Source: Jatrophihabitans cynanchi
GTDB lineage: Bacteria; Actinomycetota; Actinomycetes; Mycobacteriales; Jatrophihabitantaceae
NCBI RefSeq assembly: GCF_027247405.1
Contig: NZ_CP097463.1
Span: 1,240,001 to 1,304,000 of the forward strand
Reading direction: 5' to 3'
DNA length: 64,000 bases
Of the stretch, positions 1 through 64,000 are shown piece after piece. A program made the position numbers and the translations under genes. The notes below the pieces were generated by a model. The model was not told where the DNA came from. It saw nothing but the letters and a program-made list of their open reading frames with translations, and did not search any database. The stretch's first letter is position 1; the number at the start of each line of letters is the position of its first letter.

Positions 1-686
1 CCCGGAACGAAGAACTCGGACAGAATTGAGTCGGTGTCCGGTGGCACTGTCGTGTCGGCCGTTCTGATGTCGCTCAGCAACTTCATGAGGAAGATCGCGA
101 CGACCGTCTTACCTGTACCGGGATCGCCTCGGATGACGATCCGACTTCCGACGCCTGCTTCGAGATCGTCGAATAGGCCGTTCAGGATGTCTTCGATCGC
201 GCCGGCCTGGTCGGGGGTGAGCGCCTTGAACGGCGACAGCTTGAAGAGATCAGTGTTCTGGATCTGGCGGACGGTCCGTGTGAAGATGCCCTGCTCGCGC
301 AGTTCGTCGAAGATCGCATCGAACGTCTTCCGGTAGTCCTCGCGTCCGAAGTAGTTCGCGTTGGTGATGCCTTCGTTGCGGTTCAGCACCTCGTATTTGC
401 CGTCGCCGGCGAGCAAGCGGATGAGGAACGATTCGAGGTCGAGGCACGCAGACTTGTTGAAGGTCTCATCGATCACGACACGGGCAGTCGTCAGACGGGC
501 CTTCGCCGCCGTATCGAGGTGCTGGCGCATACGCGCTGTCGCGTTGAGCGACTCGCCTACGTAGATTTCGTCGCGACCGTCGAGCGTATAGACGACAGGC
601 CAGTTGCTGTGTCGGGGGTCGAGCAGAGACCAGGTCGTAAGCTGCCCATCCCGAAGGTTCAGGCGTTCAATCCGGAAGCTCGTCAT
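1..686 (-). CDS. GIY-YIG / DUF2075-like P-loop ATPase (partial, 3' end outside window)
   Basis: Reading the minus strand from an ATG at 686 gives an open frame that runs off the left edge. The N-terminal part reads like a degenerate GIY-YIG nuclease: VVYTLDGRDEIYVGES followed by a helix and a conserved E in DLESFLIRLL. A linker with KALTPDQAGAIEDIL leads to a Walker A motif, RGDPGTGKTVV, near residue 200. GIY-YIG joined to a DUF2075 helicase-like ATPase is a known architecture of unclear function, often found in accessory regions. The start overlaps the end of the MazG-like gene by 20 bp, so the two are probably co-transcribed. Walker B and the C-terminal half are not visible, so the family call rests on the N-terminal half. 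Cleavage activity is inference. Confidence 0.65.
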   Translation of the reverse strand, partial: MTSFRIERLNLRDGQLTTWSLLDPRHSNWPVVYTLDGRDEIYVGESLNATARMRQHLDTAAKARLTTARVVIDETFNKSACLDLESFLIRLLAGDGKYEVLNRNEGITNANYFGREDYRKTFDAIFDELREQGIFTRTVRQIQNTDLFKLSPFKALTPDQAGAIEDILNGLFDDLEAGVGSRIVIRGDPGTGKTVVAIFLMKLLSDIRTADTTVPPDTDSILSEFFVP

Positions 687-993
687 ACTTCGTGCTCCGG
701 CCGCGTGCCTGCTCCACCGGATACTTGGCTCGCGTGACCTCGAGCTTGTCCAGCACGATCCGGTCGACGTTCAGCCCCAGCTTGTCCGCGAGAAGATGGC
801 CGTAGGTCAGTACGTCCGCCAGCTCGTCCCGCACTTTCTCTATGTCGGCTGACTCGCCCCATTGGAAGCATTCGAGCAGCTCCGCTGCTTCGATCACGAT
901 GCTCTTCGCAAGGTTGGCCGGCGAGTGGAACTGGCCCCAGTCCCGCTCTGACGAGAACGCGCGGAGCGCGCCCTGAATCGAGTCGCTTTCCAC
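667..993 (-). CDS. MazG-like nucleotide pyrophosphohydrolase
   Basis: A 108-residue all-alpha protein of the length typical of single-domain MazG-like NTP pyrophosphohydrolases. The metal-binding pattern ExxE(n)ExxD is visible as EAAELLECFQW and then RDELADVL. WGQFHSPANLAKSIVIEAAE is the usual opening of the family. Such enzymes hydrolyse (d)NTPs to the monophosphate and pyrophosphate and act in house-cleaning or in nucleotide-depleting phage defence. The gene overlaps the downstream GIY-YIG/ATPase gene, which suggests coupled translation. The IS3 copy starts about 50 bp upstream of the start and may have replaced the native promoter. The exact substrate cannot be told from sequence. Confidence 0.8.
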   Translation of the reverse strand: MESDSIQGALRAFSSERDWGQFHSPANLAKSIVIEAAELLECFQWGESADIEKVRDELADVLTYGHLLADKLGLNVDRIVLDKLEVTRAKYPVEQARGRSTKYDELPD

Positions 994-1102
994 GGTAGAA
1001 GCCTATGCGACTCCCGGCAGCCGCCGGCGGCTCCCCTGCGTGTCAGGGTGAGTTGAGGCCAGCGGCTCTTAGCAAGTCCGCTCCGGCAGGGCGAGATTCA
1101 GG

Positions 1103-1549
1103 ATGATGACCATGTCGAGTTCCGTGCTTTCTGCCCCTGTCGTCGATGATGGGTTCATGAGTGGTTCCCAGCCGCGGGCCGGTGGTCCGTCTCGGCGGAG
1201 ATCCTTTGCCCCAGCGGAGAAGTTGCAGCATCTGGCCGCCTATGACGAGGCGTGCCGGGTTGGTCAGGGCGGGGCGTATCTGCGGGAGCAGGGGCTGTAC
1301 TCGTCTCAGGTCACCGAGTGGCGCAAGCTGCGTGACGCCGGTGTGCTCGAGGGCCGTGCGGCCGGCGCGAAGGTGGGCCGGTTGAGCGCGGAGCAGGCGG
1401 AGATCGCCCGGCTGCGGGGCCAGCTGGACAAGGCGCAGCGGCGTCTGGTGCGGACCGAGGTGGCGTTGGACATCATGGGAAAAGCGCACGCGCTCTTGGA
1501 GGAGATCTCCGAGAGCGCGCAGGACGATCCGCCGTCCACGCGGCGTTGA
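1103..1549 (+). CDS. IS3-family transposase OrfA (HTH protein)
   Basis: A 148-residue protein with a transposase-type helix-turn-helix (FAPAEKLQHLAAYDEA, then YSSQVTEWRK) and a C-terminal leucine-rich coiled coil (SAEQAEIARLRGQLDKAQRR). This is the usual OrfA layout for end binding and multimerisation. The stop codon overlaps the OrfB start as TGATG, so OrfB is made by re-initiation or by frameshifting as in other IS3 elements. The initiation codon is uncertain because two ATGs lie close together at the start and a third sits further in, ahead of SGSQPRAGG. The same protein is encoded by copy 2. Confidence 0.88.
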   Translation: MMTMSSSVLSAPVVDDGFMSGSQPRAGGPSRRRSFAPAEKLQHLAAYDEACRVGQGGAYLREQGLYSSQVTEWRKLRDAGVLEGRAAGAKVGRLSAEQAEIARLRGQLDKAQRRLVRTEVALDIMGKAHALLEEISESAQDDPPSTRR

Positions 1550-2577
1550 TGGCCGCCTACCGGGCGCTGACCCTGGCTGGGATGACAACCCGCGACGCGG
1601 CTGGTCTGACCGGTGTCGCCCGAGCCACCGCCGGGCGCCCTGAGGCCCGGCCGGCCTCGACGACGTCGCGGCCGTCGCCACGCACCGCGCCGGCGAACCG
1701 GCTCAGCGTCGCTGAGCGGATCGAGGTGCTGGCCGTGCTCAACAGTGCGGAGTTCGTGGACCGCACGCCGCTGCAGATCTATGCGGTGCTGCTCGACCGC
1801 GGCCGGTATCTGTGTTCGGTGTCGAGCATGTATCGGGTGTTGGCCGCCAACGCCCAGGTCAAGGACCGGCGCCGGCTGGCCCGTCATCCGGCGCGGGTGC
1901 GCCCAGAACTGGTTGCGACCGGACCCGGTGAGGTGTTCACCTGGGACATCACCAAACTGCGGGGCCCGGTCAAGGGCTCCTACTTCGACGCCTACGTGAT
2001 GATCGACATCTACTCCCGTTACATCGTCGGCGCCTGCGTGCACGTCACCGAATCCGCTGTCCTGGCTGAGGAAATGATGCAGGAGGTCTTCACCATCCAC
2101 GGCACCCCGAGGGTGGTGCACGCCGATCGGGGCACCTCGATGACGTCGAAGACCGTGGCTGCGTTGCTCACCGACCTGAACGTGACCCGCTCACATTCAC
2201 GGCCGCGGGTGTCGAATGACAACCCGTTCTCCGAGGCCTGGTTCAAGACGCTGAAGTACGCGCCGGTGTTCCCCGACAGGTTCGGCTCGCTGCAGCACGC
2301 CAGGTCGTTCCTCGACGAGTTCGTCCAGCATTACAACCACGAACACCACCACAGCGGCATCGGGCTGCACACGCCCGCTGACGTCCACTACGGCCTCACC
2401 GAAGCCATCGCCGAGCGACGAGCAAGCGCTCTGGCCGCGGCCCGCACGGCGACACCGCACCGGTTCAGCAGCGACACCGACCCGAAGATCCTCGACCTAC
2501 CCGTCGCCGCCTGGATCAACCCACCAATCACCCAGACCGAAGATCAAGAACAGGAGCCCGTCACCGCAGCCGCATAA
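1549..2577 (+). CDS. IS3-family transposase OrfB (DDE integrase)
   Basis: The catalytic subunit of the element, about 342 residues. An HTH_21-like stretch is followed by an rve integrase core. The three acidic residues can be placed at TWDITKLRG (D), VVHADRGTSMTS (D) and NPFSEAWFKTLKY (E), so the DDE triad is complete. The family tail YNHEHHHSGIGLHTPADVHYG is present. The ATG at 1549 overlaps the OrfA stop; a TTG at 1546 is an alternative start. With the intact OrfA and both ends present, this copy could be active and could supply transposase in trans to the disrupted copy 2. Confidence 0.92.
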   Translation: MAAYRALTLAGMTTRDAAGLTGVARATAGRPEARPASTTSRPSPRTAPANRLSVAERIEVLAVLNSAEFVDRTPLQIYAVLLDRGRYLCSVSSMYRVLAANAQVKDRRRLARHPARVRPELVATGPGEVFTWDITKLRGPVKGSYFDAYVMIDIYSRYIVGACVHVTESAVLAEEMMQEVFTIHGTPRVVHADRGTSMTSKTVAALLTDLNVTRSHSRPRVSNDNPFSEAWFKTLKYAPVFPDRFGSLQHARSFLDEFVQHYNHEHHHSGIGLHTPADVHYGLTEAIAERRASALAAARTATPHRFSSDTDPKILDLPVAAWINPPITQTEDQEQEPVTAAA

Positions 2578-2671
2578 CTCCCGCTGGCCTCAACCGCCTT
2601 GACAAATTCCGCTCCGCCGCGCTTGGGATGCCTTTGGACCGGTCGCACACGGGCAAGGCGGAACGCATACG

Positions 2672-5600
2672 TCATCCTGCCGCGACGCGAGCGGCGTGGA
2701 ATACGTCCGCGGGGAGTGCGTGATCAAGATGCCAGCGGATGCGCATGGGCCGCTCGCCTTGGTGTTCGACGTACGTCATGGGCCCGGCGTACAGGTAGGG
2801 CGGCGTGCCGAGCGCTCCGTCGGCTTCCTTCGTTTCCCGGAGGAAAAGGTGGACCGAAGATCCTTGGGCTCTGTGGTGGATGTAGCGTCGGCCAGTCGGC
2901 GACCGCTCAGTGGTGGTGTTCTGCGACTCCCACTGAAAGAGTGTCGGTGCGATGGCGAAATCGGCGTACATGGTGGTCGGGGTGAAGTGGGTCTCCGACT
3001 TCCGCAGCGTCACGAAGAACACGTCCGCGGCCTCCTCGTCTACCCACTTCACCCCTTGACGCACGACTCCAGGATTATCGACACCGAACGCCGCGAGTGC
3101 TTCGTCCCTGCTGTAGCGGGCGTGCACACGCAATGGCACTGCCGACTCCGCCGCCACAACGGGCGTCAGTCGGGCGATGCGCGAGCGCAGCACGTCACAG
3201 AGTTCGACAAGTTCCCGACGCCTGTCCTCATTACGGTTGAGCCGCTGTAGCGCATGCTCCGCACCGGTCAGCGGCTCGTTCGCGCCCCAGACGGCGAAAT
3301 GCAGCATCGCGGCGAGTCGGCGCTGCCGCGGGTCTCGGGCTACGCTGGCCCATTGAAGATCGACGACCGCCTTCCGGATGAAGGCGAGCCGTTCCGGGTC
3401 ATCGACGTGCAGCATCCGGCCGAGCGCGCGGCCGATCTTCGCGTCGTCATCCGTTGCGGCGGAACGGGCGAATCCTGCGTCGCGGCGGATGCTCGTCCAA
3501 CCGCCGTTCGACTGCCGGTAAACGTCCTCCAGGTCGATGTTCGTCTCTCGAAGGAATGCTGCGAGCGAAACGTTGCCGACACGCTTGAGTTCTGCAACAA
3601 GCTCTCTCCGCGGCACGGTTAGCGAACGGCGGACGTTGTTCAATACGATTTGAGATGCGACTCGGTCGAGCTCGATATGGCAGCCGGCGGGCAACCACGG
3701 GAACCCTTGCCTAACGTCCCGCTCGACGCCTCGACGTGTCGCCCCGGTGACTGCTCGATAGCGAAGGTCGAAGCGGAACTGATGGTGTTGGGCGCCGATG
3801 AAGTCCAGGACGGTGAGGCAAGGCTTCTCGTTGGAGAGCCGCAGGCCGCGGCCGAGCTGCTGCAGAAAGACGGTGGCGCTCTCTGTCGGGCGCAGAAAGA
3901 GCACAGTGTCGATCGTCGGTAGGTCGACGCCCTCGTTGAAGAGGTCGACCGTGAACAGCACGTTGACTTCGCGATCGTCGAGCGCCCGGAGTGCTGCGCG
4001 ACGGTCGGGGTCTGGAGTACGTGAAGTGATCGAGCGGCTGGGTATGCCTGCCTCACTGAATCGGCGCGCCATGTACTCCGCATGTTCGATGCTGACGCAG
4101 AAGCCGAGTGCGCGCATGCGCCCAGGGTCGGCGATCTTGTCAGCGACGGCCTGCAGGATGAGCCGACACCGTGCGTCGTTGCCGGTGTACACGTTGCTGA
4201 TGTCACCAACGTCGTAGCCCCGACCGCGACGCCACGTCAGACCGTCGAGCGCTACATCGTCGTGGATGCCGAAGTACTGGAACGGAGCAAGGTAGCCGTG
4301 CTCGAGCGCCTCCCACAACCGCAACTCGACCGCCGTCTTGCCACCGAACCAATGCCTGATGTCGAGCCCATCAGCCCGTTCGGGCGTCGCGGTCAGGCCG
4401 ATGAGGACTTTTGGTTGGACGTGATCGAGCAGGCGCCGATATGTGCTTGCTTCGGCGTGGTGGAACTCATCGATGATGACGACATCGAAGTGGTTCCCCG
4501 CCAGGTCGGCCAAGTCAGTCTGGGCGATCGACTGGATCGACGCGAAAACGTGGCTCCAGCGTGTCGGCCGTACGCCGCCGACGAATGATTCGCCGAAGTC
4601 GCCACGGCGTAGCACGTGCCGAAAGGTGGACAGGCTCTGACGCAAGATCTCTTCGCGATGGGCGATGAACAGCAAGCTGTCGACAGACCGTGCATCACGC
4701 AGTCGTTTGTAGTCGAGCGCCGCCACGACCGTCTTGCCAGTGCCGGTGGCCATCACGATCAAGTTGCGCCACCGGTCATGCACCTGTCGCTCGACTGCCA
4801 GCGCTTCGAGGATTTCTTGCTGGTAGCCGAAGGGGCGCACATCGAGCGAGGTCAGCTCAAGGGGTAGGTCGGTGGGTCCTCCACGCTCGGCGGCGAGAGC
4901 CTGTGCCAATCGCTCGCCGTCGCGCTCTGGGAGGTATGTCTCGAAGGAGGGGTCGGCCCAGTAGTTCTCGAAGGTGTCGGCGAAGGTAGCTAGGAGATGC
5001 GGCTGCTCGACGTTGGAGAGCCGTACATTCCATTCCAGGCCGTCAACGAGGGCTGCCTTCGACATGTTCGACGAGCCGACGTACGCCGTTGAGAAGCCCG
5101 AAGCTCGGCGGAACAGCCACGACTTAGCGTGGAGCCGCGTGGTCCGAGTCTCATAGGAGACCTTGACCTCGGCTCCGAGAGAAACAAGACGGTCCAGGGC
5201 TCTCCGCTCCGTCGCGCCGACATAGGTCGTGGTGATGACCCGCATACGGCCGCCCCGCGCACTGAGCGCTGCGACGGCTGACTCGAGCAATCGCAGCCCG
5301 TGCCACGTGATGAAGGCACACAACAGGTCGACGCTGTCAGCAGACGCGAACTCCTTGACAACCTCGAATCCGATGCGTGGCTGACCCTGACCATTCACGA
5401 GCAACGCACTCGCTGAGAGGTCGGTCGCCGGCCGATCCGGGAAGGGAGATCGTCCTGGGCCGACCTCTGACGAGGCGATCGCGAGTAATAGGTCCCGCGT
5501 ATCGGACACAACCTCGTCGGCCGGCACCGATACGGGCGCCAGCTCAACGATGGCTTCAGCAATGGCGTTGGCCATCTGTACCTGGCGCTCTACCGCCGAG

Positions 5601-5824
5601 GCATCATCGCCACGGACGCTATACAGAGCGCGGCGGGCGAGCTCACCAACGTGGCGAGCAAGCACGACATGCGCGTCAGCCGGGTCGAGCGGACGTTTGC
5701 TGACACGGACGGGCGGCGTGTCGCGGACGCGCTCGGCGATGCCTCGCGTGACGAGATGCTCATAGATCCCGGGCGGTAGCGGCCGCTTATCCTCGTCGCT
5801 GGCGGACGTGGTCTCACGAGGCAA
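2672..5824 (-). CDS. PLD-nuclease / superfamily II helicase with DUF3427-type C-terminus
   Basis: A protein of about 1050 residues in three parts. A phospholipase-D-like nuclease module has its HxK motif at LHAKSWLF (near residue 232) followed by YVGSSNMSKAAL. An SF2 helicase core has Walker A MATGTGKTVV (near 360), motif II IDEFHH (near 452), motif III GLTATPERADG and motif VI QQLGRGLR. A long C-terminal region matches the DUF3427 type and ends with a beta-rich domain. The frame stays open further upstream to 6073, but that stretch is antisense-like shadow inside the HNH gene. A TTG at 5824, overlapping the HNH stop by 11 bp, is the best start. Nucleic-acid unwinding plus cleavage is inferred. 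It is third in the NERD-HNH-helicase operon and looks like a defence effector. Confidence 0.85.
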   Translation of the reverse strand: MPRETTSASDEDKRPLPPGIYEHLVTRGIAERVRDTPPVRVSKRPLDPADAHVVLARHVGELARRALYSVRGDDASAVERQVQMANAIAEAIVELAPVSVPADEVVSDTRDLLLAIASSEVGPGRSPFPDRPATDLSASALLVNGQGQPRIGFEVVKEFASADSVDLLCAFITWHGLRLLESAVAALSARGGRMRVITTTYVGATERRALDRLVSLGAEVKVSYETRTTRLHAKSWLFRRASGFSTAYVGSSNMSKAALVDGLEWNVRLSNVEQPHLLATFADTFENYWADPSFETYLPERDGERLAQALAAERGGPTDLPLELTSLDVRPFGYQQEILEALAVERQVHDRWRNLIVMATGTGKTVVAALDYKRLRDARSVDSLLFIAHREEILRQSLSTFRHVLRRGDFGESFVGGVRPTRWSHVFASIQSIAQTDLADLAGNHFDVVIIDEFHHAEASTYRRLLDHVQPKVLIGLTATPERADGLDIRHWFGGKTAVELRLWEALEHGYLAPFQYFGIHDDVALDGLTWRRGRGYDVGDISNVYTGNDARCRLILQAVADKIADPGRMRALGFCVSIEHAEYMARRFSEAGIPSRSITSRTPDPDRRAALRALDDREVNVLFTVDLFNEGVDLPTIDTVLFLRPTESATVFLQQLGRGLRLSNEKPCLTVLDFIGAQHHQFRFDLRYRAVTGATRRGVERDVRQGFPWLPAGCHIELDRVASQIVLNNVRRSLTVPRRELVAELKRVGNVSLAAFLRETNIDLEDVYRQSNGGWTSIRRDAGFARSAATDDDAKIGRALGRMLHVDDPERLAFIRKAVVDLQWASVARDPRQRRLAAMLHFAVWGANEPLTGAEHALQRLNRNEDRRRELVELCDVLRSRIARLTPVVAAESAVPLRVHARYSRDEALAAFGVDNPGVVRQGVKWVDEEAADVFFVTLRKSETHFTPTTMYADFAIAPTLFQWESQNTTTERSPTGRRYIHHRAQGSSVHLFLRETKEADGALGTPPYLYAGPMTYVEHQGERPMRIRWHLDHALPADVFHAARVAAG

Positions 5825-6842
5825 GGAACACCTCGTCGAGGTGCCACTCGAGGAACTCCTTGTTGGGCCGATCAACGGGTCGACGGGGCAGAGTGATTGC
5901 GTCGCCAGACGAGGCTCGCGCGTAAAACTCCTCGCCGTTTCCGAACTCCTCTCGCAACCGCGGACTGACGACGAGACGGAACTTCGGATCGACGCCGAGA
6001 TAGCCGCGGTCGTAGAGCGTGTGTACGTCCGATCGAAGCAACAGACCGTTGTCGAGTCGGTGCTCGCCGCCAAGAGGCAGCGGGCGGATATGGGCCGCCT
6101 GCAGAACGGGGCGGATCTTGTCTCCCGTTACGGCACATCGGTATTGGTACGCGTCTAGGACCACACCTTGAAAGGCGCGCTGACCAAGACGCTGAGGCAC
6201 CAGTCGCGGATCCCCGTAGACCGGTCCAGGTCGATGCCACGCGCTGGCATCGACCTCAAACGTGGCGCCAAGCACGCGCGACACGAGCAGATCGAAGTAG
6301 GGACGGACGCGCGGCTCATCCGTATTGAACCCGGCACCCTGCACGATGTTCGGCGCCCATCCAGGCGGCGCTGGTTCGGAGTCAGAGCCAAAGAATGCGA
6401 CATCGCGTACGAAGACACACCCGATCACCGGGTCCTCGCTCGGCATCAACGGTGCCTTGCGGTACTTCCCGACCCGCAGGCGCATCTCGATCAGGCTCGC
6501 CGCGCCGTTTGCCTCGGCGAAGAACTGCCAGGCCTCCGATAGCCGAAGTGCGGCGAAGCCGCTGTAGAAGCCACCGCCAACGACACGGTTGCCGTCGTGG
6601 TAATGCGACTTGAAGAAGAACGGCTCTCCGACTGCGAGCGCGCGGAACGTGTTACCGCCTCCAGGACGCCAGAAGTTCACCTCGTCGGCGCCGGACGCGG
6701 CGAGGTAGCGATACCAGTCGCCGTCGGTAACGCCGACGTATGCGCGCACGCGGAGATGATCGCACCGTCCCCGTGCCGGCACCAGGTTGACTACTTGACC
6801 AAGGGTCAGTGCAAGAGGTCTGATCGCCAAGTTGTTGATCAT
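5814..6842 (-). CDS. HNH endonuclease
   Basis: A 342-residue protein. The C-terminal third is an HNH nuclease domain: YQYRCAVTGDKI, then LQAAHIRPLPLGGEHRLDNGLLL and RSDVHTLYDRGYLGVD, giving the conserved H, N and H around residues 245 to 285. The N-terminal part (FWRPGGGNTFRALAVGEPFFFK and GGGFYSGF) resembles an EVE/PUA-like or SRA-like reader fold seen in modification-dependent HNH enzymes; this reading is tentative. The ATG start overlaps the NERD gene stop as ATGA, and the stop overlaps the helicase start, so the three genes form one coupled operon. A role in restriction of foreign or modified DNA is inference. Confidence 0.85.
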   Translation of the reverse strand: MINNLAIRPLALTLGQVVNLVPARGRCDHLRVRAYVGVTDGDWYRYLAASGADEVNFWRPGGGNTFRALAVGEPFFFKSHYHDGNRVVGGGFYSGFAALRLSEAWQFFAEANGAASLIEMRLRVGKYRKAPLMPSEDPVIGCVFVRDVAFFGSDSEPAPPGWAPNIVQGAGFNTDEPRVRPYFDLLVSRVLGATFEVDASAWHRPGPVYGDPRLVPQRLGQRAFQGVVLDAYQYRCAVTGDKIRPVLQAAHIRPLPLGGEHRLDNGLLLRSDVHTLYDRGYLGVDPKFRLVVSPRLREEFGNGEEFYARASSGDAITLPRRPVDRPNKEFLEWHLDEVFLAS

Positions 6843-7615
6843 GCCGCAGGGGTGACGCGCTCCGACTTCGAGCGGTGACGCGGCTCGAGCGCTGCTCGAA
6901 GGCGCTCGACTTGGTCCGGCTTCAGGCGGTCAGGTTGGTTACGAAGCCAGGTCACGAGGTCGTCACCGTGGACGAACGTCACCTTATCCCCGCCGTACTG
7001 GCGCTGCGGGAAGTCGGCCCACAGGACGACCACCGCGGTAACCCACGGACGAACCTGAACGCGCTGGCGGAAGAAGGAGTTGGCGTCCGCTGCGTGAGAG
7101 CGACCCTCCCGTGCCCACCAGCTGCCCTGATAGTCCGGCCGTTCCCTGCCGGGACGCGTGAGCGTGGCCTGATCGCCGTCGAGCACCACAGTCCCGTGGA
7201 GGTTCTTCGTCTCCAGCACGAAGACACCGGCCGGTCCGACCAGGACGTGGTCGATGTTGAACTGCCCGCGGTCGAGATCGTGCGCGATGAACCAGCCGGC
7301 ACGCAGCAGCGGTTCGACCGCCTTGGCCGTGCGCTCCTCTCCGACGGCCCCGGTGAGGTATTGGCCGACCCAGGCTGGGGGTGTCTCACGAGCCAAGATG
7401 TAGAAGGCCAGGGTGATCCCGGCCAGCAGGCCGCACAGCCAGCCACGCAGCTGACCAAGGCCGAGCAGCAGCGCGAGCGCCACGATGATGACGCAGACTG
7501 CTGCGCCCCACCGGAAGAATCGTCGATTGCGCTGACGCCACTCGCGGGTGAGCTGGGCGTACTCGGCAGCGGCGGATGCACCTGCACGTCGTGTGATTCT
7601 CCGCTCGGCCAGCAC
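6839..7615 (-). CDS. NERD-domain membrane protein (nuclease-related)
   Basis: The GTG at 7615 is chosen because GGGAGG lies seven bases upstream; a longer frame opens at 7663. The product is about 258 residues. Two hydrophobic segments, AAVCVIIVALALLLGL and WLCGLLAGITLAFYILA, form a membrane hairpin near residues 40 to 80. They are followed by a NERD domain with GEERTAKAVEPLL, FIAHDLDRGQFNIDHVLVGP and VFVLETKN, the nuclease-fold D and ExK-type residues. NERD proteins are predicted restriction-like nucleases. It is the first gene of an operon with the HNH enzyme and the DUF3427 helicase (ATGA junction). A membrane-anchored nuclease in this setting suggests attack on incoming DNA, which is inference. 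Confidence 0.82.
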   Translation of the reverse strand: MLAERRITRRAGASAAAEYAQLTREWRQRNRRFFRWGAAVCVIIVALALLLGLGQLRGWLCGLLAGITLAFYILARETPPAWVGQYLTGAVGEERTAKAVEPLLRAGWFIAHDLDRGQFNIDHVLVGPAGVFVLETKNLHGTVVLDGDQATLTRPGRERPDYQGSWWAREGRSHAADANSFFRQRVQVRPWVTAVVVLWADFPQRQYGGDKVTFVHGDDLVTWLRNQPDRLKPDQVERLRAALEPRHRSKSERVTPAA

Positions 7616-7673
7616 TTTCGCCTCCCATGATCGCAAAGCGAAGCTAACACACGCCCTACGCAATCAGTAGGCT

Positions 7674-8075
7674 CTAACGGGCGGGCGCATTGGGCAGATC
7701 CGGCGGTTCGGCAGGCGAGCAATGCGTGGCCAGCCAGCCTGCGATCAACTCGAGGTCCGCATGCCCGGCGACCAACTCGACCATGAAGCGCTCCCTGTCA
7801 TCGGCCGATGTGCGCGGTTGCTGTCCGTTGATCGCGAGGAAGACCTTGGTCGTCAGCCAGGCCAGACGCTTGTTGCCGTCGACGAGCGCCTGGTTGTTGT
7901 CGAGCGACTGAGCCAGCGCCGCGTCCTTCAACCAGAGGTCGGGGTAGGCGTCCTGGCCGAAAGCACTCGCTGCCGGCCGCGAGACGGCCGCGACGAGCAG
8001 CCCGGCGTCGCGCACGGCCCAGCCGGCGCGCTCGACCTGCCGGAGGACGTCCTCGAGCGTCAGGTACCGGGTCAC
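7674..8075 (-). CDS. Doc-like Fic-fold toxin with altered catalytic motif
   Basis: A 133-residue single-domain Fic/Doc protein. The core motif reads NNQALVDGNKRLAW, which aligns with the Doc motif HxFxDxNKR. The phosphate-binding DGNKR end is kept, but the catalytic histidine position holds Q. Doc kinases inactivate EF-Tu by phosphorylation and need that histidine, so this protein may be inactive or may use other chemistry. The GTG start overlaps the antitoxin TAG stop by one base (TAGTG), a normal antitoxin-toxin arrangement. Alignment of the motif is by eye and a one-residue shift cannot be excluded. Confidence 0.75.
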   Translation of the reverse strand: MTRYLTLEDVLRQVERAGWAVRDAGLLVAAVSRPAASAFGQDAYPDLWLKDAALAQSLDNNQALVDGNKRLAWLTTKVFLAINGQQPRTSADDRERFMVELVAGHADLELIAGWLATHCSPAEPPDLPNAPAR

Positions 8076-8278
8076 TATTTCGCGAGGCGGTCGAGCAGTT
8101 CGGCATCCTCGACGGCGGTGGCGTCGTACAGTTCGTCGAGCGCGGCGGCTCGGCGATCGGCAGCGATACGCGCCTGGATGGCGAGCACCGCCACCTCGTG
8201 CATCGATCGATGCTCACGGGCGGCCTGCTCGCGTAGTGCCTCGGTATCCGCAGGCGTGAGCTTCACGACGAATGCCAT
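8075..8278 (-). CDS. Small ribbon-helix-helix-like antitoxin
   Basis: A 67-residue protein starting at the ATG at 8278 (MAFVVKLTPADTEALREQA). The beginning FVVKLTPADTEALREQAAREHRS looks like a short beta strand followed by two helices, as in ribbon-helix-helix DNA-binding antitoxins. The acidic tail (ELYDATAVEDAELLDRL) would cover the toxin. It lies directly upstream of the Doc-like gene with a one-base overlap. It probably binds the operon promoter and neutralises the toxin. The frame is open further upstream to 8398, but the composition there is not coding-like. Confidence 0.72.
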   Translation of the reverse strand: MAFVVKLTPADTEALREQAAREHRSMHEVAVLAIQARIAADRRAAALDELYDATAVEDAELLDRLAK

Positions 8279-8469
8279 ATCGAAACGATACCGCCCGGTG
8301 GCAGCCGGAGGACAGTGTGAGGCGGGCCGATCCGCAGGGTGAGGTGTGCCGGTAAACATCGTCACCCCAACCCTGTCAAGCACGGCGGTCAAGATCATCG
8401 CCAGGGCGGGCTAACGCCCGTATCTGCAGAGGCGACGCCAGGGGTGACCCTGTACGCGGTCCCAGAGGG

Positions 8470-9070
8470 GTGACAGTTTCGCAGCACACGTCTGCGGACC
8501 CTCGTCCGCGAGCTCGCCGCCGAGCTGCCCTTCGCAGAGACGCTGCCCGACACCGATGGGCGGCATCGCTCCAAACCGAGGACGCGGTACTCGCCCGACA
8601 GCTCGCGGCATGGCGGGTAACGAACGGCGTCGACCGCTCGGAGTTCGGTCCCTGCGGTCCGTCCGCCGACGGTGACGTCTATCGGCAGCGGCTGGACGCG
8701 CAGGTCCGCGCCACGGTCGGCTCGCTGGTCAGTCAAAACGAACGGTGGCGGCAGCTGGTGGACCCTCTCGTCCCCGGCCTCGCCGACGACGCCGGGTGGC
8801 CGATGCTCGCCCGCGCGCTGTCCCCGAGCGAGCGACGCCGGCTACGACGTGCCGAGCCGCCTTCCGGACGTCATCAACCGCCGTTCGCTCCCGCCGGTAC
8901 ACGCCGCGCGGTCGCTGTACTGGCGGTTCCTTGACGACTGCCCCGATGCGGTCGAGCCCGAGCGGGCGACCTACCGGTACACGCCGCCGCCCCCGCGTCC
9001 TGAACCCCTGCCCGATTACTCGCGCTCGCAGAGCAGACCATCCATCTCCCGAGGAGGACCGTCCCGATGA
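8470..9070 (+). pseudogene. Decayed C-terminal part of a relaxase-like (MobF/TraA) gene
   Basis: Two reading frames join into one protein-like sequence. The first frame (from 8470) gives RRDAARHRWAASLQTED up to ADDAGWPMLARALS. The second then gives RASDAGYDVPSRLP up to HAARSLYWRFLDDCP. The switch falls in the CCCC run at 8822..8825, so a single extra C explains it. The style matches the C-terminal tail of actinobacterial MobF relaxases, although a replication initiator tail is possible. The second frame ends at 9070 with its TGA overlapping the excisionase ATG. That reproduces the relaxase (or Rep)-xis-int order of actinomycete integrative conjugative elements. No relaxase catalytic domain remains upstream. 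Confidence 0.45.
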
Positions 9071-9384
9071 ACTTCGACGTCGATTTCACCGATGAGCAGC
9101 TGCTGCTCACCACCGTGCAGGCCGGCCGTGTGCTGGGTGTCGGACGAACAACCATCTATCAGCTGATCAAGACCGGCGAACTCCATGCCGTCCACGTGGG
9201 TGGTAGCTGCCGCATCTCGTGGGCGGAACTGGAGCGCTACGTCACGCGACTCGAGGCGGCCTACCAGCCCGCCGAGCCACCGGCGTCTGCGCCCGGGCGC
9301 CGATGGCGACGAGTCGTCGACGCGGACGGCCAGCGCACCATCTTCGCCGTCGGCATGCCTGACCCGCACGACCCGGCCGCGTAA
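9067..9384 (+). CDS. xis: Excisionase-family DNA-binding protein
   Basis: A 105-residue protein with a winged HTH of the excisionase/MerR type at residues 15 to 60: LLTTVQAGRVLGVGRTTIYQL, then GELHAVHVGGSCRISWAELE. This is the usual Xis layout, with a recognition helix followed by a wing. It is followed after 56 bp by the integrase gene, with GGAGACGAAAGGGG as the ribosome binding site region of the latter. It overlaps the decayed relaxase-like frame by ATGA. It would direct the integrase toward excision and probably regulates the operon. Confidence 0.9.
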   Translation: MNFDVDFTDEQLLLTTVQAGRVLGVGRTTIYQLIKTGELHAVHVGGSCRISWAELERYVTRLEAAYQPAEPPASAPGRRWRRVVDADGQRTIFAVGMPDPHDPAA

Positions 9385-9440
9385 CCCGTTGCTCCCGTCA
9401 GAGGCGCGGCGGACGATCGAGGAGACGAAAGGGGACGACC

Positions 9441-10586
9441 ATGGCAGGACGCGGAGCGAACGGCCGCTCGACCATCGTCAAGCAGGACGACGGCCGATGG
9501 CACGGCTTCGTCTCGATGGGTGCGAAGGGCGATGGCAGCCGCGACCGGCGACACGTCTCGGCCGCCACTCGCGCAGCGGTCGTCGAGAAGGTCAAGGCCC
9601 TCGAGGCCAAGCGTGACGCCGGCATGGTCGGCACGGCCGGCAAGGCGATGCTCGTCGAGGACTGGCTCGACTACTGGGCCGAGAACATCGCCTCGGTCCG
9701 TGTGCGCGCTCGCACGCTCGCCACGTACCGCACGATGATCCGTTTGCACCTCAACCCGTACATCGGCAAGCGGCGTCTCGACCAGCTGCAGTCTGAACAC
9801 CTAGAGCAGACGTACAAGCAGCTCCTCGACAAGGGGTTGTCACCCGCGTCGGTGCTACGCGTGCATCGCATGCTGCATAGGGCACTCAAGATCGCGATGC
9901 AGCGTGACCGGGTGGCGCGTAACGTCGCAACGCTCGTCGAGCCGCCGCGGCAGGAGCGGCCGAAGACGCCGGAGCCGCTCGACGTCGAGGAGTGCAAGCG
10001 CGTGCTTGCCGCTGCCGAGGGTTTGCGCAACTCAGCGCGCTGGACGGTCGCGCTCGCGCTCGGCCTGCGCCAGTCTGAGGCGCTGGCGCTGCAGTGGAAG
10101 GACGTCGACTTCGACCGCGGCACGCTCTCCGTGCGCCGCGGACTGCACCGCGTGCCTGGCGAGGGCCTGGTGTTCACCGAGCCGAAGACCCATCGTTCGC
10201 GGCGCACGATCGCCGTGCCGGTGCCGCTGATCGAGGCGCTGCGGAAGCAGCGGGTCGCTCAGAATGAGGAACGGCTGGTCGTTGGCACCGAGTGGTATGA
10301 CTGGGACCTCGTCTTCGCCCAGCCGAACGGCCGGCCGCTCGACAAGCATTCGGACTACGAGGCGTGGATCAGGCTGCTGAACCGCGCGAAGGTGCGGCAC
10401 ATCCGCCTGCACGACGGCCGCCACACCGCCGCCACGCTGCTTCTTACCGCCGGCGTCCATCCTCGCGTGGTGATGGAGCTGCTCGGACACAGCCAGATGC
10501 GCACGACGCCCGACATCTACAGCCACGTCATGCCGGCGCTCGCGCAAGAGGCCGCCGACCGCATGGCCAAGACCCTGTGGACGTGA
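9441..10586 (+). CDS. int: Tyrosine recombinase / phage-type integrase
   Basis: A 381-residue site-specific recombinase. The N-terminal AP2-like arm-binding region is followed by a SAM-like core-binding domain (residues 60 to 160) and the catalytic domain. Catalytic residues are visible as R in ALALGLRQSEALAL, H-x-x-R in LHDGRHTAATLL, H in LLGHSQM and the nucleophile Y in TTPDIYSHVMPAL, so the enzyme looks complete. It is directly downstream of xis. No tRNA fragment or obvious direct repeat was found next to it, so its attachment site is unknown. It is unrelated in detail to the two integrases at 23.7 and 40.8 kb. Confidence 0.93.
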   Translation: MAGRGANGRSTIVKQDDGRWHGFVSMGAKGDGSRDRRHVSAATRAAVVEKVKALEAKRDAGMVGTAGKAMLVEDWLDYWAENIASVRVRARTLATYRTMIRLHLNPYIGKRRLDQLQSEHLEQTYKQLLDKGLSPASVLRVHRMLHRALKIAMQRDRVARNVATLVEPPRQERPKTPEPLDVEECKRVLAAAEGLRNSARWTVALALGLRQSEALALQWKDVDFDRGTLSVRRGLHRVPGEGLVFTEPKTHRSRRTIAVPVPLIEALRKQRVAQNEERLVVGTEWYDWDLVFAQPNGRPLDKHSDYEAWIRLLNRAKVRHIRLHDGRHTAATLLLTAGVHPRVVMELLGHSQMRTTPDIYSHVMPALAQEAADRMAKTLWT

Positions 10587-10667
10587 GGCATTGGGCCGCG
10601 CGCTCCCGCGTCCATATTCGCCGAGAGGCGATTCTCGCCGAGCTGCCTCCGGAGACGAGCTAGCGAT

Positions 10668-11495
10668 CTACGTCGAGAGCCCTGTGCGTTGGACTGCGTC
10701 CCAAGCCTCCCTGAGAACCGAGACGAGCCGAGCCTCCGGGACGCCCGAAGCTTGCACACCGTGGGCGATGAGGAGCAGCGCCGATGCACGGGAATCGCCG
10801 ATGAAGCCAAACTCGTCGAGGATCTCGTCGTAGGGAACCCGGAGCGGAGTAGCCAGAACCCCAAGAACCACCAGTTCCCCGATGTTCGCACGCTGCTGGC
10901 GCGACTTCGCTCGAGCGAGGTCAGGATGCTTGCTGAACTGCAGTGCCACGTACTTGACGCGATGCTCCGGGAGATGGCGTCCGAGGTTCGCATAGACAGC
11001 CCGAACCTCCTCTTCCGGCGACAACGCAGCGGTCTCTCGCCATGACTGACTATCAATTGGATCGTTCACAATTCTTGCTGCGACCACGCACAAGCAGTCC
11101 AATGCAGTACAGAGTTCATTGACGAGAGCATCGATGAGGTTCCCGTCCGCCAACGGCTGAGACCGCTTCTGCCGCACGTCTTCGCGCCATGCTTCCGCCT
11201 CGACCTTCCGGTCATAATCCGCGGGATGTGCGGAGTAATCGCGCTGGTCCTTAAGCAGACGATAGAAGTGACTCAGTGCCGACTTCTCCTGGGGAGTGGC
11301 AACCGCTCGGACCACGTTCACGTCGCCGCGAAGTTGCGTGAGGTACCAGTCGCCGATCGCGATGGCCACATCCTGGAAGGTGACCGCTGTAGCGGTGACC
11401 CTGCTGTCTGGGAACTCTGCCGCTGGACTCCCCGTCGCAAGGCGCTTGAAAGCGCTGAATCGCTCCACAAGCTCCGCGGCACGCTCCGCGCTCAT
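10668..11495 (-). CDS. Uncharacterised partner protein of the SIR2-like NTPase
   Basis: A 275-residue soluble protein that I do not recognise. It is mostly helical; ERFSAFKRLATGSPAAEF opens the protein, and SALSHFYRLLKDQRDYSAHP and RQQRANIGELVVLGVLATP are notable stretches. Its ATG overlaps the stop of the large NTPase gene as ATGA, so the two are translationally coupled and probably work together. Small conserved partners of STAND-type NTPases sometimes act as regulators or sensors, but nothing in the sequence shows which. It ends about 80 bp from the convergent integrase gene. Confidence 0.7.
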   Translation of the reverse strand: MSAERAAELVERFSAFKRLATGSPAAEFPDSRVTATAVTFQDVAIAIGDWYLTQLRGDVNVVRAVATPQEKSALSHFYRLLKDQRDYSAHPADYDRKVEAEAWREDVRQKRSQPLADGNLIDALVNELCTALDCLCVVAARIVNDPIDSQSWRETAALSPEEEVRAVYANLGRHLPEHRVKYVALQFSKHPDLARAKSRQQRANIGELVVLGVLATPLRVPYDEILDEFGFIGDSRASALLLIAHGVQASGVPEARLVSVLREAWDAVQRTGLST

Positions 11496-14400
11496 GCTGG
11501 CCGAGAACCGGGACCGCGACCACCGTGGCGGATCGGGTCGGCGATCGGTCCGCGATAGTTGAAGCCGATGTGGAATGTCGGGAGGACCTCGTTCTTCGAC
11601 CTGTACCCGTCAGGCGAGAACCGCAACGGAACGAAATCCACCTCCGCTCTCAGTTGATCGACCCAGACCTTTCCACGCCGACCGTCGGGTGCTGCGGACG
11701 CCACCCTGCCGGTGAACCCCCTCGGCGTGCCGTCTGGATTGCTCGCCAAGTAGGCCAGGAAGACGCGGCGGCTGACATCGAGGCCCAACGAGCCAAGGCT
11801 GCGGAACTCTGCCTGCGCTGATGCAATTGAGCCGAGGTGGAACAATGCCAGCCCGCGGACGAAGGCGATCCTGTACTGATCAAATCCTGCAGCGCCGTGG
11901 AGAGAATTCACGAGATCAAGGCACGCATCCCACTCTGGTTGCCCGAACGGCACAGTCTGTCGCTCGCCACGAAGGAGCCTGCCCCCCGTTCGTTGTTGCC
12001 AGTACAGGTCCAAGATCAGGCGCGCGCATTTCCAGTCGTCGCGAATGGAAGCCGGTGCCGACATGAGCGTGTCCAGAGCCACCTTGACTGCGTCATCGCT
12101 CTTCGAGTTCGCTGCACGGCTGGCCAGCAGGTAGTAAGCCGCCGGGTTGTCCATCGCCGCGAGCTCTCGGAGGTAACTAACCTCAAGGTCCTTGTCGCCA
12201 AGTAGTTTGGCGATGTCTGCCTGGCGCGCCCGATATTTCGCCCGCTGGCCCGGAGATAGATCCTCTGGGTCCAGGGAGTCAAGAGAGGCTTGCGCGTCAG
12301 CCAGCAAGGTCAGCTTGGACTCAGGGTCTAGCTCTCCTCCAGTAACTGCGTCTCTGGCGGTCCACGCAAGGACGTCGACCGGGTAGATGTTCTCTGGGTC
12401 TGCCTCACGTGCACGCATGACAGCGTCGACCAGTCGATCCAGGAGCGCCGAGACTGAACCGCGCTCCGGTACATCCTCGCCCGACACGAGCTCGAACACC
12501 TGTGACCCGATGGACGCCGCGAGTTCGACATAGAGATTCAGACGCCCGCGCGCGGATGTGTCTCCCTCTTCGAGCGTCCGAAGCAGCAGCTGCTCCGAAT
12601 CGCGCAAACGGGCCAGCCGCTCATCACGTTGCATCAGTCCACTGCGCTGCGATCGTTTGACGTTCTCCCGCGAAAGGTTGACCTCCATCAAGACCAGCCG
12701 TGGGTGAACCGACCCACTGCGGGCTCGCTGATCCGCAAAGGCATCAGCAAGCTCGCCGTACCACCTGGCGTACCGACCCTGCTCATCACTCTGCGGCCCG
12801 ATCAGATCTAACAGATCGACGATGAACTGCACTTCGTCCCCGCCCGTACGCCCGTTCATGTCGGGTCGCACGCTCTCAATGAATGACGTCACCACGTCGA
12901 TCTCGGTAAGGTCCGTGAGATCCTCACGAGCGAGCAACTCCGCTTCCAACCGGGTCCGCACACCGAGGAATTGGGTGCCGTTCGCCTCCTCCGTCCAGCG
13001 GAAGATGTCGAAGCGTTGGACGAAGTCCACGATCGCGGACGACCCTTCGCGGCCGACGATCCGAAGCGCGAGTTCGAGTGGAACGCTGAGACCCCGTCGC
13101 CCGGCAACGAGCAACATGGCGCTGAGTTGCTCAGTCGTGCTGCGTTCACCGAACGCAAGGTCTGGCAAGTCCTCCGGGGGATGCGTGGCTGGAGCCAACG
13201 CCTCGATGTCGAATCCGGCGGCCATAAGAGCCTCGGCAATAGCCGTCAGGCGCTTCTCAGGCTCACGCTGCGCCCTGTCCCGAGATAGCGCTTCCATCCC
13301 CGACTCGGCCGCGCGCATCTCTAGCGCGAGTCCGCGACGCAAGCCGGCTTCGGTCTCGGGGAGCGCGCGATACAGGAGCGCCAGGAACGACGTATCGGCG
13401 CCGCTGGCGGTGGGCGGCATCTCGATCCCGTAGGCCCCGAGCCAAGGGCCCACCTTGTCCGCCTCTTCGCTGTCCAGATGGATCGGGGCGGTCACAGTCC
13501 GCTTCCCGACCTCGGCGGTCAGATAAGTACTCCCGACTATCACCACTCGCTGCCCCCGCGCGCGCAGCTGGCGGTGCAGCGCGAAGTAATCGTCGGCATC
13601 AACCATGCCGTCCCAGATGAGCACCGTCTTCAGCCCGGCCACCGCTTCAGCCCACAGTCCGTAGGCTTCGACCTCGGTCGCACTAGGACGATCTCTGCGC
13701 CGGGATTGGTGAAGGACGGCTGCCCTCCCTGCTTTGGCAAGAGCTTGGGCGAGCCAGACCAGAGCAAGGCTCTTGCCGGCGGCCGTCTGTCCCTGCAGAA
13801 GGATGGGTCCGACGTCCTCCGGATCGTCCAGCGCTGCCTCAACCACCCTGAGCAGATCGGGCTCAAACGTTCGCGGCAGCTTCATACTGCTCGCGACAGC
13901 GCGCCACGGCGGCGCCCCCTCTGGTGCTCCAAGAAAGCCGCGGAAGCGCTGATATGTGATCGGCCCCAATGCGTAAGGGAATGGCTCGAGCAGTTCGAGG
14001 TCTACCGGCCTGGCGGTGCCGATAATGCGGTTCCACGTCGCTACGTCGACGCTCACGAACCCCGGCCCGGCTGGAATCAGCCGCGTACGGTCGACGGCCT
14101 CGCCCGAGGGTTCTAAAAGGAGGCCGGCAGTCGAGGCTCCGGCGAGGAAATCGGACAGCGACTCGGCATGGGTGACGATGACCCCTCTCGAGGCGGCGGC
14201 ACCGATCAAGGAGTCCGAGACGACGTCGGCGGTGGCCGAAAAGAGGTGCACCTGCCCCGGCGCAAGGCGACTTGCGAAGTTGTATAGATCCTTGGCTGAG
14301 AGCCAGTCCCTGGACGACCACCCCTCGATTAGGAGAACGCCTCTTGGGGTGATCGCGCTGGTAGCGAGTTCCGAGAGAGCGTCAGTCGCGGCTCGCTGCG

Positions 14401-14848
14401 TGTCGACCCAACTGAGCACGCTGTCGGGTGGGCGCTCGTCCTCGGGAAGGTCCAGCCCTCCGAACAGATAGCGGACCTGAAGTTCGGTGGCTGACCTCGA
14501 ACCCCGTCCTCCGCTCGCGGCTGTGGGAACGATTCTTCGCCATTTCGCCTCGAACCAACGGCTGGTTGCCCCGTCGATCCTCGTCGTCAGGACACCATTC
14601 CACGCTAGCGATGTGACTACCTCCAAACCGTCCGGACGCGCCAGGTCACCGATCAACGACGCGTAGGCCCGGAGATCTTCCGGCCGCAGGTCGGGCACCT
14701 CCGACGCAGGTCCCGCGGAAAGCTCTTCCGGGAAGAACCAACCGTGCTTGTCCCTCGCGTCGGCGAGCTTTGGGCGGTCGCTTCCTTGGCCGAGCAGCAA
14801 GAACCGTGGGCCTGCGGTGATGCGTGCTAGCAGGTCACGGTCACTCAT
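11492..14848 (-). CDS. Large STAND-like NTPase with degenerate SIR2-like N-terminus and TPR/OB-like C-terminus
   Basis: A 1118-residue protein. Residues 1 to 240 resemble a SIR2-like domain: FLLLGQG near 17, VVTSLAWNGVLTTRID near 78 (canonical TTNYD), YLFGGLDLPED near 127 (canonical LHG, with the His replaced) and VLLIEGWSSRDWLS near 171. A P-loop NTPase follows, with Walker A LQGQTAAGKSLALV (353 to 360) and a Walker B-like VLIWDGM. A long helical region and TPR-like helices come next. The end (GFTGRVASAAPDGRRGKV to FHIGFNYRGPIA) looks like an OB/S1-type fold. SIR2-STAND proteins are known anti-phage sensors that deplete NAD. Here the SIR2 signature residues look altered, so NADase activity is doubtful. 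It is coupled to the 10668..11495 gene. Confidence 0.62.
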   Translation of the reverse strand: MSDRDLLARITAGPRFLLLGQGSDRPKLADARDKHGWFFPEELSAGPASEVPDLRPEDLRAYASLIGDLARPDGLEVVTSLAWNGVLTTRIDGATSRWFEAKWRRIVPTAASGGRGSRSATELQVRYLFGGLDLPEDERPPDSVLSWVDTQRAATDALSELATSAITPRGVLLIEGWSSRDWLSAKDLYNFASRLAPGQVHLFSATADVVSDSLIGAAASRGVIVTHAESLSDFLAGASTAGLLLEPSGEAVDRTRLIPAGPGFVSVDVATWNRIIGTARPVDLELLEPFPYALGPITYQRFRGFLGAPEGAPPWRAVASSMKLPRTFEPDLLRVVEAALDDPEDVGPILLQGQTAAGKSLALVWLAQALAKAGRAAVLHQSRRRDRPSATEVEAYGLWAEAVAGLKTVLIWDGMVDADDYFALHRQLRARGQRVVIVGSTYLTAEVGKRTVTAPIHLDSEEADKVGPWLGAYGIEMPPTASGADTSFLALLYRALPETEAGLRRGLALEMRAAESGMEALSRDRAQREPEKRLTAIAEALMAAGFDIEALAPATHPPEDLPDLAFGERSTTEQLSAMLLVAGRRGLSVPLELALRIVGREGSSAIVDFVQRFDIFRWTEEANGTQFLGVRTRLEAELLAREDLTDLTEIDVVTSFIESVRPDMNGRTGGDEVQFIVDLLDLIGPQSDEQGRYARWYGELADAFADQRARSGSVHPRLVLMEVNLSRENVKRSQRSGLMQRDERLARLRDSEQLLLRTLEEGDTSARGRLNLYVELAASIGSQVFELVSGEDVPERGSVSALLDRLVDAVMRAREADPENIYPVDVLAWTARDAVTGGELDPESKLTLLADAQASLDSLDPEDLSPGQRAKYRARQADIAKLLGDKDLEVSYLRELAAMDNPAAYYLLASRAANSKSDDAVKVALDTLMSAPASIRDDWKCARLILDLYWQQRTGGRLLRGERQTVPFGQPEWDACLDLVNSLHGAAGFDQYRIAFVRGLALFHLGSIASAQAEFRSLGSLGLDVSRRVFLAYLASNPDGTPRGFTGRVASAAPDGRRGKVWVDQLRAEVDFVPLRFSPDGYRSKNEVLPTFHIGFNYRGPIADPIRHGGRGPGSRPA

Positions 14849-14987
14849 CGGTGCAGTCCTCTCCGAGCCGATGATCCAAAGCGAGCAGGTTGTCTTCCAG
14901 GGGTGCGTGCATCACGTCGGGCGGCTGCAAGCGCAAGCAGGCGGCTGATGGGAGCAGGAGACCGACCGCTAGCCCGCTTAGGTCCGA

Positions 14988-15488
14988 TCACGCTGCTAAG
15001 GCCGACTGCTTGGCCCCTGCCTTGGCAGCCGCGAAGACGACGGAAGCGACTGCTACGGCACTGACGAGAACTCCCATGAGCCGCTTGTCGAACTGTTCCG
15101 ACAGGAACTGCTTATTTTCGGCATCCTTCGCCTGTGCATCGGCGTGGACATCCCGGACCTCCTTAACGAGGCGCAGACGGTCTTCAGAGCTCAGGTCTTT
15201 GCTGAGCTCGCCCTTCAGGAGGCCCAAGCGCGCCATTTGCACCTCATGAGCCAACTCCATGCTGCGCGCGTTCGACGAGAGGGTGGCGTCGTGGCCCTTC
15301 GAAACGTCGTCTATAACGACCCGCGCGAACATGGCGATGTCGGGGAGCTGACCGAGGATGTCCCCCGCAATACGCGAATCCATGTCTGACAACATCGCCA
15401 TAAGCTGAAGGACGTGCTCCTTCGTCAGGTGCCGCCAGTCGGGAAGCCCTAGCGCATCCTTGACCTTAACCGCACTGACGTCACGCAT
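14988..15488 (-). CDS. Small coiled-coil protein with C-terminal membrane segment
   Basis: The ATG at 15488 is chosen because GGAGG lies close upstream, giving 166 residues. The protein is helical and charged. A coiled-coil-like stretch (SSEDRLRLVKEVRDVHADAQ) is followed by one hydrophobic segment near the end (MGVLVSAVAVASVVFAAAKA), suggesting a tail-anchored membrane protein. No family was recognised. It lies about 140 bp upstream of the SIR2-like NTPase gene on the same strand, so it may belong to the same operon. A membrane effector or anchor role is only a guess. Confidence 0.65.
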   Translation of the reverse strand: MRDVSAVKVKDALGLPDWRHLTKEHVLQLMAMLSDMDSRIAGDILGQLPDIAMFARVVIDDVSKGHDATLSSNARSMELAHEVQMARLGLLKGELSKDLSSEDRLRLVKEVRDVHADAQAKDAENKQFLSEQFDKRLMGVLVSAVAVASVVFAAAKAGAKQSALAA

Positions 15489-15776
15489 GGAACCTCCACC
15501 CTCAATCGCTCGGAACAAAGTCGATCAGAATGTCAGACGTGGGGCCGCCACGCAACCTCGGATCTTCGCCTTCACGCGAGCAGGGCGGCTCATCGAGTCT
15601 GTCCGCCATCGCGCACATCCACGACCGCCAGCATTCAGTCCCTGGTGCCCATGGACAGCCACATGGATCGCATACTCGGCGGTCCGCCGGTCGACGAAGA
15701 TGATCTTCGTTTCGGAGTCCTGTTCGCCCGTAGCTATCGCCATTTAGTTTGGAAGCCACCGCGGCGGTCCGGAATT
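15489..15776. other. Interval with a possible short minus-strand ORF
   Basis: The 288 bp between the membrane protein gene and IS3 copy 2 hold a minus-strand frame of 72 codons (15525..15743). Its first half (SETKIIFVDRRTAEYAIHVA) looks protein-like; the second half does not. It may be the remnant of a gene cut by the IS insertion. No RNA gene or clear promoter was seen. Confidence 0.3.
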
Positions 15777-16610
15777 TGTCAAGGCGGTTGAGGCCAGCGG
15801 GAGTTATGCGGCTGCGGTGACGGGCTCCTGTTCTTGATCTTCGGTCTGGGTGATTGGTGGGTTGATCCAGGCGGCGACGGGTAGGTCGAGGATCTTCGGG
15901 TCGGTGTCGCTGCTGAACCGGTGCGGTGTCGCCGTGCGGGCCGCGGCCAGAGCGCTTGCTCGTCGCTCGGCGATGGCTTCGGTGAGGCCGTAGTGGACGT
16001 CAGCGGGCGTGTGCAGCCCGATGCCGCTGTGGTGGTGTTCGTGGTTGTAATGCTGGACGAACTCGTCGAGGAACGACCTGGCGTGCTGCAGCGAGCCGAA
16101 CCTGTCGGGGAACACCGGCGCGTACTTCAGCGTCTTGAACCAGGCCTCGGAGAACGGGTTGTCATTCGACACCCGCGGCCGTGAATGTGAGCGGGTCACG
16201 TTCAGGTCGGTGAGCAACGCAGCCACGGTCTTCGACGTCATCGAGGTGCCCCGATCGGCGTGCACCACCCTCGGGGTGCCGTGGATGGTGAAGACCTCCT
16301 GCATCATTTCCTCAGCCAGGACAGCGGATTCGGTGACGTGCACGCAGGCGCCGACGATGTAACGGGAGTAGATGTCGATCATCACGTAGGCGTCGAAGTA
16401 GGAGCCCTTGACCGGGCCCCGCAGTTTGGTGATGTCCCAGGTGAACACCTCACCGGGTCCGGTCGCAACCAGTTCTGGGCGCACCCGCGCCGGATGACGG
16501 GCCAGCCGGCGCCGGTCCTTGACCTGGGCGTTGGCGGCCAACACCCGATACATGCTCGACACCGAACACAGATACCGGCCGCGGTCGAGCAGCACCGCAT
16601 AGATCTGCAG

Positions 16611-16619
16611 CGGCGTGCG
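16611..16619. repeat. 9-bp target duplication of IS256 copy A (partner 18209..18217)
   Basis: CGGCGTGCG occurs directly at both edges of the element (16611..16619 and 18209..18217) and once in the uninterrupted IS3 copy 1, which confirms it as the target duplicate. Confidence 0.93.
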
Positions 16620-18208
16620 GGCGTGTCAGATGGTCTGTGTGAGGGGTTGAGCTAACCCCGTGCGGGAGGCTCCTGCGGGAGCTGTCGCACAGATCGGAGA
16701 ACACGATCATGACGATCACGATGATGCCGGGCGGCCGGGCCGCTGCGGTGAACGAGGTGCCGTCGGCGGTGGCCGATCAGCTGGTGTCGGCGACACTGGA
16801 GGACATGGCCAAGCGCAGCCGCAAGGACGAGCCGGTGCCACCGGCGCGGGTGGCGGCGCGCAAGCTGGTGGCCGAGATGGCCGGGCAGGGCTGGCTGGAC
16901 GATCTGATGTCGAAGGTCGGTGACGACGGTGTCGCGTTGACCGGCGACGGCGGGTTCCTGCCGGAGATGATCAAGGCGGTGCTCGAGCGTGGACTCGAGG
17001 CCGAGCTCACCGATCACTTGGGCTACGAGCGTGGTGACCCGGCCGGGGCCGGGTCTGGCAACTCCCGTAACGGGTCGACGCCGAAGACGTTGTTGACCGA
17101 GGTCGGGCCGGTCGATCTGGACACGCCGCGGGATCGGGTCGGCAGCTTCACGCCCCGGCTGGTACCGAAGGGGACCCGCCGCCTCGGCGGCCTGTCGGAC
17201 ATGATCATCAGCCTCTATGCCGGTGGGATGACGGTGCGCGACATCGGCCACCACCTGCAGCGGGTCTATGGCACCGAGCTGTCCCATGACACGATCTCCA
17301 AGATCACCGACGAGGTCCTCGAAGAGGTCAAGGCCTGGCAGACCCGTCCCCTGGACGCGGTCTATCCGGTGATCTTCATCGACGCCCTGGTGGTGAAGGT
17401 CCGCGACCAGAACGTAGTGCGCAACAAGGCCTGTCACGTGGTGATCGGCGTCGATACCGACGGCGTGAAGCACGTGCTGGGCTTGTGGGTTCAGCAGCAA
17501 GAAGGCGCTCGGTTCTGGAACCAGGTGCTCGGCGAGCTGCGCAACCGCGGAGTGCGCGACGTGCTGATCGCCTGCTGCGACGGCCTGGTCGGGCTGCCAG
17601 AGGCGGTCGAGTCGACCTGGCCGCAGACAGTGGTGCAGACCTGCGTGGTCCACCTGATTCGCGCCTCGCTGCGTTACGTGTCCTACAACGACCGCAAGGC
17701 CGTCGCTGCGGCGCTCAAGCCGATCTACACCGCGGTCAACGCCGACGCCGCCTTCGACGAGCTCACCACGTTCGCCGACTCCGAACTCGGCAAGAAGTAC
17801 GGCGCCACCGTCGCAGCGTGGGAACGAGCCTGGGACCGGTTCGTGCCGTTCCTGGCCTTCCCACTGGAGGTTCGCAAGGTCATCTACACCACCAACTCGA
17901 TCGAGTCGTTGAACTACCAGCTCCGCAAGATCATCAAGAACCGTGGCCAGTTCCCCAATGACGACGCCATCATCAAGCTCATCTGGCTGGCCATCCTCGA
18001 CATCGAAGACAAGCGCGCCGCTCTGCGAGAGAAGGACAAAGGCAAGCCGGCGAACAAGCGCACCGCCCCGCCCCGCCTGATCGAAGGCGCCACCACCACC
18101 GGCTGGCGCGCCGCCATCAACGCCCTCGACCTGGCCTACCCCGGCCGGCTCCCCGCCGGCCTCTAACCCAACGATCTTGACCACTTACACAGAAGACTTG
18201 ACAGGCTC
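16620..18208 (+). mobile_element. IS256-family insertion sequence, copy A
   Basis: A 1589-bp element with one transposase gene. Its ends carry imperfect inverted repeats: GGCGTGTCAGATGGTCTGTG on the left, and on the right the complement of GAGCCTGTCAAGTCTTCTGT. It is flanked by a perfect 9-bp duplication of IS3 sequence. Copy B (21105..22693) has the same length and encodes the same protein in opposite orientation. Confidence 0.93.
16709..18166 (+). CDS. IS256-family (mutator-type) transposase
   Basis: A 485-residue mutator-type transposase. It contains the family signatures SDMIISLYAGGMTVRDIGHHL and TDEVLEEVKAWQTRPLD, the first Asp in YPVIFIDALVVKVRD, the second in LIACCDGLVGLPEAV, and the Glu in KVIYTTNSIESLNYQLRK. 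The DDE triad therefore looks intact and the element may be active. A GATCGGAGAACACG ribosome-binding region precedes the ATG. The protein is identical to that of copy B. A long open frame on the opposite strand is a composition artefact. Confidence 0.95.
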   Translation: MTITMMPGGRAAAVNEVPSAVADQLVSATLEDMAKRSRKDEPVPPARVAARKLVAEMAGQGWLDDLMSKVGDDGVALTGDGGFLPEMIKAVLERGLEAELTDHLGYERGDPAGAGSGNSRNGSTPKTLLTEVGPVDLDTPRDRVGSFTPRLVPKGTRRLGGLSDMIISLYAGGMTVRDIGHHLQRVYGTELSHDTISKITDEVLEEVKAWQTRPLDAVYPVIFIDALVVKVRDQNVVRNKACHVVIGVDTDGVKHVLGLWVQQQEGARFWNQVLGELRNRGVRDVLIACCDGLVGLPEAVESTWPQTVVQTCVVHLIRASLRYVSYNDRKAVAAALKPIYTAVNADAAFDELTTFADSELGKKYGATVAAWERAWDRFVPFLAFPLEVRKVIYTTNSIESLNYQLRKIIKNRGQFPNDDAIIKLIWLAILDIEDKRAALREKDKGKPANKRTAPPRLIEGATTTGWRAAINALDLAYPGRLPAGL

Positions 18209-18429
18209 CGGCGTGCGGTCCACGAACTCCGCACTGTTGAGCACGGCCAGCACCTCGATCCGCTCAGCGACGCTGAGCCGGTTCGCCGGCGCGGTGCGTG
18301 GCGACGGCCGCGACGTCGTCGAGGCCGGCCGGGCCTCAGGGCGCCCGGCGGTGGCTCGGGCGACACCGGTCAGACCAGCCGCGTCGCGGGTTGTCATCCC
18401 AGCCAGGGTCAGCGCCCGGTAGGCGGCCA

Positions 18430-18876
18430 TCAACGCCGCGTGGACGGCGGATCGTCCTGCGCGCTCTCGGAGATCTCCTCCAAGAGCGCGTGCGCTTTTC
18501 CCATGATGTCCAACGCCACCTCGGTCCGCACCAGACGCCGCTGCGCCTTGTCCAGCTGGCCCCGCAGCCGGGCGATCTCCGCCTGCTCCGCGCTCAACCG
18601 GCCCACCTTCGCGCCGGCCGCACGGCCCTCGAGCACACCGGCGTCACGCAGCTTGCGCCACTCGGTGACCTGAGACGAGTACAGCCCCTGCTCCCGCAGA
18701 TACGCCCCGCCCTGACCAACCCGGCACGCCTCGTCATAGGCGGCCAGATGCTGCAACTTCTCCGCTGGGGCAAAGGATCTCCGCCGAGACGGACCACCGG
18801 CCCGCGGCTGGGAACCACTCATGAACCCATCATCGACGACAGGGGCAGAAAGCACGGAACTCGACATGGTCATCAT
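18430..18876 (-). CDS. IS3-family transposase OrfA, copy 2
   Basis: Identical in sequence to the OrfA product at 1103..1549: an HTH protein of 148 residues with a C-terminal coiled coil. The gene is intact, but its downstream OrfB is split by IS256. OrfA made without OrfB can repress IS3 transposition in characterised elements, so this copy may dampen copy 1. That effect is inference. Confidence 0.88.
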   Translation of the reverse strand: MMTMSSSVLSAPVVDDGFMSGSQPRAGGPSRRRSFAPAEKLQHLAAYDEACRVGQGGAYLREQGLYSSQVTEWRKLRDAGVLEGRAAGAKVGRLSAEQAEIARLRGQLDKAQRRLVRTEVALDIMGKAHALLEEISESAQDDPPSTRR

Positions 18877-18927
18877 CCTGAATCTCGCCCTGCCGGAGCG
18901 GACTTGCTAAGAGCCGCTGGCCTCAAC

Positions 18928-20133
18928 TCACCCTGACACGCAGGGGTCGGCTCGATCGGCGACGGTGTCAAGGGCCTCGAGGACGCGTGGCGCGCAGTAG
19001 CGCCGGTAGCGCTGGCGGCCCGAGACCTTCACGAGCAAGTCGGTCTCGACAAATTGCTCGATCGCGCCGAGCGCGGCTGGTGCGGTCACACCAAGCTGGC
19101 GTTGCAGCAGCGGAGAATCCACGACCGGTTGGCTCAGGAGCATGTCCGCCAGTCGCCACGCCGTTGCGCCGCGGCGAGCCGTGATGACGTCGTCCCAGGT
19201 CGCGCGCACGGTGTGTAGCTCGTCGACGAGGGTCCGGCCGTTGTTGATCGCCGCAAATGTCGCGTTGGCAAGCCGCTCGACGATTGGCTCGGGGTTGCCA
19301 TCCCGGTACGCGGTCAACGCGTCGAAGTAGCTGCGAATGTCGGCGAGCAGGCCGACCGACAATGGGACGGTGACTTGGCGGGTTAGCTCCTCGGCGCGCA
19401 GCAGGCTGTGCACCAATGCGCGACCAGTACGCCCGTTGCCGTCGGTGAACGGGTGAATGGTTTCGAACTGGGCATGGGCGATCGCGGCCTGGACCAGTGT
19501 CGGGAGGTCATCACGCACGAGGAAGCGCTCGAGGTCATTGATCGCCATTGGAACCCGGTCCGGATGGGACGGCACGAAGATGGCCTCGTGCGGCGACGAG
19601 ATGCTCACACCGATCCAGTTCTGGACGGTGCGCCACTTCCCGGACGATTCGGGCTCGGTGCTGCCAAGTAGTGCCTTGTGCATCGCGAGGGTGACGTCGC
19701 CGTCGAGGTGATCGGCGTGCGCCACCGCGACCTCCATCGCGACGCCATTGGCGACGACGAGCGCCGCGCTCGCCGAGCTGGTGTCGCCGAGCTCGGCCAG
19801 GCCGACTGCCTCGGCGGATGCGATCACGTTCTCGATCCGAGACGATGCCGCGGCTTCGGCTCGACGCAGGGCCGTGGACAGCTGAAGCGGGTCGGCGCCG
19901 ACCTGCTGGTCGAACCGCGCGATCTCCGTGGCCGCCTCGGTGGCGAGGGCGCGGGTTGCGGGTGACAGCGGTACGTCCGGAACGTCGGCGACCTCGGCGG
20001 CTATCGCGGCCCGATAGGGAGGGGCCGCCCGAGACGCGGACTCGCCCGGAAGTGTCGCCGGCTGCCACCGCAGTCGCTCGTAGGTCACCGCCGGCCAGGC
20101 CCTCGTTATCGACCCGGCAACGCCTCTGCGCAC
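18928..20133 (-). CDS. Fic-domain protein (class II) with C-terminal winged helix
   Basis: A 401-residue Fic protein, probably an AMP-transferase that modifies a target hydroxyl. The catalytic motif HPFTDGNGRTGR is complete (near residue 230). The N-terminal inhibitory helix carries SSRIEN, matching (S/T)xxxE(G/N), which makes it an auto-inhibited class II enzyme. The flap region is SSPHEAIFVPSHPDRVPM. The C-terminal 90 residues (LLQRQLGVTAPAALGAIEQF) form a winged HTH, so the protein may repress its own gene through the palindrome just upstream. The GTG at 20133 is the likely start. Its last residues and its TGA stop lie in the end of IS3 copy 2, so the native C-terminus was replaced, probably with only a small loss. 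Confidence 0.9.
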   Translation of the reverse strand: MRRGVAGSITRAWPAVTYERLRWQPATLPGESASRAAPPYRAAIAAEVADVPDVPLSPATRALATEAATEIARFDQQVGADPLQLSTALRRAEAAASSRIENVIASAEAVGLAELGDTSSASAALVVANGVAMEVAVAHADHLDGDVTLAMHKALLGSTEPESSGKWRTVQNWIGVSISSPHEAIFVPSHPDRVPMAINDLERFLVRDDLPTLVQAAIAHAQFETIHPFTDGNGRTGRALVHSLLRAEELTRQVTVPLSVGLLADIRSYFDALTAYRDGNPEPIVERLANATFAAINNGRTLVDELHTVRATWDDVITARRGATAWRLADMLLSQPVVDSPLLQRQLGVTAPAALGAIEQFVETDLLVKVSGRQRYRRYCAPRVLEALDTVADRADPCVSG

Positions 20134-20140
20134 GCCGTCA

Positions 20141-20176
20141 GCTTAGTAAAGGATCTGGCGACATCCTTTACTTAGC
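20141..20176. promoter_or_regulatory. Palindromic operator upstream of the Fic gene
   Basis: AGTAAAGGAT (20145..20154) is followed, after eight bases, by its exact complement ATCCTTTACT (20163..20172). The arms extend to 14 bases with one mismatch. It lies 8 to 43 bases upstream of the Fic GTG. A symmetric site here is best explained as an operator for the protein's own winged helix. The outer four bases of the right arm (20173..20176) and its last T (20172) lie within the IS1380 end as drawn. Confidence 0.6.
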
Positions 20177-21095
20177 CCGGATCCACCGACCAGCTTGATT
20201 GGTTGAGCGCGTCGTAACGCACGAATGTCCTTCTGGGACGGACGATTGGACTTGCTGAAGGTCCCAATTCGTTCACCCGGAAGGACACCCGTTCGGTGCG
20301 AGCATCTCATGATTTGAGTTGTGTGTCGGTGAGCTTCGATGAGCCGAATCTGGTGCCGTCGGCGGGGTTGTTGCCGGCCGCGGTGCTGGCCCAGCGGATC
20401 GACCTGGCGGGGCTGGTCGAGGCACGGCTGCGGCTGGGTCGGCATGGTGCGAACAGCGGTGCGAAGGCGTTGACAGTGATCGGGGCGATGCTGGCCGGTG
20501 GCGACAGCATCGATGACACCGGCCTGCTGCGCGCCGGTGCGCTACCGAAGCTGTTCGACGTGACGCGGGCACCATCGACGATCGGGACGTGGCTGCGGGA
20601 CTTCAAGTGGCACAACGTGCGCCAGCTCGACGCCATCAGCCGCGAGCTGCTGGTTCGACTCTGGTCGGCTGGCGCTGGCCCGGCTGATCTGGCCGCGCCG
20701 ATGACGATCGACGTCGATTCCACGATCGTGCCGGTGTTCGGGCGCGGTAAGCAGGGCGCGGCGTTCGGCTATACGAAGGTCCGCGGTTATCACCCGCAGA
20801 TCGCCACCAGCGCCGAGACCGGGCAGGTGCTGTTCTCTCGGCTGCGGGGCGGAGCGGCCGGCGCCGCCCGCGGCGCGAAGTCGTTCCTCACCGAGACGTT
20901 CTCCCGGGTCCGCGCCGCAGGGGCCACCGGTGAGTTGACGCTGCGCGCGGACTCGGCGTTCTACTCCAAAGCCGTCCTGGGCACCGCGGCGAAGTTCGGA
21001 GTCCGGTTCTCGATCACCGCCCGCCAGGACAAGCGTGTCCGGGCGGCGATCGACGCGATCGAGGAATCGGCGTGGACGCCGATCCCGTACTGGCT

Positions 21096-21104
21096 CTCGA
21101 CACC
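21096..21104. repeat. 9-bp target duplication of IS256 copy B (partner 22694..22702)
   Basis: CTCGACACC is present directly on both sides of the element (21096..21104 and 22694..22702). Removing one copy plus the element restores the IS1380 reading frame. Confidence 0.93.
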
Positions 21105-22693
21105 GAGCCTGTCAAGTCTTCTGTGTAAGTGGTCAAGATCGTTGGGTTAGAGGCCGGCGGGGAGCCGGCCGGGGTAGGCCAGGTCGAGGGCGTTGATGGC
21201 GGCGCGCCAGCCGGTGGTGGTGGCGCCTTCGATCAGGCGGGGCGGGGCGGTGCGCTTGTTCGCCGGCTTGCCTTTGTCCTTCTCTCGCAGAGCGGCGCGC
21301 TTGTCTTCGATGTCGAGGATGGCCAGCCAGATGAGCTTGATGATGGCGTCGTCATTGGGGAACTGGCCACGGTTCTTGATGATCTTGCGGAGCTGGTAGT
21401 TCAACGACTCGATCGAGTTGGTGGTGTAGATGACCTTGCGAACCTCCAGTGGGAAGGCCAGGAACGGCACGAACCGGTCCCAGGCTCGTTCCCACGCTGC
21501 GACGGTGGCGCCGTACTTCTTGCCGAGTTCGGAGTCGGCGAACGTGGTGAGCTCGTCGAAGGCGGCGTCGGCGTTGACCGCGGTGTAGATCGGCTTGAGC
21601 GCCGCAGCGACGGCCTTGCGGTCGTTGTAGGACACGTAACGCAGCGAGGCGCGAATCAGGTGGACCACGCAGGTCTGCACCACTGTCTGCGGCCAGGTCG
21701 ACTCGACCGCCTCTGGCAGCCCGACCAGGCCGTCGCAGCAGGCGATCAGCACGTCGCGCACTCCGCGGTTGCGCAGCTCGCCGAGCACCTGGTTCCAGAA
21801 CCGAGCGCCTTCTTGCTGCTGAACCCACAAGCCCAGCACGTGCTTCACGCCGTCGGTATCGACGCCGATCACCACGTGACAGGCCTTGTTGCGCACTACG
21901 TTCTGGTCGCGGACCTTCACCACCAGGGCGTCGATGAAGATCACCGGATAGACCGCGTCCAGGGGACGGGTCTGCCAGGCCTTGACCTCTTCGAGGACCT
22001 CGTCGGTGATCTTGGAGATCGTGTCATGGGACAGCTCGGTGCCATAGACCCGCTGCAGGTGGTGGCCGATGTCGCGCACCGTCATCCCACCGGCATAGAG
22101 GCTGATGATCATGTCCGACAGGCCGCCGAGGCGGCGGGTCCCCTTCGGTACCAGCCGGGGCGTGAAGCTGCCGACCCGATCCCGCGGCGTGTCCAGATCG
22201 ACCGGCCCGACCTCGGTCAACAACGTCTTCGGCGTCGACCCGTTACGGGAGTTGCCAGACCCGGCCCCGGCCGGGTCACCACGCTCGTAGCCCAAGTGAT
22301 CGGTGAGCTCGGCCTCGAGTCCACGCTCGAGCACCGCCTTGATCATCTCCGGCAGGAACCCGCCGTCGCCGGTCAACGCGACACCGTCGTCACCGACCTT
22401 CGACATCAGATCGTCCAGCCAGCCCTGCCCGGCCATCTCGGCCACCAGCTTGCGCGCCGCCACCCGCGCCGGTGGCACCGGCTCGTCCTTGCGGCTGCGC
22501 TTGGCCATGTCCTCCAGTGTCGCCGACACCAGCTGATCGGCCACCGCCGACGGCACCTCGTTCACCGCAGCGGCCCGGCCGCCCGGCATCATCGTGATCG
22601 TCATGATCGTGTTCTCCGATCTGTGCGACAGCTCCCGCAGGAGCCTCCCGCACGGGGTTAGCTCAACCCCTCACACAGACCATCTGACACGCC
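21105..22693 (-). mobile_element. IS256-family insertion sequence, copy B
   Basis: A 1589-bp element identical in length and coding content to copy A but inverted, inserted in the IS1380 transposase gene with its own 9-bp duplication. Because each copy keeps a matching pair of duplicates, the segment between the two copies has not been flipped by recombination between them since insertion. Confidence 0.93.
21147..22604 (-). CDS. IS256-family (mutator-type) transposase, copy B
   Basis: The 485-residue product is the same as that of copy A, with all three catalytic acidic residues present. Both IS256 genes are intact, so either can supply transposase for the other. Confidence 0.95.
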   Translation of the reverse strand: MTITMMPGGRAAAVNEVPSAVADQLVSATLEDMAKRSRKDEPVPPARVAARKLVAEMAGQGWLDDLMSKVGDDGVALTGDGGFLPEMIKAVLERGLEAELTDHLGYERGDPAGAGSGNSRNGSTPKTLLTEVGPVDLDTPRDRVGSFTPRLVPKGTRRLGGLSDMIISLYAGGMTVRDIGHHLQRVYGTELSHDTISKITDEVLEEVKAWQTRPLDAVYPVIFIDALVVKVRDQNVVRNKACHVVIGVDTDGVKHVLGLWVQQQEGARFWNQVLGELRNRGVRDVLIACCDGLVGLPEAVESTWPQTVVQTCVVHLIRASLRYVSYNDRKAVAAALKPIYTAVNADAAFDELTTFADSELGKKYGATVAAWERAWDRFVPFLAFPLEVRKVIYTTNSIESLNYQLRKIIKNRGQFPNDDAIIKLIWLAILDIEDKRAALREKDKGKPANKRTAPPRLIEGATTTGWRAAINALDLAYPGRLPAGL

Positions 22694-23489
22694 CTCGACA
22701 CCGGAGGTATCCGGCGCCGACGTCGCAGAAACCAGCTACACCGCCTTCGCCGGCACCAAGCACGCCCGAACAGTGCGGCTGATCGTGCGCCGTGTCCGAC
22801 CGACACCCGGTTCGCAGCTCGCGTTGTTCGCCACCTACGACTACCACGCCTTCGTCACCGACCGGCCCGGCCAGAGGCTCGACATCGAAGCCGATCACCG
22901 CCGCCACGCCATCGTCGAGCAGTCCATCGCCGAACTGAAATCAGCCGGGCTCGCGCATATGCCCTCCTCGTCGTTCACGGCCAACGCCGCGTGGCTCGCG
23001 CTCACCGTGATGGCCCACAACCTCGGTCGCGCTGTCGGCCTGCTCGCCGACGGCCCGCTGCACCGCGCCACCGCCACCACCCTGCGCCGGGCCGTGTTCA
23101 CCGTCCCCGGCCGGCTCGTGCGCTCAGCGCGCCGATGGCGACTACGCCTGCCCGCAGGCTGGCCCTGGGCCGCGCAGTTCACCACCGCACTGAGCGCGAT
23201 CATCGCCATACCGGCTCGCTGCTGAACACCCGCGCCGCCGACCACCACAACCAAGGACTCTCGGAGAAGCCGGCAGACCGGCCAGCTCGACCTGCCCGCC
23301 CACGGCATCACCGCAGCCAAGATCAACTACCAGCAAGCATTGATCAACTCACGGTTGCACGGTGGATCTGGGCTTAGAACGACGCTAAGCATCAGATCCC
23401 GACGCGCGCCGTTGGCACCAATGGCTACCAAAATGGCTACCACGCAGATTGTGATGATCTTGCAAGTGCCTCTAGGCCAATGATTTCGG

Positions 23490-23533
23490 GTGGAGCTGAG
23501 GGGACTCGAACCCCTGACCCCCACACTGCCAGC
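23490..23533 (-). repeat. attachment-site repeat 1: 3' fragment of tRNA-Ala(GGC)
   Basis: 44 bp identical to 40592..40635. Read on the minus strand it runs from the anticodon loop (CTGGCAG, anticodon GGC) through the 3' anticodon stem TGTGG, the T arm AGGGGTTCGAGTCCCCT and the acceptor strand CAGCTCCA. The U at position 70 is consistent with the G3:U70 alanine identity pair. The D arm and 5' acceptor strand are missing, so it is not a functional tRNA. It lies about 170 bp before an integrase gene, as expected for the distal end of an element inserted at a tRNA 3' end. Confidence 0.88.
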
Positions 23534-23587
23534 CGGGACTCCGTGTACACGATCAGGCCGCTTTGAGCTGCGTGATTGCGCTAGACT

Positions 23588-23604
23588 CCCTTGTAACGCA
23601 AGGG
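23588..23604. promoter_or_regulatory. Small hairpin between att repeat and integrase gene
   Basis: CCCTTG, a five-base loop and CAAGGG form a 6-bp perfect inverted repeat, preceded by TAGACT. It could be a binding site for integrase arms or a regulator, or a weak terminator. There is no T run. Function unknown. Confidence 0.3.
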
Positions 23605-23701
23605 ATCTGTGCCAGGTGATGTCGTCTCGTGCCGACGCGTGCCGCGGAGTCGACCGGGGTCAGATCCGGGTCACGATCTTGATCGGAAAGGAGCATGCGG
23701 G

Positions 23702-25045
23702 ATGGGGCAGTCACGCAGACGGATCGGGCGGGACGGCACCCCGCGCTACACCGCCTACTACGACGACATCACCGGGCGGCGCCGCTCGGCCGGCACCTTC
23801 GCCACCGAGAAGCAGGCCGATCGGGCCTGGCAGCGCGCCGAGGCCGGGGTCGCCGAGGGTCGAGTCACCGACCTCGGGCGGGGCCGGCAGCGCTTCGCCC
23901 GCTACGTGTCCGAGGTGTGGTTCCCCAACCATCGCATCGAGCTGACCACCCGGCAGAACTACAGCTACTACCTCGAGCGGCATCTGCTGCCCGCGTTCGG
24001 CGGCTACAAGATGATCGAGATCATGCCGGCCGACATCCGCGACTGGATCACCAAAGCCAGCGCGGACGGCGTGAAGCCGGCGACGATCAAGTACTGCCTG
24101 TCGGTGCTGTCGGCGATCTTCACCACCGCGTTGAACGACCAGATCACCACGCTGCACCCGTGCAAGGGCGTCAAGGCCCCGACCGTGCCGGCCAAAACCC
24201 GCCAGATCGTCACCCCGGACCAGTTCGACCTCATCCACCACGCCCTCCCCTGCCGTGAGGTTCAACTGCTGGTGGAAACCGACATCGAGACCGGGCTGCG
24301 CTGGGGTGAACTGATCGAACTGCGCAAGCGCGACATCGACTGGGACAGCCGAGTCCTCACCGTCTCCCGGGTCGCGATCGAACTCGAACCGCGCTTTCAC
24401 CCCGACGGCGGACGGTTCCTGGTCAAGCAGTACCCGAAAGATGACGAGTGGCGGCGCATCACCCTCTCCCGCCACATCTTCGACCAACTCGCCGAGCACG
24501 TCGCCAACATGCCCGATGAGCTCGGCGAGGATGCGCTGCTGTTCACCGCCCCCGAACCCACCAGCGCCCGCCGCCGCCCGGAACAACTGCCCGACCCCGA
24601 CAGCCTCGGGCTGACCGAACCAAACCAGGCGGGACGGCAATACCGACACGGCACCATCACCGCCTACAACATGGCCCCGTGCCGCTGCCAACACTGCCGC
24701 GACGCCTACGCCGCCTACCGCGCCAACCGCCGCGCCGCCGGCATCGACCGACCCCGCGGCACCCGCCGCCTGGACACCGACGGACATATCCCCCGCGCCT
24801 GGTTCCGCACCAACATCTGGACCCCAGCCCTGCAAGCCGCCGGGCTACGGTTCAAAGTCCGCTTCCACGACCTGCGCCACGCCCACGCCTCCTGGCTACT
24901 CGCCGGAGGCGCCGACCTACAAACCGTCAAAGAACGCATGGGCCACGCCCGCCTGAGCACCACCGAGAAATACCTGCACACCCTCCCCCACGCCGACGCC
25001 GCCGCCGTCAACGCCCTCGACGCAATGCGGCACCGCTCGAGCTGA
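23702..25045 (+). CDS. int: Tyrosine integrase of island A
   Basis: The ATG at 23702 is chosen because GGAG lies eight bases upstream and because it aligns with the start of the 40.8-kb integrase ([11 protein letters not shown] against GQSRKRVGRDG). About 447 residues. Catalytic residues: R in [12 protein letters not shown], HxxR in [14 protein letters not shown] in RMGHARLST, and Y in [10 protein letters not shown]. Between the first R and the HxxR box there is an inserted cysteine-rich module, [20 protein letters not shown] followed by YAAYRANRR. It resembles small actinophage-type domains and is not part of standard integrases. The gene faces away from the adjacent tRNA-Ala fragment. Confidence 0.94.
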
Positions 25046-25307
25046 CCGAACCACGACGCCGGACCCGGCACACCCCGCACCCAAGAAGACGCTCGGCACG
25101 GGTGACGGCCACAGGACACCCGCACGCTCATAGCGATGATCGAACAATCGCGACGCTCGGATCGCGGCGATAGCGGGAGTCGTCACAGCGACGTCGGTAT
25201 ACATGACAATGCAGTTGACACTGGGCGCTTTTCGTTGGTTCGTGCGCAGCGTCAGCCGACGCCGTGCCGGGCAGGACCTGATTCGAGTCTCGAACGAGGC
25301 GGGCTGG

Positions 25308-25688
25308 TCACACACCAACGGCGTGGTAGGCCACGAAACGCCAGCCCCCCGACATCTGCGCCCACACGGCGAGGGCATGAGTATGCAGCGTGCGCGGCCG
25401 CCCGTCGACCTGCACCTGCGCCGACATCACCTCGGTGAACGCCACGGTATTTCCGGCGACCACCTGTCCCTGCACTTCGCAATCGATCGTCTCATAACGA
25501 TAGAAGCCACTGCGACACCGATCCAGATAGGTCTGGCAGTTGTCGGTGTGACCACTTGAATGCGTGTAGAGCAGATTCGGATGGCAGAGCCGCTCCAACT
25601 GGTCGAAGTCGCGAGCCGTGAGGGCCTCCAATCGCTGCCTCTCCAGCTCAAGGAGTAGCACGCCAGGTCCGGTCGAGGTCACCGTCAC
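25308..25688 (-). CDS. SnoaL-like / DUF4440 NTF2-fold protein
   Basis: A 126-residue single-domain protein of the NTF2-like superfamily: LLLELERQRLEALTARDFDQ, then CHPNLLYTHSSGHTDN, TYLDRCRSGFYRYETIDCEV and the closing strand GGWRFVAYHAVGV. Members are small isomerases, cyclases, dehydratases or non-catalytic subunits. It is the last gene of the minus-strand catabolic operon, 46 bp after the cupin gene. Its substrate is probably an intermediate of that pathway, but the active-site residues do not identify it. Confidence 0.8.
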   Translation of the reverse strand: MTVTSTGPGVLLLELERQRLEALTARDFDQLERLCHPNLLYTHSSGHTDNCQTYLDRCRSGFYRYETIDCEVQGQVVAGNTVAFTEVMSAQVQVDGRPRTLHTHALAVWAQMSGGWRFVAYHAVGV

Positions 25689-25734
25689 GACTACACCCTG
25701 GAATCCCGGCCCGCCGCGCGCACCGAGTATCTGG

Positions 25735-26199
25735 TCACTTCAACCATGTACGTGCCGGAGGGCTCTTGATCTCTATCCAGACCGATGGGTCCTCCACGGC
25801 GACCATTTGATGCTCGAGTTCTGGCGGGTGATAGAAGGAATCGCCCGCGGATAGCTCCCAGGTTTGCTCACCCAGGCGCATCCGCACCCGACCGGACACG
25901 ATGTAGCCGACGCTGTCGTGGTCATGGACGTGTGGCGGGGACTCGGAGCCGCCTGCCATCGTCACCTCAAGGACGTTCATTCGCTCGGATTCAGCGAGGA
26001 CGCGCACCTGAGCGGGACGTTTGAGTTGGCGTCCCTCGACGGTCTCGAGCACCACGTATTCGGCCTCGTTCCTGCGTACGACGTAGGTCACTGGGCGGTC
26101 TCCCATCATTCTCGTGAACTGCGTTTGGACCTGCGTCGACCGCGAAGGCGCGGTTGACCGGCCCCGCGCGGGGGCGTCGGCGGTTGGCCCGGCGATCAC
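25735..26199 (-). CDS. Cupin-domain protein
   Basis: 154 residues with a single cupin barrel. Motif 1 is PPHVHDHDSVGYIVSGRVR (two His and later Glu-type positions) and motif 2 is AGDSFYHPPELEHQMV. The GTG at 26199 overlaps the stop of the FAD-oxidase gene as GTGA, supporting translational coupling. An ATG at 26109 is an alternative that would drop an unremarkable 30-residue leader. Single-domain cupins serve as dioxygenases, isomerases or binding proteins. The metal ligands H, H and H are present, so metal binding is likely. Confidence 0.82.
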   Translation of the reverse strand: MIAGPTADAPARGRSTAPSRSTQVQTQFTRMMGDRPVTYVVRRNEAEYVVLETVEGRQLKRPAQVRVLAESERMNVLEVTMAGGSESPPHVHDHDSVGYIVSGRVRMRLGEQTWELSAGDSFYHPPELEHQMVAVEDPSVWIEIKSPPARTWLK

Positions 26200-27380
26200 A
26201 TCTTCGGCGGCATGAATCTCATCGGCGAATATGCGTCTGCGTCTACGTTCAGCTCGGTGCTGCCACTGAGGACCAGGTCCGAAACCAGCTTCCCGGTAGC
26301 TGCCGAGAGGTGGATCCCCTTGCGGCCGTGACCGGAAGCGACGTAGACGTTGTCGAAGGCCGGTGTCGTTCCGATCATGGGCAGGAGATCGACTGACATG
26401 GGACGCCCACCTGCCAGATCCTTGATCACCTCGGCCTTGCGAAGGAAGGGGAACCGTTCCAGCCCGGTGTCGAGCAGCAGTTGCGTGTCATCCGGCAACG
26501 CGTGGGTCTCGAAGACGGGGCGGATGTAGGCATCAGTCGGTCGGAGCCCACCTCCCGGTGCGGGGTCGGGTGTCGCGGCGAGGAGGAAGTCTCCGTTGGG
26601 GTACTGCATCAGCGCGATTCTCTCGATCACGTGGTGCTTCAATGCGAGATCGCCGGGAATCCTCAGCACGTGCAGCTGGCCCTTGAGGTTGCACATCGGA
26701 AGCGGGAATCCCAGCCACACGGAGGCTGTGGGAGTCCACGATCCCATGGCTATGACGACGTGATCGCATTCGATGGTCGAGCCGTCAGCCAGTCGCACTC
26801 CGGACGCCCGTTCGGACTCCCAGGTGAGGCCGATAACCTCAGCGATCTGCAGCTTCGCGCCACTGTGCCGAGCGGCGGACATGTACAGACGAGCCAGCTT
26901 CCACCCGTCGATCTGGATCACCGACCCGAAGAGGTACCCGCCGAGAACGCTGGGAGCGAGAAGTGGCTCGTGGCGGCGGATCTCGTCGGCCTCGAGCCAG
27001 ACCGCTCCAGCACCGGCCGCTTCGAGTTGCGCTCCGCTCGCGGCGTACATGTCACGTAGGTTGGCGAGCACCTCATCGGTGAAGGCGGGCGCGAGACCGG
27101 GACGGTCGTTGAACCATCCCGGCTCGTCCTCGAACGTCTTGAGGTGATCCATGTTCTCGCGGATGAGCCGGATGCTTTCGAGTCCGAGCGCGAGGTGGGG
27201 GCCCGGGGAGAAGTCACCGCCGAAGGCGTTGAAGAAGCCTGGACCATGGCCACTTGACCCAGCCGCGATGTCTTCCTTCTCCACCACCGTCACCTGGGCG
27301 CCGGCGCTGCTGAGGAAATAGGCGGCGGAGGTTCCTACTACACCGCCACCGATCACGACGACATCGGTTGCCTTACTCAA
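26196..27380 (-). CDS. FAD-dependent amine / D-amino-acid oxidase (DAO family)
   Basis: A 394-residue flavoprotein starting with the FAD-binding Rossmann motif VVVIGGGVVGTSAAYFLSSA and the ribose-binding E in VTVVEKEDIAAGSSGHG. The C-terminal dinucleotide-contact motif NVYVASGHGRKGIHLS is typical of the glycine/sarcosine oxidase branch. These enzymes oxidise primary or secondary amines to imines and reduce O2 or an acceptor. It is flanked by the AMDase-like and cupin genes in one operon. With the amide-cleaving enzymes of the island it may oxidise an N-substituted amino acid released from the substrate. That role is inference. Confidence 0.85.
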   Translation of the reverse strand: MSKATDVVVIGGGVVGTSAAYFLSSAGAQVTVVEKEDIAAGSSGHGPGFFNAFGGDFSPGPHLALGLESIRLIRENMDHLKTFEDEPGWFNDRPGLAPAFTDEVLANLRDMYAASGAQLEAAGAGAVWLEADEIRRHEPLLAPSVLGGYLFGSVIQIDGWKLARLYMSAARHSGAKLQIAEVIGLTWESERASGVRLADGSTIECDHVVIAMGSWTPTASVWLGFPLPMCNLKGQLHVLRIPGDLALKHHVIERIALMQYPNGDFLLAATPDPAPGGGLRPTDAYIRPVFETHALPDDTQLLLDTGLERFPFLRKAEVIKDLAGGRPMSVDLLPMIGTTPAFDNVYVASGHGRKGIHLSAATGKLVSDLVLSGSTELNVDADAYSPMRFMPPKM

Positions 27381-27455
27381 GATCTGACCCCTTCCAGAAA
27401 GAAAGCACCGGGCCGTCGCCGATCTCGACGCGGCTGCGGTCCGTCATGACACGCT

Positions 27456-28196
27456 TTAGTGTTCGAGCAGAAGCCGGCCGCAGCCGCGGATCTTGTCCTC
27501 GATTCCGTTGTCACGCAACGCCATCCACCAGGTCGCGGCATTGATCGCGATGACCGGTTTGCCCAACCAGCGCTCGGCCTCGTCGGCCAGGGAGACCATC
27601 GACAGGTTGGTCCCGCACTGGACGACGGCCTCCGCGTCGCCGTGCACGTCGAGGATCGCGCGTCGCAGCTCGTCCTCGGTCACTCCCGCGATCGACACCG
27701 CCGTGGGACACTTCAGGCCCTTGATCGCCACGACCTCGAATCCCAGGTCCTGGAAGAAGGTGACGACGTTGGCGTCCCCGACGGGCTGATAGGGCGTCAC
27801 GACGCCTATGCGACGAACTCCGTACAACTTCAGTGCACGCTCGCATGCCTCGGCGCCGGTCGCCAGACCGAGGTGCGTCAGCTCGGTGATCTGCTGCGTG
27901 AAGCGGCGGTTGCCTTCCAGGCCACCCCAGAACGTCTCAGCGCTCATGCCCATGACGACGTAGTCGGGTTCGCAGGTCATCACGCGTTCGCATGCGGCGG
28001 CGATCTCGGCCCGTATCTGTACGAGCAGGTTCTCCATACCCGCGTCGTCGGCGATTCCCTGGTCACGGATATGTATTCGACTGACGTGTGCCGTCACTCC
28101 TGGCACCGACATCCGGTAGAAGTCCGGTTCGACAATCGTGTTGGTACTCGGTGCGATTACGGCGAACTTGCGCCGCCATCCGAGCGCGTCCGGCAT
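27456..28196 (-). CDS. Asp/Glu racemase superfamily enzyme, arylmalonate decarboxylase / maleate isomerase type
   Basis: 246 residues with the two-domain racemase fold. One active-site cysteine is present in AVVQCGTNLSMVSLA. The first site reads VVMGMSAETFWGG, where maleate isomerases have a cysteine; arylmalonate decarboxylase has a MGTS-type sequence at this place. The protein therefore has only one of the two cysteines and is closer to decarboxylase or EutA-like members than to two-cysteine racemases. It sits between the ABC ATPase gene and the amine oxidase gene in the operon. Decarboxylation of a substituted malonate or isomerisation of a maleate are both possible. Confidence 0.78.
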   Translation of the reverse strand: MPDALGWRRKFAVIAPSTNTIVEPDFYRMSVPGVTAHVSRIHIRDQGIADDAGMENLLVQIRAEIAAACERVMTCEPDYVVMGMSAETFWGGLEGNRRFTQQITELTHLGLATGAEACERALKLYGVRRIGVVTPYQPVGDANVVTFFQDLGFEVVAIKGLKCPTAVSIAGVTEDELRRAILDVHGDAEAVVQCGTNLSMVSLADEAERWLGKPVIAINAATWWMALRDNGIEDKIRGCGRLLLEH

Positions 28197-28197
28197 G

Positions 28198-29817
28198 TCA
28201 ACTCCTCTCTTCGTGTTCGTGCCCGGTCCGTGTACCTGCGGATTCGGAGAGTACGGCGGATATGCACGAATGCTTGGAGTCTCGGGCCGGGGCCAATTCG
28301 GCCGTGATGCGCCCTCGGTTCAGGACCAGCACCCGGTCTGCGGCGTCCCAGACCTCATCGACGTCCTGGGAGCAGATCATGACCGCGCAGCCGTCCCGCG
28401 CGGCCTGTCGGATCAGCCGGAAGATGTCGGCGCGTGCCGCGGCGTCGACCCCCGCGGTCGGCTCGTGCGCGCACAGGATTCGGGGCGACAGCGAAAGCGC
28501 ACGCGCAACCAGCACCTTCTGCTGATTACCTCCGCTGAGGTAGGCGACCTGTCGCTGCGGGTCGGTGGGTCTGATGTCGTACGTGTCGATCTGCTCAGCG
28601 CAGGCTCGCGACAGCGCACGCGACCGTACCGGAGCAACGGCGCGCCAGCCACGGGTCGTGATCAGTTGGGTGATGGCGAGATTCTCCTCGGTCGAGAGCA
28701 GGCCGGCGATCCCATTGCGCAGCCGATCGCCCGGGATCAGCCCGATGCCGTGTCGGACGGCGCGCCCGGGCGTCAGACGGGCCAGATCGAAACTCATGTC
28801 GGCAACGGTCAACCGACCTGCCACAGGAACGGCGCCGACCGTCGCGTACGGCAGTGCGTCGACGCCCGAGTCGGCCAGTCCGGTGATCCCGAGCACCTCC
28901 CCGACGCGTCCCTGGATCGCAATGTCCTGGAAAAGGTCCGACTTCAACCGGAGAGAGAACCCGGGCGCCTCCGCAGGCGGGTCGTGGATGTCGCGTGCCT
29001 GCAGCACCGCGAGTTCGATGCCCATAGCCGCCTTCACCACACTGTCAGGGGAGATCTCGTCCCTCGACAGGCTCGCCACGACCTGACCGTCACGCAGGAC
29101 GGTCACCTGATCACACAACGCGACGACCTCATCGATGCGGTGGCCGACGAACAGGACCCCCCACCCTTCATCACGTAGTCGATGTACTGCCGAGACCACC
29201 GCGCCCGAGTCGGCCGGGCCGAGCCGTGCCGTCACCTCGTCGAGGACCAGCACGCCCGGACCCGCCACGTCCGCGTCTTGCAGTTGGTGCAGTGCACGCG
29301 CGAACGCGACTACCGCCTTCTGGGCCTCGCTAAGATCCACCGCGCTCGAGCGGGGATCGACGTCGAGGCCCAGTCGGCTCAGCAATTCCCGCACGATCCG
29401 ATCACCCGCGCGGGCGTCCACCCGGCCGCCGAATTTGGTCGGGCTGCTGCACACCAGCACGTTCTCTGTGATGCTGAGCGCCGGCGCGATGCCCAAGTCC
29501 TGGTGCACGACGCCGATGCGTGCCTTGGCCAGCTCGGAGGCGGTGATCGGCTGGTGCAGGCTTCGATGCTGTGCCCGCACCTGCGTGCCCGCCTCCGGCC
29601 GGTACACGCCAGTGATGATCTTCACGACGCTCGACTTGCCGGATCCGTTCTGACCGACCAGGCCGTGGACACTGCCGCCAGCGACCGCTAGCGATACACC
29701 GCGCAGGGCACGGGTAGCCCCGAAGCGGATCGATGCGTCGCGGACCTCGAGCAGTGCCGCGTCAGCAGCCGTGGCTGCGCCCATCACGGGCGTGCTCGAC
29801 GCGGCCTGCCCGGGCAC
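28198..29817 (-). CDS. Sugar-type ABC transporter ATPase (RbsA-like, two ABC domains)
   Basis: 539 residues with two ATPase modules. The first has Walker A VGQNGSGKSSVVKI, an unusual signature (VDLSEAQKAVVAFARAL) and Walker B GVLVLDEVTA. The second lacks a proper Walker A (GITGLADSGVDAL) as in RbsA-type proteins but has the signature YLSGGNQQKVLVARAL and Walker B-like ILCAHEPTAGVD. Cytoplasmic energiser of the importer formed with the downstream-encoded permease and lipoprotein. One base separates it from the AMDase-like gene. The transported compound is probably the island substrate and need not be a sugar. Confidence 0.9.
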   Translation of the reverse strand: MPGQAASSTPVMGAATAADAALLEVRDASIRFGATRALRGVSLAVAGGSVHGLVGQNGSGKSSVVKIITGVYRPEAGTQVRAQHRSLHQPITASELAKARIGVVHQDLGIAPALSITENVLVCSSPTKFGGRVDARAGDRIVRELLSRLGLDVDPRSSAVDLSEAQKAVVAFARALHQLQDADVAGPGVLVLDEVTARLGPADSGAVVSAVHRLRDEGWGVLFVGHRIDEVVALCDQVTVLRDGQVVASLSRDEISPDSVVKAAMGIELAVLQARDIHDPPAEAPGFSLRLKSDLFQDIAIQGRVGEVLGITGLADSGVDALPYATVGAVPVAGRLTVADMSFDLARLTPGRAVRHGIGLIPGDRLRNGIAGLLSTEENLAITQLITTRGWRAVAPVRSRALSRACAEQIDTYDIRPTDPQRQVAYLSGGNQQKVLVARALSLSPRILCAHEPTAGVDAAARADIFRLIRQAARDGCAVMICSQDVDEVWDAADRVLVLNRGRITAELAPARDSKHSCISAVLSESAGTRTGHEHEERS

Positions 29818-29826
29818 GAGGCTCGT

Positions 29827-31086
29827 TCAGCCACCCAGACCCCACAGGGACTTGAAGCCGCTCTCCATCTCCTGGTTCAGCGACTCGGCGCCGTACCAAT
29901 CCTGTGACGCCGCGGCGGTGAGGGTCAGCGTCAGGCTCTTGACGTTGTCAGGGGTAAAGGCTCGGAGCGGAATGTTCTCGACGACCGGGTCGTTGCCGGT
30001 CATGAGGCGGAACGCCTGATCCGCATATGCCCACGCCTGCCAGCCCATGTCGCTGCCGACATCCACGACCACGTGATTGCCCGAGGCCAGGTCCTTCATC
30101 TCCGGCAGGTTGGCGTTCTGGGTGATGATCGGAATGTCCTTGCCGGCGAGCGCCGGGAGAATGAACGGCGTCATGCTGTCGAACGCGACCACGATGTAGT
30201 TGATGTCCGGGTGCGCGGCCAGTTGGGACCGGACATCGGCCTGCAACTGGGTAGACCACTGCGCGATCGGAACGTTGATCACCGTCGAGGTGCAGGTCGA
30301 GCAGTTCGCCTTCAGCGCGTTGACCGCTGCGTCGAGCATCAGCTTGCCCTGCTGGACCTCCAGCGTGGACACGCCCAGGATGTTCGCCTTGCCGTTGGAC
30401 AGCGACACGACGGCGTTACCGAAGACCTTGCCCTCATCGGATGCTGCGTTGGCCACGACAGCGGCGGCCCCGTCCGGCACCGGGCTGTCGGGGTCGAGGA
30501 TGTCACCTTCGATGACCGGGATGCCTGCGGCCTTGGCCTGCTTCATCTGACTGCCGATGATCGACGGCCCCGGGCCGTCGGCGATGATCACACCCGCGTG
30601 CGCCCCGATCGCCTGCAACATGCAGCGAGTGATGTCGGTGGGGTTGCCCTTGCCGTCGCACACGTTCAGCTTGACGTTCGCGGTCGCCAGCGCGATCTTC
30701 AGCTGGCCACCGACGATGTGGAAGAACGAGTCGGAGTAGTCCAGCGGGATATACCACACCGTCTTGCCCGCAAGTCCGGTTGCATCGATCTTCGGTCCGG
30801 GTGCGGTGAAGCCGGAGACCTGCTGCTGTGCCTGTTTGAACGCGGCAGTCGCGGCATCGACCGCGCTGTTGGCCGAGGACGACGACCCGGCGGTCGTCAC
30901 CGAGCCTGCCGGGCTATTGCTGGACGCAGTCGTGCCTGGACTCGTCGTGCCTGGGCTCCCGGAGGAGCTGCAGCCGGTGACCAGGGCCGCGGTCGCGAGG
31001 ACGACTGCGGCGACAGCCAGGTAGCGGCGGGTTGCGCTCCGCTGGCCCACCATAGGGGGGGCTGCGCAGGGATGCGGCTGAGACAT
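29827..31086 (-). CDS. ABC transporter substrate-binding lipoprotein (RbsB-like)
   Basis: About 419 residues, or 407 if the ATG at 31050 is used; that shorter start puts the positive n-region directly before the hydrophobic core. The signal peptide RRYLAVAAVVLATAALVTGC ends in a lipobox cysteine, so the mature protein is an outer-face lipoprotein. A Ser/Thr/Gly-rich linker follows. The periplasmic-binding fold type I then shows TVWYIPLDYSDSFFHIVGG, GVIIADGPGPSIIGSQ and NYIVVAFDSMTPFILPAL. Nine bases separate it from the ATPase gene. The ligand pocket cannot be read from sequence. Confidence 0.9.
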   Translation of the reverse strand: MSQPHPCAAPPMVGQRSATRRYLAVAAVVLATAALVTGCSSSGSPGTTSPGTTASSNSPAGSVTTAGSSSSANSAVDAATAAFKQAQQQVSGFTAPGPKIDATGLAGKTVWYIPLDYSDSFFHIVGGQLKIALATANVKLNVCDGKGNPTDITRCMLQAIGAHAGVIIADGPGPSIIGSQMKQAKAAGIPVIEGDILDPDSPVPDGAAAVVANAASDEGKVFGNAVVSLSNGKANILGVSTLEVQQGKLMLDAAVNALKANCSTCTSTVINVPIAQWSTQLQADVRSQLAAHPDINYIVVAFDSMTPFILPALAGKDIPIITQNANLPEMKDLASGNHVVVDVGSDMGWQAWAYADQAFRLMTGNDPVVENIPLRAFTPDNVKSLTLTLTAAASQDWYGAESLNQEMESGFKSLWGLGG

Positions 31087-31126
31087 GTGGTTCCTCCGTT
31101 ACGCGAAGAGATGGAAGAGGTGCGGG

Positions 31127-32200
31127 TTAGTCCTTGCTGCCGGTGAGCCGGCGTCGAACGAGAGTGAACCCGGCGACCGCGAGAACGAGCGCGGCGCCGT
31201 AGAACACGTCTGCCGCCCAACCAGTGGCGCCGAGGATCTGCAGTCCGACGATGCCCGTGGTCAGGAAGTAGATTGCTGCGACGGTGCCCCAGGCGTTGAA
31301 TCGCCCGATCGTGAAGACCACCGTGCTGAAGAAGGCTGCCGCGAAGGCGGGCAGCAACTGCGTCTCGGACAGCCCGGGGCTGATGCCTCCCTGGCTTGCG
31401 AGCGCGACGATTCCCGACAGCGCCGCGAGCAGCGACCCGGCCAGGTAGGCACCGAGCCGGATACGGTGCGTCTTGATTCCGACGAGGACGGCGGCGGCCC
31501 GCGACTGGCCGGCGAAGGTCATCTGCCTGCCGATGGGACTGGCCTGTAGTACATAGGCGACGACGAGGGCGACCACGATGATGTACAGCACGGAGATCTG
31601 GATGCCGAAGTAGAGGTGCGTGAACGCATCGGTGAAGCCGGAACTGACCCCGGACAGGGTCTGGGAATTGCTGACCGCCAGCGCGACACCGTCGAGCAAG
31701 GTAGCCATACCCAGCGTCATGATGATCGAGTTGAGGTTCAACACGACGACGAGGACCGCGTTCACGACGCCCACCGCGCACGCCGCAGCAACCGCGAGAA
31801 CGATGCCGGCCCACAGCGGCCAGCCGTCCATGACCGTCACCGTTGCCACGATCGTCGACACCAGACCGGAGTTCGCGGCCACCGACAGGTCGTAGTCGCC
31901 CACCACCAACGTCGGCACGATGGCGATCGCCAGGATCACCAGGGAGCTTTGGGAGTTGAGGATCGCCTGGACCGTACCGGTGGTCCAGAAGGTGTGCGGA
32001 CGCAACCCGGCGAAGATCGCTATCATCAGCGCCCACGGGACGAAGATCACCAGGCGATGCAGGCCCAGACTGCTCACGACCTTGCGGGTGGGCGCGACCG
32101 GTTCGGAGTTGGTGCGGCTGCCGCCGGTGTGGTCGGCCTCACGCTGCTGCTCGACGGGTGCTTCGTGACCCGGCGAATCGAGGCTGCTCTCGCTCTTCAT
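31127..32200 (-). CDS. ABC transporter permease (RbsC-like)
   Basis: 357 residues with a soluble, charged N-terminus of about 45 residues followed by eight to ten hydrophobic segments, for example LVIFVPWALMIAIFAGL and IVLAVAAACAVGVVNAVLVV. The conserved motif of the family is present as GRQMTFAGQSRAAAVLVGI (cytoplasmic coupling loop). One permease gene with a double ATPase implies a homodimeric channel. The ATG overlaps the stop of the isochorismatase-like gene (ATGA). Confidence 0.9.
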   Translation of the reverse strand: MKSESSLDSPGHEAPVEQQREADHTGGSRTNSEPVAPTRKVVSSLGLHRLVIFVPWALMIAIFAGLRPHTFWTTGTVQAILNSQSSLVILAIAIVPTLVVGDYDLSVAANSGLVSTIVATVTVMDGWPLWAGIVLAVAAACAVGVVNAVLVVVLNLNSIIMTLGMATLLDGVALAVSNSQTLSGVSSGFTDAFTHLYFGIQISVLYIIVVALVVAYVLQASPIGRQMTFAGQSRAAAVLVGIKTHRIRLGAYLAGSLLAALSGIVALASQGGISPGLSETQLLPAFAAAFFSTVVFTIGRFNAWGTVAAIYFLTTGIVGLQILGATGWAADVFYGAALVLAVAGFTLVRRRLTGSKD

Positions 32201-32868
32201 GATTCGTCCTCGATCTGGCCCTGTAACCTCGGCCCTAGTGCGCTGAGCGCTTGGGCGAGACTGATGACGTCGGCGTACTTGGCGTTCAGGTCATACAGGT
32301 TGGCGCGCTGCCGTTCGGCGCTGGTGTCGGCGACCGCGTCGGCGACCACGACGGCCGCGAACTCGTGCTGCACCGCGTCCACCGCCGTGGCCCGTACACA
32401 CCCGCTGGTGGAAAAGCCCACGATCACCACGGTGTCTGCGGACAGCGCGGACAGCCGTGCGGCCAGGTTGGTACCGAAGAAGGCGCTCGCGTATGACTTG
32501 GTAATGACCGGTTCGCCGGTGGGAGCGATTGCGGGGGCGATCTCGGCCAGCGGGCTGCCGGAGTTGAACACCGACAGTGCGGGGACCTTGCGCGCGAAGA
32601 CGGGCGCGTCGATCTGTGCCCCGTTCGGATAGCTCACCGTCGTGTAGATGATCGGAATCCCCGTCGTTCGGGCGGCCGCGATGAGGTCGGCCATCGCTTT
32701 GACCGCGGCGGGCCCGCTGTCGAGCCGCAACGGGGAGTCCGCGTCGAGGTAGGCGCGCGCGGCGTCGACGACGAGCACGACCGGCCGCCGCCCGAACCCC
32801 GCGGCGCCACCGAACCCGGACTCCTGGGTACGCAACGGCTGCTCCGGCGCTCGCGAGTCGCCGGTCAT
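32197..32868 (-). CDS. Isochorismatase-fold amidohydrolase (N-carbamoylsarcosine amidase / maleamate amidase type)
   Basis: The ATG at 32868 with AAGGG upstream gives 223 residues; a GTG at 32892 is possible. A longer frame to 33456 is antisense shadow of the CoA-transferase gene. The start GFGGAAGFGRRPVVLVVDAA is typical of the N-carbamoylsarcosine amidase branch. The catalytic triad is visible as D in VVDAARAYLD, K in VFARKVPALSVF and C in VGFSTSGCVRATAVDA. These enzymes cleave amide or carbamoyl C-N bonds, releasing ammonia. With the AMDase/maleate-isomerase-like enzyme it could form a maleamate to maleate to fumarate step, but other pairings fit too. Confidence 0.84.
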   Translation of the reverse strand: MTGDSRAPEQPLRTQESGFGGAAGFGRRPVVLVVDAARAYLDADSPLRLDSGPAAVKAMADLIAAARTTGIPIIYTTVSYPNGAQIDAPVFARKVPALSVFNSGSPLAEIAPAIAPTGEPVITKSYASAFFGTNLAARLSALSADTVVIVGFSTSGCVRATAVDAVQHEFAAVVVADAVADTSAERQRANLYDLNAKYADVISLAQALSALGPRLQGQIEDES

Positions 32869-32903
32869 CGGACCGTCACCCTTGTTCGGCACGTACTCAT
32901 ACG

Positions 32904-34115
32904 TCAGATCACCCCTTGCTCGGCGAGCGAGGTCAGGTCGGAGTCGGATAGGCCCAGCAGGCCCTTGAGAACCTCGTCGTTGTGGGCGCCCAGGCGTGGG
33001 CCGACCCATCGCACGGTGCCCGGCGTCTGCGACAGCCGCGGACTCACGTTCTGCATCGGGAACTCGCCCAGGTCCGGGTGCGTAATCCGGATGATCGCGC
33101 GCCGAGCGGCGAAATGGGCGTCCGAGAGCATGTCCTGGGCGGTGTAGACGCGGCCGGCCGGCACGCCTGCCCGGTGCAACGTCTGCAGCAGCGTGTCCGC
33201 ATCCGCCTGCGCGGTCCAGTCCATGATCAGCTGATCGAGTTCCTCCTGGTTGGCCCCACGCGCGCCGTGCGTCGCGAATCGCTCGTCCGCCGACAACTCC
33301 GGGCTGCCCATGGCGGCACACAGCCGGCCGAACACCGCGTCCTGGTTGGCGGCGATCAGCAGCGACGTGCCATTCCGCGTCGGGTAGACGTTGCTGGGTG
33401 CCACGTTCGGGAGGATTGCGCCCGTCCGTTCCCGCTGGTAACCGGCGATCTCCCACTCCGGGACGAGCGACTCCATCATCGCGAGGACCGCTTCGTACAG
33501 CGCGGTGTCAACCACCTGCCCGCGTCCGGTCCGTTCCCGCGCATGGAGCGCTATCAGCGCGCCCAGCGCGGCGAATGTGCCGGCGAGCGAGTCTCCGATC
33601 GAGATGCCGCACCGCGACGGCGGTTCGTCCGGGGTACCCGTGACGTAGCGCAGCCCACCCATCGCCTCGCCGATGGAGCCGAAGCCGGCCCGCTCGGAGT
33701 AGGGGCCGTCCTGGCCGTACCCGGTGACCCGGACCATCACCAGCCGCGGATTGATCGCAGACAGTTCGTCGTAGCCCAGCCCCCAGCGTTCCATCGTGCC
33801 GGGCCGGAAGTTCTCCACCAGCACGTCGGCCTCGGCGACCAGCTTGCGGACGAGTTCCTGTCCCGCTGCGGAGCGTAGGTTGCAGGTGACCGACTTCTTG
33901 TTGCGGGCCACGATCGGCCACCACAGGCTGGCTCCGTCGAACTTCTCTCGTCCCCACGCCCGCATCGGGTCTCCGCGTCGTGGCTCCTCCAGTTTGATGA
34001 CCTCCGCACCGAAGTCGCCCAGGAGTTGGCCACAGAATGGGCCGGCCAGCAGCTGGCCGGCCTCCAGGACCCGGATGTCCGACAGCGGCCCGGAGCTGTT
34101 GTGCTGGCTGCTCAT
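32904..34115 (-). CDS. Class III (CaiB/BaiF) CoA-transferase
   Basis: The start at 34115 is fixed by an ATGA overlap with the gntR stop, giving 403 residues, the usual family length. N-terminal SDIRVLEAGQLLAGPFCGQL and GAEVIKLEEPRRGDPMR bind CoA. The catalytic Asp lies in GRGQVVDTALYEAVL. VENFRPGTMERWGLGYDEL is a family hallmark. It would transfer CoA from a donor such as succinyl-CoA to a carboxylic acid of the pathway, which the divergent lyase-like enzyme could then cleave. First catabolic gene after the regulator. Confidence 0.92.
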   Translation of the reverse strand: MSSQHNSSGPLSDIRVLEAGQLLAGPFCGQLLGDFGAEVIKLEEPRRGDPMRAWGREKFDGASLWWPIVARNKKSVTCNLRSAAGQELVRKLVAEADVLVENFRPGTMERWGLGYDELSAINPRLVMVRVTGYGQDGPYSERAGFGSIGEAMGGLRYVTGTPDEPPSRCGISIGDSLAGTFAALGALIALHARERTGRGQVVDTALYEAVLAMMESLVPEWEIAGYQRERTGAILPNVAPSNVYPTRNGTSLLIAANQDAVFGRLCAAMGSPELSADERFATHGARGANQEELDQLIMDWTAQADADTLLQTLHRAGVPAGRVYTAQDMLSDAHFAARRAIIRITHPDLGEFPMQNVSPRLSQTPGTVRWVGPRLGAHNDEVLKGLLGLSDSDLTSLAEQGVI

Positions 34116-34825
34116 CTCCAGGCACCGCCGAACTCGCTGGGGGCAGCGCGGAACTCGCCACGTCCGTCCACCACGTCGCCCGCCTCCGCGTCGCGCGCCC
34201 TGCGCAACGACGCGTGCGCGGCACTGACGTGCGAGTGCATCACGGCCTCGGCCCATCGCCCGTCGTTCGCGCGCAGCGCGGCGACGATCTCGCGGTGATG
34301 GGCGAAGCTGCGGGTGAGCTCGTCGGGTGTGTAGTGACGGAAGCTGTGGGTGACCAGGGGCACTCGGATGACTCCGCCGAGCAGCGCCACGAGGTAGCGG
34401 TTTCCCGAACTCTCATGAAGCTGACCGTGGAACTCCAGGTTCAGCCGGGAGATCGTGGCGAAGTCGGTGTCCTGTTTGCCGTACAGCTCGTGCTCGATCT
34501 GGTCGCACAACTGCTCGAGATGGTCGATCTGCGCGCAGTCAATTCGTGCCGCGGCCTCGCGGCACGCGTAGCCCTCCAGCATGCCGCGCAGCTCATAGAT
34601 CTGGTCGAGGTCGCGACTGCTGCACTCGGTCACAAGCGCCCCGCGGTTCGGCTGGAGTTCGACCAGCCCTTCGGCGTGCATCCGCTGCAACGCCTGCCGA
34701 ACCGGTGTGCGACTGGTCCCCAGGGACGTCGCCAACGCCTCCTCGCGCAGCCGGGACCCGGCCGGGTACCGGCCTGTCAGCAGTCCGGTGAGCAGGTCTT
34801 GGTAGATCGCCTCGCTAGCAGCCAC
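34112..34825 (-). CDS. GntR-family transcriptional regulator (FadR subfamily)
   Basis: 237 residues. An N-terminal winged HTH (RLREEALATSLGTSRTPVRQ, then HAEGLVELQPNRGALV) is followed by an FCD ligand-binding domain with the metal-type residues in ISRLNLEFHGQLHESSGN, VTHSFRHY and SFAHHREIVAAL. The GTG at 34825 has an AGGAGAG site. It is the promoter-proximal gene of the minus-strand operon and is divergent from the lyase operon. Two TTGTATACAA-like palindromes in the shared promoter are probable operators. It likely represses both operons until an acid or CoA-ester inducer binds. Confidence 0.9.
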   Translation of the reverse strand: MAASEAIYQDLLTGLLTGRYPAGSRLREEALATSLGTSRTPVRQALQRMHAEGLVELQPNRGALVTECSSRDLDQIYELRGMLEGYACREAAARIDCAQIDHLEQLCDQIEHELYGKQDTDFATISRLNLEFHGQLHESSGNRYLVALLGGVIRVPLVTHSFRHYTPDELTRSFAHHREIVAALRANDGRWAEAVMHSHVSAAHASLRRARDAEAGDVVDGRGEFRAAPSEFGGAWR

Positions 34826-34835
34826 GACTCTCCTG

Positions 34836-34921
34836 TTGTATACAAAACCATGCGAGCGCGGCTAGCATCACACGGTGATCGCTGGTCGTCAAGGTCTTTC
34901 GGAACATGATCTCGTATACAA
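34836..34921. promoter_or_regulatory. Divergent promoter with two GntR-type operators
   Basis: TTGTATACAA (perfect palindrome, 34836..34845) lies just upstream of the gntR ribosome binding site. TCGTATACAA (34912..34921, one mismatch from symmetry) lies just upstream of the lyase gene. Both match the N-GTATAC-N form used by FadR-subfamily regulators. Placement at both ends of the divergent promoter suggests joint repression of the two operons. Confidence 0.7.
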
Positions 34922-34936
34922 GTATGGGGAGCGTTT

Positions 34937-35848
34937 GTGACTGTCGTCGATATCGTCGAAGTAGGACCGCGGGACGGCCTGCAGAACGAGTCCCGCGCGC
35001 TACCGGCACAGGTGCGCGCCGAACTCGTCGAGCGCCTCGTCGGCGCCGGGCTGCGCCGGATCGAGGCGTGCTCCTTCGTGAACCCGCGGCGCGTGCCCCA
35101 GATGGCTGACGCCGAGCAGGTCATGCAGGCCGTGCCCAGGGCGGCGGGGGTGTCCTACCTCGGGCTGGTGCTGAATGAGCGCGGCTACCACCGTGCCGTC
35201 GCCTGCGGCGTCGACGAGATCAACGTGGTGGTCGTGGCCACGGACACGTTCAGCCGCCGCAACCAGGGGGTTGACACCGCCGCGGCCATCGATGCGTGGC
35301 TGGCGATCAGCGAATGGGCCCGGCGTGACGGGGTGATCGCCACGGTGACCATAGCGGCGGCCTTCGGCTGTCCGTTCGAGGGCGATGTGCCCGAGGAGCG
35401 GATAGTCGACATCGGCCGGCGGGTGTCGGCCGGGCACCCTGCCGAGATCAGCCTGGCCGACACGATCGGGGTCGCCGTACCGGCCCAGGTGGAACGGCTA
35501 TTCGCCGCGGTCCGTGAGACGAACGCCGAAGTTGCCCTCCGCGCGCACTTTCACAACACGCGCAACACCGGATACGCCAATGCGATTGCCGCGCTCGGGG
35601 CGGGCGTCACACGGCTGGACGCGAGTGTGGGCGGCATCGGGGGATGCCCGTTCGCCCCCCAGGCGACTGGCAACATCGCCACCGAGGATCTGGCCTGGAT
35701 GCTGTCGCGTTCAGGATACGAGCCGTCGGTCGACCTCGCGGGCCTGATCAGCACACGAGTATGGATCGAAGAACAACTCGGAACGTCGGCACCGGCGACG
35801 CAGGGCCGCGTGGACCCGTTCCCCCGGGCCACGCCGGAACGCGGGTGA
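34937..35848 (+). CDS. mvaB: Hydroxymethylglutaryl-CoA lyase-type enzyme
   Basis: 303 residues, a TIM-barrel HMGL-like lyase. The substrate and metal motifs are VDIVEVGPRDGLQNES at the start, AHFHNTRNTGYANAIAAL (the metal His pair) and the signature GGIGGCPFAPQATGNIATED with the catalytic Cys. The GTG start has GGGGAG upstream. HMGL enzymes split 3-hydroxy-3-methylacyl-CoAs into acetyl- or acyl-CoA and a keto acid. In this setting, with a CoA-transferase across the promoter, the natural substrate may be another 3-hydroxyacyl-CoA from the pathway, not HMG-CoA itself. Confidence 0.9.
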   Translation: MTVVDIVEVGPRDGLQNESRALPAQVRAELVERLVGAGLRRIEACSFVNPRRVPQMADAEQVMQAVPRAAGVSYLGLVLNERGYHRAVACGVDEINVVVVATDTFSRRNQGVDTAAAIDAWLAISEWARRDGVIATVTIAAAFGCPFEGDVPEERIVDIGRRVSAGHPAEISLADTIGVAVPAQVERLFAAVRETNAEVALRAHFHNTRNTGYANAIAALGAGVTRLDASVGGIGGCPFAPQATGNIATEDLAWMLSRSGYEPSVDLAGLISTRVWIEEQLGTSAPATQGRVDPFPRATPERG

Positions 35849-35854
35849 CGCGTC

Positions 35855-37531
35855 GTGGCCGACGTGCCGAGGACGATTGCCGAAGCCGCTGCCCAGCTTC
35901 GCGCCGGTGCGGTCAGCAGTAGCGAGTTGACCGCTGCGGCCCTTCGCCGCGCGAAGGCGCTGGATCCCGAATTGGGCGCCTACGCCCGGCGCTTCGACGA
36001 CGAGGCGCTCGCCGCCGCTGAACGCGCCGATCGCGAACTTGCCGCCGGTCACGATCGGGGCTCCCTGCACGGCATCCCGGTCGCGGTCAAGGACGTGATC
36101 GCGAGCCGGGAGGGGCCGACGGGCGCGCAGAGCCGGGCGGTCGAGCCTTCGTGCTGGCTCGGGCGCGACGCACCCGTGGTGCGGCGGCTCCGGCGCGCCG
36201 GCGCGGTCATCACCGGCAAACTGACCACGATGGAGTTCGCGATCGGCATGCCCGATCACGACGCTCCGTTCCCCTTCCCCCGCAATCCGTGGGATGTGAA
36301 CACCTGGCCGGGCGGATCGAGTTCCGGTGCCGCGATCGCGACCGCTGCGGGGCTGATCTTCGCCGGACTGGGCACGGACACCGGCGGCAGCATCCGTATC
36401 CCCGCGGCGTTCTGCGGCGTCACTGGCCTGATGCCGACCCTCGGCCGGGTACCGACGTCCGGGGTCTTCCCCCTCGGTTACAGCCTCGATCGGGTGGGCC
36501 CGATCGCCCGTAGCGCCCGGGACTGCGCGACAGTGCTCGCGGCGATCGCCGGCCCCGACCCGAGCGACACCTCATCGAGCACGCAGTCGGTGCCGGACTT
36601 CGGCGCCCAGCTTGATCGCGACCTGGTGGGACTGCGCATCGGCGTCGCCAGGCCGGACGTCGGCACAGTTGAGCAGGATCGCGCGGTTGCCCCACAGTTC
36701 GAGGCGGTGGCGAACACCCTGGCGCAGGCCGGCGCCAGGGTCCAGGCCGTGCGACTTCCGTACTACGCCGAAGGGCTTGCCGCGGCCAGGATCACCATGT
36801 TGGTCGAGGCGCTCACCTACCACCGGGCCAACCTCGCCGCGCGACCGGACGACTATGCGCCAAGCACCAGGTACGTCATCGCGCAGGGCAGTCTGATCCC
36901 GGCAGCGGACTACGTCCAGGCCCAGCGGGTGCGTCGTGCCGTGCAGACCGCGCTGACCGAGACGTTTCAGCAGGTGGACGCGGTCATTATGCCGACCTGT
37001 GCCACCGGTGCGCCGGAGTACTCCGGCCTCCTCGGCCGGGTGAACGCCATCGCGGACGTGATGGAGGCCGTGTTCACCACCTACTGGAACGCGGTGGCGC
37101 ATCCGGTGGTCGCGCTCCCAATGGGCTTCACCGCCGCCGGGCTGCCGCTGTCGGTGCAGGTCGCGGGCAGACCGTTCGAGGAGGCCACCGTCCTCCGCGT
37201 GGCGGATGCCGTCCAACAACGCACGGACTGGCACTTACGAGTCCCCTCGCCGCTGCCCGTCGACAGGCATCCAGTGGCTGCGCCGAAGACCACGGCGGCC
37301 GTGGCCGGACCCGACGGCAGTGCGCACGCGGCTGTACGGTCGGCGCTGGCGCGGATGGGGGTGTCACTGCCCGACGCAGAGAAGGAGCTGCTCGCGAACG
37401 ATGTTGGGCCGTTGGCTGCGATGGTCGAGTCTCTGCGCAGCCTCGATGCTGCCGAGGACCACACGCCGGCACTCGAGTTTCAGACCCGTCCCAGCCGATC
37501 GAGATGGTGGTGTGATGAACCGACACAGTAG
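35855..37531 (+). CDS. Amidase-signature hydrolase with C-terminal AtzG-like extension
   Basis: 558 residues. The Ser-cisSer-Lys triad is complete: K in IPVAVKDVIASREG, cis-Ser in WPGGSSSGAAIATAAG and Ser in GTDTGGSIRIPAAFCG. The usual amidase core ends near residue 460. The extra tail has a small helical unit (MGVSLPDAEKELLANDVGPL, then EDHTPALEF) that resembles AtzG/DUF4089, a small partner that binds AtzE-type amidases. Here it appears fused. The GTG start lies six bases after the lyase stop. A paralogue with a similar tail lies at 48752..50440. It probably hydrolyses a linear amide or ureide. Confidence 0.88.
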   Translation: MADVPRTIAEAAAQLRAGAVSSSELTAAALRRAKALDPELGAYARRFDDEALAAAERADRELAAGHDRGSLHGIPVAVKDVIASREGPTGAQSRAVEPSCWLGRDAPVVRRLRRAGAVITGKLTTMEFAIGMPDHDAPFPFPRNPWDVNTWPGGSSSGAAIATAAGLIFAGLGTDTGGSIRIPAAFCGVTGLMPTLGRVPTSGVFPLGYSLDRVGPIARSARDCATVLAAIAGPDPSDTSSSTQSVPDFGAQLDRDLVGLRIGVARPDVGTVEQDRAVAPQFEAVANTLAQAGARVQAVRLPYYAEGLAAARITMLVEALTYHRANLAARPDDYAPSTRYVIAQGSLIPAADYVQAQRVRRAVQTALTETFQQVDAVIMPTCATGAPEYSGLLGRVNAIADVMEAVFTTYWNAVAHPVVALPMGFTAAGLPLSVQVAGRPFEEATVLRVADAVQQRTDWHLRVPSPLPVDRHPVAAPKTTAAVAGPDGSAHAAVRSALARMGVSLPDAEKELLANDVGPLAAMVESLRSLDAAEDHTPALEFQTRPSRSRWWCDEPTQ

Positions 37532-37555
37532 GCGCCGCACTGGTGGTGGCGCCCG

Positions 37556-38302
37556 ATGAGCGCTGTACTCGTCGCCGGCGGGGCTACCGGAATCGGAGCC
37601 GCCGCCGTACGTACGCTCCGGCGCCGCGGCGACCAGGTGGTGCTCGCGGACATCAACGCGGCAGCGGCCGAGGCACTGCTTCGCCAGGATGATCACGGCC
37701 CGGCATGGTTCGTCCCCAGCGATTTCGCCGATCCCGGCGCGGCCGCCGCGGTGGTCGACGCCGCTCTCGCGCGTACCGGCGGTGTGCTCGACGTCGTCTT
37801 CTACAACGCGGGGATCCTCGAAGCGCACGACCTCGGCGACTGGACGGTGCAGGCGTGGGCTCGCTCCCTGCAGGTCAACCTCTCGACACCGTTTCACCTC
37901 GTCCAATCTGCCACGCCGGCCCTGCGCCGCAGCGATGCCGGCCGGGTCATCCTGACCTCGTCGACGGGCGCCTTCCGCGGGCACGGCGGGCTGCACGCCT
38001 ATCACGCGACCAAGGCGGGCCTGCTCGGTCTGGTCCGCGGGCTGGCCGACGAACTCGGCCCGGACAGGATCACCGTCAACGCAGTGTGCCCAGGCTGGAT
38101 CGACACGCCGTTCAACGAGCCCTTCTGGAACCAGCAGCCAGACCCCGACGCGGCACGCCGGGCACTGGAGGCCTCGATCCCACTACGTCGGCAAGGACTG
38201 CCGGACGACGTGACTGGCCTCATCGTCTTCCTTGCCTCCGACGCCTCCGCGTACATCACCGGACAGGCGCTCATAGTCGACGGAGGCTACACGGCAGTCT
38301 GA
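37556..38302 (+). CDS. Short-chain dehydrogenase/reductase (SDR)
   Basis: 248 residues of classical SDR form. The cofactor motif is VAGGATGIGAAAV, the NAG motif is VFYNAGILEAHD, the catalytic Ser is in VILTSSTGAF and the YxxxK box is YHATKAGLLG. The C-terminus GQALIVDGGYTAV is typical. The acidic residue after the second strand (LADINA) points to NAD preference. It starts 24 bp after the amidase gene and ends the plus-strand operon. Likely an alcohol or hydroxy-acid dehydrogenase of the pathway. Confidence 0.9.
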   Translation: MSAVLVAGGATGIGAAAVRTLRRRGDQVVLADINAAAAEALLRQDDHGPAWFVPSDFADPGAAAAVVDAALARTGGVLDVVFYNAGILEAHDLGDWTVQAWARSLQVNLSTPFHLVQSATPALRRSDAGRVILTSSTGAFRGHGGLHAYHATKAGLLGLVRGLADELGPDRITVNAVCPGWIDTPFNEPFWNQQPDPDAARRALEASIPLRRQGLPDDVTGLIVFLASDASAYITGQALIVDGGYTAV

Positions 38303-38664
38303 TCAAGGCCAGGGGTACACGACGGGCATGCACGCATTTGCAGGCCTACGGTGCCGAGGCGTTCAAGCCATCTCGCTACCAATTCCAGGCCGAGGTTCTT
38401 GGCGGAAGACGGATCCTACGACGGTGCCGGCCAACACTGCACGGCGAGCCAGTTGGACGCGTGCAATCGCACATCGGCATGACCGGCGGTAACGCATGCG
38501 TCCGGATCTGGCCTTGAGCGGCCCGCTCGCCAGTGGCGCATCACCGTCCGAGCCGTCCTGACGATACCCGTGTCGAGACAGAGGACGCGGATATCGTTAA
38601 CTCGACGCTCGAGCAGACATCGCGCTCGACGAGGTGCAGTTCGGCGAGTCGGGAGGTCACCCTG
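38303..38664. other. Intergenic, no gene seen
   Basis: About 360 bp after the SDR gene. No open frame has coding character, and no tRNA, repeat or strong hairpin was found. The last 14 bases before 38665 hold GGGAGG, the ribosome binding site of the next gene. Confidence 0.5.
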
Positions 38665-39678
38665 ATGGGCGAGGGTGAGAGCCGCAAGACCAAGCGCGCG
38701 CGGGCGGCGAAGGAACGGGCCCGGGAGACGCACGCCAGGCTGATCGTCCAACGCCAAGGAGATCCGCGGTTCGTGCACCAGACGAGGACCGAGACCGGTC
38801 GCACCATCCACCTCCGCCCGCAGGAGATCGAACTTTTGCGGCGACAGCGCGAGAGCTTCGTCGCGAAGTTCGGTCGCGAACCCACCGGCGACGATCCGCT
38901 CTTCTTCGATCCAGACCAGGACGTGCCGGTGGCCCTGGATGAGGAGGCGATGTTCGCCGAGTTGTACGCCGCGACGAAGCGGGCCGGTGTCGACACGGCG
39001 TTCATCCAGGCGTGGCACGAGGTCGGTTACCTGATCACCGACGACAACCGGCACCTGTTCAGCGCACACGAGATCGAGGCCTACGAAGACGCGGTACACC
39101 GCGCATGGGACCGCGCCGAGGCCGACCCGGACGGTGAGAGCCTCAAGGACGACGACGCCGACCGGGGCCATGTGATCGACCTGAGCGAGGAGAGGGTGAG
39201 TGCCGCGCGCGAGAGCGTCCTCGAGCGTCTCGGGCTGCACGACGAGCAGACGATCGCGATGGCGCGCACCTCGCTTGCGGGCCAGATCGGCCGCGTTATC
39301 CGTCACGGCCGCGATGAGGACGGTGACCCCTTCGCCGAGGTCGAGATCATCGGAACGTCGATCTACCGACCGGTCGAGAGCGACTCCGTCGAGGAGCACG
39401 TCGAGAACGTCGCATCGACACTGCGGGAGGAGTCGCTCGACTGGCTCGACGGCAAGCGCCGCCACCACGTCGACAGCACCCGGATGCCGGCCCTGGCTGA
39501 CTTCATCGCCCTGGGCACGGATGCGCAGCTCATCGCGTGGGTCCAGACCAACTCGATGGCGAAACGACCTTATAGTCATCGGTCATCGCGGCGAGTCGGC
39601 CGTGGGGAACGCCGTCACGACGAATCCTCTGGCCTGCGGGCCGGCGAACACGCGCAACGCGCAGCCTGCGGAAGCTGA
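38665..39678 (+). CDS. Hypothetical charged protein
   Basis: The ATG at 38665 with GGGAGG nine bases upstream gives about 337 residues; the longer frame from 38533 has an implausible leader. The product is highly charged and helical, with a Lys/Arg-rich start (RKTKRARAAKERARETHA) and an acidic middle (DDDADRGHVIDLSEE). No family was recognised. The last 40 residues are Arg/Ser/His-rich and unlike the rest, so the true 3' end may have been altered by a frameshift near 39560. It ends four bases before the convergent PIN toxin gene. Confidence 0.6.
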   Translation: MGEGESRKTKRARAAKERARETHARLIVQRQGDPRFVHQTRTETGRTIHLRPQEIELLRRQRESFVAKFGREPTGDDPLFFDPDQDVPVALDEEAMFAELYAATKRAGVDTAFIQAWHEVGYLITDDNRHLFSAHEIEAYEDAVHRAWDRAEADPDGESLKDDDADRGHVIDLSEERVSAARESVLERLGLHDEQTIAMARTSLAGQIGRVIRHGRDEDGDPFAEVEIIGTSIYRPVESDSVEEHVENVASTLREESLDWLDGKRRHHVDSTRMPALADFIALGTDAQLIAWVQTNSMAKRPYSHRSSRRVGRGERRHDESSGLRAGEHAQRAACGS

Positions 39679-39681
39679 CCG

Positions 39682-40098
39682 TCATGAGGGCAGCAGTGTG
39701 AACGCGGGAATGTGGCGTGGCCGCACGGCTCGGAAGTGACGGTGGTCCAGCGTGATGATCTCGTGCAGCTTGAGCCGCTCGGCGAGTGCGATCACGGACG
39801 CGTCGACGGTGCCGAGCGGGAAGTCGGCGTACTGACGAACGAGCTCAGCCGTCCGGGTGAGATCCGCTTTCGTGAGCGGGAGCAGCTTGAACGCGCCGGC
39901 TGCGACGGAGTCCAGGAACTCCGCTTCGGCCGTCGGCTCGTTCTCGAGCAGCCAGCACACCTCGACCAGTACCGTCGTCGGCAACAGCGGTGTCCCGGTC
40001 AGCGACCCGAAGAACTCGACGCAGCGCCGGTGGTGCGTGTCGTTGCGGCTGAGCAGAGCGACCAGCGGACCTGTGTCGACGATCGTCGCGTCGGTCAC
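39682..40098 (-). CDS. PIN-domain toxin (VapC-like)
   Basis: 138 residues with the PIN nuclease acidic set: D in ATIVDTGPLVALLS, E in TTVLVEVCWLLEN, D in GTVDASVIALAERL and D in EIITLDHRHFRAVRP. VapC toxins cleave tRNA or rRNA. The ATG overlaps the stop of the upstream antitoxin-like gene (ATGA). The pair sits at the right end of island A, where an addiction module would help retain the island. Confidence 0.88.
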   Translation of the reverse strand: MTDATIVDTGPLVALLSRNDTHHRRCVEFFGSLTGTPLLPTTVLVEVCWLLENEPTAEAEFLDSVAAGAFKLLPLTKADLTRTAELVRQYADFPLGTVDASVIALAERLKLHEIITLDHRHFRAVRPRHIPAFTLLPS

Positions 40099-40358
40099 GA
40101 GGAGCGGGCGAGCCGTTCGCGGATCAACTCGTCATGACGCACCGCCGCATCGGACGGGCCGGTCCGCCAAATCCCAGCCAGCGCGAGCAGCCGCTGCCGG
40201 GCCCCGGGCGCGTCGGCGGATTGATCTGACGGAGCGCCGGCCAACAGCTCGTGCAGCTCGGGGTCGGCTTCGGCGAACACGCGAAGACGCTGCACCTGCT
40301 CCGGCGAGAGCCGGTCGACAAGCCGGTGCAGCTCCTCATAGTCCCGCGCCGCGGCCAC
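40095..40358 (-). CDS. Antitoxin-like partner of the PIN toxin
   Basis: 87 residues, helical (EELHRLVDRLSPEQVQRLRVF) with an acidic centre and an Arg-rich end. No DNA-binding fold is clear. Its position and ATGA overlap with the PIN gene make it the probable antitoxin. Similar short proteins with a SPEQ..L..F start accompany PIN toxins in actinobacteria. Confidence 0.72.
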   Translation of the reverse strand: MAAARDYEELHRLVDRLSPEQVQRLRVFAEADPELHELLAGAPSDQSADAPGARQRLLALAGIWRTGPSDAAVRHDELIRERLARSS

Positions 40359-40591
40359 ACAGGCAGTCTAATCCGGCTTCCAAGCCCCGGCCGGCAGCGC
40401 GATTCCACGCGAGCCGCCAGCCGCCTAACGCGTCACGCCGCCTGGCTTCACCATCACACGACCGAAGCCGCTACTCGAACCTAACGCATCCACACTGCCT
40501 ACGGTCAGGGTCGACGAGGGGTCGCTCGTGCCGTTTCGTTCGCGGCCAGGATCGGTCGAAGCAATGCAGGCCCGGAAATCTGGGCATTCAA

Positions 40592-40635
40592 GTGGAGCTG
40601 AGGGGACTCGAACCCCTGACCCCCACACTGCCAGC
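40592..40635 (-). repeat. attachment-site repeat 2: 3' fragment of tRNA-Ala(GGC)
   Basis: Identical over 44 bp to 23490..23533 and in the same orientation. Sequences on both sides differ from those of repeat 1. It lies about 190 bp before the second integrase gene. It marks the right edge of island A and the left edge of island B. An intact tRNA-Ala gene is expected to the right of the window. Confidence 0.88.
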
Positions 40636-40823
40636 GGGGTGTCAACGGTTCAGCTACTCCTTGTGTCTTCGGGCCGTCGGGTTACGATGAGCCTTATTTT
40701 ACTGCGGATATGCGGTGCCGGCGATGCCATCTGATGTCGGCTCGTATCACCGCGTGACGGCGGGTCGTAGGGTCAAATCAGGGTCCAGCCGAAACCACAC
40801 CGCCGAGGCTCATGGAGGTGCTC

Positions 40824-42161
40824 GTGGGGCAGTCACGTAAGCGGGTCGGCCGCGACGGCAAGGCCCGCTACACCGCCTACTACGACGACGTCACCGGCCG
40901 GCGCCGCTCAGCCGGCACCTTCGCCTCCCGCCGGGAGGCGGACCGGGCCTGGCAGCGGGCCGAGGCCAACACCGCGCAGGGCCGGCACAGCGATGCCGGC
41001 CGCGGCCGGCAGTCGTTCGCCCGCTACGTGGAAGACGAGTGGTTCCCCAACCATTCGATCGAACTGACTACCCGGCAGAACTACCGCTACGTCTTGGACA
41101 AGCACATCCTGCCGACCTTCGGCGGGTACAAGATGATCGCCATCCTGCCTGCGGACGTGCGGACCTGGGTCACGCATTTGAAGGACCAGGGAGTCAAGCC
41201 GGCAACGATCAAATACTGCCTGTCAGTGCTGTCGGCGATCTTCACCACCGCGCTGAACGACCAGATCACCAGCCTGCACCCGTGCGCCGGCATCAAAGCC
41301 CCGACCGTGCCGCCGGCAACACGGCGGATCATCACCCCCGAGCAGTACGCGCGCATCCACACCGCCCTCCCCAACCAGGAGATGCGGCTGCTGGTCGAGA
41401 CCGACATCGAGACCGGGCTGCGCTGGGGCGAACTCGTCGAACTGCGCGTCCGCGACCTACGCCTGGACGCCAACGCGCTGATCGTGTCCCGGGTCGTGAT
41501 CGAGATCGCCGCCAAATTCCACCCCAACGGCGGCCGGTTCCTGATCAAGGAGTACCCGAAAGACAAAGCACCGCGCCGCGTCGGGCTCTCCACCCACGTC
41601 CGGGACCTGCTCGCCGGCCACATCAGCGGCAAGACGCCTGACGATCTGCTCTTCGCCGCACCCGCCCGGGACCGGCGACACGAACCCGACCCGCTCCGCG
41701 ACCCGGCCGGCCTAGGCAGCACCGAGCCGAACGCGGGCGGCAAGACGTACCGGCACGGCACCCTGACCGCCTACAACATGGGCCCGTGCCGCTGCCAACA
41801 CTGCAAAGACGCGTACGCCAGCTACCGCGCCCAGCGGCGTGCGAGTGGCGCCGACAGATCCCGAGCCGCGGACCCCTCATCCCCCGGTGAGGCGGATCCA
41901 CACATCTCGCGCTCCTGGTTCCGCCAACAAATCTGGGTGCCCGCCCTCACCCAAGCGGGCCTCGGCTTCCACGTGCGCGTGCACGACCTGCGCCACGCCC
42001 ACGCCTCCTGGCTGCTCGCCGGCGGCGCCGACCTGCAAGCCGTCAAAGACCGAATGGGCCACGCCCGACTCACCACCACCGAGCAGTACCTACACTCCCT
42101 CCCCCACGCCGACGCCGCCGCCATCGCCGCCCTCGACCACATCCGCAAACGAACACCCTGA
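40824..42161 (+). CDS. int: Tyrosine integrase of island B
   Basis: The GTG at 40824 has GGAGG five bases upstream and gives 445 residues; an in-frame ATG at 40812 would overlap that site. The protein is closely related throughout to the 23.7-kb integrase. Catalytic residues: R in [12 protein letters not shown], HxxR in [14 protein letters not shown] in RMGHARLTT, Y in TTEQYLHSLP. The same cysteine-rich insertion is present (HGTLTAYNMGPCRCQHCKDA). Both enzymes sit beside the same tRNA-Ala core and should recognise the same attB. Confidence 0.94.
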   Translation: MGQSRKRVGRDGKARYTAYYDDVTGRRRSAGTFASRREADRAWQRAEANTAQGRHSDAGRGRQSFARYVEDEWFPNHSIELTTRQNYRYVLDKHILPTFGGYKMIAILPADVRTWVTHLKDQGVKPATIKYCLSVLSAIFTTALNDQITSLHPCAGIKAPTVPPATRRIITPEQYARIHTALPNQEMRLLVETDIETGLRWGELVELRVRDLRLDANALIVSRVVIEIAAKFHPNGGRFLIKEYPKDKAPRRVGLSTHVRDLLAGHISGKTPDDLLFAAPARDRRHEPDPLRDPAGLGSTEPNAGGKTYRHGTLTAYNMGPCRCQHCKDAYASYRAQRRASGADRSRAADPSSPGEADPHISRSWFRQQIWVPALTQAGLGFHVRVHDLRHAHASWLLAGGADLQAVKDRMGHARLTTTEQYLHSLPHADAAAIAALDHIRKRTP

Positions 42162-42739
42162 CCGGCACGCCAACCCCAACCGAGATCAAATCGCAGACGA
42201 GAATCTGCGGCGTCAGGAAGGCCCACCAACCCCTTCGCAGACGAGGCGAGACCATGGTGAGCCGACGGCTGCGGGGCCGATACCGGCACATACAACCCGG
42301 CCGTCTTGAATCCAAGGCGTACGGCGCCCCGCCCGATTCGCGCGACCGCGCACATTTCGATCAGTTAGTCGTCCTCAGCCGCGGACCGGTCGCCTCGGCA
42401 GACACCCCCACAGAGGCTCACGAACCCTGCCAACGCCATCCACGCCGGAACAGCCGAACCGGACACGCATAGCACCGACGCACAGCAGACCGCCACCAGC
42501 ACCGATCAGACCTTCAATCACGCCCGCCCACGCCCGCCCGCGGCCTTGAGCGGACAGCCTCAACGGACGCAACGCGGCGTGAGCGGACACGTATGTCACC
42601 GACACAAGTGGCCATCGAAGCGGATGCATGAGGATGTGGGTCCACCAACGCGCAGGCGCAGCATGTCACAGAACAATCCGCCGTTCGAGATCGACATCGC
42701 TCGAGCTATCGGCCAGTCAGGACCACCGCGATGATCATC
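42162..42739. other. Intergenic, no gene seen
   Basis: About 580 bp between the integrase and the decayed transporter. Short open frames on both strands are Pro/Arg/Ser-rich and look non-coding. No repeat, RNA gene or clear promoter was recognised. Confidence 0.5.
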
Positions 42740-43455
42740 GGCGGCCGAACCGCGAAGCCCTTGGCGGCTGTAACGGCACCACTGATCGCGAACGAGACGA
42801 ATGCCGACTGCGCGAAGGCGCCGAAGCCGGCCGCCAGAGCCGCGCGACCAGGGACGGGGGCACAACCGACTGGTCAACCGGCTGTGCGAACGGTCTACCC
42901 ACCGTCCCGGACGGGATCGGGGCGAACGCAGAGAGCAAGGCCGAGTGCGGCTACCGCGGCGAAACCGAACACACCGCGCCAGCTGATCACTACCACGATC
43001 GGCACGGCCAAGCCAGTTGTGAAGCCCAGTCCCGGGCGGGCGGCCACCTGCTTCAGGCCCAGCGCCGTGCCGTGTCGGGGAAACACTCAGACGATCACCG
43101 ATGAACAGGTCAGCCGGTTAGGCGATCGCTATCGCCAACCCGGCGGCCATCGCGAATGGAAGTAGTAGCAACCAGTTGCGGGCCTCTGCCGTGTCGGCGA
43201 ACGAGACCGCCGAGACGAGGAGCCCGAGCCGCATGCCCGCCGTCGCTCCTACCCGCTGGCAGACAACTCCGGCTGCCATCGAACAGAGCTCCCCCACGCC
43301 GAACGCGATGGAGATAGCGGCCCCAGTGCCACGTTGCCGAACCGGAGATCGTGACGCATGTGCGGCGCCATCGTCCCGATCAGGACAAATGGCACGGTCG
43401 CGAGGGCCTGCGCGCTCGCTGTCCGCGCGATCGCCCGCGCCTTCGCGCCGGGCAC
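42740..43455 (-). pseudogene. Decayed MFS transporter
   Basis: On the minus strand the GTG at 43455 opens a frame typical of an MFS N-terminus (AQALATVPFVLIGTMAPHM). It must shift near 43330 to continue as AISIAFGVGELCSMAAGVVC and then LLLLPFAMAAGLAIAIA. A TAA follows, and further MFS-like segments appear in other frames (RHGTALGLKQVAARPGLG, then FGAFAQSAFVSFAISGAV). At least one frameshift and one in-frame stop make it a pseudogene. It overlaps the DoxX stop by one base (TAGTG), so the two once formed an operon. Confidence 0.75.
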
Positions 43456-43967
43456 TACTGCGGTTCGGGTTCAGCCTGCGGACGCCAGGACGTAGCCACG
43501 GTCAGGCCCGCTCCGCCGAAGCCAAGACCGACGCAGGTCAAGATCGCACCGAATCCGCTCAGCGGTAGGTCGACGGCGTGGTCAATCGACAGATATCCGG
43601 CACCAACACCGGCGAGCGCCACGGCCACGATCGAGATCATCAGGACGTATTCGTAGCCCTCGCCGGGCCGGAAGATGAAAAAGCCGTTCCGGAGATGATT
43701 CGTCGTCAGGGCCACGACCATCGTCCCGAGCACTCCGCCACAGGCGAGGGGCGTCAGGGCTCCCGCCAGAAGCAAGGCGCCGCAGCCGAGTTCGCTCACG
43801 CTCGCCACCCACGCGTGGACCAATGGGGGTCGCATGCCGATCGATGCGAACCAGCGCGCGGTCCCGGCGATCTTGCCGCCGCCGAAAACGTGGTTCCACC
43901 CGTGTGCCAGCATCGTCAGCCCGAGCGTCGCGCGGAGCAGGACGGCCGCGACGTCAAGGGAGTGCAT
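43455..43967 (-). CDS. DoxX-family membrane protein
   Basis: 170 residues with four hydrophobic segments. The DoxX signature is seen at the start, AVLLRATLGLTMLAHGWNHVFGG, and then GMRPPLVHAWVASVSELGCG, NGFFIFRPGEGYEYVLM and a final membrane span. DoxX proteins are often linked to redox or oxidative stress functions, but no reaction is established for most. It is divergent from the flavoprotein gene at 44140, across an AT-rich promoter region. Confidence 0.88.
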   Translation of the reverse strand: MHSLDVAAVLLRATLGLTMLAHGWNHVFGGGKIAGTARWFASIGMRPPLVHAWVASVSELGCGALLLAGALTPLACGGVLGTMVVALTTNHLRNGFFIFRPGEGYEYVLMISIVAVALAGVGAGYLSIDHAVDLPLSGFGAILTCVGLGFGGAGLTVATSWRPQAEPEPQ

Positions 43968-44139
43968 TGCGCCTCCTCACAGCAACCAGTCCGGCTGCGG
44001 TTACAACTATATTACAAATACCAGACTGTTGGCTGTTGACCCGATGCGCTGATCCACAAGGTGATCGCTTGGCTCCCGGAGCGCATCAAAACGCTAAGAT
44101 CGCTTGCCGGTAAATGTCTAGTATTATAACCTCGGATCT
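43968..44139. promoter_or_regulatory. AT-rich divergent promoter region
   Basis: 170 bp, clearly richer in A/T than the surroundings. TAAATGTCTAGTATTATAAC (44111..44130) lies 10 to 30 bases before the flavoprotein ATG and resembles the TTGTCAGGCTATTATATGG site upstream of the fused CoA-transferase gene. TATTATA could be a -10 element and TGTC half-sites a FadR-type operator. Confidence 0.45.
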
Positions 44140-45495
44140 ATGGTAGCTGAAACCTTGAGAGTCGATTTTCTGGTCGTAGGTGGCGGAATGGCTGGACTCA
44201 CGGCCGCGGCCCGTGCGAGCGCAGCCGGCTGCCAAGTGGCTTTGGTGGAGAAGGCGCAACACACCGGCGGCTCTGCGGCGATGTCCGGTGGCGTTCTGTG
44301 GCAGCCGGCGAGCCGGGACCTGCTCAGAGCCGTCGATCCTTCGGGCGAGGCCGAGCTGGTCGACGTCTTCTTCGACCGCTTCCCCGAGGCGCTGGCCTGG
44401 GTTCGAGCCACCGGAGTCGAGGTGGGCGATCGGACCGGCGTGCTCGGCTACGGGGTCGGGCAGATCATCGACATCATCGGCTACCTCCGCGCCTGCGAGC
44501 GACAGGTTCGCAGCTCCGGCGGCTGGGTGGTGACCGGGGCGTCGGTGGACCGGCTTGTCCTTGACGGCGACGCCGTCACTGGCGCGGTCGTGACCGATCG
44601 CGACGGTACGTACGTCGTCGAGGCGAAGTCGGTCCTGCTCGCGACCGGCGGGTTCCAGGGCGACCCCGGTCGACGACGCCAGTACCTCGGTTCGGCGGCC
44701 GAGACGATGCTGCTGCGCTCGAACCCGGTCAGCGCGGGTGACGGGCTGCGCCTCGGCCTCGCGGCGGGTGCGGCTACGTCCGAGCACATGAACGGCTTCT
44801 ACGGGCACCTGATGATCTCGCCACTGTCGGCGCTCCACGAAGCAGACTTCGTCCGCCTGTCCCAGTGGTACTGCACGCACAGCATCGTAGTCAATCTCCA
44901 GGGCGAACGGATCACCGACGAGTCCCGCGGTTACGCCCTGTGTGCCCAAGCTGCGATCGCGCAGCCCGAACCGAGAGTCGCGGTGTTGTTCGACGAGCGA
45001 GTTCGCTCCACCCTTGCTGTCGGCTCTACCGGCGTGCAAGGCCTGGAGGTGGTCGATCGGCTCGCGGAGGCCCAGCGGGTCGGTGGTCGTATTGCCCAGG
45101 CCGACACATGGGAGGCGCTCGCCCAGATGATCGGTGAGTGGGGCTTCGATGGGAGTCGAAGTATGCAGACGGTCGAGACCTTCAACTTGGCCCTGGGATC
45201 GGACGAGGTGCTCTCGCCACCCCGGGACCGCTATCGAACGGCGCTCGACGAGGGGCCGTTCTTCGCCGTCGAGGCCCAGCCGGCGATCACCTTCTCGATG
45301 GGCGGCCTGCGGATCGACAAGGACGCGCGCGTACTTCGAGCCGATGGACAGGCCATCGATGGCCTCCTTGCCGCCGGTGCGGACAGCGGAGGAACCTTCG
45401 CCCACGGTTACGGCGGCGGCCTTGCCCTCGGCTCGGTGTTCGGGACGGTCGCGGCCGAGCACGCGGTTCGGCGGGCCGGACGAGTGTCGGCCTGA
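44140..45495 (+). CDS. FAD-dependent dehydrogenase, fumarate-reductase / ketosteroid-dehydrogenase type
   Basis: 451 residues. The FAD motif is VDFLVVGGGMAGLTAAARAS, and the adjoining AQHTGGSAAMSGGVLW is typical of succinate dehydrogenase / 3-ketosteroid dehydrogenase relatives. VLLATGGFQGDPGRRRQYLG and the closing LLAAGADSGGTFAHGYGGG are FAD contacts. Members introduce or reduce C=C bonds next to a carbonyl. It opens a plus-strand operon with the OYE-type, luciferase-like and amidase genes. At 451 residues it is shorter than true KstD, so a smaller cyclic enone substrate is plausible. Confidence 0.86.
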   Translation: MVAETLRVDFLVVGGGMAGLTAAARASAAGCQVALVEKAQHTGGSAAMSGGVLWQPASRDLLRAVDPSGEAELVDVFFDRFPEALAWVRATGVEVGDRTGVLGYGVGQIIDIIGYLRACERQVRSSGGWVVTGASVDRLVLDGDAVTGAVVTDRDGTYVVEAKSVLLATGGFQGDPGRRRQYLGSAAETMLLRSNPVSAGDGLRLGLAAGAATSEHMNGFYGHLMISPLSALHEADFVRLSQWYCTHSIVVNLQGERITDESRGYALCAQAAIAQPEPRVAVLFDERVRSTLAVGSTGVQGLEVVDRLAEAQRVGGRIAQADTWEALAQMIGEWGFDGSRSMQTVETFNLALGSDEVLSPPRDRYRTALDEGPFFAVEAQPAITFSMGGLRIDKDARVLRADGQAIDGLLAAGADSGGTFAHGYGGGLALGSVFGTVAAEHAVRRAGRVSA

Positions 45496-45544
45496 GACGG
45501 ATCGTCGATCCTCGTTTTCCGCGCCCCGCCACGACCAGGAGAAG

Positions 45545-47587
45545 GTGAACAGTTTGTCGGCTGATACGCAGGAAACGTCTGATCCCACCGAACCGACGAC
45601 ACCGGCCGCATATCGGCGGCTGTTCGAACCGCTGACGGTCGGAAACTTCACCGTGCGCAACCGCATCGTGAACACGACCCACAGCACCGCACTGCCGGAA
45701 CAACGCGAGCTGCGCTATCTGATCGAGCGGGCCCGTGGTGGAGTGGGCATGATCGGCCTGTTCGGCAGCGAGGGATCGGCGAACTACACCGTCGGCCACG
45801 GGCCGGCCCAGCGAACCCCGGACTGGGACCAGAAGCCGCTGCCTCCGCTCACCGACGCGGGCATCGCGTACTACGACGATCTCATCATCCCTCGGCTGGC
45901 AAAGCGGGCGAGCGCTCTCGCCGCGGAGGGCGCACGCACCTTTTCGCAGGTCTACCACCTGGGGGCCGCTCCGCACGCCCTGCGTACCGAACCGCCGGTG
46001 GGGCCGTCGGCCGTTCCCGATCCCTACGATGCGTTCGTACCGCACCCGCTGAGCGAGTCGGAGATCGGGGATCTGATCGCGGCGTTCGCACACAGCATCC
46101 GCCGGGTACGCGACGCGGGCGTCGACGCCGCGGAGATCCACGGAGCCCACGGCTACCTGATCACCCAGTTCCTGTCGCCGTACTTCAACCGCCGGACCGA
46201 CCAGTGGGGCGGCGAGCGCCCCAATCGAGTTCGCCTTCTGATCGCCATCATCGAAGCGGCACGCGAGTACGTGGGCTCCTATCCGATCGGAGTACGGCTC
46301 GGTGTCGACGGAGACGGATCCGGCCGCGGTCTCTCCGTCGAGGAGCTGGCCGCCATCGCGGCGCTGATAGCTCCCCACGTCGCGTACATCAGCGTGTCGG
46401 GTGGCAACTACTCCGGGTTCGGCACTGGTTACGAGCTTGCCTACGTGAGCCCGTGGTACCGCGAGCCGGCCCACAACGTCGCTGCCGCGGCTGCAGTACG
46501 CAAGGCAGTCGATGTGCCCGTGATCGTCACCGGGCGCATCGCCGACCCTTCTGTCGCTGAAGGCATCCTGGCGGACGGCTCCGCCGATATGGTCGGCATG
46601 GTCCGCGCGCTCATCGCCGATCCGGACCTGCCGAACAAGGTTCGGGCGGGACAGCCCGAGCGCGTGCGGATGTGTCTCGGACTCTCCGAGTGTCATCACA
46701 TCGGTTCGCACCGCACCCCGATGACGTGCGCGGTCAATGCGGCCGCGGCGCGCGAGGACGAACTGGAGCCGGTCGCGGCGGCCCGACCCAAGACCGTCGT
46801 CGTCATCGGCGCCGGACCGGCCGGCATGGAAGCCGCACGGGTCGCGGCCCTGCGCGGGCACACGGTCTACCTCGCCGATCGAGCCCGGTCCATCGGCGGG
46901 ACGCCGCGGCTGCTGGCCAACGACGCCAACCGTCGCAACCTTCGTGATCAGGCCGCGTTCTTCGAGGGCGAGCTGGCTCGCCTCGGCGTTCAGCTGATGC
47001 TCGGAAACGACGTCTCGGCCGAGGAGATCGTCGAGTTCGAACCCGATGCCGTCGTCGTGGCAACCGGCGGCACCGCGCTGATCCCGGAGCTACCTGGCCT
47101 GAGCGCGGCCACCGCGATCACCGCGACGATGGCGCTCGACGGCAGTGTCACCCTCGCCGATCGTGTCGTCGTCGTCTGCGGGTTGGACCCCGATATCGCC
47201 GGAGCGACCCTCGCCGAGTTCGCCGCGGACCGCGGCTGTGAGGTCGAGCTGATCTCCGAACACCTGGACTTCGCGAAGAACGCCGAGGACGCCACCCGGC
47301 TGACGCTCTTCGACCGGCTCGTTCGCAAAGGAGTTCGCGTCTCGAACTGCCACCGTCTCCTCTCGATCGGATCAGGCCACGTTCAGCTTCAGCACTCACT
47401 CACCGGCGAGATCCGCGTTGTCCCCGATGCGCAGGCACTGCTCGCGTGCGGGCTCACGCCGAATGACGCGCTGGCGCGCGCGCTCGAAGGACGAGTACCT
47501 GAGCTATACGTCGTCGGAGACGCGCTCGCTCCGCGCCGCATCATGCACGCGACGCTCGAAGGAGCGCGGGTCGGGCGAGAGCTGTAG
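45545..47587 (+). CDS. Old Yellow Enzyme / 2,4-dienoyl-CoA-reductase-type flavoprotein (BaiCD/TMADH-like)
   Basis: About 680 residues. The GTG at 45545 or the better-spaced TTG at 45554 is the start; the longer frame upstream is shadow. An N-terminal OYE barrel (YRRLFEPLTVGNFTVRNRIV, AGVDAAEIHGAHGYLITQF, SPYFNRRTDQWGGERPNR) is followed by FAD- and NAD-binding domains (VVVIGAGPAGMEAARVAALR). The 4Fe-4S loop reads RMCLGLSECHH to MTCAVNAA: the family pattern CxxCxxxC(n)C is altered, with Leu where the second Cys is expected. Such enzymes reduce or demethylate conjugated substrates. It lies 49 bp after the dehydrogenase gene. Confidence 0.86.
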   Translation: MNSLSADTQETSDPTEPTTPAAYRRLFEPLTVGNFTVRNRIVNTTHSTALPEQRELRYLIERARGGVGMIGLFGSEGSANYTVGHGPAQRTPDWDQKPLPPLTDAGIAYYDDLIIPRLAKRASALAAEGARTFSQVYHLGAAPHALRTEPPVGPSAVPDPYDAFVPHPLSESEIGDLIAAFAHSIRRVRDAGVDAAEIHGAHGYLITQFLSPYFNRRTDQWGGERPNRVRLLIAIIEAAREYVGSYPIGVRLGVDGDGSGRGLSVEELAAIAALIAPHVAYISVSGGNYSGFGTGYELAYVSPWYREPAHNVAAAAAVRKAVDVPVIVTGRIADPSVAEGILADGSADMVGMVRALIADPDLPNKVRAGQPERVRMCLGLSECHHIGSHRTPMTCAVNAAAAREDELEPVAAARPKTVVVIGAGPAGMEAARVAALRGHTVYLADRARSIGGTPRLLANDANRRNLRDQAAFFEGELARLGVQLMLGNDVSAEEIVEFEPDAVVVATGGTALIPELPGLSAATAITATMALDGSVTLADRVVVVCGLDPDIAGATLAEFAADRGCEVELISEHLDFAKNAEDATRLTLFDRLVRKGVRVSNCHRLLSIGSGHVQLQHSLTGEIRVVPDAQALLACGLTPNDALARALEGRVPELYVVGDALAPRRIMHATLEGARVGREL

Positions 47588-47633
47588 TACGAACGGCGCG
47601 CCGCCCGCAGCATCGAAAGATCGGAGTCGACAC

Positions 47634-48755
47634 ATGAGCGACGTGACGCGGCCGCGAGGACGTCCTCGCTTCGGCCTGGCCTACCACCTGCAGAATCCGT
47701 CCCGCTGGCGCCGGGCGCCCGAGGACCTGTACCACGAGTCGATCGAGCACGCCGCCTGGGCCGAGACGATCGGCTTCGACTCGATCTGGGTGAGCGAGCA
47801 CCACTTCGAGCCGGACGGCTATGTGTCGTCTCCCTTGATCTTTCTTGCCGGAGTGGCGACGTGCACCTCCCGGATCCGGCTGGCCTCGAACGTCATCGTG
47901 GCCCCCCTGCACCATCCACTGCGACTCGCGGAGGACGCCGCCGCCCTGTCGATCCAGTCGAAAGGCCGCTTCGACCTCGGAGTCGCGGTGGGGTACCGCG
48001 ACGAGGAGTTCCGCGCCTTCGGGCAACCGTTCCACCGGCGGGGCCAGCTGACCGAATCCCATATCGCCCGGCTGCGAGGTGCTTGGGCGGGCCAGCAGGT
48101 TTCGGTGGACGATGCCTTCCCGGACGGACCGGCCGTGACCGTCACACCGATCCCGACCAAGCCGCCGAGGATCCTGCTCGGGGGGAAGGCGCCCCGCGCG
48201 ATCGAACGCGCGGCGCGGATCGCAGATGCCTATCTCCCGCCCGCGCGACCGGGACGCGCGCGGCAATTCTTCGACGAGTATCTGGACGCCATCGAGCGCG
48301 TCGGCCGGGACCGTACGGCTGCGCAGATGATGTGCACCGTGCCGGCGGTCATCAGCGCCGATCCCGAGCGCACGTTGGCCACCGTCGGCGAGCACCTGTT
48401 GTACTACGTGAACAACTACATCAAGCTCGGCGCCTTCGCCGAGCCCGCGCCGTTCACCCAGCCCTCCGACCTCATCACGGCCGGCTACCTCGAGCTCTGG
48501 GACCCGGATACCGCGGTCCGCGAACTCACCGCGCTGCTGGGTGGCTATCCCGCGATCAGTGACGTCCGCTGGTGGGCGCAGTTCCCCGGAGAGCCGTTCG
48601 AGCAGGCATACGAACGAGCCGAGTTCTTCGCCAACCACATCAGGCCGAGAGTGGACGCCGCGTTCGAGCATCTTCGGGTCGACCGGATCGAGGATGATCG
48701 GCGGGCCGGCGAGCCCGGCTGCGGGACGGCGCGCTCGAGCGGACGACAGCCGTGA
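47634..48755 (+). CDS. Luciferase-like (LLM class) flavin-dependent monooxygenase
   Basis: The ATG at 47634 with GGAG seven bases upstream gives 373 residues. The TIM-barrel luciferase fold is shown by FGLAYHLQNPSRWRRAPEDL, WAETIGFDSIWVSEHHFEPD, ASNVIVAPLHHPLRLAEDAA and FDLGVAVGYRDEEFRAFG. The family uses FMNH2 or F420H2; the residues seen do not decide between them. Its stop overlaps the amidase GTG as GTGA. Likely a monooxygenase or reductase step of the cluster. Confidence 0.88.
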   Translation: MSDVTRPRGRPRFGLAYHLQNPSRWRRAPEDLYHESIEHAAWAETIGFDSIWVSEHHFEPDGYVSSPLIFLAGVATCTSRIRLASNVIVAPLHHPLRLAEDAAALSIQSKGRFDLGVAVGYRDEEFRAFGQPFHRRGQLTESHIARLRGAWAGQQVSVDDAFPDGPAVTVTPIPTKPPRILLGGKAPRAIERAARIADAYLPPARPGRARQFFDEYLDAIERVGRDRTAAQMMCTVPAVISADPERTLATVGEHLLYYVNNYIKLGAFAEPAPFTQPSDLITAGYLELWDPDTAVRELTALLGGYPAISDVRWWAQFPGEPFEQAYERAEFFANHIRPRVDAAFEHLRVDRIEDDRRAGEPGCGTARSSGRQP

Positions 48756-50440
48756 GCCGGGACCCGCAGTTGCCGCCGCGCACCATCGTCGATGCCGTCG
48801 AGGCGTTGCGATCGGGCGCCACGACGAGCGTGGACCTCGTCCGGACCGCCATCGAAGCCAGCGAGAGCAACAACGCTCGGCTCGCTGCCTTGGTCGAGCT
48901 CTATCGAGAGTCCGCCCTGGAAGCGGCGATCGAGGCCGACCGGGTGCTGGATCGCGCTGGACGCGCGGCGCCGATCCTCACCGGCATCCCCCTCGGGATC
49001 AAGGACATAATCACCACGCGGGAAGGGCCGACCACGGCCGAGAGCGACGCCTCCGGCGCCACTTCGCTGGCCGGTGACGCGACCGCAGTCCGCCGGCTTC
49101 GCTCGGCCGGCGGCATCATCATGGGCAAGACGGCCACGATGGAGTTCGCGTTCGGTATGCCCGACGAGCCGCGCGGCCGAGTACTTGCACGCAACCCGTG
49201 GAACGTCGAGAAGTGGGCGGGTGGATCGAGTTCCGGCTCGGCCAGCGGTATTCAGGCCGGCATGTTCCTCGGTGCGCTCGGCACCGACACCGCCGGCAGC
49301 ATTCGGCTGCCGGCCGCCTTCTGCGGCATCTCCGGGCTGAAACCCACGTTCGGTCGCGTCCCCACGTCCGGTTGCCTACCGCTCGCCTACTCGCTGGATC
49401 ACATCGGCCCGATGGCTCGAAGCGCCGCGGACTGCGCGCTACTTCTACGCACGCTCGCCGGACCCGACGGGCACGACCCGCAGGGTACCGACCAGCCCGT
49501 CGAGGACTACCTCGCCGGACTTTCCGGCGACCTGACCGGCATCCGAGTCGGCGTGATCGAGGCGGGAGCCGCGAACGACGCGGAACCTCAGCACGCCGTC
49601 GCCTTCCGCGAGTCGCTTCGTCAGTTCCAGTCGCTCGGCGCGCGGCTGGTCGACGTTCAGCTTCCCTCCTTCGTCGAGGCGTCCACCGCCACGATGACCA
49701 CGTTGATCGCCGAGGCCGCTGCGGAGCACGCCGAAGGGCTGACATCCCAGTACCTGGCGTACGGGCGATCGCTGCGGTCGCGGCTACTGACGTCTGCTTT
49801 CTTGTCCGCGACCGACTACATCCAGGCGCAAAGAGTTCGCCGCGTGGCGCAACTGCAGCTCGCGCGGGTCTACGACGACGTGGATCTCATCGTCCTACCC
49901 ACATCGATCTTCGCGGCCTTCGACTGCGCGCAGCTGTCCGCGCGCGACGAGGTGGATCTCAAGAGTTCGACGGGCATCCCGACGGCGTACTGGAACGCGG
50001 TCGGAAATCCGGTGCTGTCGATTCCGATCGGTTTTGCCCGAAACGGCTTGCCGCTCGGCTTACAGATCGCCGGTCGGCCCTTCGACGAACGCCTCGTCCT
50101 GCGGGCCGGTGACGCGTTCCAGCGGATCACGCGCTGGCACCTCGAAACACCGACATCGCTACCCACCGGTTCGGTGCCCGAGCCGGCCGATCCGGGACCA
50201 CGCGGTCACGCCGGCGAGCACCCCCGATCAGCTGACATGAGTCCGCCGACGGACCGGGGCTCGACGGCTTCGACCGTGGTACGTGGCTTGTTGGCGATGG
50301 CTGATCTCACGCCGCCCGAGCTCGAGTTCGCGAACGCCGTAGCTCGGTTCGGCCAGACGCGCGAGGACGTCCGAAGTGTTCGAGTTCTGGGGAGCGCGTC
50401 CGCAACCGTACCGGCTACCCGCTTCTCGGCGGTTCCGTGA
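48752..50440 (+). CDS. Amidase-signature hydrolase with C-terminal AtzG-like extension (second copy)
   Basis: 562 residues, a paralogue of the island A amidase. K lies in IPLGIKDIITTREG, cis-Ser in WAGGSSSGSASGIQ and the nucleophile Ser in GTDTAGSIRLPAAFCG. After the core ends, near residue 470, a tail with STASTVVRGLLAMADLTPPE and ending VPATRFSAVP again resembles a fused AtzG-like unit, less clearly than in the first copy. GTGA overlap with the luciferase-like gene. It probably cleaves an amide formed or exposed in the pathway. Confidence 0.87.
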   Translation: MSRDPQLPPRTIVDAVEALRSGATTSVDLVRTAIEASESNNARLAALVELYRESALEAAIEADRVLDRAGRAAPILTGIPLGIKDIITTREGPTTAESDASGATSLAGDATAVRRLRSAGGIIMGKTATMEFAFGMPDEPRGRVLARNPWNVEKWAGGSSSGSASGIQAGMFLGALGTDTAGSIRLPAAFCGISGLKPTFGRVPTSGCLPLAYSLDHIGPMARSAADCALLLRTLAGPDGHDPQGTDQPVEDYLAGLSGDLTGIRVGVIEAGAANDAEPQHAVAFRESLRQFQSLGARLVDVQLPSFVEASTATMTTLIAEAAAEHAEGLTSQYLAYGRSLRSRLLTSAFLSATDYIQAQRVRRVAQLQLARVYDDVDLIVLPTSIFAAFDCAQLSARDEVDLKSSTGIPTAYWNAVGNPVLSIPIGFARNGLPLGLQIAGRPFDERLVLRAGDAFQRITRWHLETPTSLPTGSVPEPADPGPRGHAGEHPRSADMSPPTDRGSTASTVVRGLLAMADLTPPELEFANAVARFGQTREDVRSVRVLGSASATVPATRFSAVP

Positions 50441-50517
50441 CGCCGCCGACGCCGTCCTGGGCCGGCGGACACGCTGCGAACCTTCGCTCATCACCGTGCC
50501 TACAGAATGGATCGGTC

Positions 50518-50778
50518 ATGCCTGCATCGACCTCGAATCACCGAGACGACGGCCACCTCTACATCGCCTTCGCCGAAGGCGCGCCGGCGGATCGACACGT
50601 CAGCGCCGTGCCGCTGGTCGCCGGCCTGGAGGCCCTGTGCGGGTACCCCGTGATCGCGACGTCCGCGCCGACGCCTTGGCGGCACGCGATCGCGGCCGCC
50701 ACCTGTCCGGCCTGCCAACGCGCCGCCATCGCGGTCGCGGGCGCGGGCGCTCTCACGCGCGAGTCGGTCGTCGGCTAG
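50518..50778 (+). CDS. Small hypothetical protein with possible zinc-binding Cys pair
   Basis: The ATG at 50518 gives 86 residues. HLYIAFAEGAPADRHVSAVP is followed by LCGYPVIATSAPTPWRHA and ATCPACQRAA. The spaced Cys and CPxC pair plus Trp resemble small actinobacterial zinc-ribbon proteins. It lies about 80 bp after the amidase gene and ends 22 bp from the convergent SDR gene. No function assigned. Confidence 0.55.
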   Translation: MPASTSNHRDDGHLYIAFAEGAPADRHVSAVPLVAGLEALCGYPVIATSAPTPWRHAIAAATCPACQRAAIAVAGAGALTRESVVG

Positions 50779-50800
50779 GTCGGCTGGCGGGCGAACCACG

Positions 50801-51556
50801 TCACTGCGCGGTCAGCCCGCCGTCGACGACCAGTTCGGCCGCGGTCATGTAGGACGATTCGTCCGACGCCAGGAACAGCACCGCGTAGGCGACTTCATCG
50901 GGCTCGCCGAAACGGCCCATCGGCAGCTGGGCCATCCGGCGATCGCGGTACTCCTCGGTGGTCCGCTCGAACATCTCCGTCCGGATGACGCCGGGGCACA
51001 CCGCGTTGACCCGGATGCCTTCGGCTGCGTACTGAATGGCAGCCGCGCGGGTCAGCTGGCGGACGGCTCCCTTGCTGGCCTGGTAGGCGACGAAGCCCGC
51101 CTGCCCGACGATGCCGGAGATGCTGGCCAGGTTCACGATCGACCCTCCGCCGGCCGCTCGGAGCGAGGGCGCGCCGTGCCTGATTCCGAGGAAGACGCCC
51201 GTCTGATTGATCTCGATCACCGATCGCCAACCGGCCACCGTTTCGTCCTCGAACCCCCCTGGTCGAACGACGCCGGCGTTGTTCACGAGAATTTGGATCG
51301 GCCCGTACCGAGCCTCGGTCCGCTCGACCGCGTGCTCCCAGTCCTGCGCGCTCGTGACGTCGAGGTGTACGAAGTCGACCTCCAGGCCGTCCTGACGCAG
51401 CTCGCCCGCCAGCTTCTGTCCGACGTCATCGTTGAGGTCGCCGATCATCACGCGCGCACCGTGCCGCGCCAGCAGGCCGGCCTGGCTCGCGCCGAGGCCC
51501 TGAGCAGCGCCGGAGACGAGGGCGATCTTGTCGCTGACGCGCCCCACCGCGTTCAC
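50801..51556 (-). CDS. Short-chain dehydrogenase/reductase (SDR)
   Basis: 251 residues. Cofactor motif LVSGAAQGLGASQAGLLA with the acidic discriminator in MIGDLNDD (NAD preference), NNAGVVRPGG, catalytic Ser in IVNLASISGIVG, YQASKGAVRQL and the closing AELVVDGGLTAQ. The GTG overlaps the stop of the aminoacylase-like gene (GTGA). It is the last gene of the minus-strand operon that begins with the amidohydrolase at 57191. An alcohol-to-ketone step before the Baeyer-Villiger enzyme would fit. Confidence 0.91.
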   Translation of the reverse strand: MNAVGRVSDKIALVSGAAQGLGASQAGLLARHGARVMIGDLNDDVGQKLAGELRQDGLEVDFVHLDVTSAQDWEHAVERTEARYGPIQILVNNAGVVRPGGFEDETVAGWRSVIEINQTGVFLGIRHGAPSLRAAGGGSIVNLASISGIVGQAGFVAYQASKGAVRQLTRAAAIQYAAEGIRVNAVCPGVIRTEMFERTTEEYRDRRMAQLPMGRFGEPDEVAYAVLFLASDESSYMTAAELVVDGGLTAQ

Positions 51557-53271
51557 GCGGCCTCCCGGCGGGAGCGAAGCAGCCGCCCGGGCAACGCGTC
51601 GGTCGATCGGCCCGCGGCATACGTGAGTTCGCCCCGCACAAAGGTGTACGCGTAACCCTCAGTTCGTTGCGAGAGCCGTCGGCCACCTCCCGGCAGGTCG
51701 AAGGTCATCGCCGGCGGGTACAGTCGCAGTCCGTCCAGGTCGATCACGTTGATGTCGGCCTTGAAGCCAGGTGCCAGCACGCCTCGATCGATCAGTCCGA
51801 CCGTGCGGGCCGTCTCCCGGCACTGACGACGGATCACGTCCTCCAACGCGATGCCGTTCGTTCGGTCCCGGGCCCAGTGCTGCAGGAGCGTCGTCGGGAA
51901 GCTCGCGTCGCAGATCGTCCCTACGTGTGCTCCCCCATCGGACAGACCGGGAACGGTGTAAGGGTCGGTGAGCAGTTCGCGTACGACGTCCAGCGAGCCG
52001 TAGGCATAGTTCGACGAGATGAGGTACAGCATCGTCGTGCCGTCCCCCGCCGCGATCAGGTCGTACGCGAGCTCCTGCGGCGCCCGGCCCACCTGCTCGG
52101 CGCGGGCGGCGATCGAGGTCCGTGGATCTGGTTCGTAGTTGGGCGGGTCCGAGAGCTCGTACATTTGCGCGTACCGGTGGATCAGTCGCCCGCCGACGAG
52201 GTTCTCGTCGACCAGCTCGTCCTGGGCGACCAGAGCGGCCGCCTTGACCGCAGGGTCACGCATGCGGAACGCCTGGTGATCGACGGGCAACGACGCGAGC
52301 TGTCGCAGTACCGGGTTCAACATGAACGGATGCAACGTGCACTGCAGTCCGAGCAACAGGCCGATGCCCCGCGCGGGGACCTGACCGCGCATCCGGTGCC
52401 CGGCTTCGTTGGCCCGGCGCAGCTGCCGCAACACCTCGCGGTAGGTCTCCGGGGTGTCGTGCCGCTGTCCCAGCGAGACCGAGAGCGGACGCCCAGAGGC
52501 CGCGGTCATCGCCGTCATCAACTCGAAGTCCGCCGCGACGTCCGGGAAGTCCGTGACCAGCTGCAGCACACCCTTACCTGTGCGCCCGATCGCCGCGGCG
52601 ATGGCCACGAGTTCGTTGTCCGGGGCTTCGTAGGACGGGATCAGCTCTCCGGTGACGCTCTTGTGGTTCAGGGTGCGCGACGTGGTGAACCCGAACGCGC
52701 CGGCCTCGACCGCGTCGGCGGCCAGCTCGGCCATCGCGGCGATCTCGATATCGTCGGCCACCTCGCGCGCGCTGGCCCGCTCCCCCATTGCCCACACCCG
52801 GAGCGCCGCGTGCGGTACCTGCGCAGCCACGTCGATGTCGAACGTCCGCGCATCGAGCGCGTCCAGGTACTCCGCGAACGACGACCAGTTCCACGCGAGC
52901 CCTTCGTGCAACGCCGAGCCCGGGATGTCCTCCACACCCTCCATGAGCTCGATCAGTCGGTCGTGATCGTAGGTATGGGACGGCGCGAATCCGACACCGC
53001 AGTTTCCCATGACGACGGTCGTGACACCATGCCAGGACGACGGGGCCAGGCGTGAGTCCCAGGTGGCCTGTCCGTCGTAGTGCGTGTGGATGTCCACGAA
53101 GCCGGGAGCCACGACGGCGCCGCTTGCGTCCACTTCGCGCCGGCCGAGGCCGCCGACCCGACCCACCTCCCGGACGGTGCCGCCGGTGACCGCGACATCG
53201 GCACTGCGGGCGGCCGCGCCGGTTCCGTCGACGACGCAGCCACCTCTGATCACCAGGTCGAACTCGCTCAC
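51553..53271 (-). CDS. D-aminoacylase-like metal-dependent amidohydrolase
   Basis: The GTG at 53271 is chosen because GGAGGCGAA precedes it; the product has 572 residues. The start FDLVIRGGCVVDGTGAAARS and the metal motif VAPGFVDIHTHYDGQATWD define the D-aminoacylase / N-acyl-D-amino-acid deacylase group. VPGLSDGGAHVGTICDASFP carries the late Asp. GLIDRGVLAPGFKADINVID closes the barrel. The group cleaves N-acyl bonds, but many catabolic members act on other amides or lactams. 40 bp after the Baeyer-Villiger gene and coupled to the SDR gene. Confidence 0.87.
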   Translation of the reverse strand: MSEFDLVIRGGCVVDGTGAAARSADVAVTGGTVREVGRVGGLGRREVDASGAVVAPGFVDIHTHYDGQATWDSRLAPSSWHGVTTVVMGNCGVGFAPSHTYDHDRLIELMEGVEDIPGSALHEGLAWNWSSFAEYLDALDARTFDIDVAAQVPHAALRVWAMGERASAREVADDIEIAAMAELAADAVEAGAFGFTTSRTLNHKSVTGELIPSYEAPDNELVAIAAAIGRTGKGVLQLVTDFPDVAADFELMTAMTAASGRPLSVSLGQRHDTPETYREVLRQLRRANEAGHRMRGQVPARGIGLLLGLQCTLHPFMLNPVLRQLASLPVDHQAFRMRDPAVKAAALVAQDELVDENLVGGRLIHRYAQMYELSDPPNYEPDPRTSIAARAEQVGRAPQELAYDLIAAGDGTTMLYLISSNYAYGSLDVVRELLTDPYTVPGLSDGGAHVGTICDASFPTTLLQHWARDRTNGIALEDVIRRQCRETARTVGLIDRGVLAPGFKADINVIDLDGLRLYPPAMTFDLPGGGRRLSQRTEGYAYTFVRGELTYAAGRSTDALPGRLLRSRREAA

Positions 53272-53311
53272 TTCGCCTCCATCGTTGGCTCTCAGCTGGG
53301 TCGGGTACCGG

Positions 53312-54949
53312 TCAGGGCTCGAACGTGAAGCCCGGGTAACCGGCGGCGACGATCCGCTCGCACTCCGCCTGGTAGGCATCGACGCCGCCGGCGTAGAGTG
53401 TGAAGCGTCTTGGCTTGCCCGGGATGTTCGCGCCCATGTACCAGGAGTTGGCCCGCGGGTAGAGCGTCTGCTGGGCCAGCGCGTCCACATGGTCGGTCCA
53501 GTCGGCCTCAGCCTCGGCCGTGGGCTGAACGGTGCCGTACCCGCGCGCCTTCATGCTTTCGAGGATGCCGACGATCAGCTCCACGTGATGCTCGATCGAG
53601 ACCACGACGTTGCTCAGCACCGACGGGCTCCCGGGGCCGGTGACCAGGAAGAGGTTCGGGAATCCCGTCGTCATGAGGCCGAGGTACGTATGCGGGGCGT
53701 CGGCCCACGACTCGCTCAGCGCCCGTCCCTGCTCGCCGCAGATGTCGATGGCGAACAGCGGCCCGGTGATCGCGTCGAAGCCGGTCGCGAAGACCAGATC
53801 GTCGAGCCGGTACTCCCCGTCTTCGGTGCAGATTCCGTGCGCCGTGACGGACCGGATAGGAGACTCGCGGATATCGACCAGACTCACGTTGTCGCGGTTG
53901 AACGTCTCGAAGTAGTCGATGTCGACGCAGATGCGCTTGCTGCCGATCGGATACCCCTTCGGAGTCAGTCGCTCCGCCAGGTCCGGGTCACGAACGGTCT
54001 GCCTGATCTGCCCCCGCACGAACTCGGCGGCGGTCTCGTTGGCATCGAGATCGGTGTAGAGGTCCGCGAACGCGGCGAGGAAGTTCGCGCCGCCGCCCAT
54101 CGCCCAACGGCGGGCGTACTCATCCGCCCGCTCAGCCGGCGAGGCCGTCAGCGCCGACTGGCTGCCGCGGTCGACATGGATCCCCGACCGCGAGCGCCGG
54201 TTGAGCTCCCGGCGGGCGGGGTAGTCGGCTCGGATCGCGGCCAGTTGGGCGCTGGTCAGCGGACGGTTGACGGCCGGGATGCTGTAGTTGGGCGTTCGTT
54301 GGAACACCGTCACGTGGCCCGCCCCGCGCGCGATGGCGGGAATGGCCTGAATGCCAGTCGATCCGGTGCCGATCACGCCAACCCGACGATCGGCGAACTC
54401 GACTCCGTCCGCGGGCCAGCGCGCCGTGTGCAGGATCCGGCCTTCGAACGCGTCGAGGCCGGGCAGGTCCGGCACGTACAGGGTCGACAGGTTGCCGATG
54501 GCGAAGATGCACAGCGCGGCCGAGACGTGCTGGCCGGAGTCGGTGGACACCGCCCAGCGCCGATCCTGCTCGTCGTAGTGCGCCGCCATCACCCTCGTGC
54601 CGAACCGGAAGTCCCGCCGCAGGTCGAATCGATCCGCGACATGGTTGAGGTATCGCAAAATCTCCGGCTGGGCCGGGTAGCGCTCGGTCCACACCCACTC
54701 CTGCTCCAACTCGGCGGAGAAGGAGTAGGAGTAGTCGACACTCTCGACATCGCAGCGAGCACCCGGATAGCGGTTCCAGAACCAGGTTCCACCAACGTCG
54801 TCGCCGGCTTCGAAGCCGGCCACCGACAGGCCCAGCTCGCGCATTCGATGCAGCGCGTACATACCGCCGAATCCGGCACCGACAACGACGACATCGACGT
54901 CCGTGACGTTCTTGCCCCCCGGCGTCGGGCTCGTCAGGTTCGCTTCCAT
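53312..54949 (-). CDS. Baeyer-Villiger flavin monooxygenase
   Basis: The ATG at 54949, two bases after the esterase stop, gives 545 residues, the length of cyclohexanone-type BVMOs. The FAD motif VVVVGAGFGGMYALHRM, the BVMO fingerprint FEGRILHTARWP and the NADPH motif RVGVIGTGSTGIQAIPAI are all present. The enzyme inserts oxygen next to a ketone to give an ester or lactone. The gene upstream in the same operon encodes an HSL-type esterase that could open the product. This pair is the strongest pathway clue in island B. Confidence 0.94.
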   Translation of the reverse strand: MEANLTSPTPGGKNVTDVDVVVVGAGFGGMYALHRMRELGLSVAGFEAGDDVGGTWFWNRYPGARCDVESVDYSYSFSAELEQEWVWTERYPAQPEILRYLNHVADRFDLRRDFRFGTRVMAAHYDEQDRRWAVSTDSGQHVSAALCIFAIGNLSTLYVPDLPGLDAFEGRILHTARWPADGVEFADRRVGVIGTGSTGIQAIPAIARGAGHVTVFQRTPNYSIPAVNRPLTSAQLAAIRADYPARRELNRRSRSGIHVDRGSQSALTASPAERADEYARRWAMGGGANFLAAFADLYTDLDANETAAEFVRGQIRQTVRDPDLAERLTPKGYPIGSKRICVDIDYFETFNRDNVSLVDIRESPIRSVTAHGICTEDGEYRLDDLVFATGFDAITGPLFAIDICGEQGRALSESWADAPHTYLGLMTTGFPNLFLVTGPGSPSVLSNVVVSIEHHVELIVGILESMKARGYGTVQPTAEAEADWTDHVDALAQQTLYPRANSWYMGANIPGKPRRFTLYAGGVDAYQAECERIVAAGYPGFTFEP

Positions 54950-54951
54950 GG

Positions 54952-55908
54952 TCAACCTCGCTGTTCACTGATCGTTCGCGCAGGGCCGACACACGAGCGC
55001 ATCTCGTCGAGGATCGCGGTGAACGCGACGCGGGCAGACGGCTGGATGGCGTACCGGGACAGGAAGCCGTGCATCTGACCGTCGAACCGGCGGGCTAGGA
55101 CCGGCACGCCTGCGAGCCGCAGGCGGTCGGCATAGGCTTCGCCCTCATCGCGCAGGACGTCGTGCTCGGCCGTGATCACGAGCGCCGCTGGAAGCCCGCG
55201 CAGATCGCGGACGCGCAGCGGCGAGACGGCTGGGCTCGTCCACACCGACCGGTCCGGCGCGTACAGCTCCCAGAACCAACGCATGGTGTCTCGCGTCAGC
55301 AGTAGCTGGTTCTCCGGATCCCGATAGGACGGCGTCTCCAGGTCGCCATCGGCGACCGGATAGATCAGCACCTGCAAGGCGACGGGCGGCCCGGCCGCGT
55401 CTCGGCTGCGGACAGCGGCGAGTGCGGCCAGGTTGCCGCCCGCGCTGTCACCGGCCACGATCAACGGCCCACCAGATGTCCATTCGGACTGCACCCGGCC
55501 CGCCCACCTCACCGCATCCCACGCGTCATCGACCGCGGCGGGAAAAGGGTGCTCGGGCGCGAGCCGATAGTCGACGATCGCGACCACGCAGTTCGTGCCG
55601 AGGGCGATCTCACGACCGAGCGCCTCGTAGTCGTCGACCGCTCCCACGACGAAGCCGCCTCCGTGGAAGTAGACGACGCACCCGTTCGGGTCCGTTGACG
55701 GGCAGAGCACCCGCACGCGCATCGCCGAGCCGTCCGCGCGGGGCACCAGCACGTCGCTCGCGCGGTGAACCGGTCGCTGTTGGGCCGCCGGCAGCCGCGA
55801 CCGCGCCACCTGTTCGCGGGCCTGGGCGGGGGTCAGCTCGTGGAGCGGACGGACACCGAGATCGGCAAGCTGCTCGAGCACTCGACGGCTGTCGGCGTCG
55901 AGGCTCAT
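54952..55908 (-). CDS. Alpha/beta hydrolase, HSL family esterase
   Basis: 318 residues. Oxyanion motif VVYFHGGGFVVGA, nucleophile elbow VAGDSAGGNLAAL, catalytic Asp in ITAEHDVLRDEGEAYADRL and His in DGQMHGFLSRY. The YRLAPEHPFPAAVDDAW stretch is a family hallmark. Cytoplasmic carboxylesterase, probably acting on the ester or lactone made by the neighbouring monooxygenase. Its stop is followed after two bases by the BVMO start. Confidence 0.93.
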   Translation of the reverse strand: MSLDADSRRVLEQLADLGVRPLHELTPAQAREQVARSRLPAAQQRPVHRASDVLVPRADGSAMRVRVLCPSTDPNGCVVYFHGGGFVVGAVDDYEALGREIALGTNCVVAIVDYRLAPEHPFPAAVDDAWDAVRWAGRVQSEWTSGGPLIVAGDSAGGNLAALAAVRSRDAAGPPVALQVLIYPVADGDLETPSYRDPENQLLLTRDTMRWFWELYAPDRSVWTSPAVSPLRVRDLRGLPAALVITAEHDVLRDEGEAYADRLRLAGVPVLARRFDGQMHGFLSRYAIQPSARVAFTAILDEMRSCVGPARTISEQRG

Positions 55909-55973
55909 CGTCCGCGTGACTTCGCGGCGCCAGCGTCCCGCCGCCCAGGCGCCGGTCGGTAACCGGAGGTCAT

Positions 55974-57191
55974 TTAGAGGCTGCCCAGGGCACTCGGCTT
56001 GAAGCGGAAAAGACGCTCGGCGTTCCCGCGGGAGATCTGGTATGCGGTCTGGGCGTCCAGCCCGGCCAGGGCCTTGTCCGCGTATCGGATGCTGTTCGGC
56101 CAGGTGGAGTCCGAGTGCGGATAGTCGGTCTCCATCATGATCTTGTCGATCCCGATCTTTTCGATGATCTCCATGCCGTGCGGGTCATGGATGACGCAGC
56201 CGTACACGTTCTGGTGGTAGTAGTGGCTGGGCAGCTCGGGCAGTCGCTCACGGGTGTCCGGCTGGTGTTCCCACGTCCAGTCCGCGCGCTCGAGCACAAA
56301 GGGAACCCAGCCGATGCCGCCCTCGGAGATCGCCAGCTTGAGCCGGGGGTGCCGGACGAACACCCCGCTGAGCAGCCAGTCGAAGCAGCTGATCAGGCCG
56401 TTGAAGGGTACGAAACCGGCGCGGACCGACGGCGGCATGTCGTCCGCCGTGATCACGGTCGCCGACGAGGATCCGATGTGAATGCACAGCGGTAGGTCCG
56501 CGGCAGCCATAGCGGCAAAAACCGGATCCCAATGGCCGGCGCCGTCGTGGATGGACGGCAGCCCGAGCTTCCAAGGATTCTCGGTGAAGGTAATACCGCG
56601 TGCGCCCTTGGCCGCCGTACGCTCGATCTCCGCGACCGCGAGCTGCGGGTCCCACAACGGCACGATGCACAGCGGGATGAGTCGGCCGGGCGCGGAGCCG
56701 CACCACTCGTCGATCATCCAATCGTTGTAGGCCTGCACGCAAAGCAGCGCGAGGTCCTTGTCCTTCGCCTCGAGGAAGATCTGGCCGGCGAAGCGCGGGT
56801 ACGACGGGAACGCCAAGGAACCGAGCACTCCATCGCGGTCCATCTCACGCACGCGCGCCAGCGGCTCGTAGTACGCCGCCGGCATCTCGGCAAAACTCCG
56901 CGGGGCGAAGTCGTACTCGTCCTGCTCTCGGCCGGCCACGGCGCCGAGCCCACTGGCAGATGTGGGGACCAGGGTGTCCTCGTAGGCCCACAGCTCGACC
57001 GGCCGCTTGGTGTCGACGGTGAAGTTGCGGCTGCGCAGCATCGCCGCCAGCTCGATGTCCTCCGGGCCGACGTCCCGCACGATCACCCGCGGACCGACCT
57101 CGAGATACCTCTTGGGCAGGCGGTCCTGCCACACCCCGGCCGGTTCGATGATGTGATCGTCGACCGAAACGATTGCCAGGCCCTCGCCCAT
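55974..57191 (-). CDS. Amidohydrolase_2-family metal-dependent hydrolase / decarboxylase
   Basis: 405 residues. The barrel opens with IVSVDDHIIEPAGVWQDRLP (D-x-H metal site) and ends with MMETDYPHSDSTWP, which carries the metal Asp. SEGGIGWVPFVLERADW is a further family mark. The family includes hydrolases, and decarboxylases acting on cyclic acids (ACMSD and gamma-resorcylate decarboxylase types). First gene of the minus-strand operon, divergent from the DUF35 gene. Its exact reaction is not decided by sequence. Confidence 0.88.
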   Translation of the reverse strand: MGEGLAIVSVDDHIIEPAGVWQDRLPKRYLEVGPRVIVRDVGPEDIELAAMLRSRNFTVDTKRPVELWAYEDTLVPTSASGLGAVAGREQDEYDFAPRSFAEMPAAYYEPLARVREMDRDGVLGSLAFPSYPRFAGQIFLEAKDKDLALLCVQAYNDWMIDEWCGSAPGRLIPLCIVPLWDPQLAVAEIERTAAKGARGITFTENPWKLGLPSIHDGAGHWDPVFAAMAAADLPLCIHIGSSSATVITADDMPPSVRAGFVPFNGLISCFDWLLSGVFVRHPRLKLAISEGGIGWVPFVLERADWTWEHQPDTRERLPELPSHYYHQNVYGCVIHDPHGMEIIEKIGIDKIMMETDYPHSDSTWPNSIRYADKALAGLDAQTAYQISRGNAERLFRFKPSALGSL

Positions 57192-57306
57192 CGCTCACCC
57201 CAACTGTGTTCGCCGTTGCGCTTCCGACTACAAGCTAGTAGTTAATGACTGAGTGTCAAGTGTCAGACTAATGTCTAATTACATGAACCGCTATAGGAGG
57301 TCATCC
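57192..57306. promoter_or_regulatory. Divergent promoter with TGTCAGAC-type sites
   Basis: Between the amidohydrolase and DUF35 genes. TGTCAGACTAATGTCTAATT (57261..57280) is preceded by GTGTCAAG, so TGTC half-sites repeat. AGGAGG at 57295..57300 is the ribosome binding site for the GTG at 57307. Similar sites lie upstream of both FadR-type regulator genes and the fused CoA-transferase gene. Confidence 0.5.
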
Positions 57307-57711
57307 GTGTCTGCCGTCGCACCCGTCGAGACTCCGGAAACCGCGTACATCTGGGCCGGCTACCGCGCCGGGCAGCTTCGCCTACAGCTGTGCGACGGGT
57401 GCGGCCACCCACGATTCCTGCCCGCGTACCGCTGCTCCGCGTGTGGATCGCCCGACTACACGACGATCAGCTCGGCCGGTGCCGGACACGTCTATAGCTT
57501 CGCCGTCACCCGCCGACCGGAAGAGCTGCCCCTCATCCACGACTTCCCGGTGATCGTCCTCGTGGAGCTCGACGAGGGCGTGCGGTTGATCTCGAACCTG
57601 GTCGATGTCGCGCCGGCCGATGTGCAGATCGGCCTCAGGGTGCAGGCGTACTTCGACCCGGTAACGGCGGAAGCGACCGTGGTTCGGTTCCGTCCGGTGA
57701 GCGCCTCGTGA
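57307..57711 (+). CDS. DUF35 zinc-ribbon / OB-fold protein
   Basis: The GTG at 57307 is fixed by AGGAGG six bases upstream; 134 residues. The rubredoxin-like zinc ribbon has two Cys pairs, LCDGCGHPRFLPAYRCSACG, followed by an OB fold (AGHVYSFAVTRRPEELPL). DUF35 proteins pair with thiolase-superfamily enzymes; ChsH2-DUF35 with Ltp2 forms the steroid side-chain aldolase. The following gene is exactly such a thiolase, with GTGA overlap. It is therefore probably the acyl-CoA-binding partner in a two-protein enzyme. Confidence 0.9.
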   Translation: MSAVAPVETPETAYIWAGYRAGQLRLQLCDGCGHPRFLPAYRCSACGSPDYTTISSAGAGHVYSFAVTRRPEELPLIHDFPVIVLVELDEGVRLISNLVDVAPADVQIGLRVQAYFDPVTAEATVVRFRPVSAS

Positions 57712-58868
57712 CGGCCGAAATCACACCCGTCATCGCCGGGATCGGCGCGACGGAGTTCTCGACCAGTTCCGGCCGCAGCAACATGTCGCTCGCGGTGGAG
57801 GCAATCAGCCGGGCAATGGCGGACGCCGGTCTGGACAGTCGACAGATCGGCGGCCTGGTGACGTTCTCGGTCGATCCAAACGACCCGGTGTCGACGGCGA
57901 CGGCTCTCGGGCTCTCCGAGCTCACCTACTTCTCCATCACGCCGTACGGCGGTGGCGGCGGCTGCGCGAGCGTCCAGGACGCAGCCATGGCCGTGCGCGC
58001 CGGCCTCGCCGACGTCGTAGTGGCCTACCGAGCGGCCAACCTGAGGTCGGGAACCCGGTATGGGCGCCCAGGGCCCCTGACGACATCCCCAGCGGAGAAC
58101 CTCTATCTGCCCTATGGCCTGGTCACACCGGCTCAGCGAGCCACGCTGCTGACGACGCGTTATCTCTCCGACTTCGGCCTCACCAATCAGGACCTCGCTC
58201 CGGTTGCCGTGACGCAGCGGCAGTATGCGGCGACGAACCCCAAGGCGCGATTCTTCAAACGTCCGATCACCGTCGAAGATCACCAGAACTCGCCCTGGAT
58301 CGTGGAGCCTGCCCTTCGACTGTTCGACTGCTGCCTGGAGACCGATGGCGGAGTGGCCGTGGTCGTCACCCGTGCCGACCTGGCGGCCACGCTGGACTGC
58401 ACGCCGGTCGAGATCCTCGCCACGGCCCGCGCCATGATCGGCGGTACCGGCGGGATCCTGAAAAACTTCTATCGCCCGCGGATCTACGAACTCCCCGAGA
58501 CGCGCGCCGTGGCCCGCCAGCTCTTCGACGCCTCTGGTCTTCGCCCATCCGATATCGACGTTGCCCAGTTCTACGACCACTTCTCGCCGTTCGTCCTGCT
58601 CCAGCTCGAGGCCTTCGGGTTCTGCGAAGACGGCACCAGTGCCACCTTCGTCGCCGACGGCCAGACCCGCATCGACGGGCGGCTGCCCGTCAACACCCAC
58701 GGCGGGCACCTGTCCGAGGGGTATCTGCACGGCATGAACGCCATCACCGAGGCCGTTCGGCAACTCACCGGGAACGCGGCCAATCAGGTGGACTCCGCGC
58801 GACACGCACTCGTCTCCTCTGGTCCGGGCCTGGCCACCAGCGGTCTCATTCTCCGGGCGGCGGCCTGA
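57708..58868 (+). CDS. Thiolase-superfamily protein, Ltp2-like aldolase
   Basis: 386 residues of the lipid-transfer / SCP2-thiolase group: VIAGIGATEFSTSSGRSNMS, YGGGGGCASVQDAAMAVRAG, and near the C-terminus VAQFYDHFSPFVLLQLEAFG and LPVNTHGGHLSEGYLHGMN. In the steroid aldolase Ltp2 the thiolase residues are repurposed, and tyrosines in a YDxF motif and in the GG..SEGY motif act in retro-aldol cleavage. Both tyrosines appear conserved here. With the coupled DUF35 protein it would cleave a beta-hydroxyacyl-CoA. The assignment to aldolase over thiolase is inference. Confidence 0.85.
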   Translation: MTAEITPVIAGIGATEFSTSSGRSNMSLAVEAISRAMADAGLDSRQIGGLVTFSVDPNDPVSTATALGLSELTYFSITPYGGGGGCASVQDAAMAVRAGLADVVVAYRAANLRSGTRYGRPGPLTTSPAENLYLPYGLVTPAQRATLLTTRYLSDFGLTNQDLAPVAVTQRQYAATNPKARFFKRPITVEDHQNSPWIVEPALRLFDCCLETDGGVAVVVTRADLAATLDCTPVEILATARAMIGGTGGILKNFYRPRIYELPETRAVARQLFDASGLRPSDIDVAQFYDHFSPFVLLQLEAFGFCEDGTSATFVADGQTRIDGRLPVNTHGGHLSEGYLHGMNAITEAVRQLTGNAANQVDSARHALVSSGPGLATSGLILRAAA

Positions 58869-58901
58869 CCGCATCGCCACCGATCCGATCGAAGGAGCCC
58901 C

Positions 58902-59375
58902 ATGGCCAACCAGCGCGCGCTCGTTCGCATGTCCGAGGCGGAGATCCAGCACTTCCTTTCTGGCCCGCACACGATGTGCCTCTCGACCGTGGACAAGGAC
59001 GGCTTCATCCACTCGGCCGCTATGTGGTACGCCCTCCTGGACGGACAGGTTGCCGTGCTGGCCAAACGTCGATCACAGAAGGTCGTCAACGCCCTCAGGG
59101 GTGGGCGGCTCACCGGTCTCGTGGAGGACGGCACGACGTACACCGAACTGCGCGGTGTCTGCCTCATCGGCACGCCGCGCGCCGATGACCGGCCCGAGGT
59201 CAAGGTGCGCGTGGCCCTATCGCTTTTCGATCGCTACAGCCCCGACGGCGCCACGTTCGATGCGCAGGCATCGACCTACAACCGGATCGTGCTGTGGATC
59301 GAGCCGATCAAGGTCGCTTCGTGGGATCACGCCAAGCTGCGTCCGAAGTCAGAGGACACCCTCCCGCGCGAGTGA
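58902..59375 (+). CDS. PPOX-class flavin/F420-binding protein
   Basis: 157 residues of the pyridoxamine-phosphate-oxidase-like split barrel: VRMSEAEIQHFLSGPHTMCL, TVDKDGFIHSAAMWYALLDG and AKRRSQKVVNALRGG. Actinobacterial members bind F420 or FMN and reduce conjugated substrates, or act as scavengers. GAAGGAGCCCC upstream is a good ribosome binding site. Its 3' end overlaps the convergent CoA-transferase gene by 27 bp. Which cofactor it uses is unclear. Confidence 0.84.
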   Translation: MANQRALVRMSEAEIQHFLSGPHTMCLSTVDKDGFIHSAAMWYALLDGQVAVLAKRRSQKVVNALRGGRLTGLVEDGTTYTELRGVCLIGTPRADDRPEVKVRVALSLFDRYSPDGATFDAQASTYNRIVLWIEPIKVASWDHAKLRPKSEDTLPRE

Positions 59376-61961
59376 GGCGATCTCATCGGCGGACAGCCCG
59401 AGGATCTCTCGTAGCACGTGCTCGGTGTCCTGCCCGTAGTTCGGTCCACTGCGATCGAACGGTCCGCCGATGTACGGCGGCGTTTCGCTGAACGCGACCG
59501 GCACCTCTTTGACCGGCCACCGCCCGATCTCGGCCTGGTCCAGCTCGACCAGCCAGCCCAGGTGCGCCAACTGCGGATCGGTGTCGCAGCGATCCTCAGC
59601 GGTCTGGCAGACGCCCGCCGGCACACCAGCGGCCTGCAGCGCAGCCATCAATGCGAACGGCTCCCAGTCCCGCGTGGCGCCGGCCATCAACGCGTCGAGA
59701 CGATCCTGGTGCTGTATCCGATCGGCCAGGCTGACGAAGTCGGCGTCGTTCGTCCACTCGACCCGGCCGAGAACGCGCGTGGCCGCGATCCAGTGCTCCT
59801 GCGTGAACGCCGCTATCGCGATCCACCGGTCAAGACCGTCCGTCGGGTAGACGCCGTGCGGAGCTGCCGGCCGGTAGGGCGATCGATTGCCGATGCGCTG
59901 CCAACTGCGGCCGTTCGCGCTGTGATCGAGCACCGCCGTGCCGGTCAGATAGAGGCCGGCTTCCACCTGGGACGAGTCGATCCAGCAACCGCGACCGGTC
60001 GCGTGCCGCCGGTACAGCGCCGCGAACACGGCCAGAGCCATCTGGTATGCGCCGAACCAGTCGAGGTACGAGTAGCCGATGCCCGCCGGACCGTAGGGCT
60101 CCGGCAGGCCGGACATGTCGCTGAGCCCCGACATCGCCTGGGCGGTCGGCCCAAACGCCCGCAAGCCGCGGTACGTTCCGTGCTGGCCCATGCCGCTCTG
60201 CTGTACGTAAACGAGATCGGGCTTCACCGACCGCAGCACGTCGTAGCCGAGACCCATCCGGTCCATGGTCCCGGGCGAGAATCCTTCGACGAGGACGTCG
60301 GCGGTACGAACCAGTTCGAGCAGCAGCTCCCGTGCTCGGGGAGCTTTGAGGTTTAGGCTCATCGCCAGCTTGCCGGCGTTGATGTCCATGAAGGCGCCGC
60401 TGCGATTGACACTCGTCGTAGGCGTCGGGGTCAGCGGCCCGGTCGCCCGGTCGCGCTCGGCCCGGCCGCCGTCCGGCGCGGTCCCCAGACCGCCTCGCAT
60501 TCCGTCGAGCCGGCTCTCGTGCTCGACCTTGATGACTTCGGCACCGTGCGCGGCAAGGAATCGGCCGGCGCCGGCACTGGCCAGGAACCAGCTGAGGTCG
60601 ACCACCCGGACACCGTCGAGCGCGAAGGGCTTGCCCCGTGGGCTCAGCCGGCCCGGCCCTGACGTAGGGGGCGGTATCGACCGGGGACGAGTCGCACGCG
60701 CGGCCACCTCGGCGAGCACGCTCTCGGTGTGCTCGCCGAGCATCGGGGCGCGCGGGCCCGTGCGCCACCCCGCGTCCGGGCAGAACCACCGCGAGGTGAC
60801 GTGGGTGAAGGCCCGACCGAGCTCGGGGAACTCGACGTCGGTGAAGGTGTCGCGCGCTAGCCAATGGGCATCGCCGACGTTCTCCTCCGGACGGCGCACC
60901 GGCGCCCACGCCATGCCCGCCGCCTGGCCCTCCAACCACAGGTCCCGGTCATAGGTGAAGCTGCGCACGAAACGATCGACGACCGCGTCGACGTGGAACA
61001 GGTTCTCCGGGCGGTGCAGCACCGCCGGGTCGGCGTACCTCTCATCGGCGAGATCGTCCGCCAGCCCGTACGACGCCAGCACCTTGGCGATCGTCGACAC
61101 CGTCGATCCGAAGCCACGCAGGTAGGTGCGGTAGGGCAGAATCCACCGGCCGTCCTTCGTGCGGGAGACGCCGGGCGTCATAACTCCGGCCGCACTGGCC
61201 GAACCGTCGGTCCGCCGGCCGAAGGAGTGGCGGCAGGTCAGCCGTCCGTGCGGAACCCGGTTGAAGATCCAATCCGGCACGTCGGTCTCGGTGTTACCGC
61301 TGACGACCTGGTGCACCGACGCGCTCAGTCGCTGTCCGCGACCGGACCGCTGACGGCTGAGGAGCGCGACGATCACCTGCATCGCGGCCAGCTCGCCCAC
61401 CATGTGGTAGGCCTGCCACATCTGCGGAGCCACCGGCGGCGCGTCGTACGTGCCGTCCGGCTCCGGGTCGTACCCGCAGTTCATGATCACGCCGCCGAGC
61501 GCCAGGTGGATCAGGTCGCTCCCCTGGTAGTCCGCCCACGGACCGGTGTCGCCGAACGGGCTGATCCGGACCTGGACCAGACCCGGATTGCGCTCGGCCA
61601 GTACGTCCGGCCCCAGTCCCCGGTCGGTGAGGTAACCGCGCGGGCGTGAGTCGATCAGCACGTCGGCGTCGGCCACCAGCTCCAGGAATCGATCCCGATC
61701 CTCGGTTGCGTCCAGGTCGAGGACGACGCCACGCTTGCCGAAGTTGTAGTGCCAGAAGTGCAGACTCCGGTTCGGGTGCGGGATGTCGTCGAGGAACGGC
61801 CCGAACGCGCGCGTGCGTTCGCCTCCGAGCGGCTCGATCTTGATGACATCGCCACCGAGCCCACCGAGCAGTCGTCCGCAGAACTCGCCGAGTTCGTCTG
61901 CGACTTCGACGATCCGGACGTCCGAGAGAAAGCCTGCCTGCTGGTCCTGGTCGGTCGACAA
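59349..61961 (-). CDS. Tandem-fused class III CoA-transferase
   Basis: The TTG at 61961 has AGGAG seven bases upstream, giving about 870 residues, twice the normal family length. The N-terminal half has SDVRIVEVADELGEFCGRLL and GGDVIKIEPLGGERTRAFGP. The C-terminal half repeats the pattern with LDGVRVVDLSWFLASAGAGR, GAEVIKVEHESRLDG and VEGFSPGTMDRMGLGYDVL. The catalytic Asp position of the second half is in RGCWIDSSQVEAGLYL; in the first half the matching RGQRLSASVHQVVSGN has no Asp, so that half may be inactive. It would activate an acid intermediate as a CoA ester. Confidence 0.88.
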   Translation of the reverse strand: MSTDQDQQAGFLSDVRIVEVADELGEFCGRLLGGLGGDVIKIEPLGGERTRAFGPFLDDIPHPNRSLHFWHYNFGKRGVVLDLDATEDRDRFLELVADADVLIDSRPRGYLTDRGLGPDVLAERNPGLVQVRISPFGDTGPWADYQGSDLIHLALGGVIMNCGYDPEPDGTYDAPPVAPQMWQAYHMVGELAAMQVIVALLSRQRSGRGQRLSASVHQVVSGNTETDVPDWIFNRVPHGRLTCRHSFGRRTDGSASAAGVMTPGVSRTKDGRWILPYRTYLRGFGSTVSTIAKVLASYGLADDLADERYADPAVLHRPENLFHVDAVVDRFVRSFTYDRDLWLEGQAAGMAWAPVRRPEENVGDAHWLARDTFTDVEFPELGRAFTHVTSRWFCPDAGWRTGPRAPMLGEHTESVLAEVAARATRPRSIPPPTSGPGRLSPRGKPFALDGVRVVDLSWFLASAGAGRFLAAHGAEVIKVEHESRLDGMRGGLGTAPDGGRAERDRATGPLTPTPTTSVNRSGAFMDINAGKLAMSLNLKAPRARELLLELVRTADVLVEGFSPGTMDRMGLGYDVLRSVKPDLVYVQQSGMGQHGTYRGLRAFGPTAQAMSGLSDMSGLPEPYGPAGIGYSYLDWFGAYQMALAVFAALYRRHATGRGCWIDSSQVEAGLYLTGTAVLDHSANGRSWQRIGNRSPYRPAAPHGVYPTDGLDRWIAIAAFTQEHWIAATRVLGRVEWTNDADFVSLADRIQHQDRLDALMAGATRDWEPFALMAALQAAGVPAGVCQTAEDRCDTDPQLAHLGWLVELDQAEIGRWPVKEVPVAFSETPPYIGGPFDRSGPNYGQDTEHVLREILGLSADEIASLAREGVL

Positions 61962-62021
61962 CAGCCTGCTCCTGGTCAACTAGCGACCGCGCTGATCCGC
62001 GGCCCATCTGCCATACATCAA

Positions 62022-62037
62022 TTGTCAGGCTATTATA
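62022..62037. promoter_or_regulatory. Promoter / operator-like site upstream of fused CoA-transferase gene
   Basis: TTGTCAGGCTATTATA in the 114-bp gap between the regulator gene and the CoA-transferase gene. TATTATA may be a -10 box; TGTCAGGC matches the TGTCAGAC-type sites at 57261, 62870 and 63840. Confidence 0.45.
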
Positions 62038-62075
62038 TGGAACGCGAAGAGGCTAGGTGTCGGCCGAAAAATGAC

Positions 62076-62831
62076 CTATCGAGCGCGCCGGGCCGAGGCC
62101 GGGCGACGGGTACTTGGCGCACCCTGCGCCACGCTGGCCAGATGCGCCAGATGTGACCGCGTGGCCCGCTCGGCCCGATCGGGGTCGCCCTCGGCGATCC
62201 CCTCCAGGATGTCTCGATGCTGCCGGACGGCTTCGCGCGCGCTCTCGGCAGAGTGCCGCACCAATCGAACCGGCTGGGTCAGGTCGTGCAGCGCGCCCAG
62301 GAGGGCGGCCAACACGTCGTTGTGCGTCGCCCGCGCGACCAGATAGTGGAACTTGGCGTCGAGCGGGGGGACCGCGGGATCCTCGAACGTCATAACCCGT
62401 TCGGAGTCGAGCACGTTGCGGATCGCGGTTACGTCGTCCTCGGTGCGGTTGGTCGCCGCCAACCGAGCGGCCGGGATCTCGAGGATCTCGCGAACCATGG
62501 AGATCTGATCGTGGTCGATGGTCCCAAGCGACAGCGTCGCCCGCATCGACGCGGCGATCATCTCCGCCAGTTCCGTCGGGCCGATCTGGCGCACGAAGCT
62601 ACCGCCGGTCGCGCCCGGCTGCGTGAGGATCAGGCCCGAGGCGGCGATCGACCTGAGCGCCTCACGGATGGTCGCCCTCGACACCCCGAACAGCTCGGCA
62701 AGTTCGGCCTCGCTCGGCAGCTTGTCGCCCTGCTGCAACTGGCCGGTCGTGATCGCCTCCCGCAGCTGCTCCTCGACCTGCAGGCGTGGGCGCTTGACAC
62801 TCTTGGGGTTGAATCCGGTTGGCGCAACCAC
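62076..62831 (-). CDS. GntR-family regulator (FadR subfamily), copy 1 of a paralogous pair
   Basis: 251 residues. Winged HTH KLPSEAELAELFGVSRATIREA with the wing QPGATGGSFVRQI, followed by an FCD domain (MVREILEIPAARLAATNRTE, DAKFHYLVARATHNDVLAAL, RQHRDILEGIAEGDPDRAE). The GTG start has a GAGGTGA site. It is strongly similar to the next regulator upstream over its whole length, so the pair arose by duplication. It probably controls the CoA-transferase and neighbouring operons through TGTCAGAC-like sites. Confidence 0.92.
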   Translation of the reverse strand: MVAPTGFNPKSVKRPRLQVEEQLREAITTGQLQQGDKLPSEAELAELFGVSRATIREALRSIAASGLILTQPGATGGSFVRQIGPTELAEMIAASMRATLSLGTIDHDQISMVREILEIPAARLAATNRTEDDVTAIRNVLDSERVMTFEDPAVPPLDAKFHYLVARATHNDVLAALLGALHDLTQPVRLVRHSAESAREAVRQHRDILEGIAEGDPDRAERATRSHLAHLASVAQGAPSTRRPASARRAR

Positions 62832-62864
62832 GCAGTCACCTCGGCGCTAGAAATCGCATTTATC

Positions 62865-62881
62865 TTACATCAGACATCAAG
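62865..62881. promoter_or_regulatory. FadR-type operator-like site upstream of regulator copy 1
   Basis: TTACATCAGACATCAAG lies about 35 to 50 bases upstream of the GTG. The ATCAGACAT core resembles the CGTCAGACAG site upstream of copy 2. Probable autoregulatory site. Confidence 0.4.
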
Positions 62882-63056
62882 ACGCTCGACTCGGACTCTA
62901 TAGCAAGTCCGAACGCAAATCAGCTAGCCGGCTGGTGGAATCGTAGGGACAACTCTGCCACGTAGCGCCAATTTCGTCCCGCCCGAGGCGCGCGCAGCCT
63001 GCCTCAACCCAACCGGTCTGACAGTTAGCCAGGGCCAGCTGATCCAACCCTGGCGG

Positions 63057-63800
63057 TCACCGGGCTCCGGCGACGCGCTTCGGCGCGCGCTTACGGGCCG
63101 CCTTCGGGCTCGCTGATGCTGGCGTGCGCGCCGACTCGAGCACATGCCGGCGCGAACACTTCTCCGCTTGATCCGGGTCGCCGGCGGCGATCGCCTCGAG
63201 GACCTCCCGCTGCGTAGGCGAGTTCGCGCCGCGCGCGCTGTCCGTGTCCGCCACCGGTTCGGTGAGCTGTCGCATGGCGCCGAGCAGGGCGGACAGCACG
63301 TCGTTGTGGGTAGATTTCGCGACCAGTGCGCCGAAGGCGGCCGCGCTCGGCTTGTCGTTCTCAGCATCGGCGTCGCTCGCATCGAGCGCACCTCGGATCT
63401 CAGTGACGTCCATCGCGCTGCGGTTTGTGGCCGCGAGCCGGGCGGCCGGAACCTCGAGCAGCTCACGCACGACCCGGATGTCATCTCGGCTGACCGTGCC
63501 GAGCGCGAGCGTGGCACGAATCGGGACGGCGATCATCTCGGCCAGTTCGGCGGCGCCGAGCGTGCGGATGAAGCTGCCGCCGCTCGCCCCGGGCTGGGTG
63601 TGGATGAGCCCCGATGCACCCAAGGAGCGCAGTGCTTCACGCACGGTGACTCTGGACACGCCGAACAGCTCAGCGAGCGCCGCCTCGCTGGGCAGCTTCT
63701 CCCCTTGCTTGAGCTGCCCGCTCGCGATGGCCTCGCGAAGCTGGTCCTCGACCTGCAGCCGAGGCCGCTTGACGCTCGTCGGAGAGAACTTGGTCGCCAT
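63057..63800 (-). CDS. GntR-family regulator (FadR subfamily), copy 2 of a paralogous pair
   Basis: The ATG at 63800 with GGAGG eight bases upstream is preferred over 63815; 247 residues. HTH KLPSEAALAELFGVSRVTVREA and wing QPGASGGSFIRTL match copy 1 almost exactly; the FCD domain has VVRELLEVPAARLAATNRSA. In the helix where copy 1 has FHYLVARATHND this copy has FGALVAKSTHND, so one likely metal-binding His of the FCD site is replaced. Ligand specificity may therefore differ. The C-terminal tail is Lys/Arg/Ala-rich. Confidence 0.9.
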   Translation of the reverse strand: MATKFSPTSVKRPRLQVEDQLREAIASGQLKQGEKLPSEAALAELFGVSRVTVREALRSLGASGLIHTQPGASGGSFIRTLGAAELAEMIAVPIRATLALGTVSRDDIRVVRELLEVPAARLAATNRSAMDVTEIRGALDASDADAENDKPSAAAFGALVAKSTHNDVLSALLGAMRQLTEPVADTDSARGANSPTQREVLEAIAAGDPDQAEKCSRRHVLESARTPASASPKAARKRAPKRVAGAR

Positions 63801-63836
63801 TCGCGCAGCCTCCATTTGTCGGTCGGCTGCATATTC

Positions 63837-63852
63837 TAGCGTCAGACAGTGA
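63837..63852. promoter_or_regulatory. FadR-type operator-like site upstream of regulator copy 2
   Basis: CTAGCGTCAGACAGTG, 37 to 52 bases upstream of the ATG at 63800. It shares the GTCAGAC core with the site at 57261. Confidence 0.4.
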
Positions 63853-64000
63853 ACTGCTCTGCACCCTGCGGGGCGCCGCGCTCAAGCGGCAAGTACAACA
63901 CCCAGGATGGCGCGGACCCGACCGAGCAGATCGAGATCCCGGGCACCGAGGCCTCGCCCGCGTCCGAGCCACAAGCGACCGACCTGATCACCGTCCTCTT
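63853..64000. other. Right edge, no assignable gene
   Basis: The last 150 bp have open frames on both strands. The plus-strand one reads KYNTQDGADPTEQIEIPGTE and the minus-strand one ends DLDLLGRVRAILGVVLAA. Neither can be identified from so short a piece. Confidence 0.3.

Follow-up and report, generated by a model that had tools for sequence, protein, structure and literature searches.

An integrative element of Jatrophihabitans cynanchi joins an Ltp2-type DUF35/thiolase-like pair to a candidate dinuclear oxygenase in place of a neighbouring hydratase

The stretch of DNA analysed here (the window, 64,000 nt) comes from Jatrophihabitans cynanchi (GCF_027247405.1, contig NZ_CP097463.1, positions 1,240,001–1,304,000, forward strand). 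Family profile searches recovered, at 44140–61961, all genes named in a preliminary description made from the letters alone, most of them well named; together with the flanking features they are compiled below.

40587–40639, no strand: att repeat, 3' part of tRNA-Ala(GGC), left end of the element
40812–42161, +: tyrosine integrase of the element (PF00589)
44140–45495, +: FAD_binding_2 protein, FAD-dependent dehydrogenase of the fumarate reductase/KstD superfamily (PF00890)
45554–47587, +: OYE/FadH-type flavoenzyme (PF00724 and Pyr_redox_2)
47634–48755, +: luciferase-like (LLM) oxidoreductase (PF00296)
48752–50440, +: amidase-signature enzyme (PF01425, E 7e-95)
50437–50778, +: 113-aa ORF overlapping the amidase gene by 4 bp; no family matched in a Pfam search
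50801–51556, −: SDR dehydrogenase (PF13561)
51553–53271, −: Amidohydro_3, D-aminoacylase-like (PF07969)
53312–54955 (ATG alternative 54949), −: type I BVMO, phenylacetone/steroid monooxygenase-like (phmmer, fingerprint)
54952–55908, −: HSL-type alpha/beta esterase (PF07859)
55974–57191, −: annotated Amidohydro_2 (PF04909), candidate DitZ/PtmU3-type dinuclear oxygenase
57253–57711, +: standalone DUF35, Ltp2 partner (PF12172 and PF01796)
57708–58868, +: predicted Ltp2-type retro-aldolase (6ok1 match, PRK07855)
58902–59375, +: PNPOx-fold protein, F420/PPOX-like (PF01243); TIGR03618 score below cut-off
59349–61961, −: fused tandem class III CaiB CoA-transferase, BbsE-BbsF-like (PF02515, two stretches)
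62076–62831, −: GntR/FCD (FadR-type) regulator (PF00392 and PF07729)
63057–63815, −: second GntR/FCD (FadR-type) regulator (PF00392 and PF07729), 58.5% identical to the first

Neighbouring genes overlap by 4 bp at 48752/48755, 50437/50440, 51553/51556 and 57708/57711. The Amidohydro_2 gene and the DUF35 gene are read away from each other across a shared gap of 61 bp, so that the grouping is more than chance.

The cluster is part of an integrative element of ≈ 64 kb at a tRNA-Ala gene, which extends from about 40.6 kb in the window to genome position 1,344,894, 40.9 kb (about 41 kb) past the window end. A 31-bp att core occurs at four sites (window 23500 and 40602, genome 1344864 and 1496245), and in the aligned att sites the tRNA-Ala(GGC) gene is intact at the fourth only. 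The integrase shares 67% with an integrase at 23609 and 87% with one at L195:12201. Beyond the window, the element carries a P450, a ring-hydroxylating dioxygenase alpha/beta pair (PF00355, PF00848, PF00866), one MaoC gene (L033) and an acyl-CoA dehydrogenase, as well as another pairing of oxygenase and FAD-protein genes (43% and 65%) adjoining an ADP-forming acyl-CoA synthetase.

The retro-aldol step put forward in the preliminary description gains support from the Ltp2-like protein, which is 51.7% identical to TcLtp2 over 375 aligned residues (6ok1, E 5e-113) and passes the NCBIfam model PRK07855 (486 bits versus a cut-off of 469). Both aldolase tyrosines had been recognized correctly: Tyr289 and Tyr339 align with Tyr294 and Tyr344 of TcLtp2, and the YDHF motif and the EGY tyrosine are kept; the catalytic roles of these tyrosines and of YDHF are those given in the accessible text of PMC12329534. 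The DUF35 protein (152 aa; closest solved relatives 9myr_B and 6ok1_B) features an OB fold and a C4 zinc ribbon (CxxC-x10-CxxC). These features support assigning the pair to the Ltp2 type, with a predicted retro-aldol activity. Family, tyrosines, YDHF and zinc ribbon are shared with the ChsH1-ChsH2-Ltp2 system, from which the window differs by an identity of 52%, by a DUF35 that is not fused to a MaoC domain, and by the lack of MaoC and acyl-CoA dehydrogenase genes, whose HMMs gave zero matches anywhere in the 64 kb. Within the window, the pair thus has no MaoC hydratase, the enzyme that normally supplies its substrate.

The gene divergent from this pair encodes a protein whose closest solved relatives by sequence are DitZ (8uyr, E 2.8e-65) and PtmU3 (E 1.1e-34), and a fold search with its predicted model (pLDDT 83.7) placed the DitZ/PtmU3 type at ranks 1–3. 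Its residues D11, H13, H238, E290, D356, H359 and D361 are invariant across 16 aligned sequences. The first six correspond to the AibH2 ligands D25, H27, H211, E265, D337 and H340, and D361 to the acidic residue of AibH2 342 and PtmU3 313; the ligands are those given in the accessible text of PMC7782822, where the acidic residue is said to mark binuclear sites. Despite its annotation as an amidohydrolase, the protein is by sequence and model closest to DitZ and PtmU3, both TIM-barrel oxygenase relatives of Amidohydro_2, and it keeps 7/7 residues of what appears to be a complete dinuclear oxygenase site. PtmU3 differs in being biosynthetic (platensimycin/platencin), whereas the window gene adjoins an Ltp2-type aldolase with intact tyrosines; the same neighbour sets it apart from DitZ of Rhodococcus rhodochrous, a comparison made via the PDB title. 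A literature search on the word DitZ, mostly a surname, returned no title on the enzyme among the matches listed. On the strength of these resemblances, the 55974–57191 protein is proposed to be a CoA-thioester β-hydroxylase, PtmU3 being named a β-hydroxylase of CoA-ligated substrates in the accessible text of PMC7782822, where "β" may be stereochemical. A small Rieske ferredoxin is a common, not a strict, neighbour of the amidohydrolase-related dinuclear oxygenases (AROs; PMC10811679). None was found by a motif scan and by tblastn with two Rieske proteins across the window, L033, L194 and L195:1-900, in which the dioxygenase of L194 was the sole Rieske protein; weak matches (one motif on the minus strand of the window; tblastn E of at least 0.05) were set aside as chance. 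Neither the absent hydratase nor an oxygenase that could replace it figures in the preliminary description.

Linkage of the two gene types was surveyed in 80 Ltp2-like loci with an HMM built partly on sequences from these same loci. An Amidohydro_2 gene lies within 3 kb of the Ltp2-like gene in 15 of the 67 loci without MaoC and in 0/13 with MaoC, a contrast that is not significant (Fisher p 0.11). The fall in Amidohydro_2 density with distance, from 0.037/kb (0–3 kb) to 0.0028/kb (6–10 kb), is a clearer sign of linkage. In the genome itself, 3/6 DUF35 loci, the window locus counted, have an Amidohydro_2 gene within 3 kb (circular-shift p 0.001). MaoC occurs within 5 kb in 0/15 of the Amidohydro_2-linked loci, acyl-CoA dehydrogenase in 2/15. 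Two hydratase-free loci belong to the Ltp2 tree clade of the window protein (L079 and L103), and both hold CaiB, a fused tandem in L103 and interrupted by the contig end in L079, together with an adjoining Amidohydro_2 gene; here, however, the acidic position carries Ala or Gly. Asp or Glu occupies it in 15 of the 26 collected Amidohydro_2 sequences, and the strict form, with the acid kept and CaiB within 5 kb, is confined to 3/80 loci (L100, L101, L118).

The following order of steps, with its activities and substrate, is what we infer from these genes. The tandem CoA-transferase, whose N-terminal half is best matched by 9fn0_A and C-terminal half by 9fn0_B (BbsEF), would form an acyl-CoA, in keeping with the acid activation proposed earlier. 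The dinuclear oxygenase would then hydroxylate the β-carbon of the thioester with O2; C-5, the position in PtmU3, is presumably also the carbon β to the carboxyl. DUF35/Ltp2 (57253–58868) would split the β-hydroxyacyl-CoA, releasing a shortened acyl-CoA together with a ketone or aldehyde. Oxygenase and aldolase would thereby stand in for two enzymes of the canonical steroid pathway (ChsE-ChsH1/ChsH2-Ltp2), its acyl-CoA dehydrogenase and its MaoC hydratase. The genes for BVMO and esterase lie downstream of the oxygenase gene on the same strand; their products could turn the ketone into an ester or a lactone, which would then be hydrolysed. The FAD dehydrogenase, OYE, LLM and SDR may modify C=C and C=O bonds, and the amidase and Amidohydro_3 protein may free the acid from a conjugate.

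Degradation of a bulky, ring-shaped acid is the probable function of the gene set. That its central module breaks a C–C bond by an oxygenase-primed retro-aldol reaction, and that the cluster forms the core of an integrative element devoted to the catabolism of some bulky cyclic acid or ketone, is given, as one joint reading, about an even chance (≈ 0.5). If true, oxygenase priming would suit acids with a quaternary α-carbon, such as resin and kaurenoic acids, where dehydrogenation and hydration are impossible and it would be required. No description of CoA attachment, metal oxygenase and Ltp2-type cleavage in combination was found. Against the oxygenase-primed reading stand the non-significant contrast between loci with and without MaoC and the partial origin of the HMM from these loci, the substituted acidic position and rarity of the strict form, and the missing ferredoxin; furthermore, the three nearest tandem CoA-transferases (57–59%) are not close to DUF35/Ltp2 or Amidohydro_2. 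A plasmid cluster of R. rhodochrous combines, within 15.4 kb, Ltp2 and DUF35 with a MaoC pair and an Amidohydro_2 gene of 46%; oxygenase and hydratase can therefore coexist, and the MaoC and acyl-CoA dehydrogenase elsewhere in the element might serve Ltp2.

The preliminary description had proposed another order, namely lactone formation by the BVMO, opening by the esterase, CoA attachment to the new acid and a side-chain cut by Ltp2, on a nitrogen-containing or conjugated substrate. All three enzyme types are indeed encoded: the BVMO carries the motif FxGxxxHxxxW[PD] as FEGRILHTARWP, and the esterase, with HGGG and GDSAG, has a homologue adjoining a BVMO homologue in 6/13 BVMO loci (L035, L036, L037, L044, L045, L046). 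Phenylacetone and steroid monooxygenase act on side-chain methyl ketones, and among solved BVMOs the window enzyme is nearest to these (phmmer: PAMO 631 bits, steroid monooxygenase 598, CHMO 498), so that opening of a ring by way of a lactone, though possible, is not indicated. Progesterone-type side chains are removed by a BVMO and an esterase, but the window pair sits inside a CoA/aldolase cluster. The earlier order also leaves the source of the β-hydroxyacyl-CoA unexplained, with neither hydratase nor acyl-CoA dehydrogenase in the window, and the DitZ/PtmU3-like gene without a role. The two amide-cleaving enzymes invoked for the substrate were not named, and the cluster holds three amidase- or amidohydrolase-type genes, one of them DitZ/PtmU3-like; the amidase and Amidohydro_3 protein belong to hydrolase families and may cleave amides, so that a conjugate is conceivable, but the case for a nitrogen-containing or conjugated substrate is weak. 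The interpretation is thus partly supported, and as an order of steps it is unlikely.

Quite unlikely as well is an additional aldolase for steroid or sterol side chains, acting on a steroid thioester, which would borrow its hydratase from the canonical MaoC-linked Ltp2 operon elsewhere in the genome (L028, 3.66 Mb) or from the MaoC of the element. The window protein shares 51% with the genome's own canonical Ltp2 and groups with canonical Ltp2s of actinobacteria in one clade (SH-aLRT 94), and the steroid monooxygenase-like BVMO and KstD-superfamily FAD protein would fit. Its branch is long (0.92), however, with an unsettled place inside the clade and a nearest row of 54% over aligned columns, and it has its own DUF35, a part of the hydratase in characterised complexes.

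It appears distinctly improbable that the Amidohydro_2 protein is an ordinary mononuclear decarboxylase or C–C hydrolase and the pair a plain retro-aldolase late in β-oxidation. PF04909 does include carboxylases, hydratases and hydrolases (PMC10811679), and ACMSD structures appear in both sequence and fold lists, but far lower by sequence (E 3e-17) than DitZ and PtmU3, and DxH and the additional acidic residue are kept. Most improbable is a true BbsAB-like thiolase working with the CoA-transferase and SDR, since the Ltp2-like protein has Gly opposite the nucleophilic Cys of BbsB (CSAG motif) and scores 381 bits with TcLtp2 versus 96 with BbsB, even though BbsEF is the top solved relative of the CoA-transferase and a DUF35, thiolase, SDR and CaiB set is reminiscent of the bbs operon. 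That operon for benzylsuccinate degradation shares with the window the tandem CaiB, like BbsE and BbsF, and the DUF35/thiolase-fold pair; the window differs in lacking the thiolase nucleophile, in its fused CoA-transferase and in having oxygenases.

A further comparison for the oxygenase-primed reading is offered by the genus of Paraburkholderia unamae, where a DitZ-like gene occurs in 6/97 genomes, each time with a DUF35 gene ≈ 10–51 kb away on the same contig. In one of them (G610), only 2.5 kb separate the DUF35/thiolase-like pair from a ring-hydroxylating dioxygenase, and the DitZ-like gene has a tandem CaiB at a distance of 5 kb; judging from the dioxygenase, we take this unannotated region to be a dit cluster, presumably for abietane diterpenoid catabolism. 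As would be expected of a dit cluster, the element of the window includes both a P450 and a ring-hydroxylating dioxygenase, whose alpha subunit shares 34% with that of G610 over 220 aa, family resemblance at most; within the window itself, tblastn with the G610 protein found no such dioxygenase (best E 0.72). The further oxygenase/FAD pair of the element also speaks for the reading. In the dit-type thiolase-like protein, YDGF and Arg stand where the window Ltp2 has YDHF and Tyr (Tyr344 position), and because of this Arg it is not the same aldolase, a further point against the reading.

The flavoenzymes had been named somewhat too narrowly. The OYE, called BaiCD-like, belongs to the right superfamily but scores 312.9 bits against the BaiCD equivalog cut-off of 825; 2,4-dienoyl-CoA reductase and TMADH are among its top solved relatives, and three of four cysteines (CLGLSEC...C), which we take to be cluster-binding, were seen by eye. 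The ketosteroid-dehydrogenase-like FAD protein likewise keeps its superfamily, the best KstD equivalog giving 145.7 versus 789 bits (among the best 25 of 71 families), and the best folds for its model are, in order, flavocytochrome c3, urocanate reductase and KstD. In the flavocytochrome c3 alignments, Tyr265 lies opposite Arg402 (row of 1m64) and Tyr424 opposite Arg544, arginines that presumably have roles in that enzyme. The FAD protein, which has a 65% paralogue in L033, is proposed from sequence and model to desaturate next to a ketone. For the LLM protein, no NCBIfam model exceeded its cut-off among the best 25 of 31. The SDR passes subfamily PRK07231 (237 versus 215 bits), with trans-4-hydroxycyclohexanecarboxylate dehydrogenase, below cut-off, as top NCBIfam relative. 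The amidase carries a GGSSSG motif and shares 41% with the island A amidase at 35855, and the Amidohydro_3 protein has D-aminoacylase as top solved relative and homologues in L059 (61%) and L194 (49%).

The gene families named in the preliminary description, which had read the cluster at 44140-61961 as a candidate pathway for a cyclic ketone, were borne out by Pfam and NCBIfam scans of the window. The source genome is complete (4.5 Mb, one contig), and 60 relatives were searched, none of them (0/60) in the window's genus. Several gene starts were chosen by ribosome-binding sites, and the transcription units were deduced from gene order and overlaps:

44140-50778, + strand: FAD protein, OYE, luciferase-like monooxygenase, amidase, ORF
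57191-50801, - strand: Amidohydro_2, esterase, Baeyer-Villiger monooxygenase (BVMO), Amidohydro_3, SDR
57253-59375, + strand: DUF35, Ltp2-like, PNPOx
59349-61961, - strand: tandem CoA-transferase
62076-63815, - strand: two GntR genes

The Amidohydro_2 unit and the DUF35-Ltp2-PNPOx unit diverge from a gap of 61 bp. No operator common to the upstream regions of all units was found; a few 10-mers are shared, pairwise only (for example before 44140 and before 61961), and the palindromes detected, one of which precedes 62831, lie at other places. It is therefore gene order that argues for co-regulation. A tRNA-Ala(CGC) called by ARAGORN at 62505 was set aside, as it lies inside a GntR gene on the opposite strand.

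With a probability of roughly 0.4, the cluster encodes a general route of C-C cleavage, which would combine a CoA-transferase, a dinuclear oxygenase of the amidohydrolase fold, and a DUF35/Ltp2 aldolase operating without a hydratase. The oxygenase would hydroxylate the β-carbon of the acyl-CoA directly, followed by the retro-aldol cut by DUF35/Ltp2; dehydrogenation and hydration would be bypassed by this direct β-hydroxylation, so that acids with a quaternary α-carbon could be opened. While genes, residues, relatives, linkage, and mobile context are observed, we infer the order CoA-transferase, oxygenase, retro-aldolase, and BVMO/esterase, as well as a bulky, cyclic acid substrate. A polycyclic acid that is partly aromatic or can be aromatised, resin acids being one example, is a fair guess, because the mobile element carrying the cluster (element B) also carries a ring-hydroxylating dioxygenase and a P450. 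Every part is of a known kind, and any newness would lie in the combination of an amidohydrolase-related dinuclear oxygenase (ARO) with the hydratase-free Ltp2 pair. No description of an ARO together with DUF35/Ltp2 was found in titles and abstract openings among the papers listed; a literature search on cyclohexanecarboxylate found nothing, and the listed matches to "DitZ" were mostly surnames. If true, the route would explain how Ltp2-type aldolases function without a hydratase, give a likely role to the 'amidohydrolase family' genes recurring beside DUF35/thiolase pairs, and supply a testable candidate enzyme for a still unassigned step of resin acid degradation. For Pseudomonas abietaniphila, PMC13063091 describes resin acids hydroxylated at C5, which lies beta to the carboxyl group; the responsible enzyme is left unassigned there.

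The Ltp2-like protein g12 (57708-58868, + strand) aligns end to end with TcLtp2 (PDB 6ok1; E 5e-113; 194 of 375 residues identical), and its Tyr289 within YDHF and Tyr339 within EGYLHG occupy the positions assigned in PMC12329534 to the catalytic base and the catalytic acid. Aligned by phmmer, g12 has a Gly opposite the Cys of the BbsB CSAG motif, and an assignment as thiolase was rejected on this active site. Among 86 aligned rows, the window's included, counted after removal of the long-branched row G009_L058, YDHF with the second Tyr occurs in 38, YDAF with the second Tyr in 29, and YDCF with the second Tyr in 13. A quick tree of 87 rows groups g12, on a long branch, with the MaoC-linked actinobacterial Ltp2s and with L080, L079, and L103 (SH-aLRT 94), and supports the group, not the order within it. 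The canonical operon of the same genome (L028), read from translations, comprises acyl-CoA dehydrogenase, MaoC-DUF35, MaoC, and Ltp2, and illustrates what the window's cluster is without.

The putative oxygenase g10 (Amidohydro_2 gene, 55974-57191, - strand) has DitZ (8uyr; E 2.8e-65) and PtmU3 (6omp; E 1.1e-34) as its best relatives, with ACMSD at ≈ 3e-17. A fold search with its AlphaFold model (pLDDT 83.7, pTM 0.89, 11 sequences) ranked two DitZ chains first and PtmU3 after them; below these came a structural-genomics entry, and AROs interspersed with ACMSD. The DitZ entry is entitled "Manganese-substituted DitZ from Rhodococcus rhodochrous", and AROs are defined in PMC10811679. All seven metal-site positions of AROs are kept in g10 and 15 aligned homologues; in a wider set of 26 sequences, g10 included, six ligands are present in 26/26 and the acidic residue in 15/26.

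As for the remaining enzymes, the FAD protein (44140-45495) belongs to the fumarate reductase/KstD superfamily, and its middling model (pLDDT 78, 5 sequences) matched flavocytochrome c3 and urocanate reductase in fold, followed by KstD. Tyrosines stand opposite Arg402 and Arg544 of flavocytochrome c3, for which we assume the customary functional roles. Equivalog assignments as BaiCD for the OYE or, among the models listed, KstD for the FAD protein were rejected on NCBIfam scores; in the OYE (45554-47587) one of the four cysteines of what we take to be the iron-sulfur motif is apparently lost (CLGLSEC...C, by eye). The BVMO is closest to phenylacetone monooxygenase and steroid monooxygenase. 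The halves of the tandem CoA-transferase match BbsF and BbsE; as a marker of the module this protein was discarded, because its three closest relatives lie in different neighbourhoods.

The linkage of Amidohydro_2 to Ltp2-like genes was surveyed in 80 loci, the best 80 of 292 from the 84,980-species collection, drawn from loci that have a short peptide in common with the query; MaoC lies within 4.5 kb in 13 (canonical loci) and not that near in 67. With an HMM built from 26 Amidohydro_2 sequences, some drawn from the tested loci themselves, Amidohydro_2 was found within 3 kb in 15/67 loci without MaoC versus 0/13 with MaoC, a difference for which Fisher's test gives only 0.11. Its density drops with distance from the Ltp2-like genes from 0.037 to 0.0028 per kb, and 16 other loci (316 kb) gave one match. 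MaoC occurs within 5 kb in none of the 15 Amidohydro_2-linked loci, 3/52 others, and, by definition, 13/13 canonical ones; the corresponding figures for acyl-CoA dehydrogenase are 2/15, 9/52, and 11/13. CaiB (class III CoA-transferase) and Amidohydro_2 both lie within 5 kb of a hydratase-free Ltp2-like gene in 8 of these best 80 loci, spanning Actinomycetota, Pseudomonadota, and Myxococcota, and in 3/80 the acidic residue is kept as well. In the source genome, Amidohydro_2 lies within 3 kb of 3/6 DUF35 loci, the window's included (circular-shift p 0.001); one of the three (L030) encodes a thiolase-like protein lacking both tyrosines, so that the link is broader than the aldolase.

Conservation of the whole cluster was not found, either class-wide (296 genomes) or in the 84,980-species collection: the class-wide search at E 1e-120 hit 1/296 genomes, the source genome itself, and the best locus in the collection reached 53% (best 80 of 292; own genome possibly left out). 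Common to 13 BVMO loci are mainly the BVMO and its esterase. A catabolic cluster on the plasmid pGD02.2.1 of Rhodococcus rhodochrous (L147:5125-26275) holds within ≈ 21 kb Ltp2, two DUF35, a MaoC pair, two CaiB, a P450, a DitZ-like g10 homologue (46%), a BVMO-like protein (32%), FAD proteins, and an alpha/beta hydrolase. On Mycobacterium branderi pJCM12687, the genes for a CoA transferase of 820 aa, an amidohydrolase, a thiolase, and an OB-fold protein are neighbours, and plasmids of Rhodococcus sp. DK17 and R. qingshengii combine a g10 homologue (45-46%) with CaiB, DUF35, transporter genes, and a thiolase-like stretch. In the genus of Paraburkholderia unamae a DitZ-like gene occurs in 6/97 genomes, with DUF35 ≈ 10-51 kb away in 6/6; in one of the genomes from this genus (G610) DUF35 has a thiolase-like gene next to it and a ring-hydroxylating dioxygenase at a distance of 2.5 kb. 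The dit-type thiolase-like protein of this genome (L182:14158-15635) keeps its DUF35 partner and has YDGF and an Arg at the second tyrosine of Ltp2; its chemistry may differ from that of Ltp2.

Exact copies of a 31-bp tRNA-Ala(GGC) stretch lie at window positions 23500 and 40602 and genome positions 1344864 and 1496245, the intact tRNA gene at 1496245 only. A tyrosine integrase follows each of the first two within 0.25 kb; the third is separated by 11.3 kb from the next integrase, which a weaker att-like match (local score 31/43) precedes. Pairwise identity among the three integrases is 64-87%. Delimited by att copies and integrases, island B is a 64.3-kb element, the first 23.4 kb of which lie in the window, and island A (23485-40639) is a separate 17.1-kb element with the same att and its own integrase (23609-25045). 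The three att copies, the single intact tRNA-Ala(GGC), and the three related integrases suggest tandem accretion at genome 1263500-1496275 of A, B, and at least one further element in the following 151 kb. In the rest of B, another DitZ-like gene (43%) and another FAD dehydrogenase gene (65%) are divergently oriented. The same stretch encodes an ADP-forming acyl-CoA synthetase, another Amidohydro_3 (49%), an acyl-CoA dehydrogenase, a MaoC, a CaiB, a P450, a TPP enzyme, and a 2-oxoacid dehydrogenase E1; additional genes, e.g. an ABC transporter, were read by eye. Found by tblastn, a ring-hydroxylating dioxygenase pair, alpha (PF00355 and PF00848) and beta (PF00866), adjoins the P450 (L194:17429-19212; genome ≈ 1341429-1343212, in B outside the window); it moves B nearer the dit clusters of abietane diterpenoid catabolism and leaves the odds given to the readings unchanged.

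Island A encodes AMDase-like, isochorismatase-domain, CaiB, and HMGL-like proteins, an amidase (41% to the cluster's amidase g4), and an ABC transporter that includes Peripla_BP_4 and BPD_transp_2 components. Elsewhere in the window, a Mutator-family transposase is present twice, as exact 1590-bp copies in inverted orientation (16619-18208 and 21105-22694), and near the canonical L028 operon a 485-aa protein (L028:15121-16578) equals it in length and composition score. Two more exact inverted repeats of 861 and 738 nt lie at 1033-2621 and 15760-18946, as if the transposon insertion had divided one mobile sequence, and a Fic/DOC family protein (18928-20133) lies between the inverted transposase copies.
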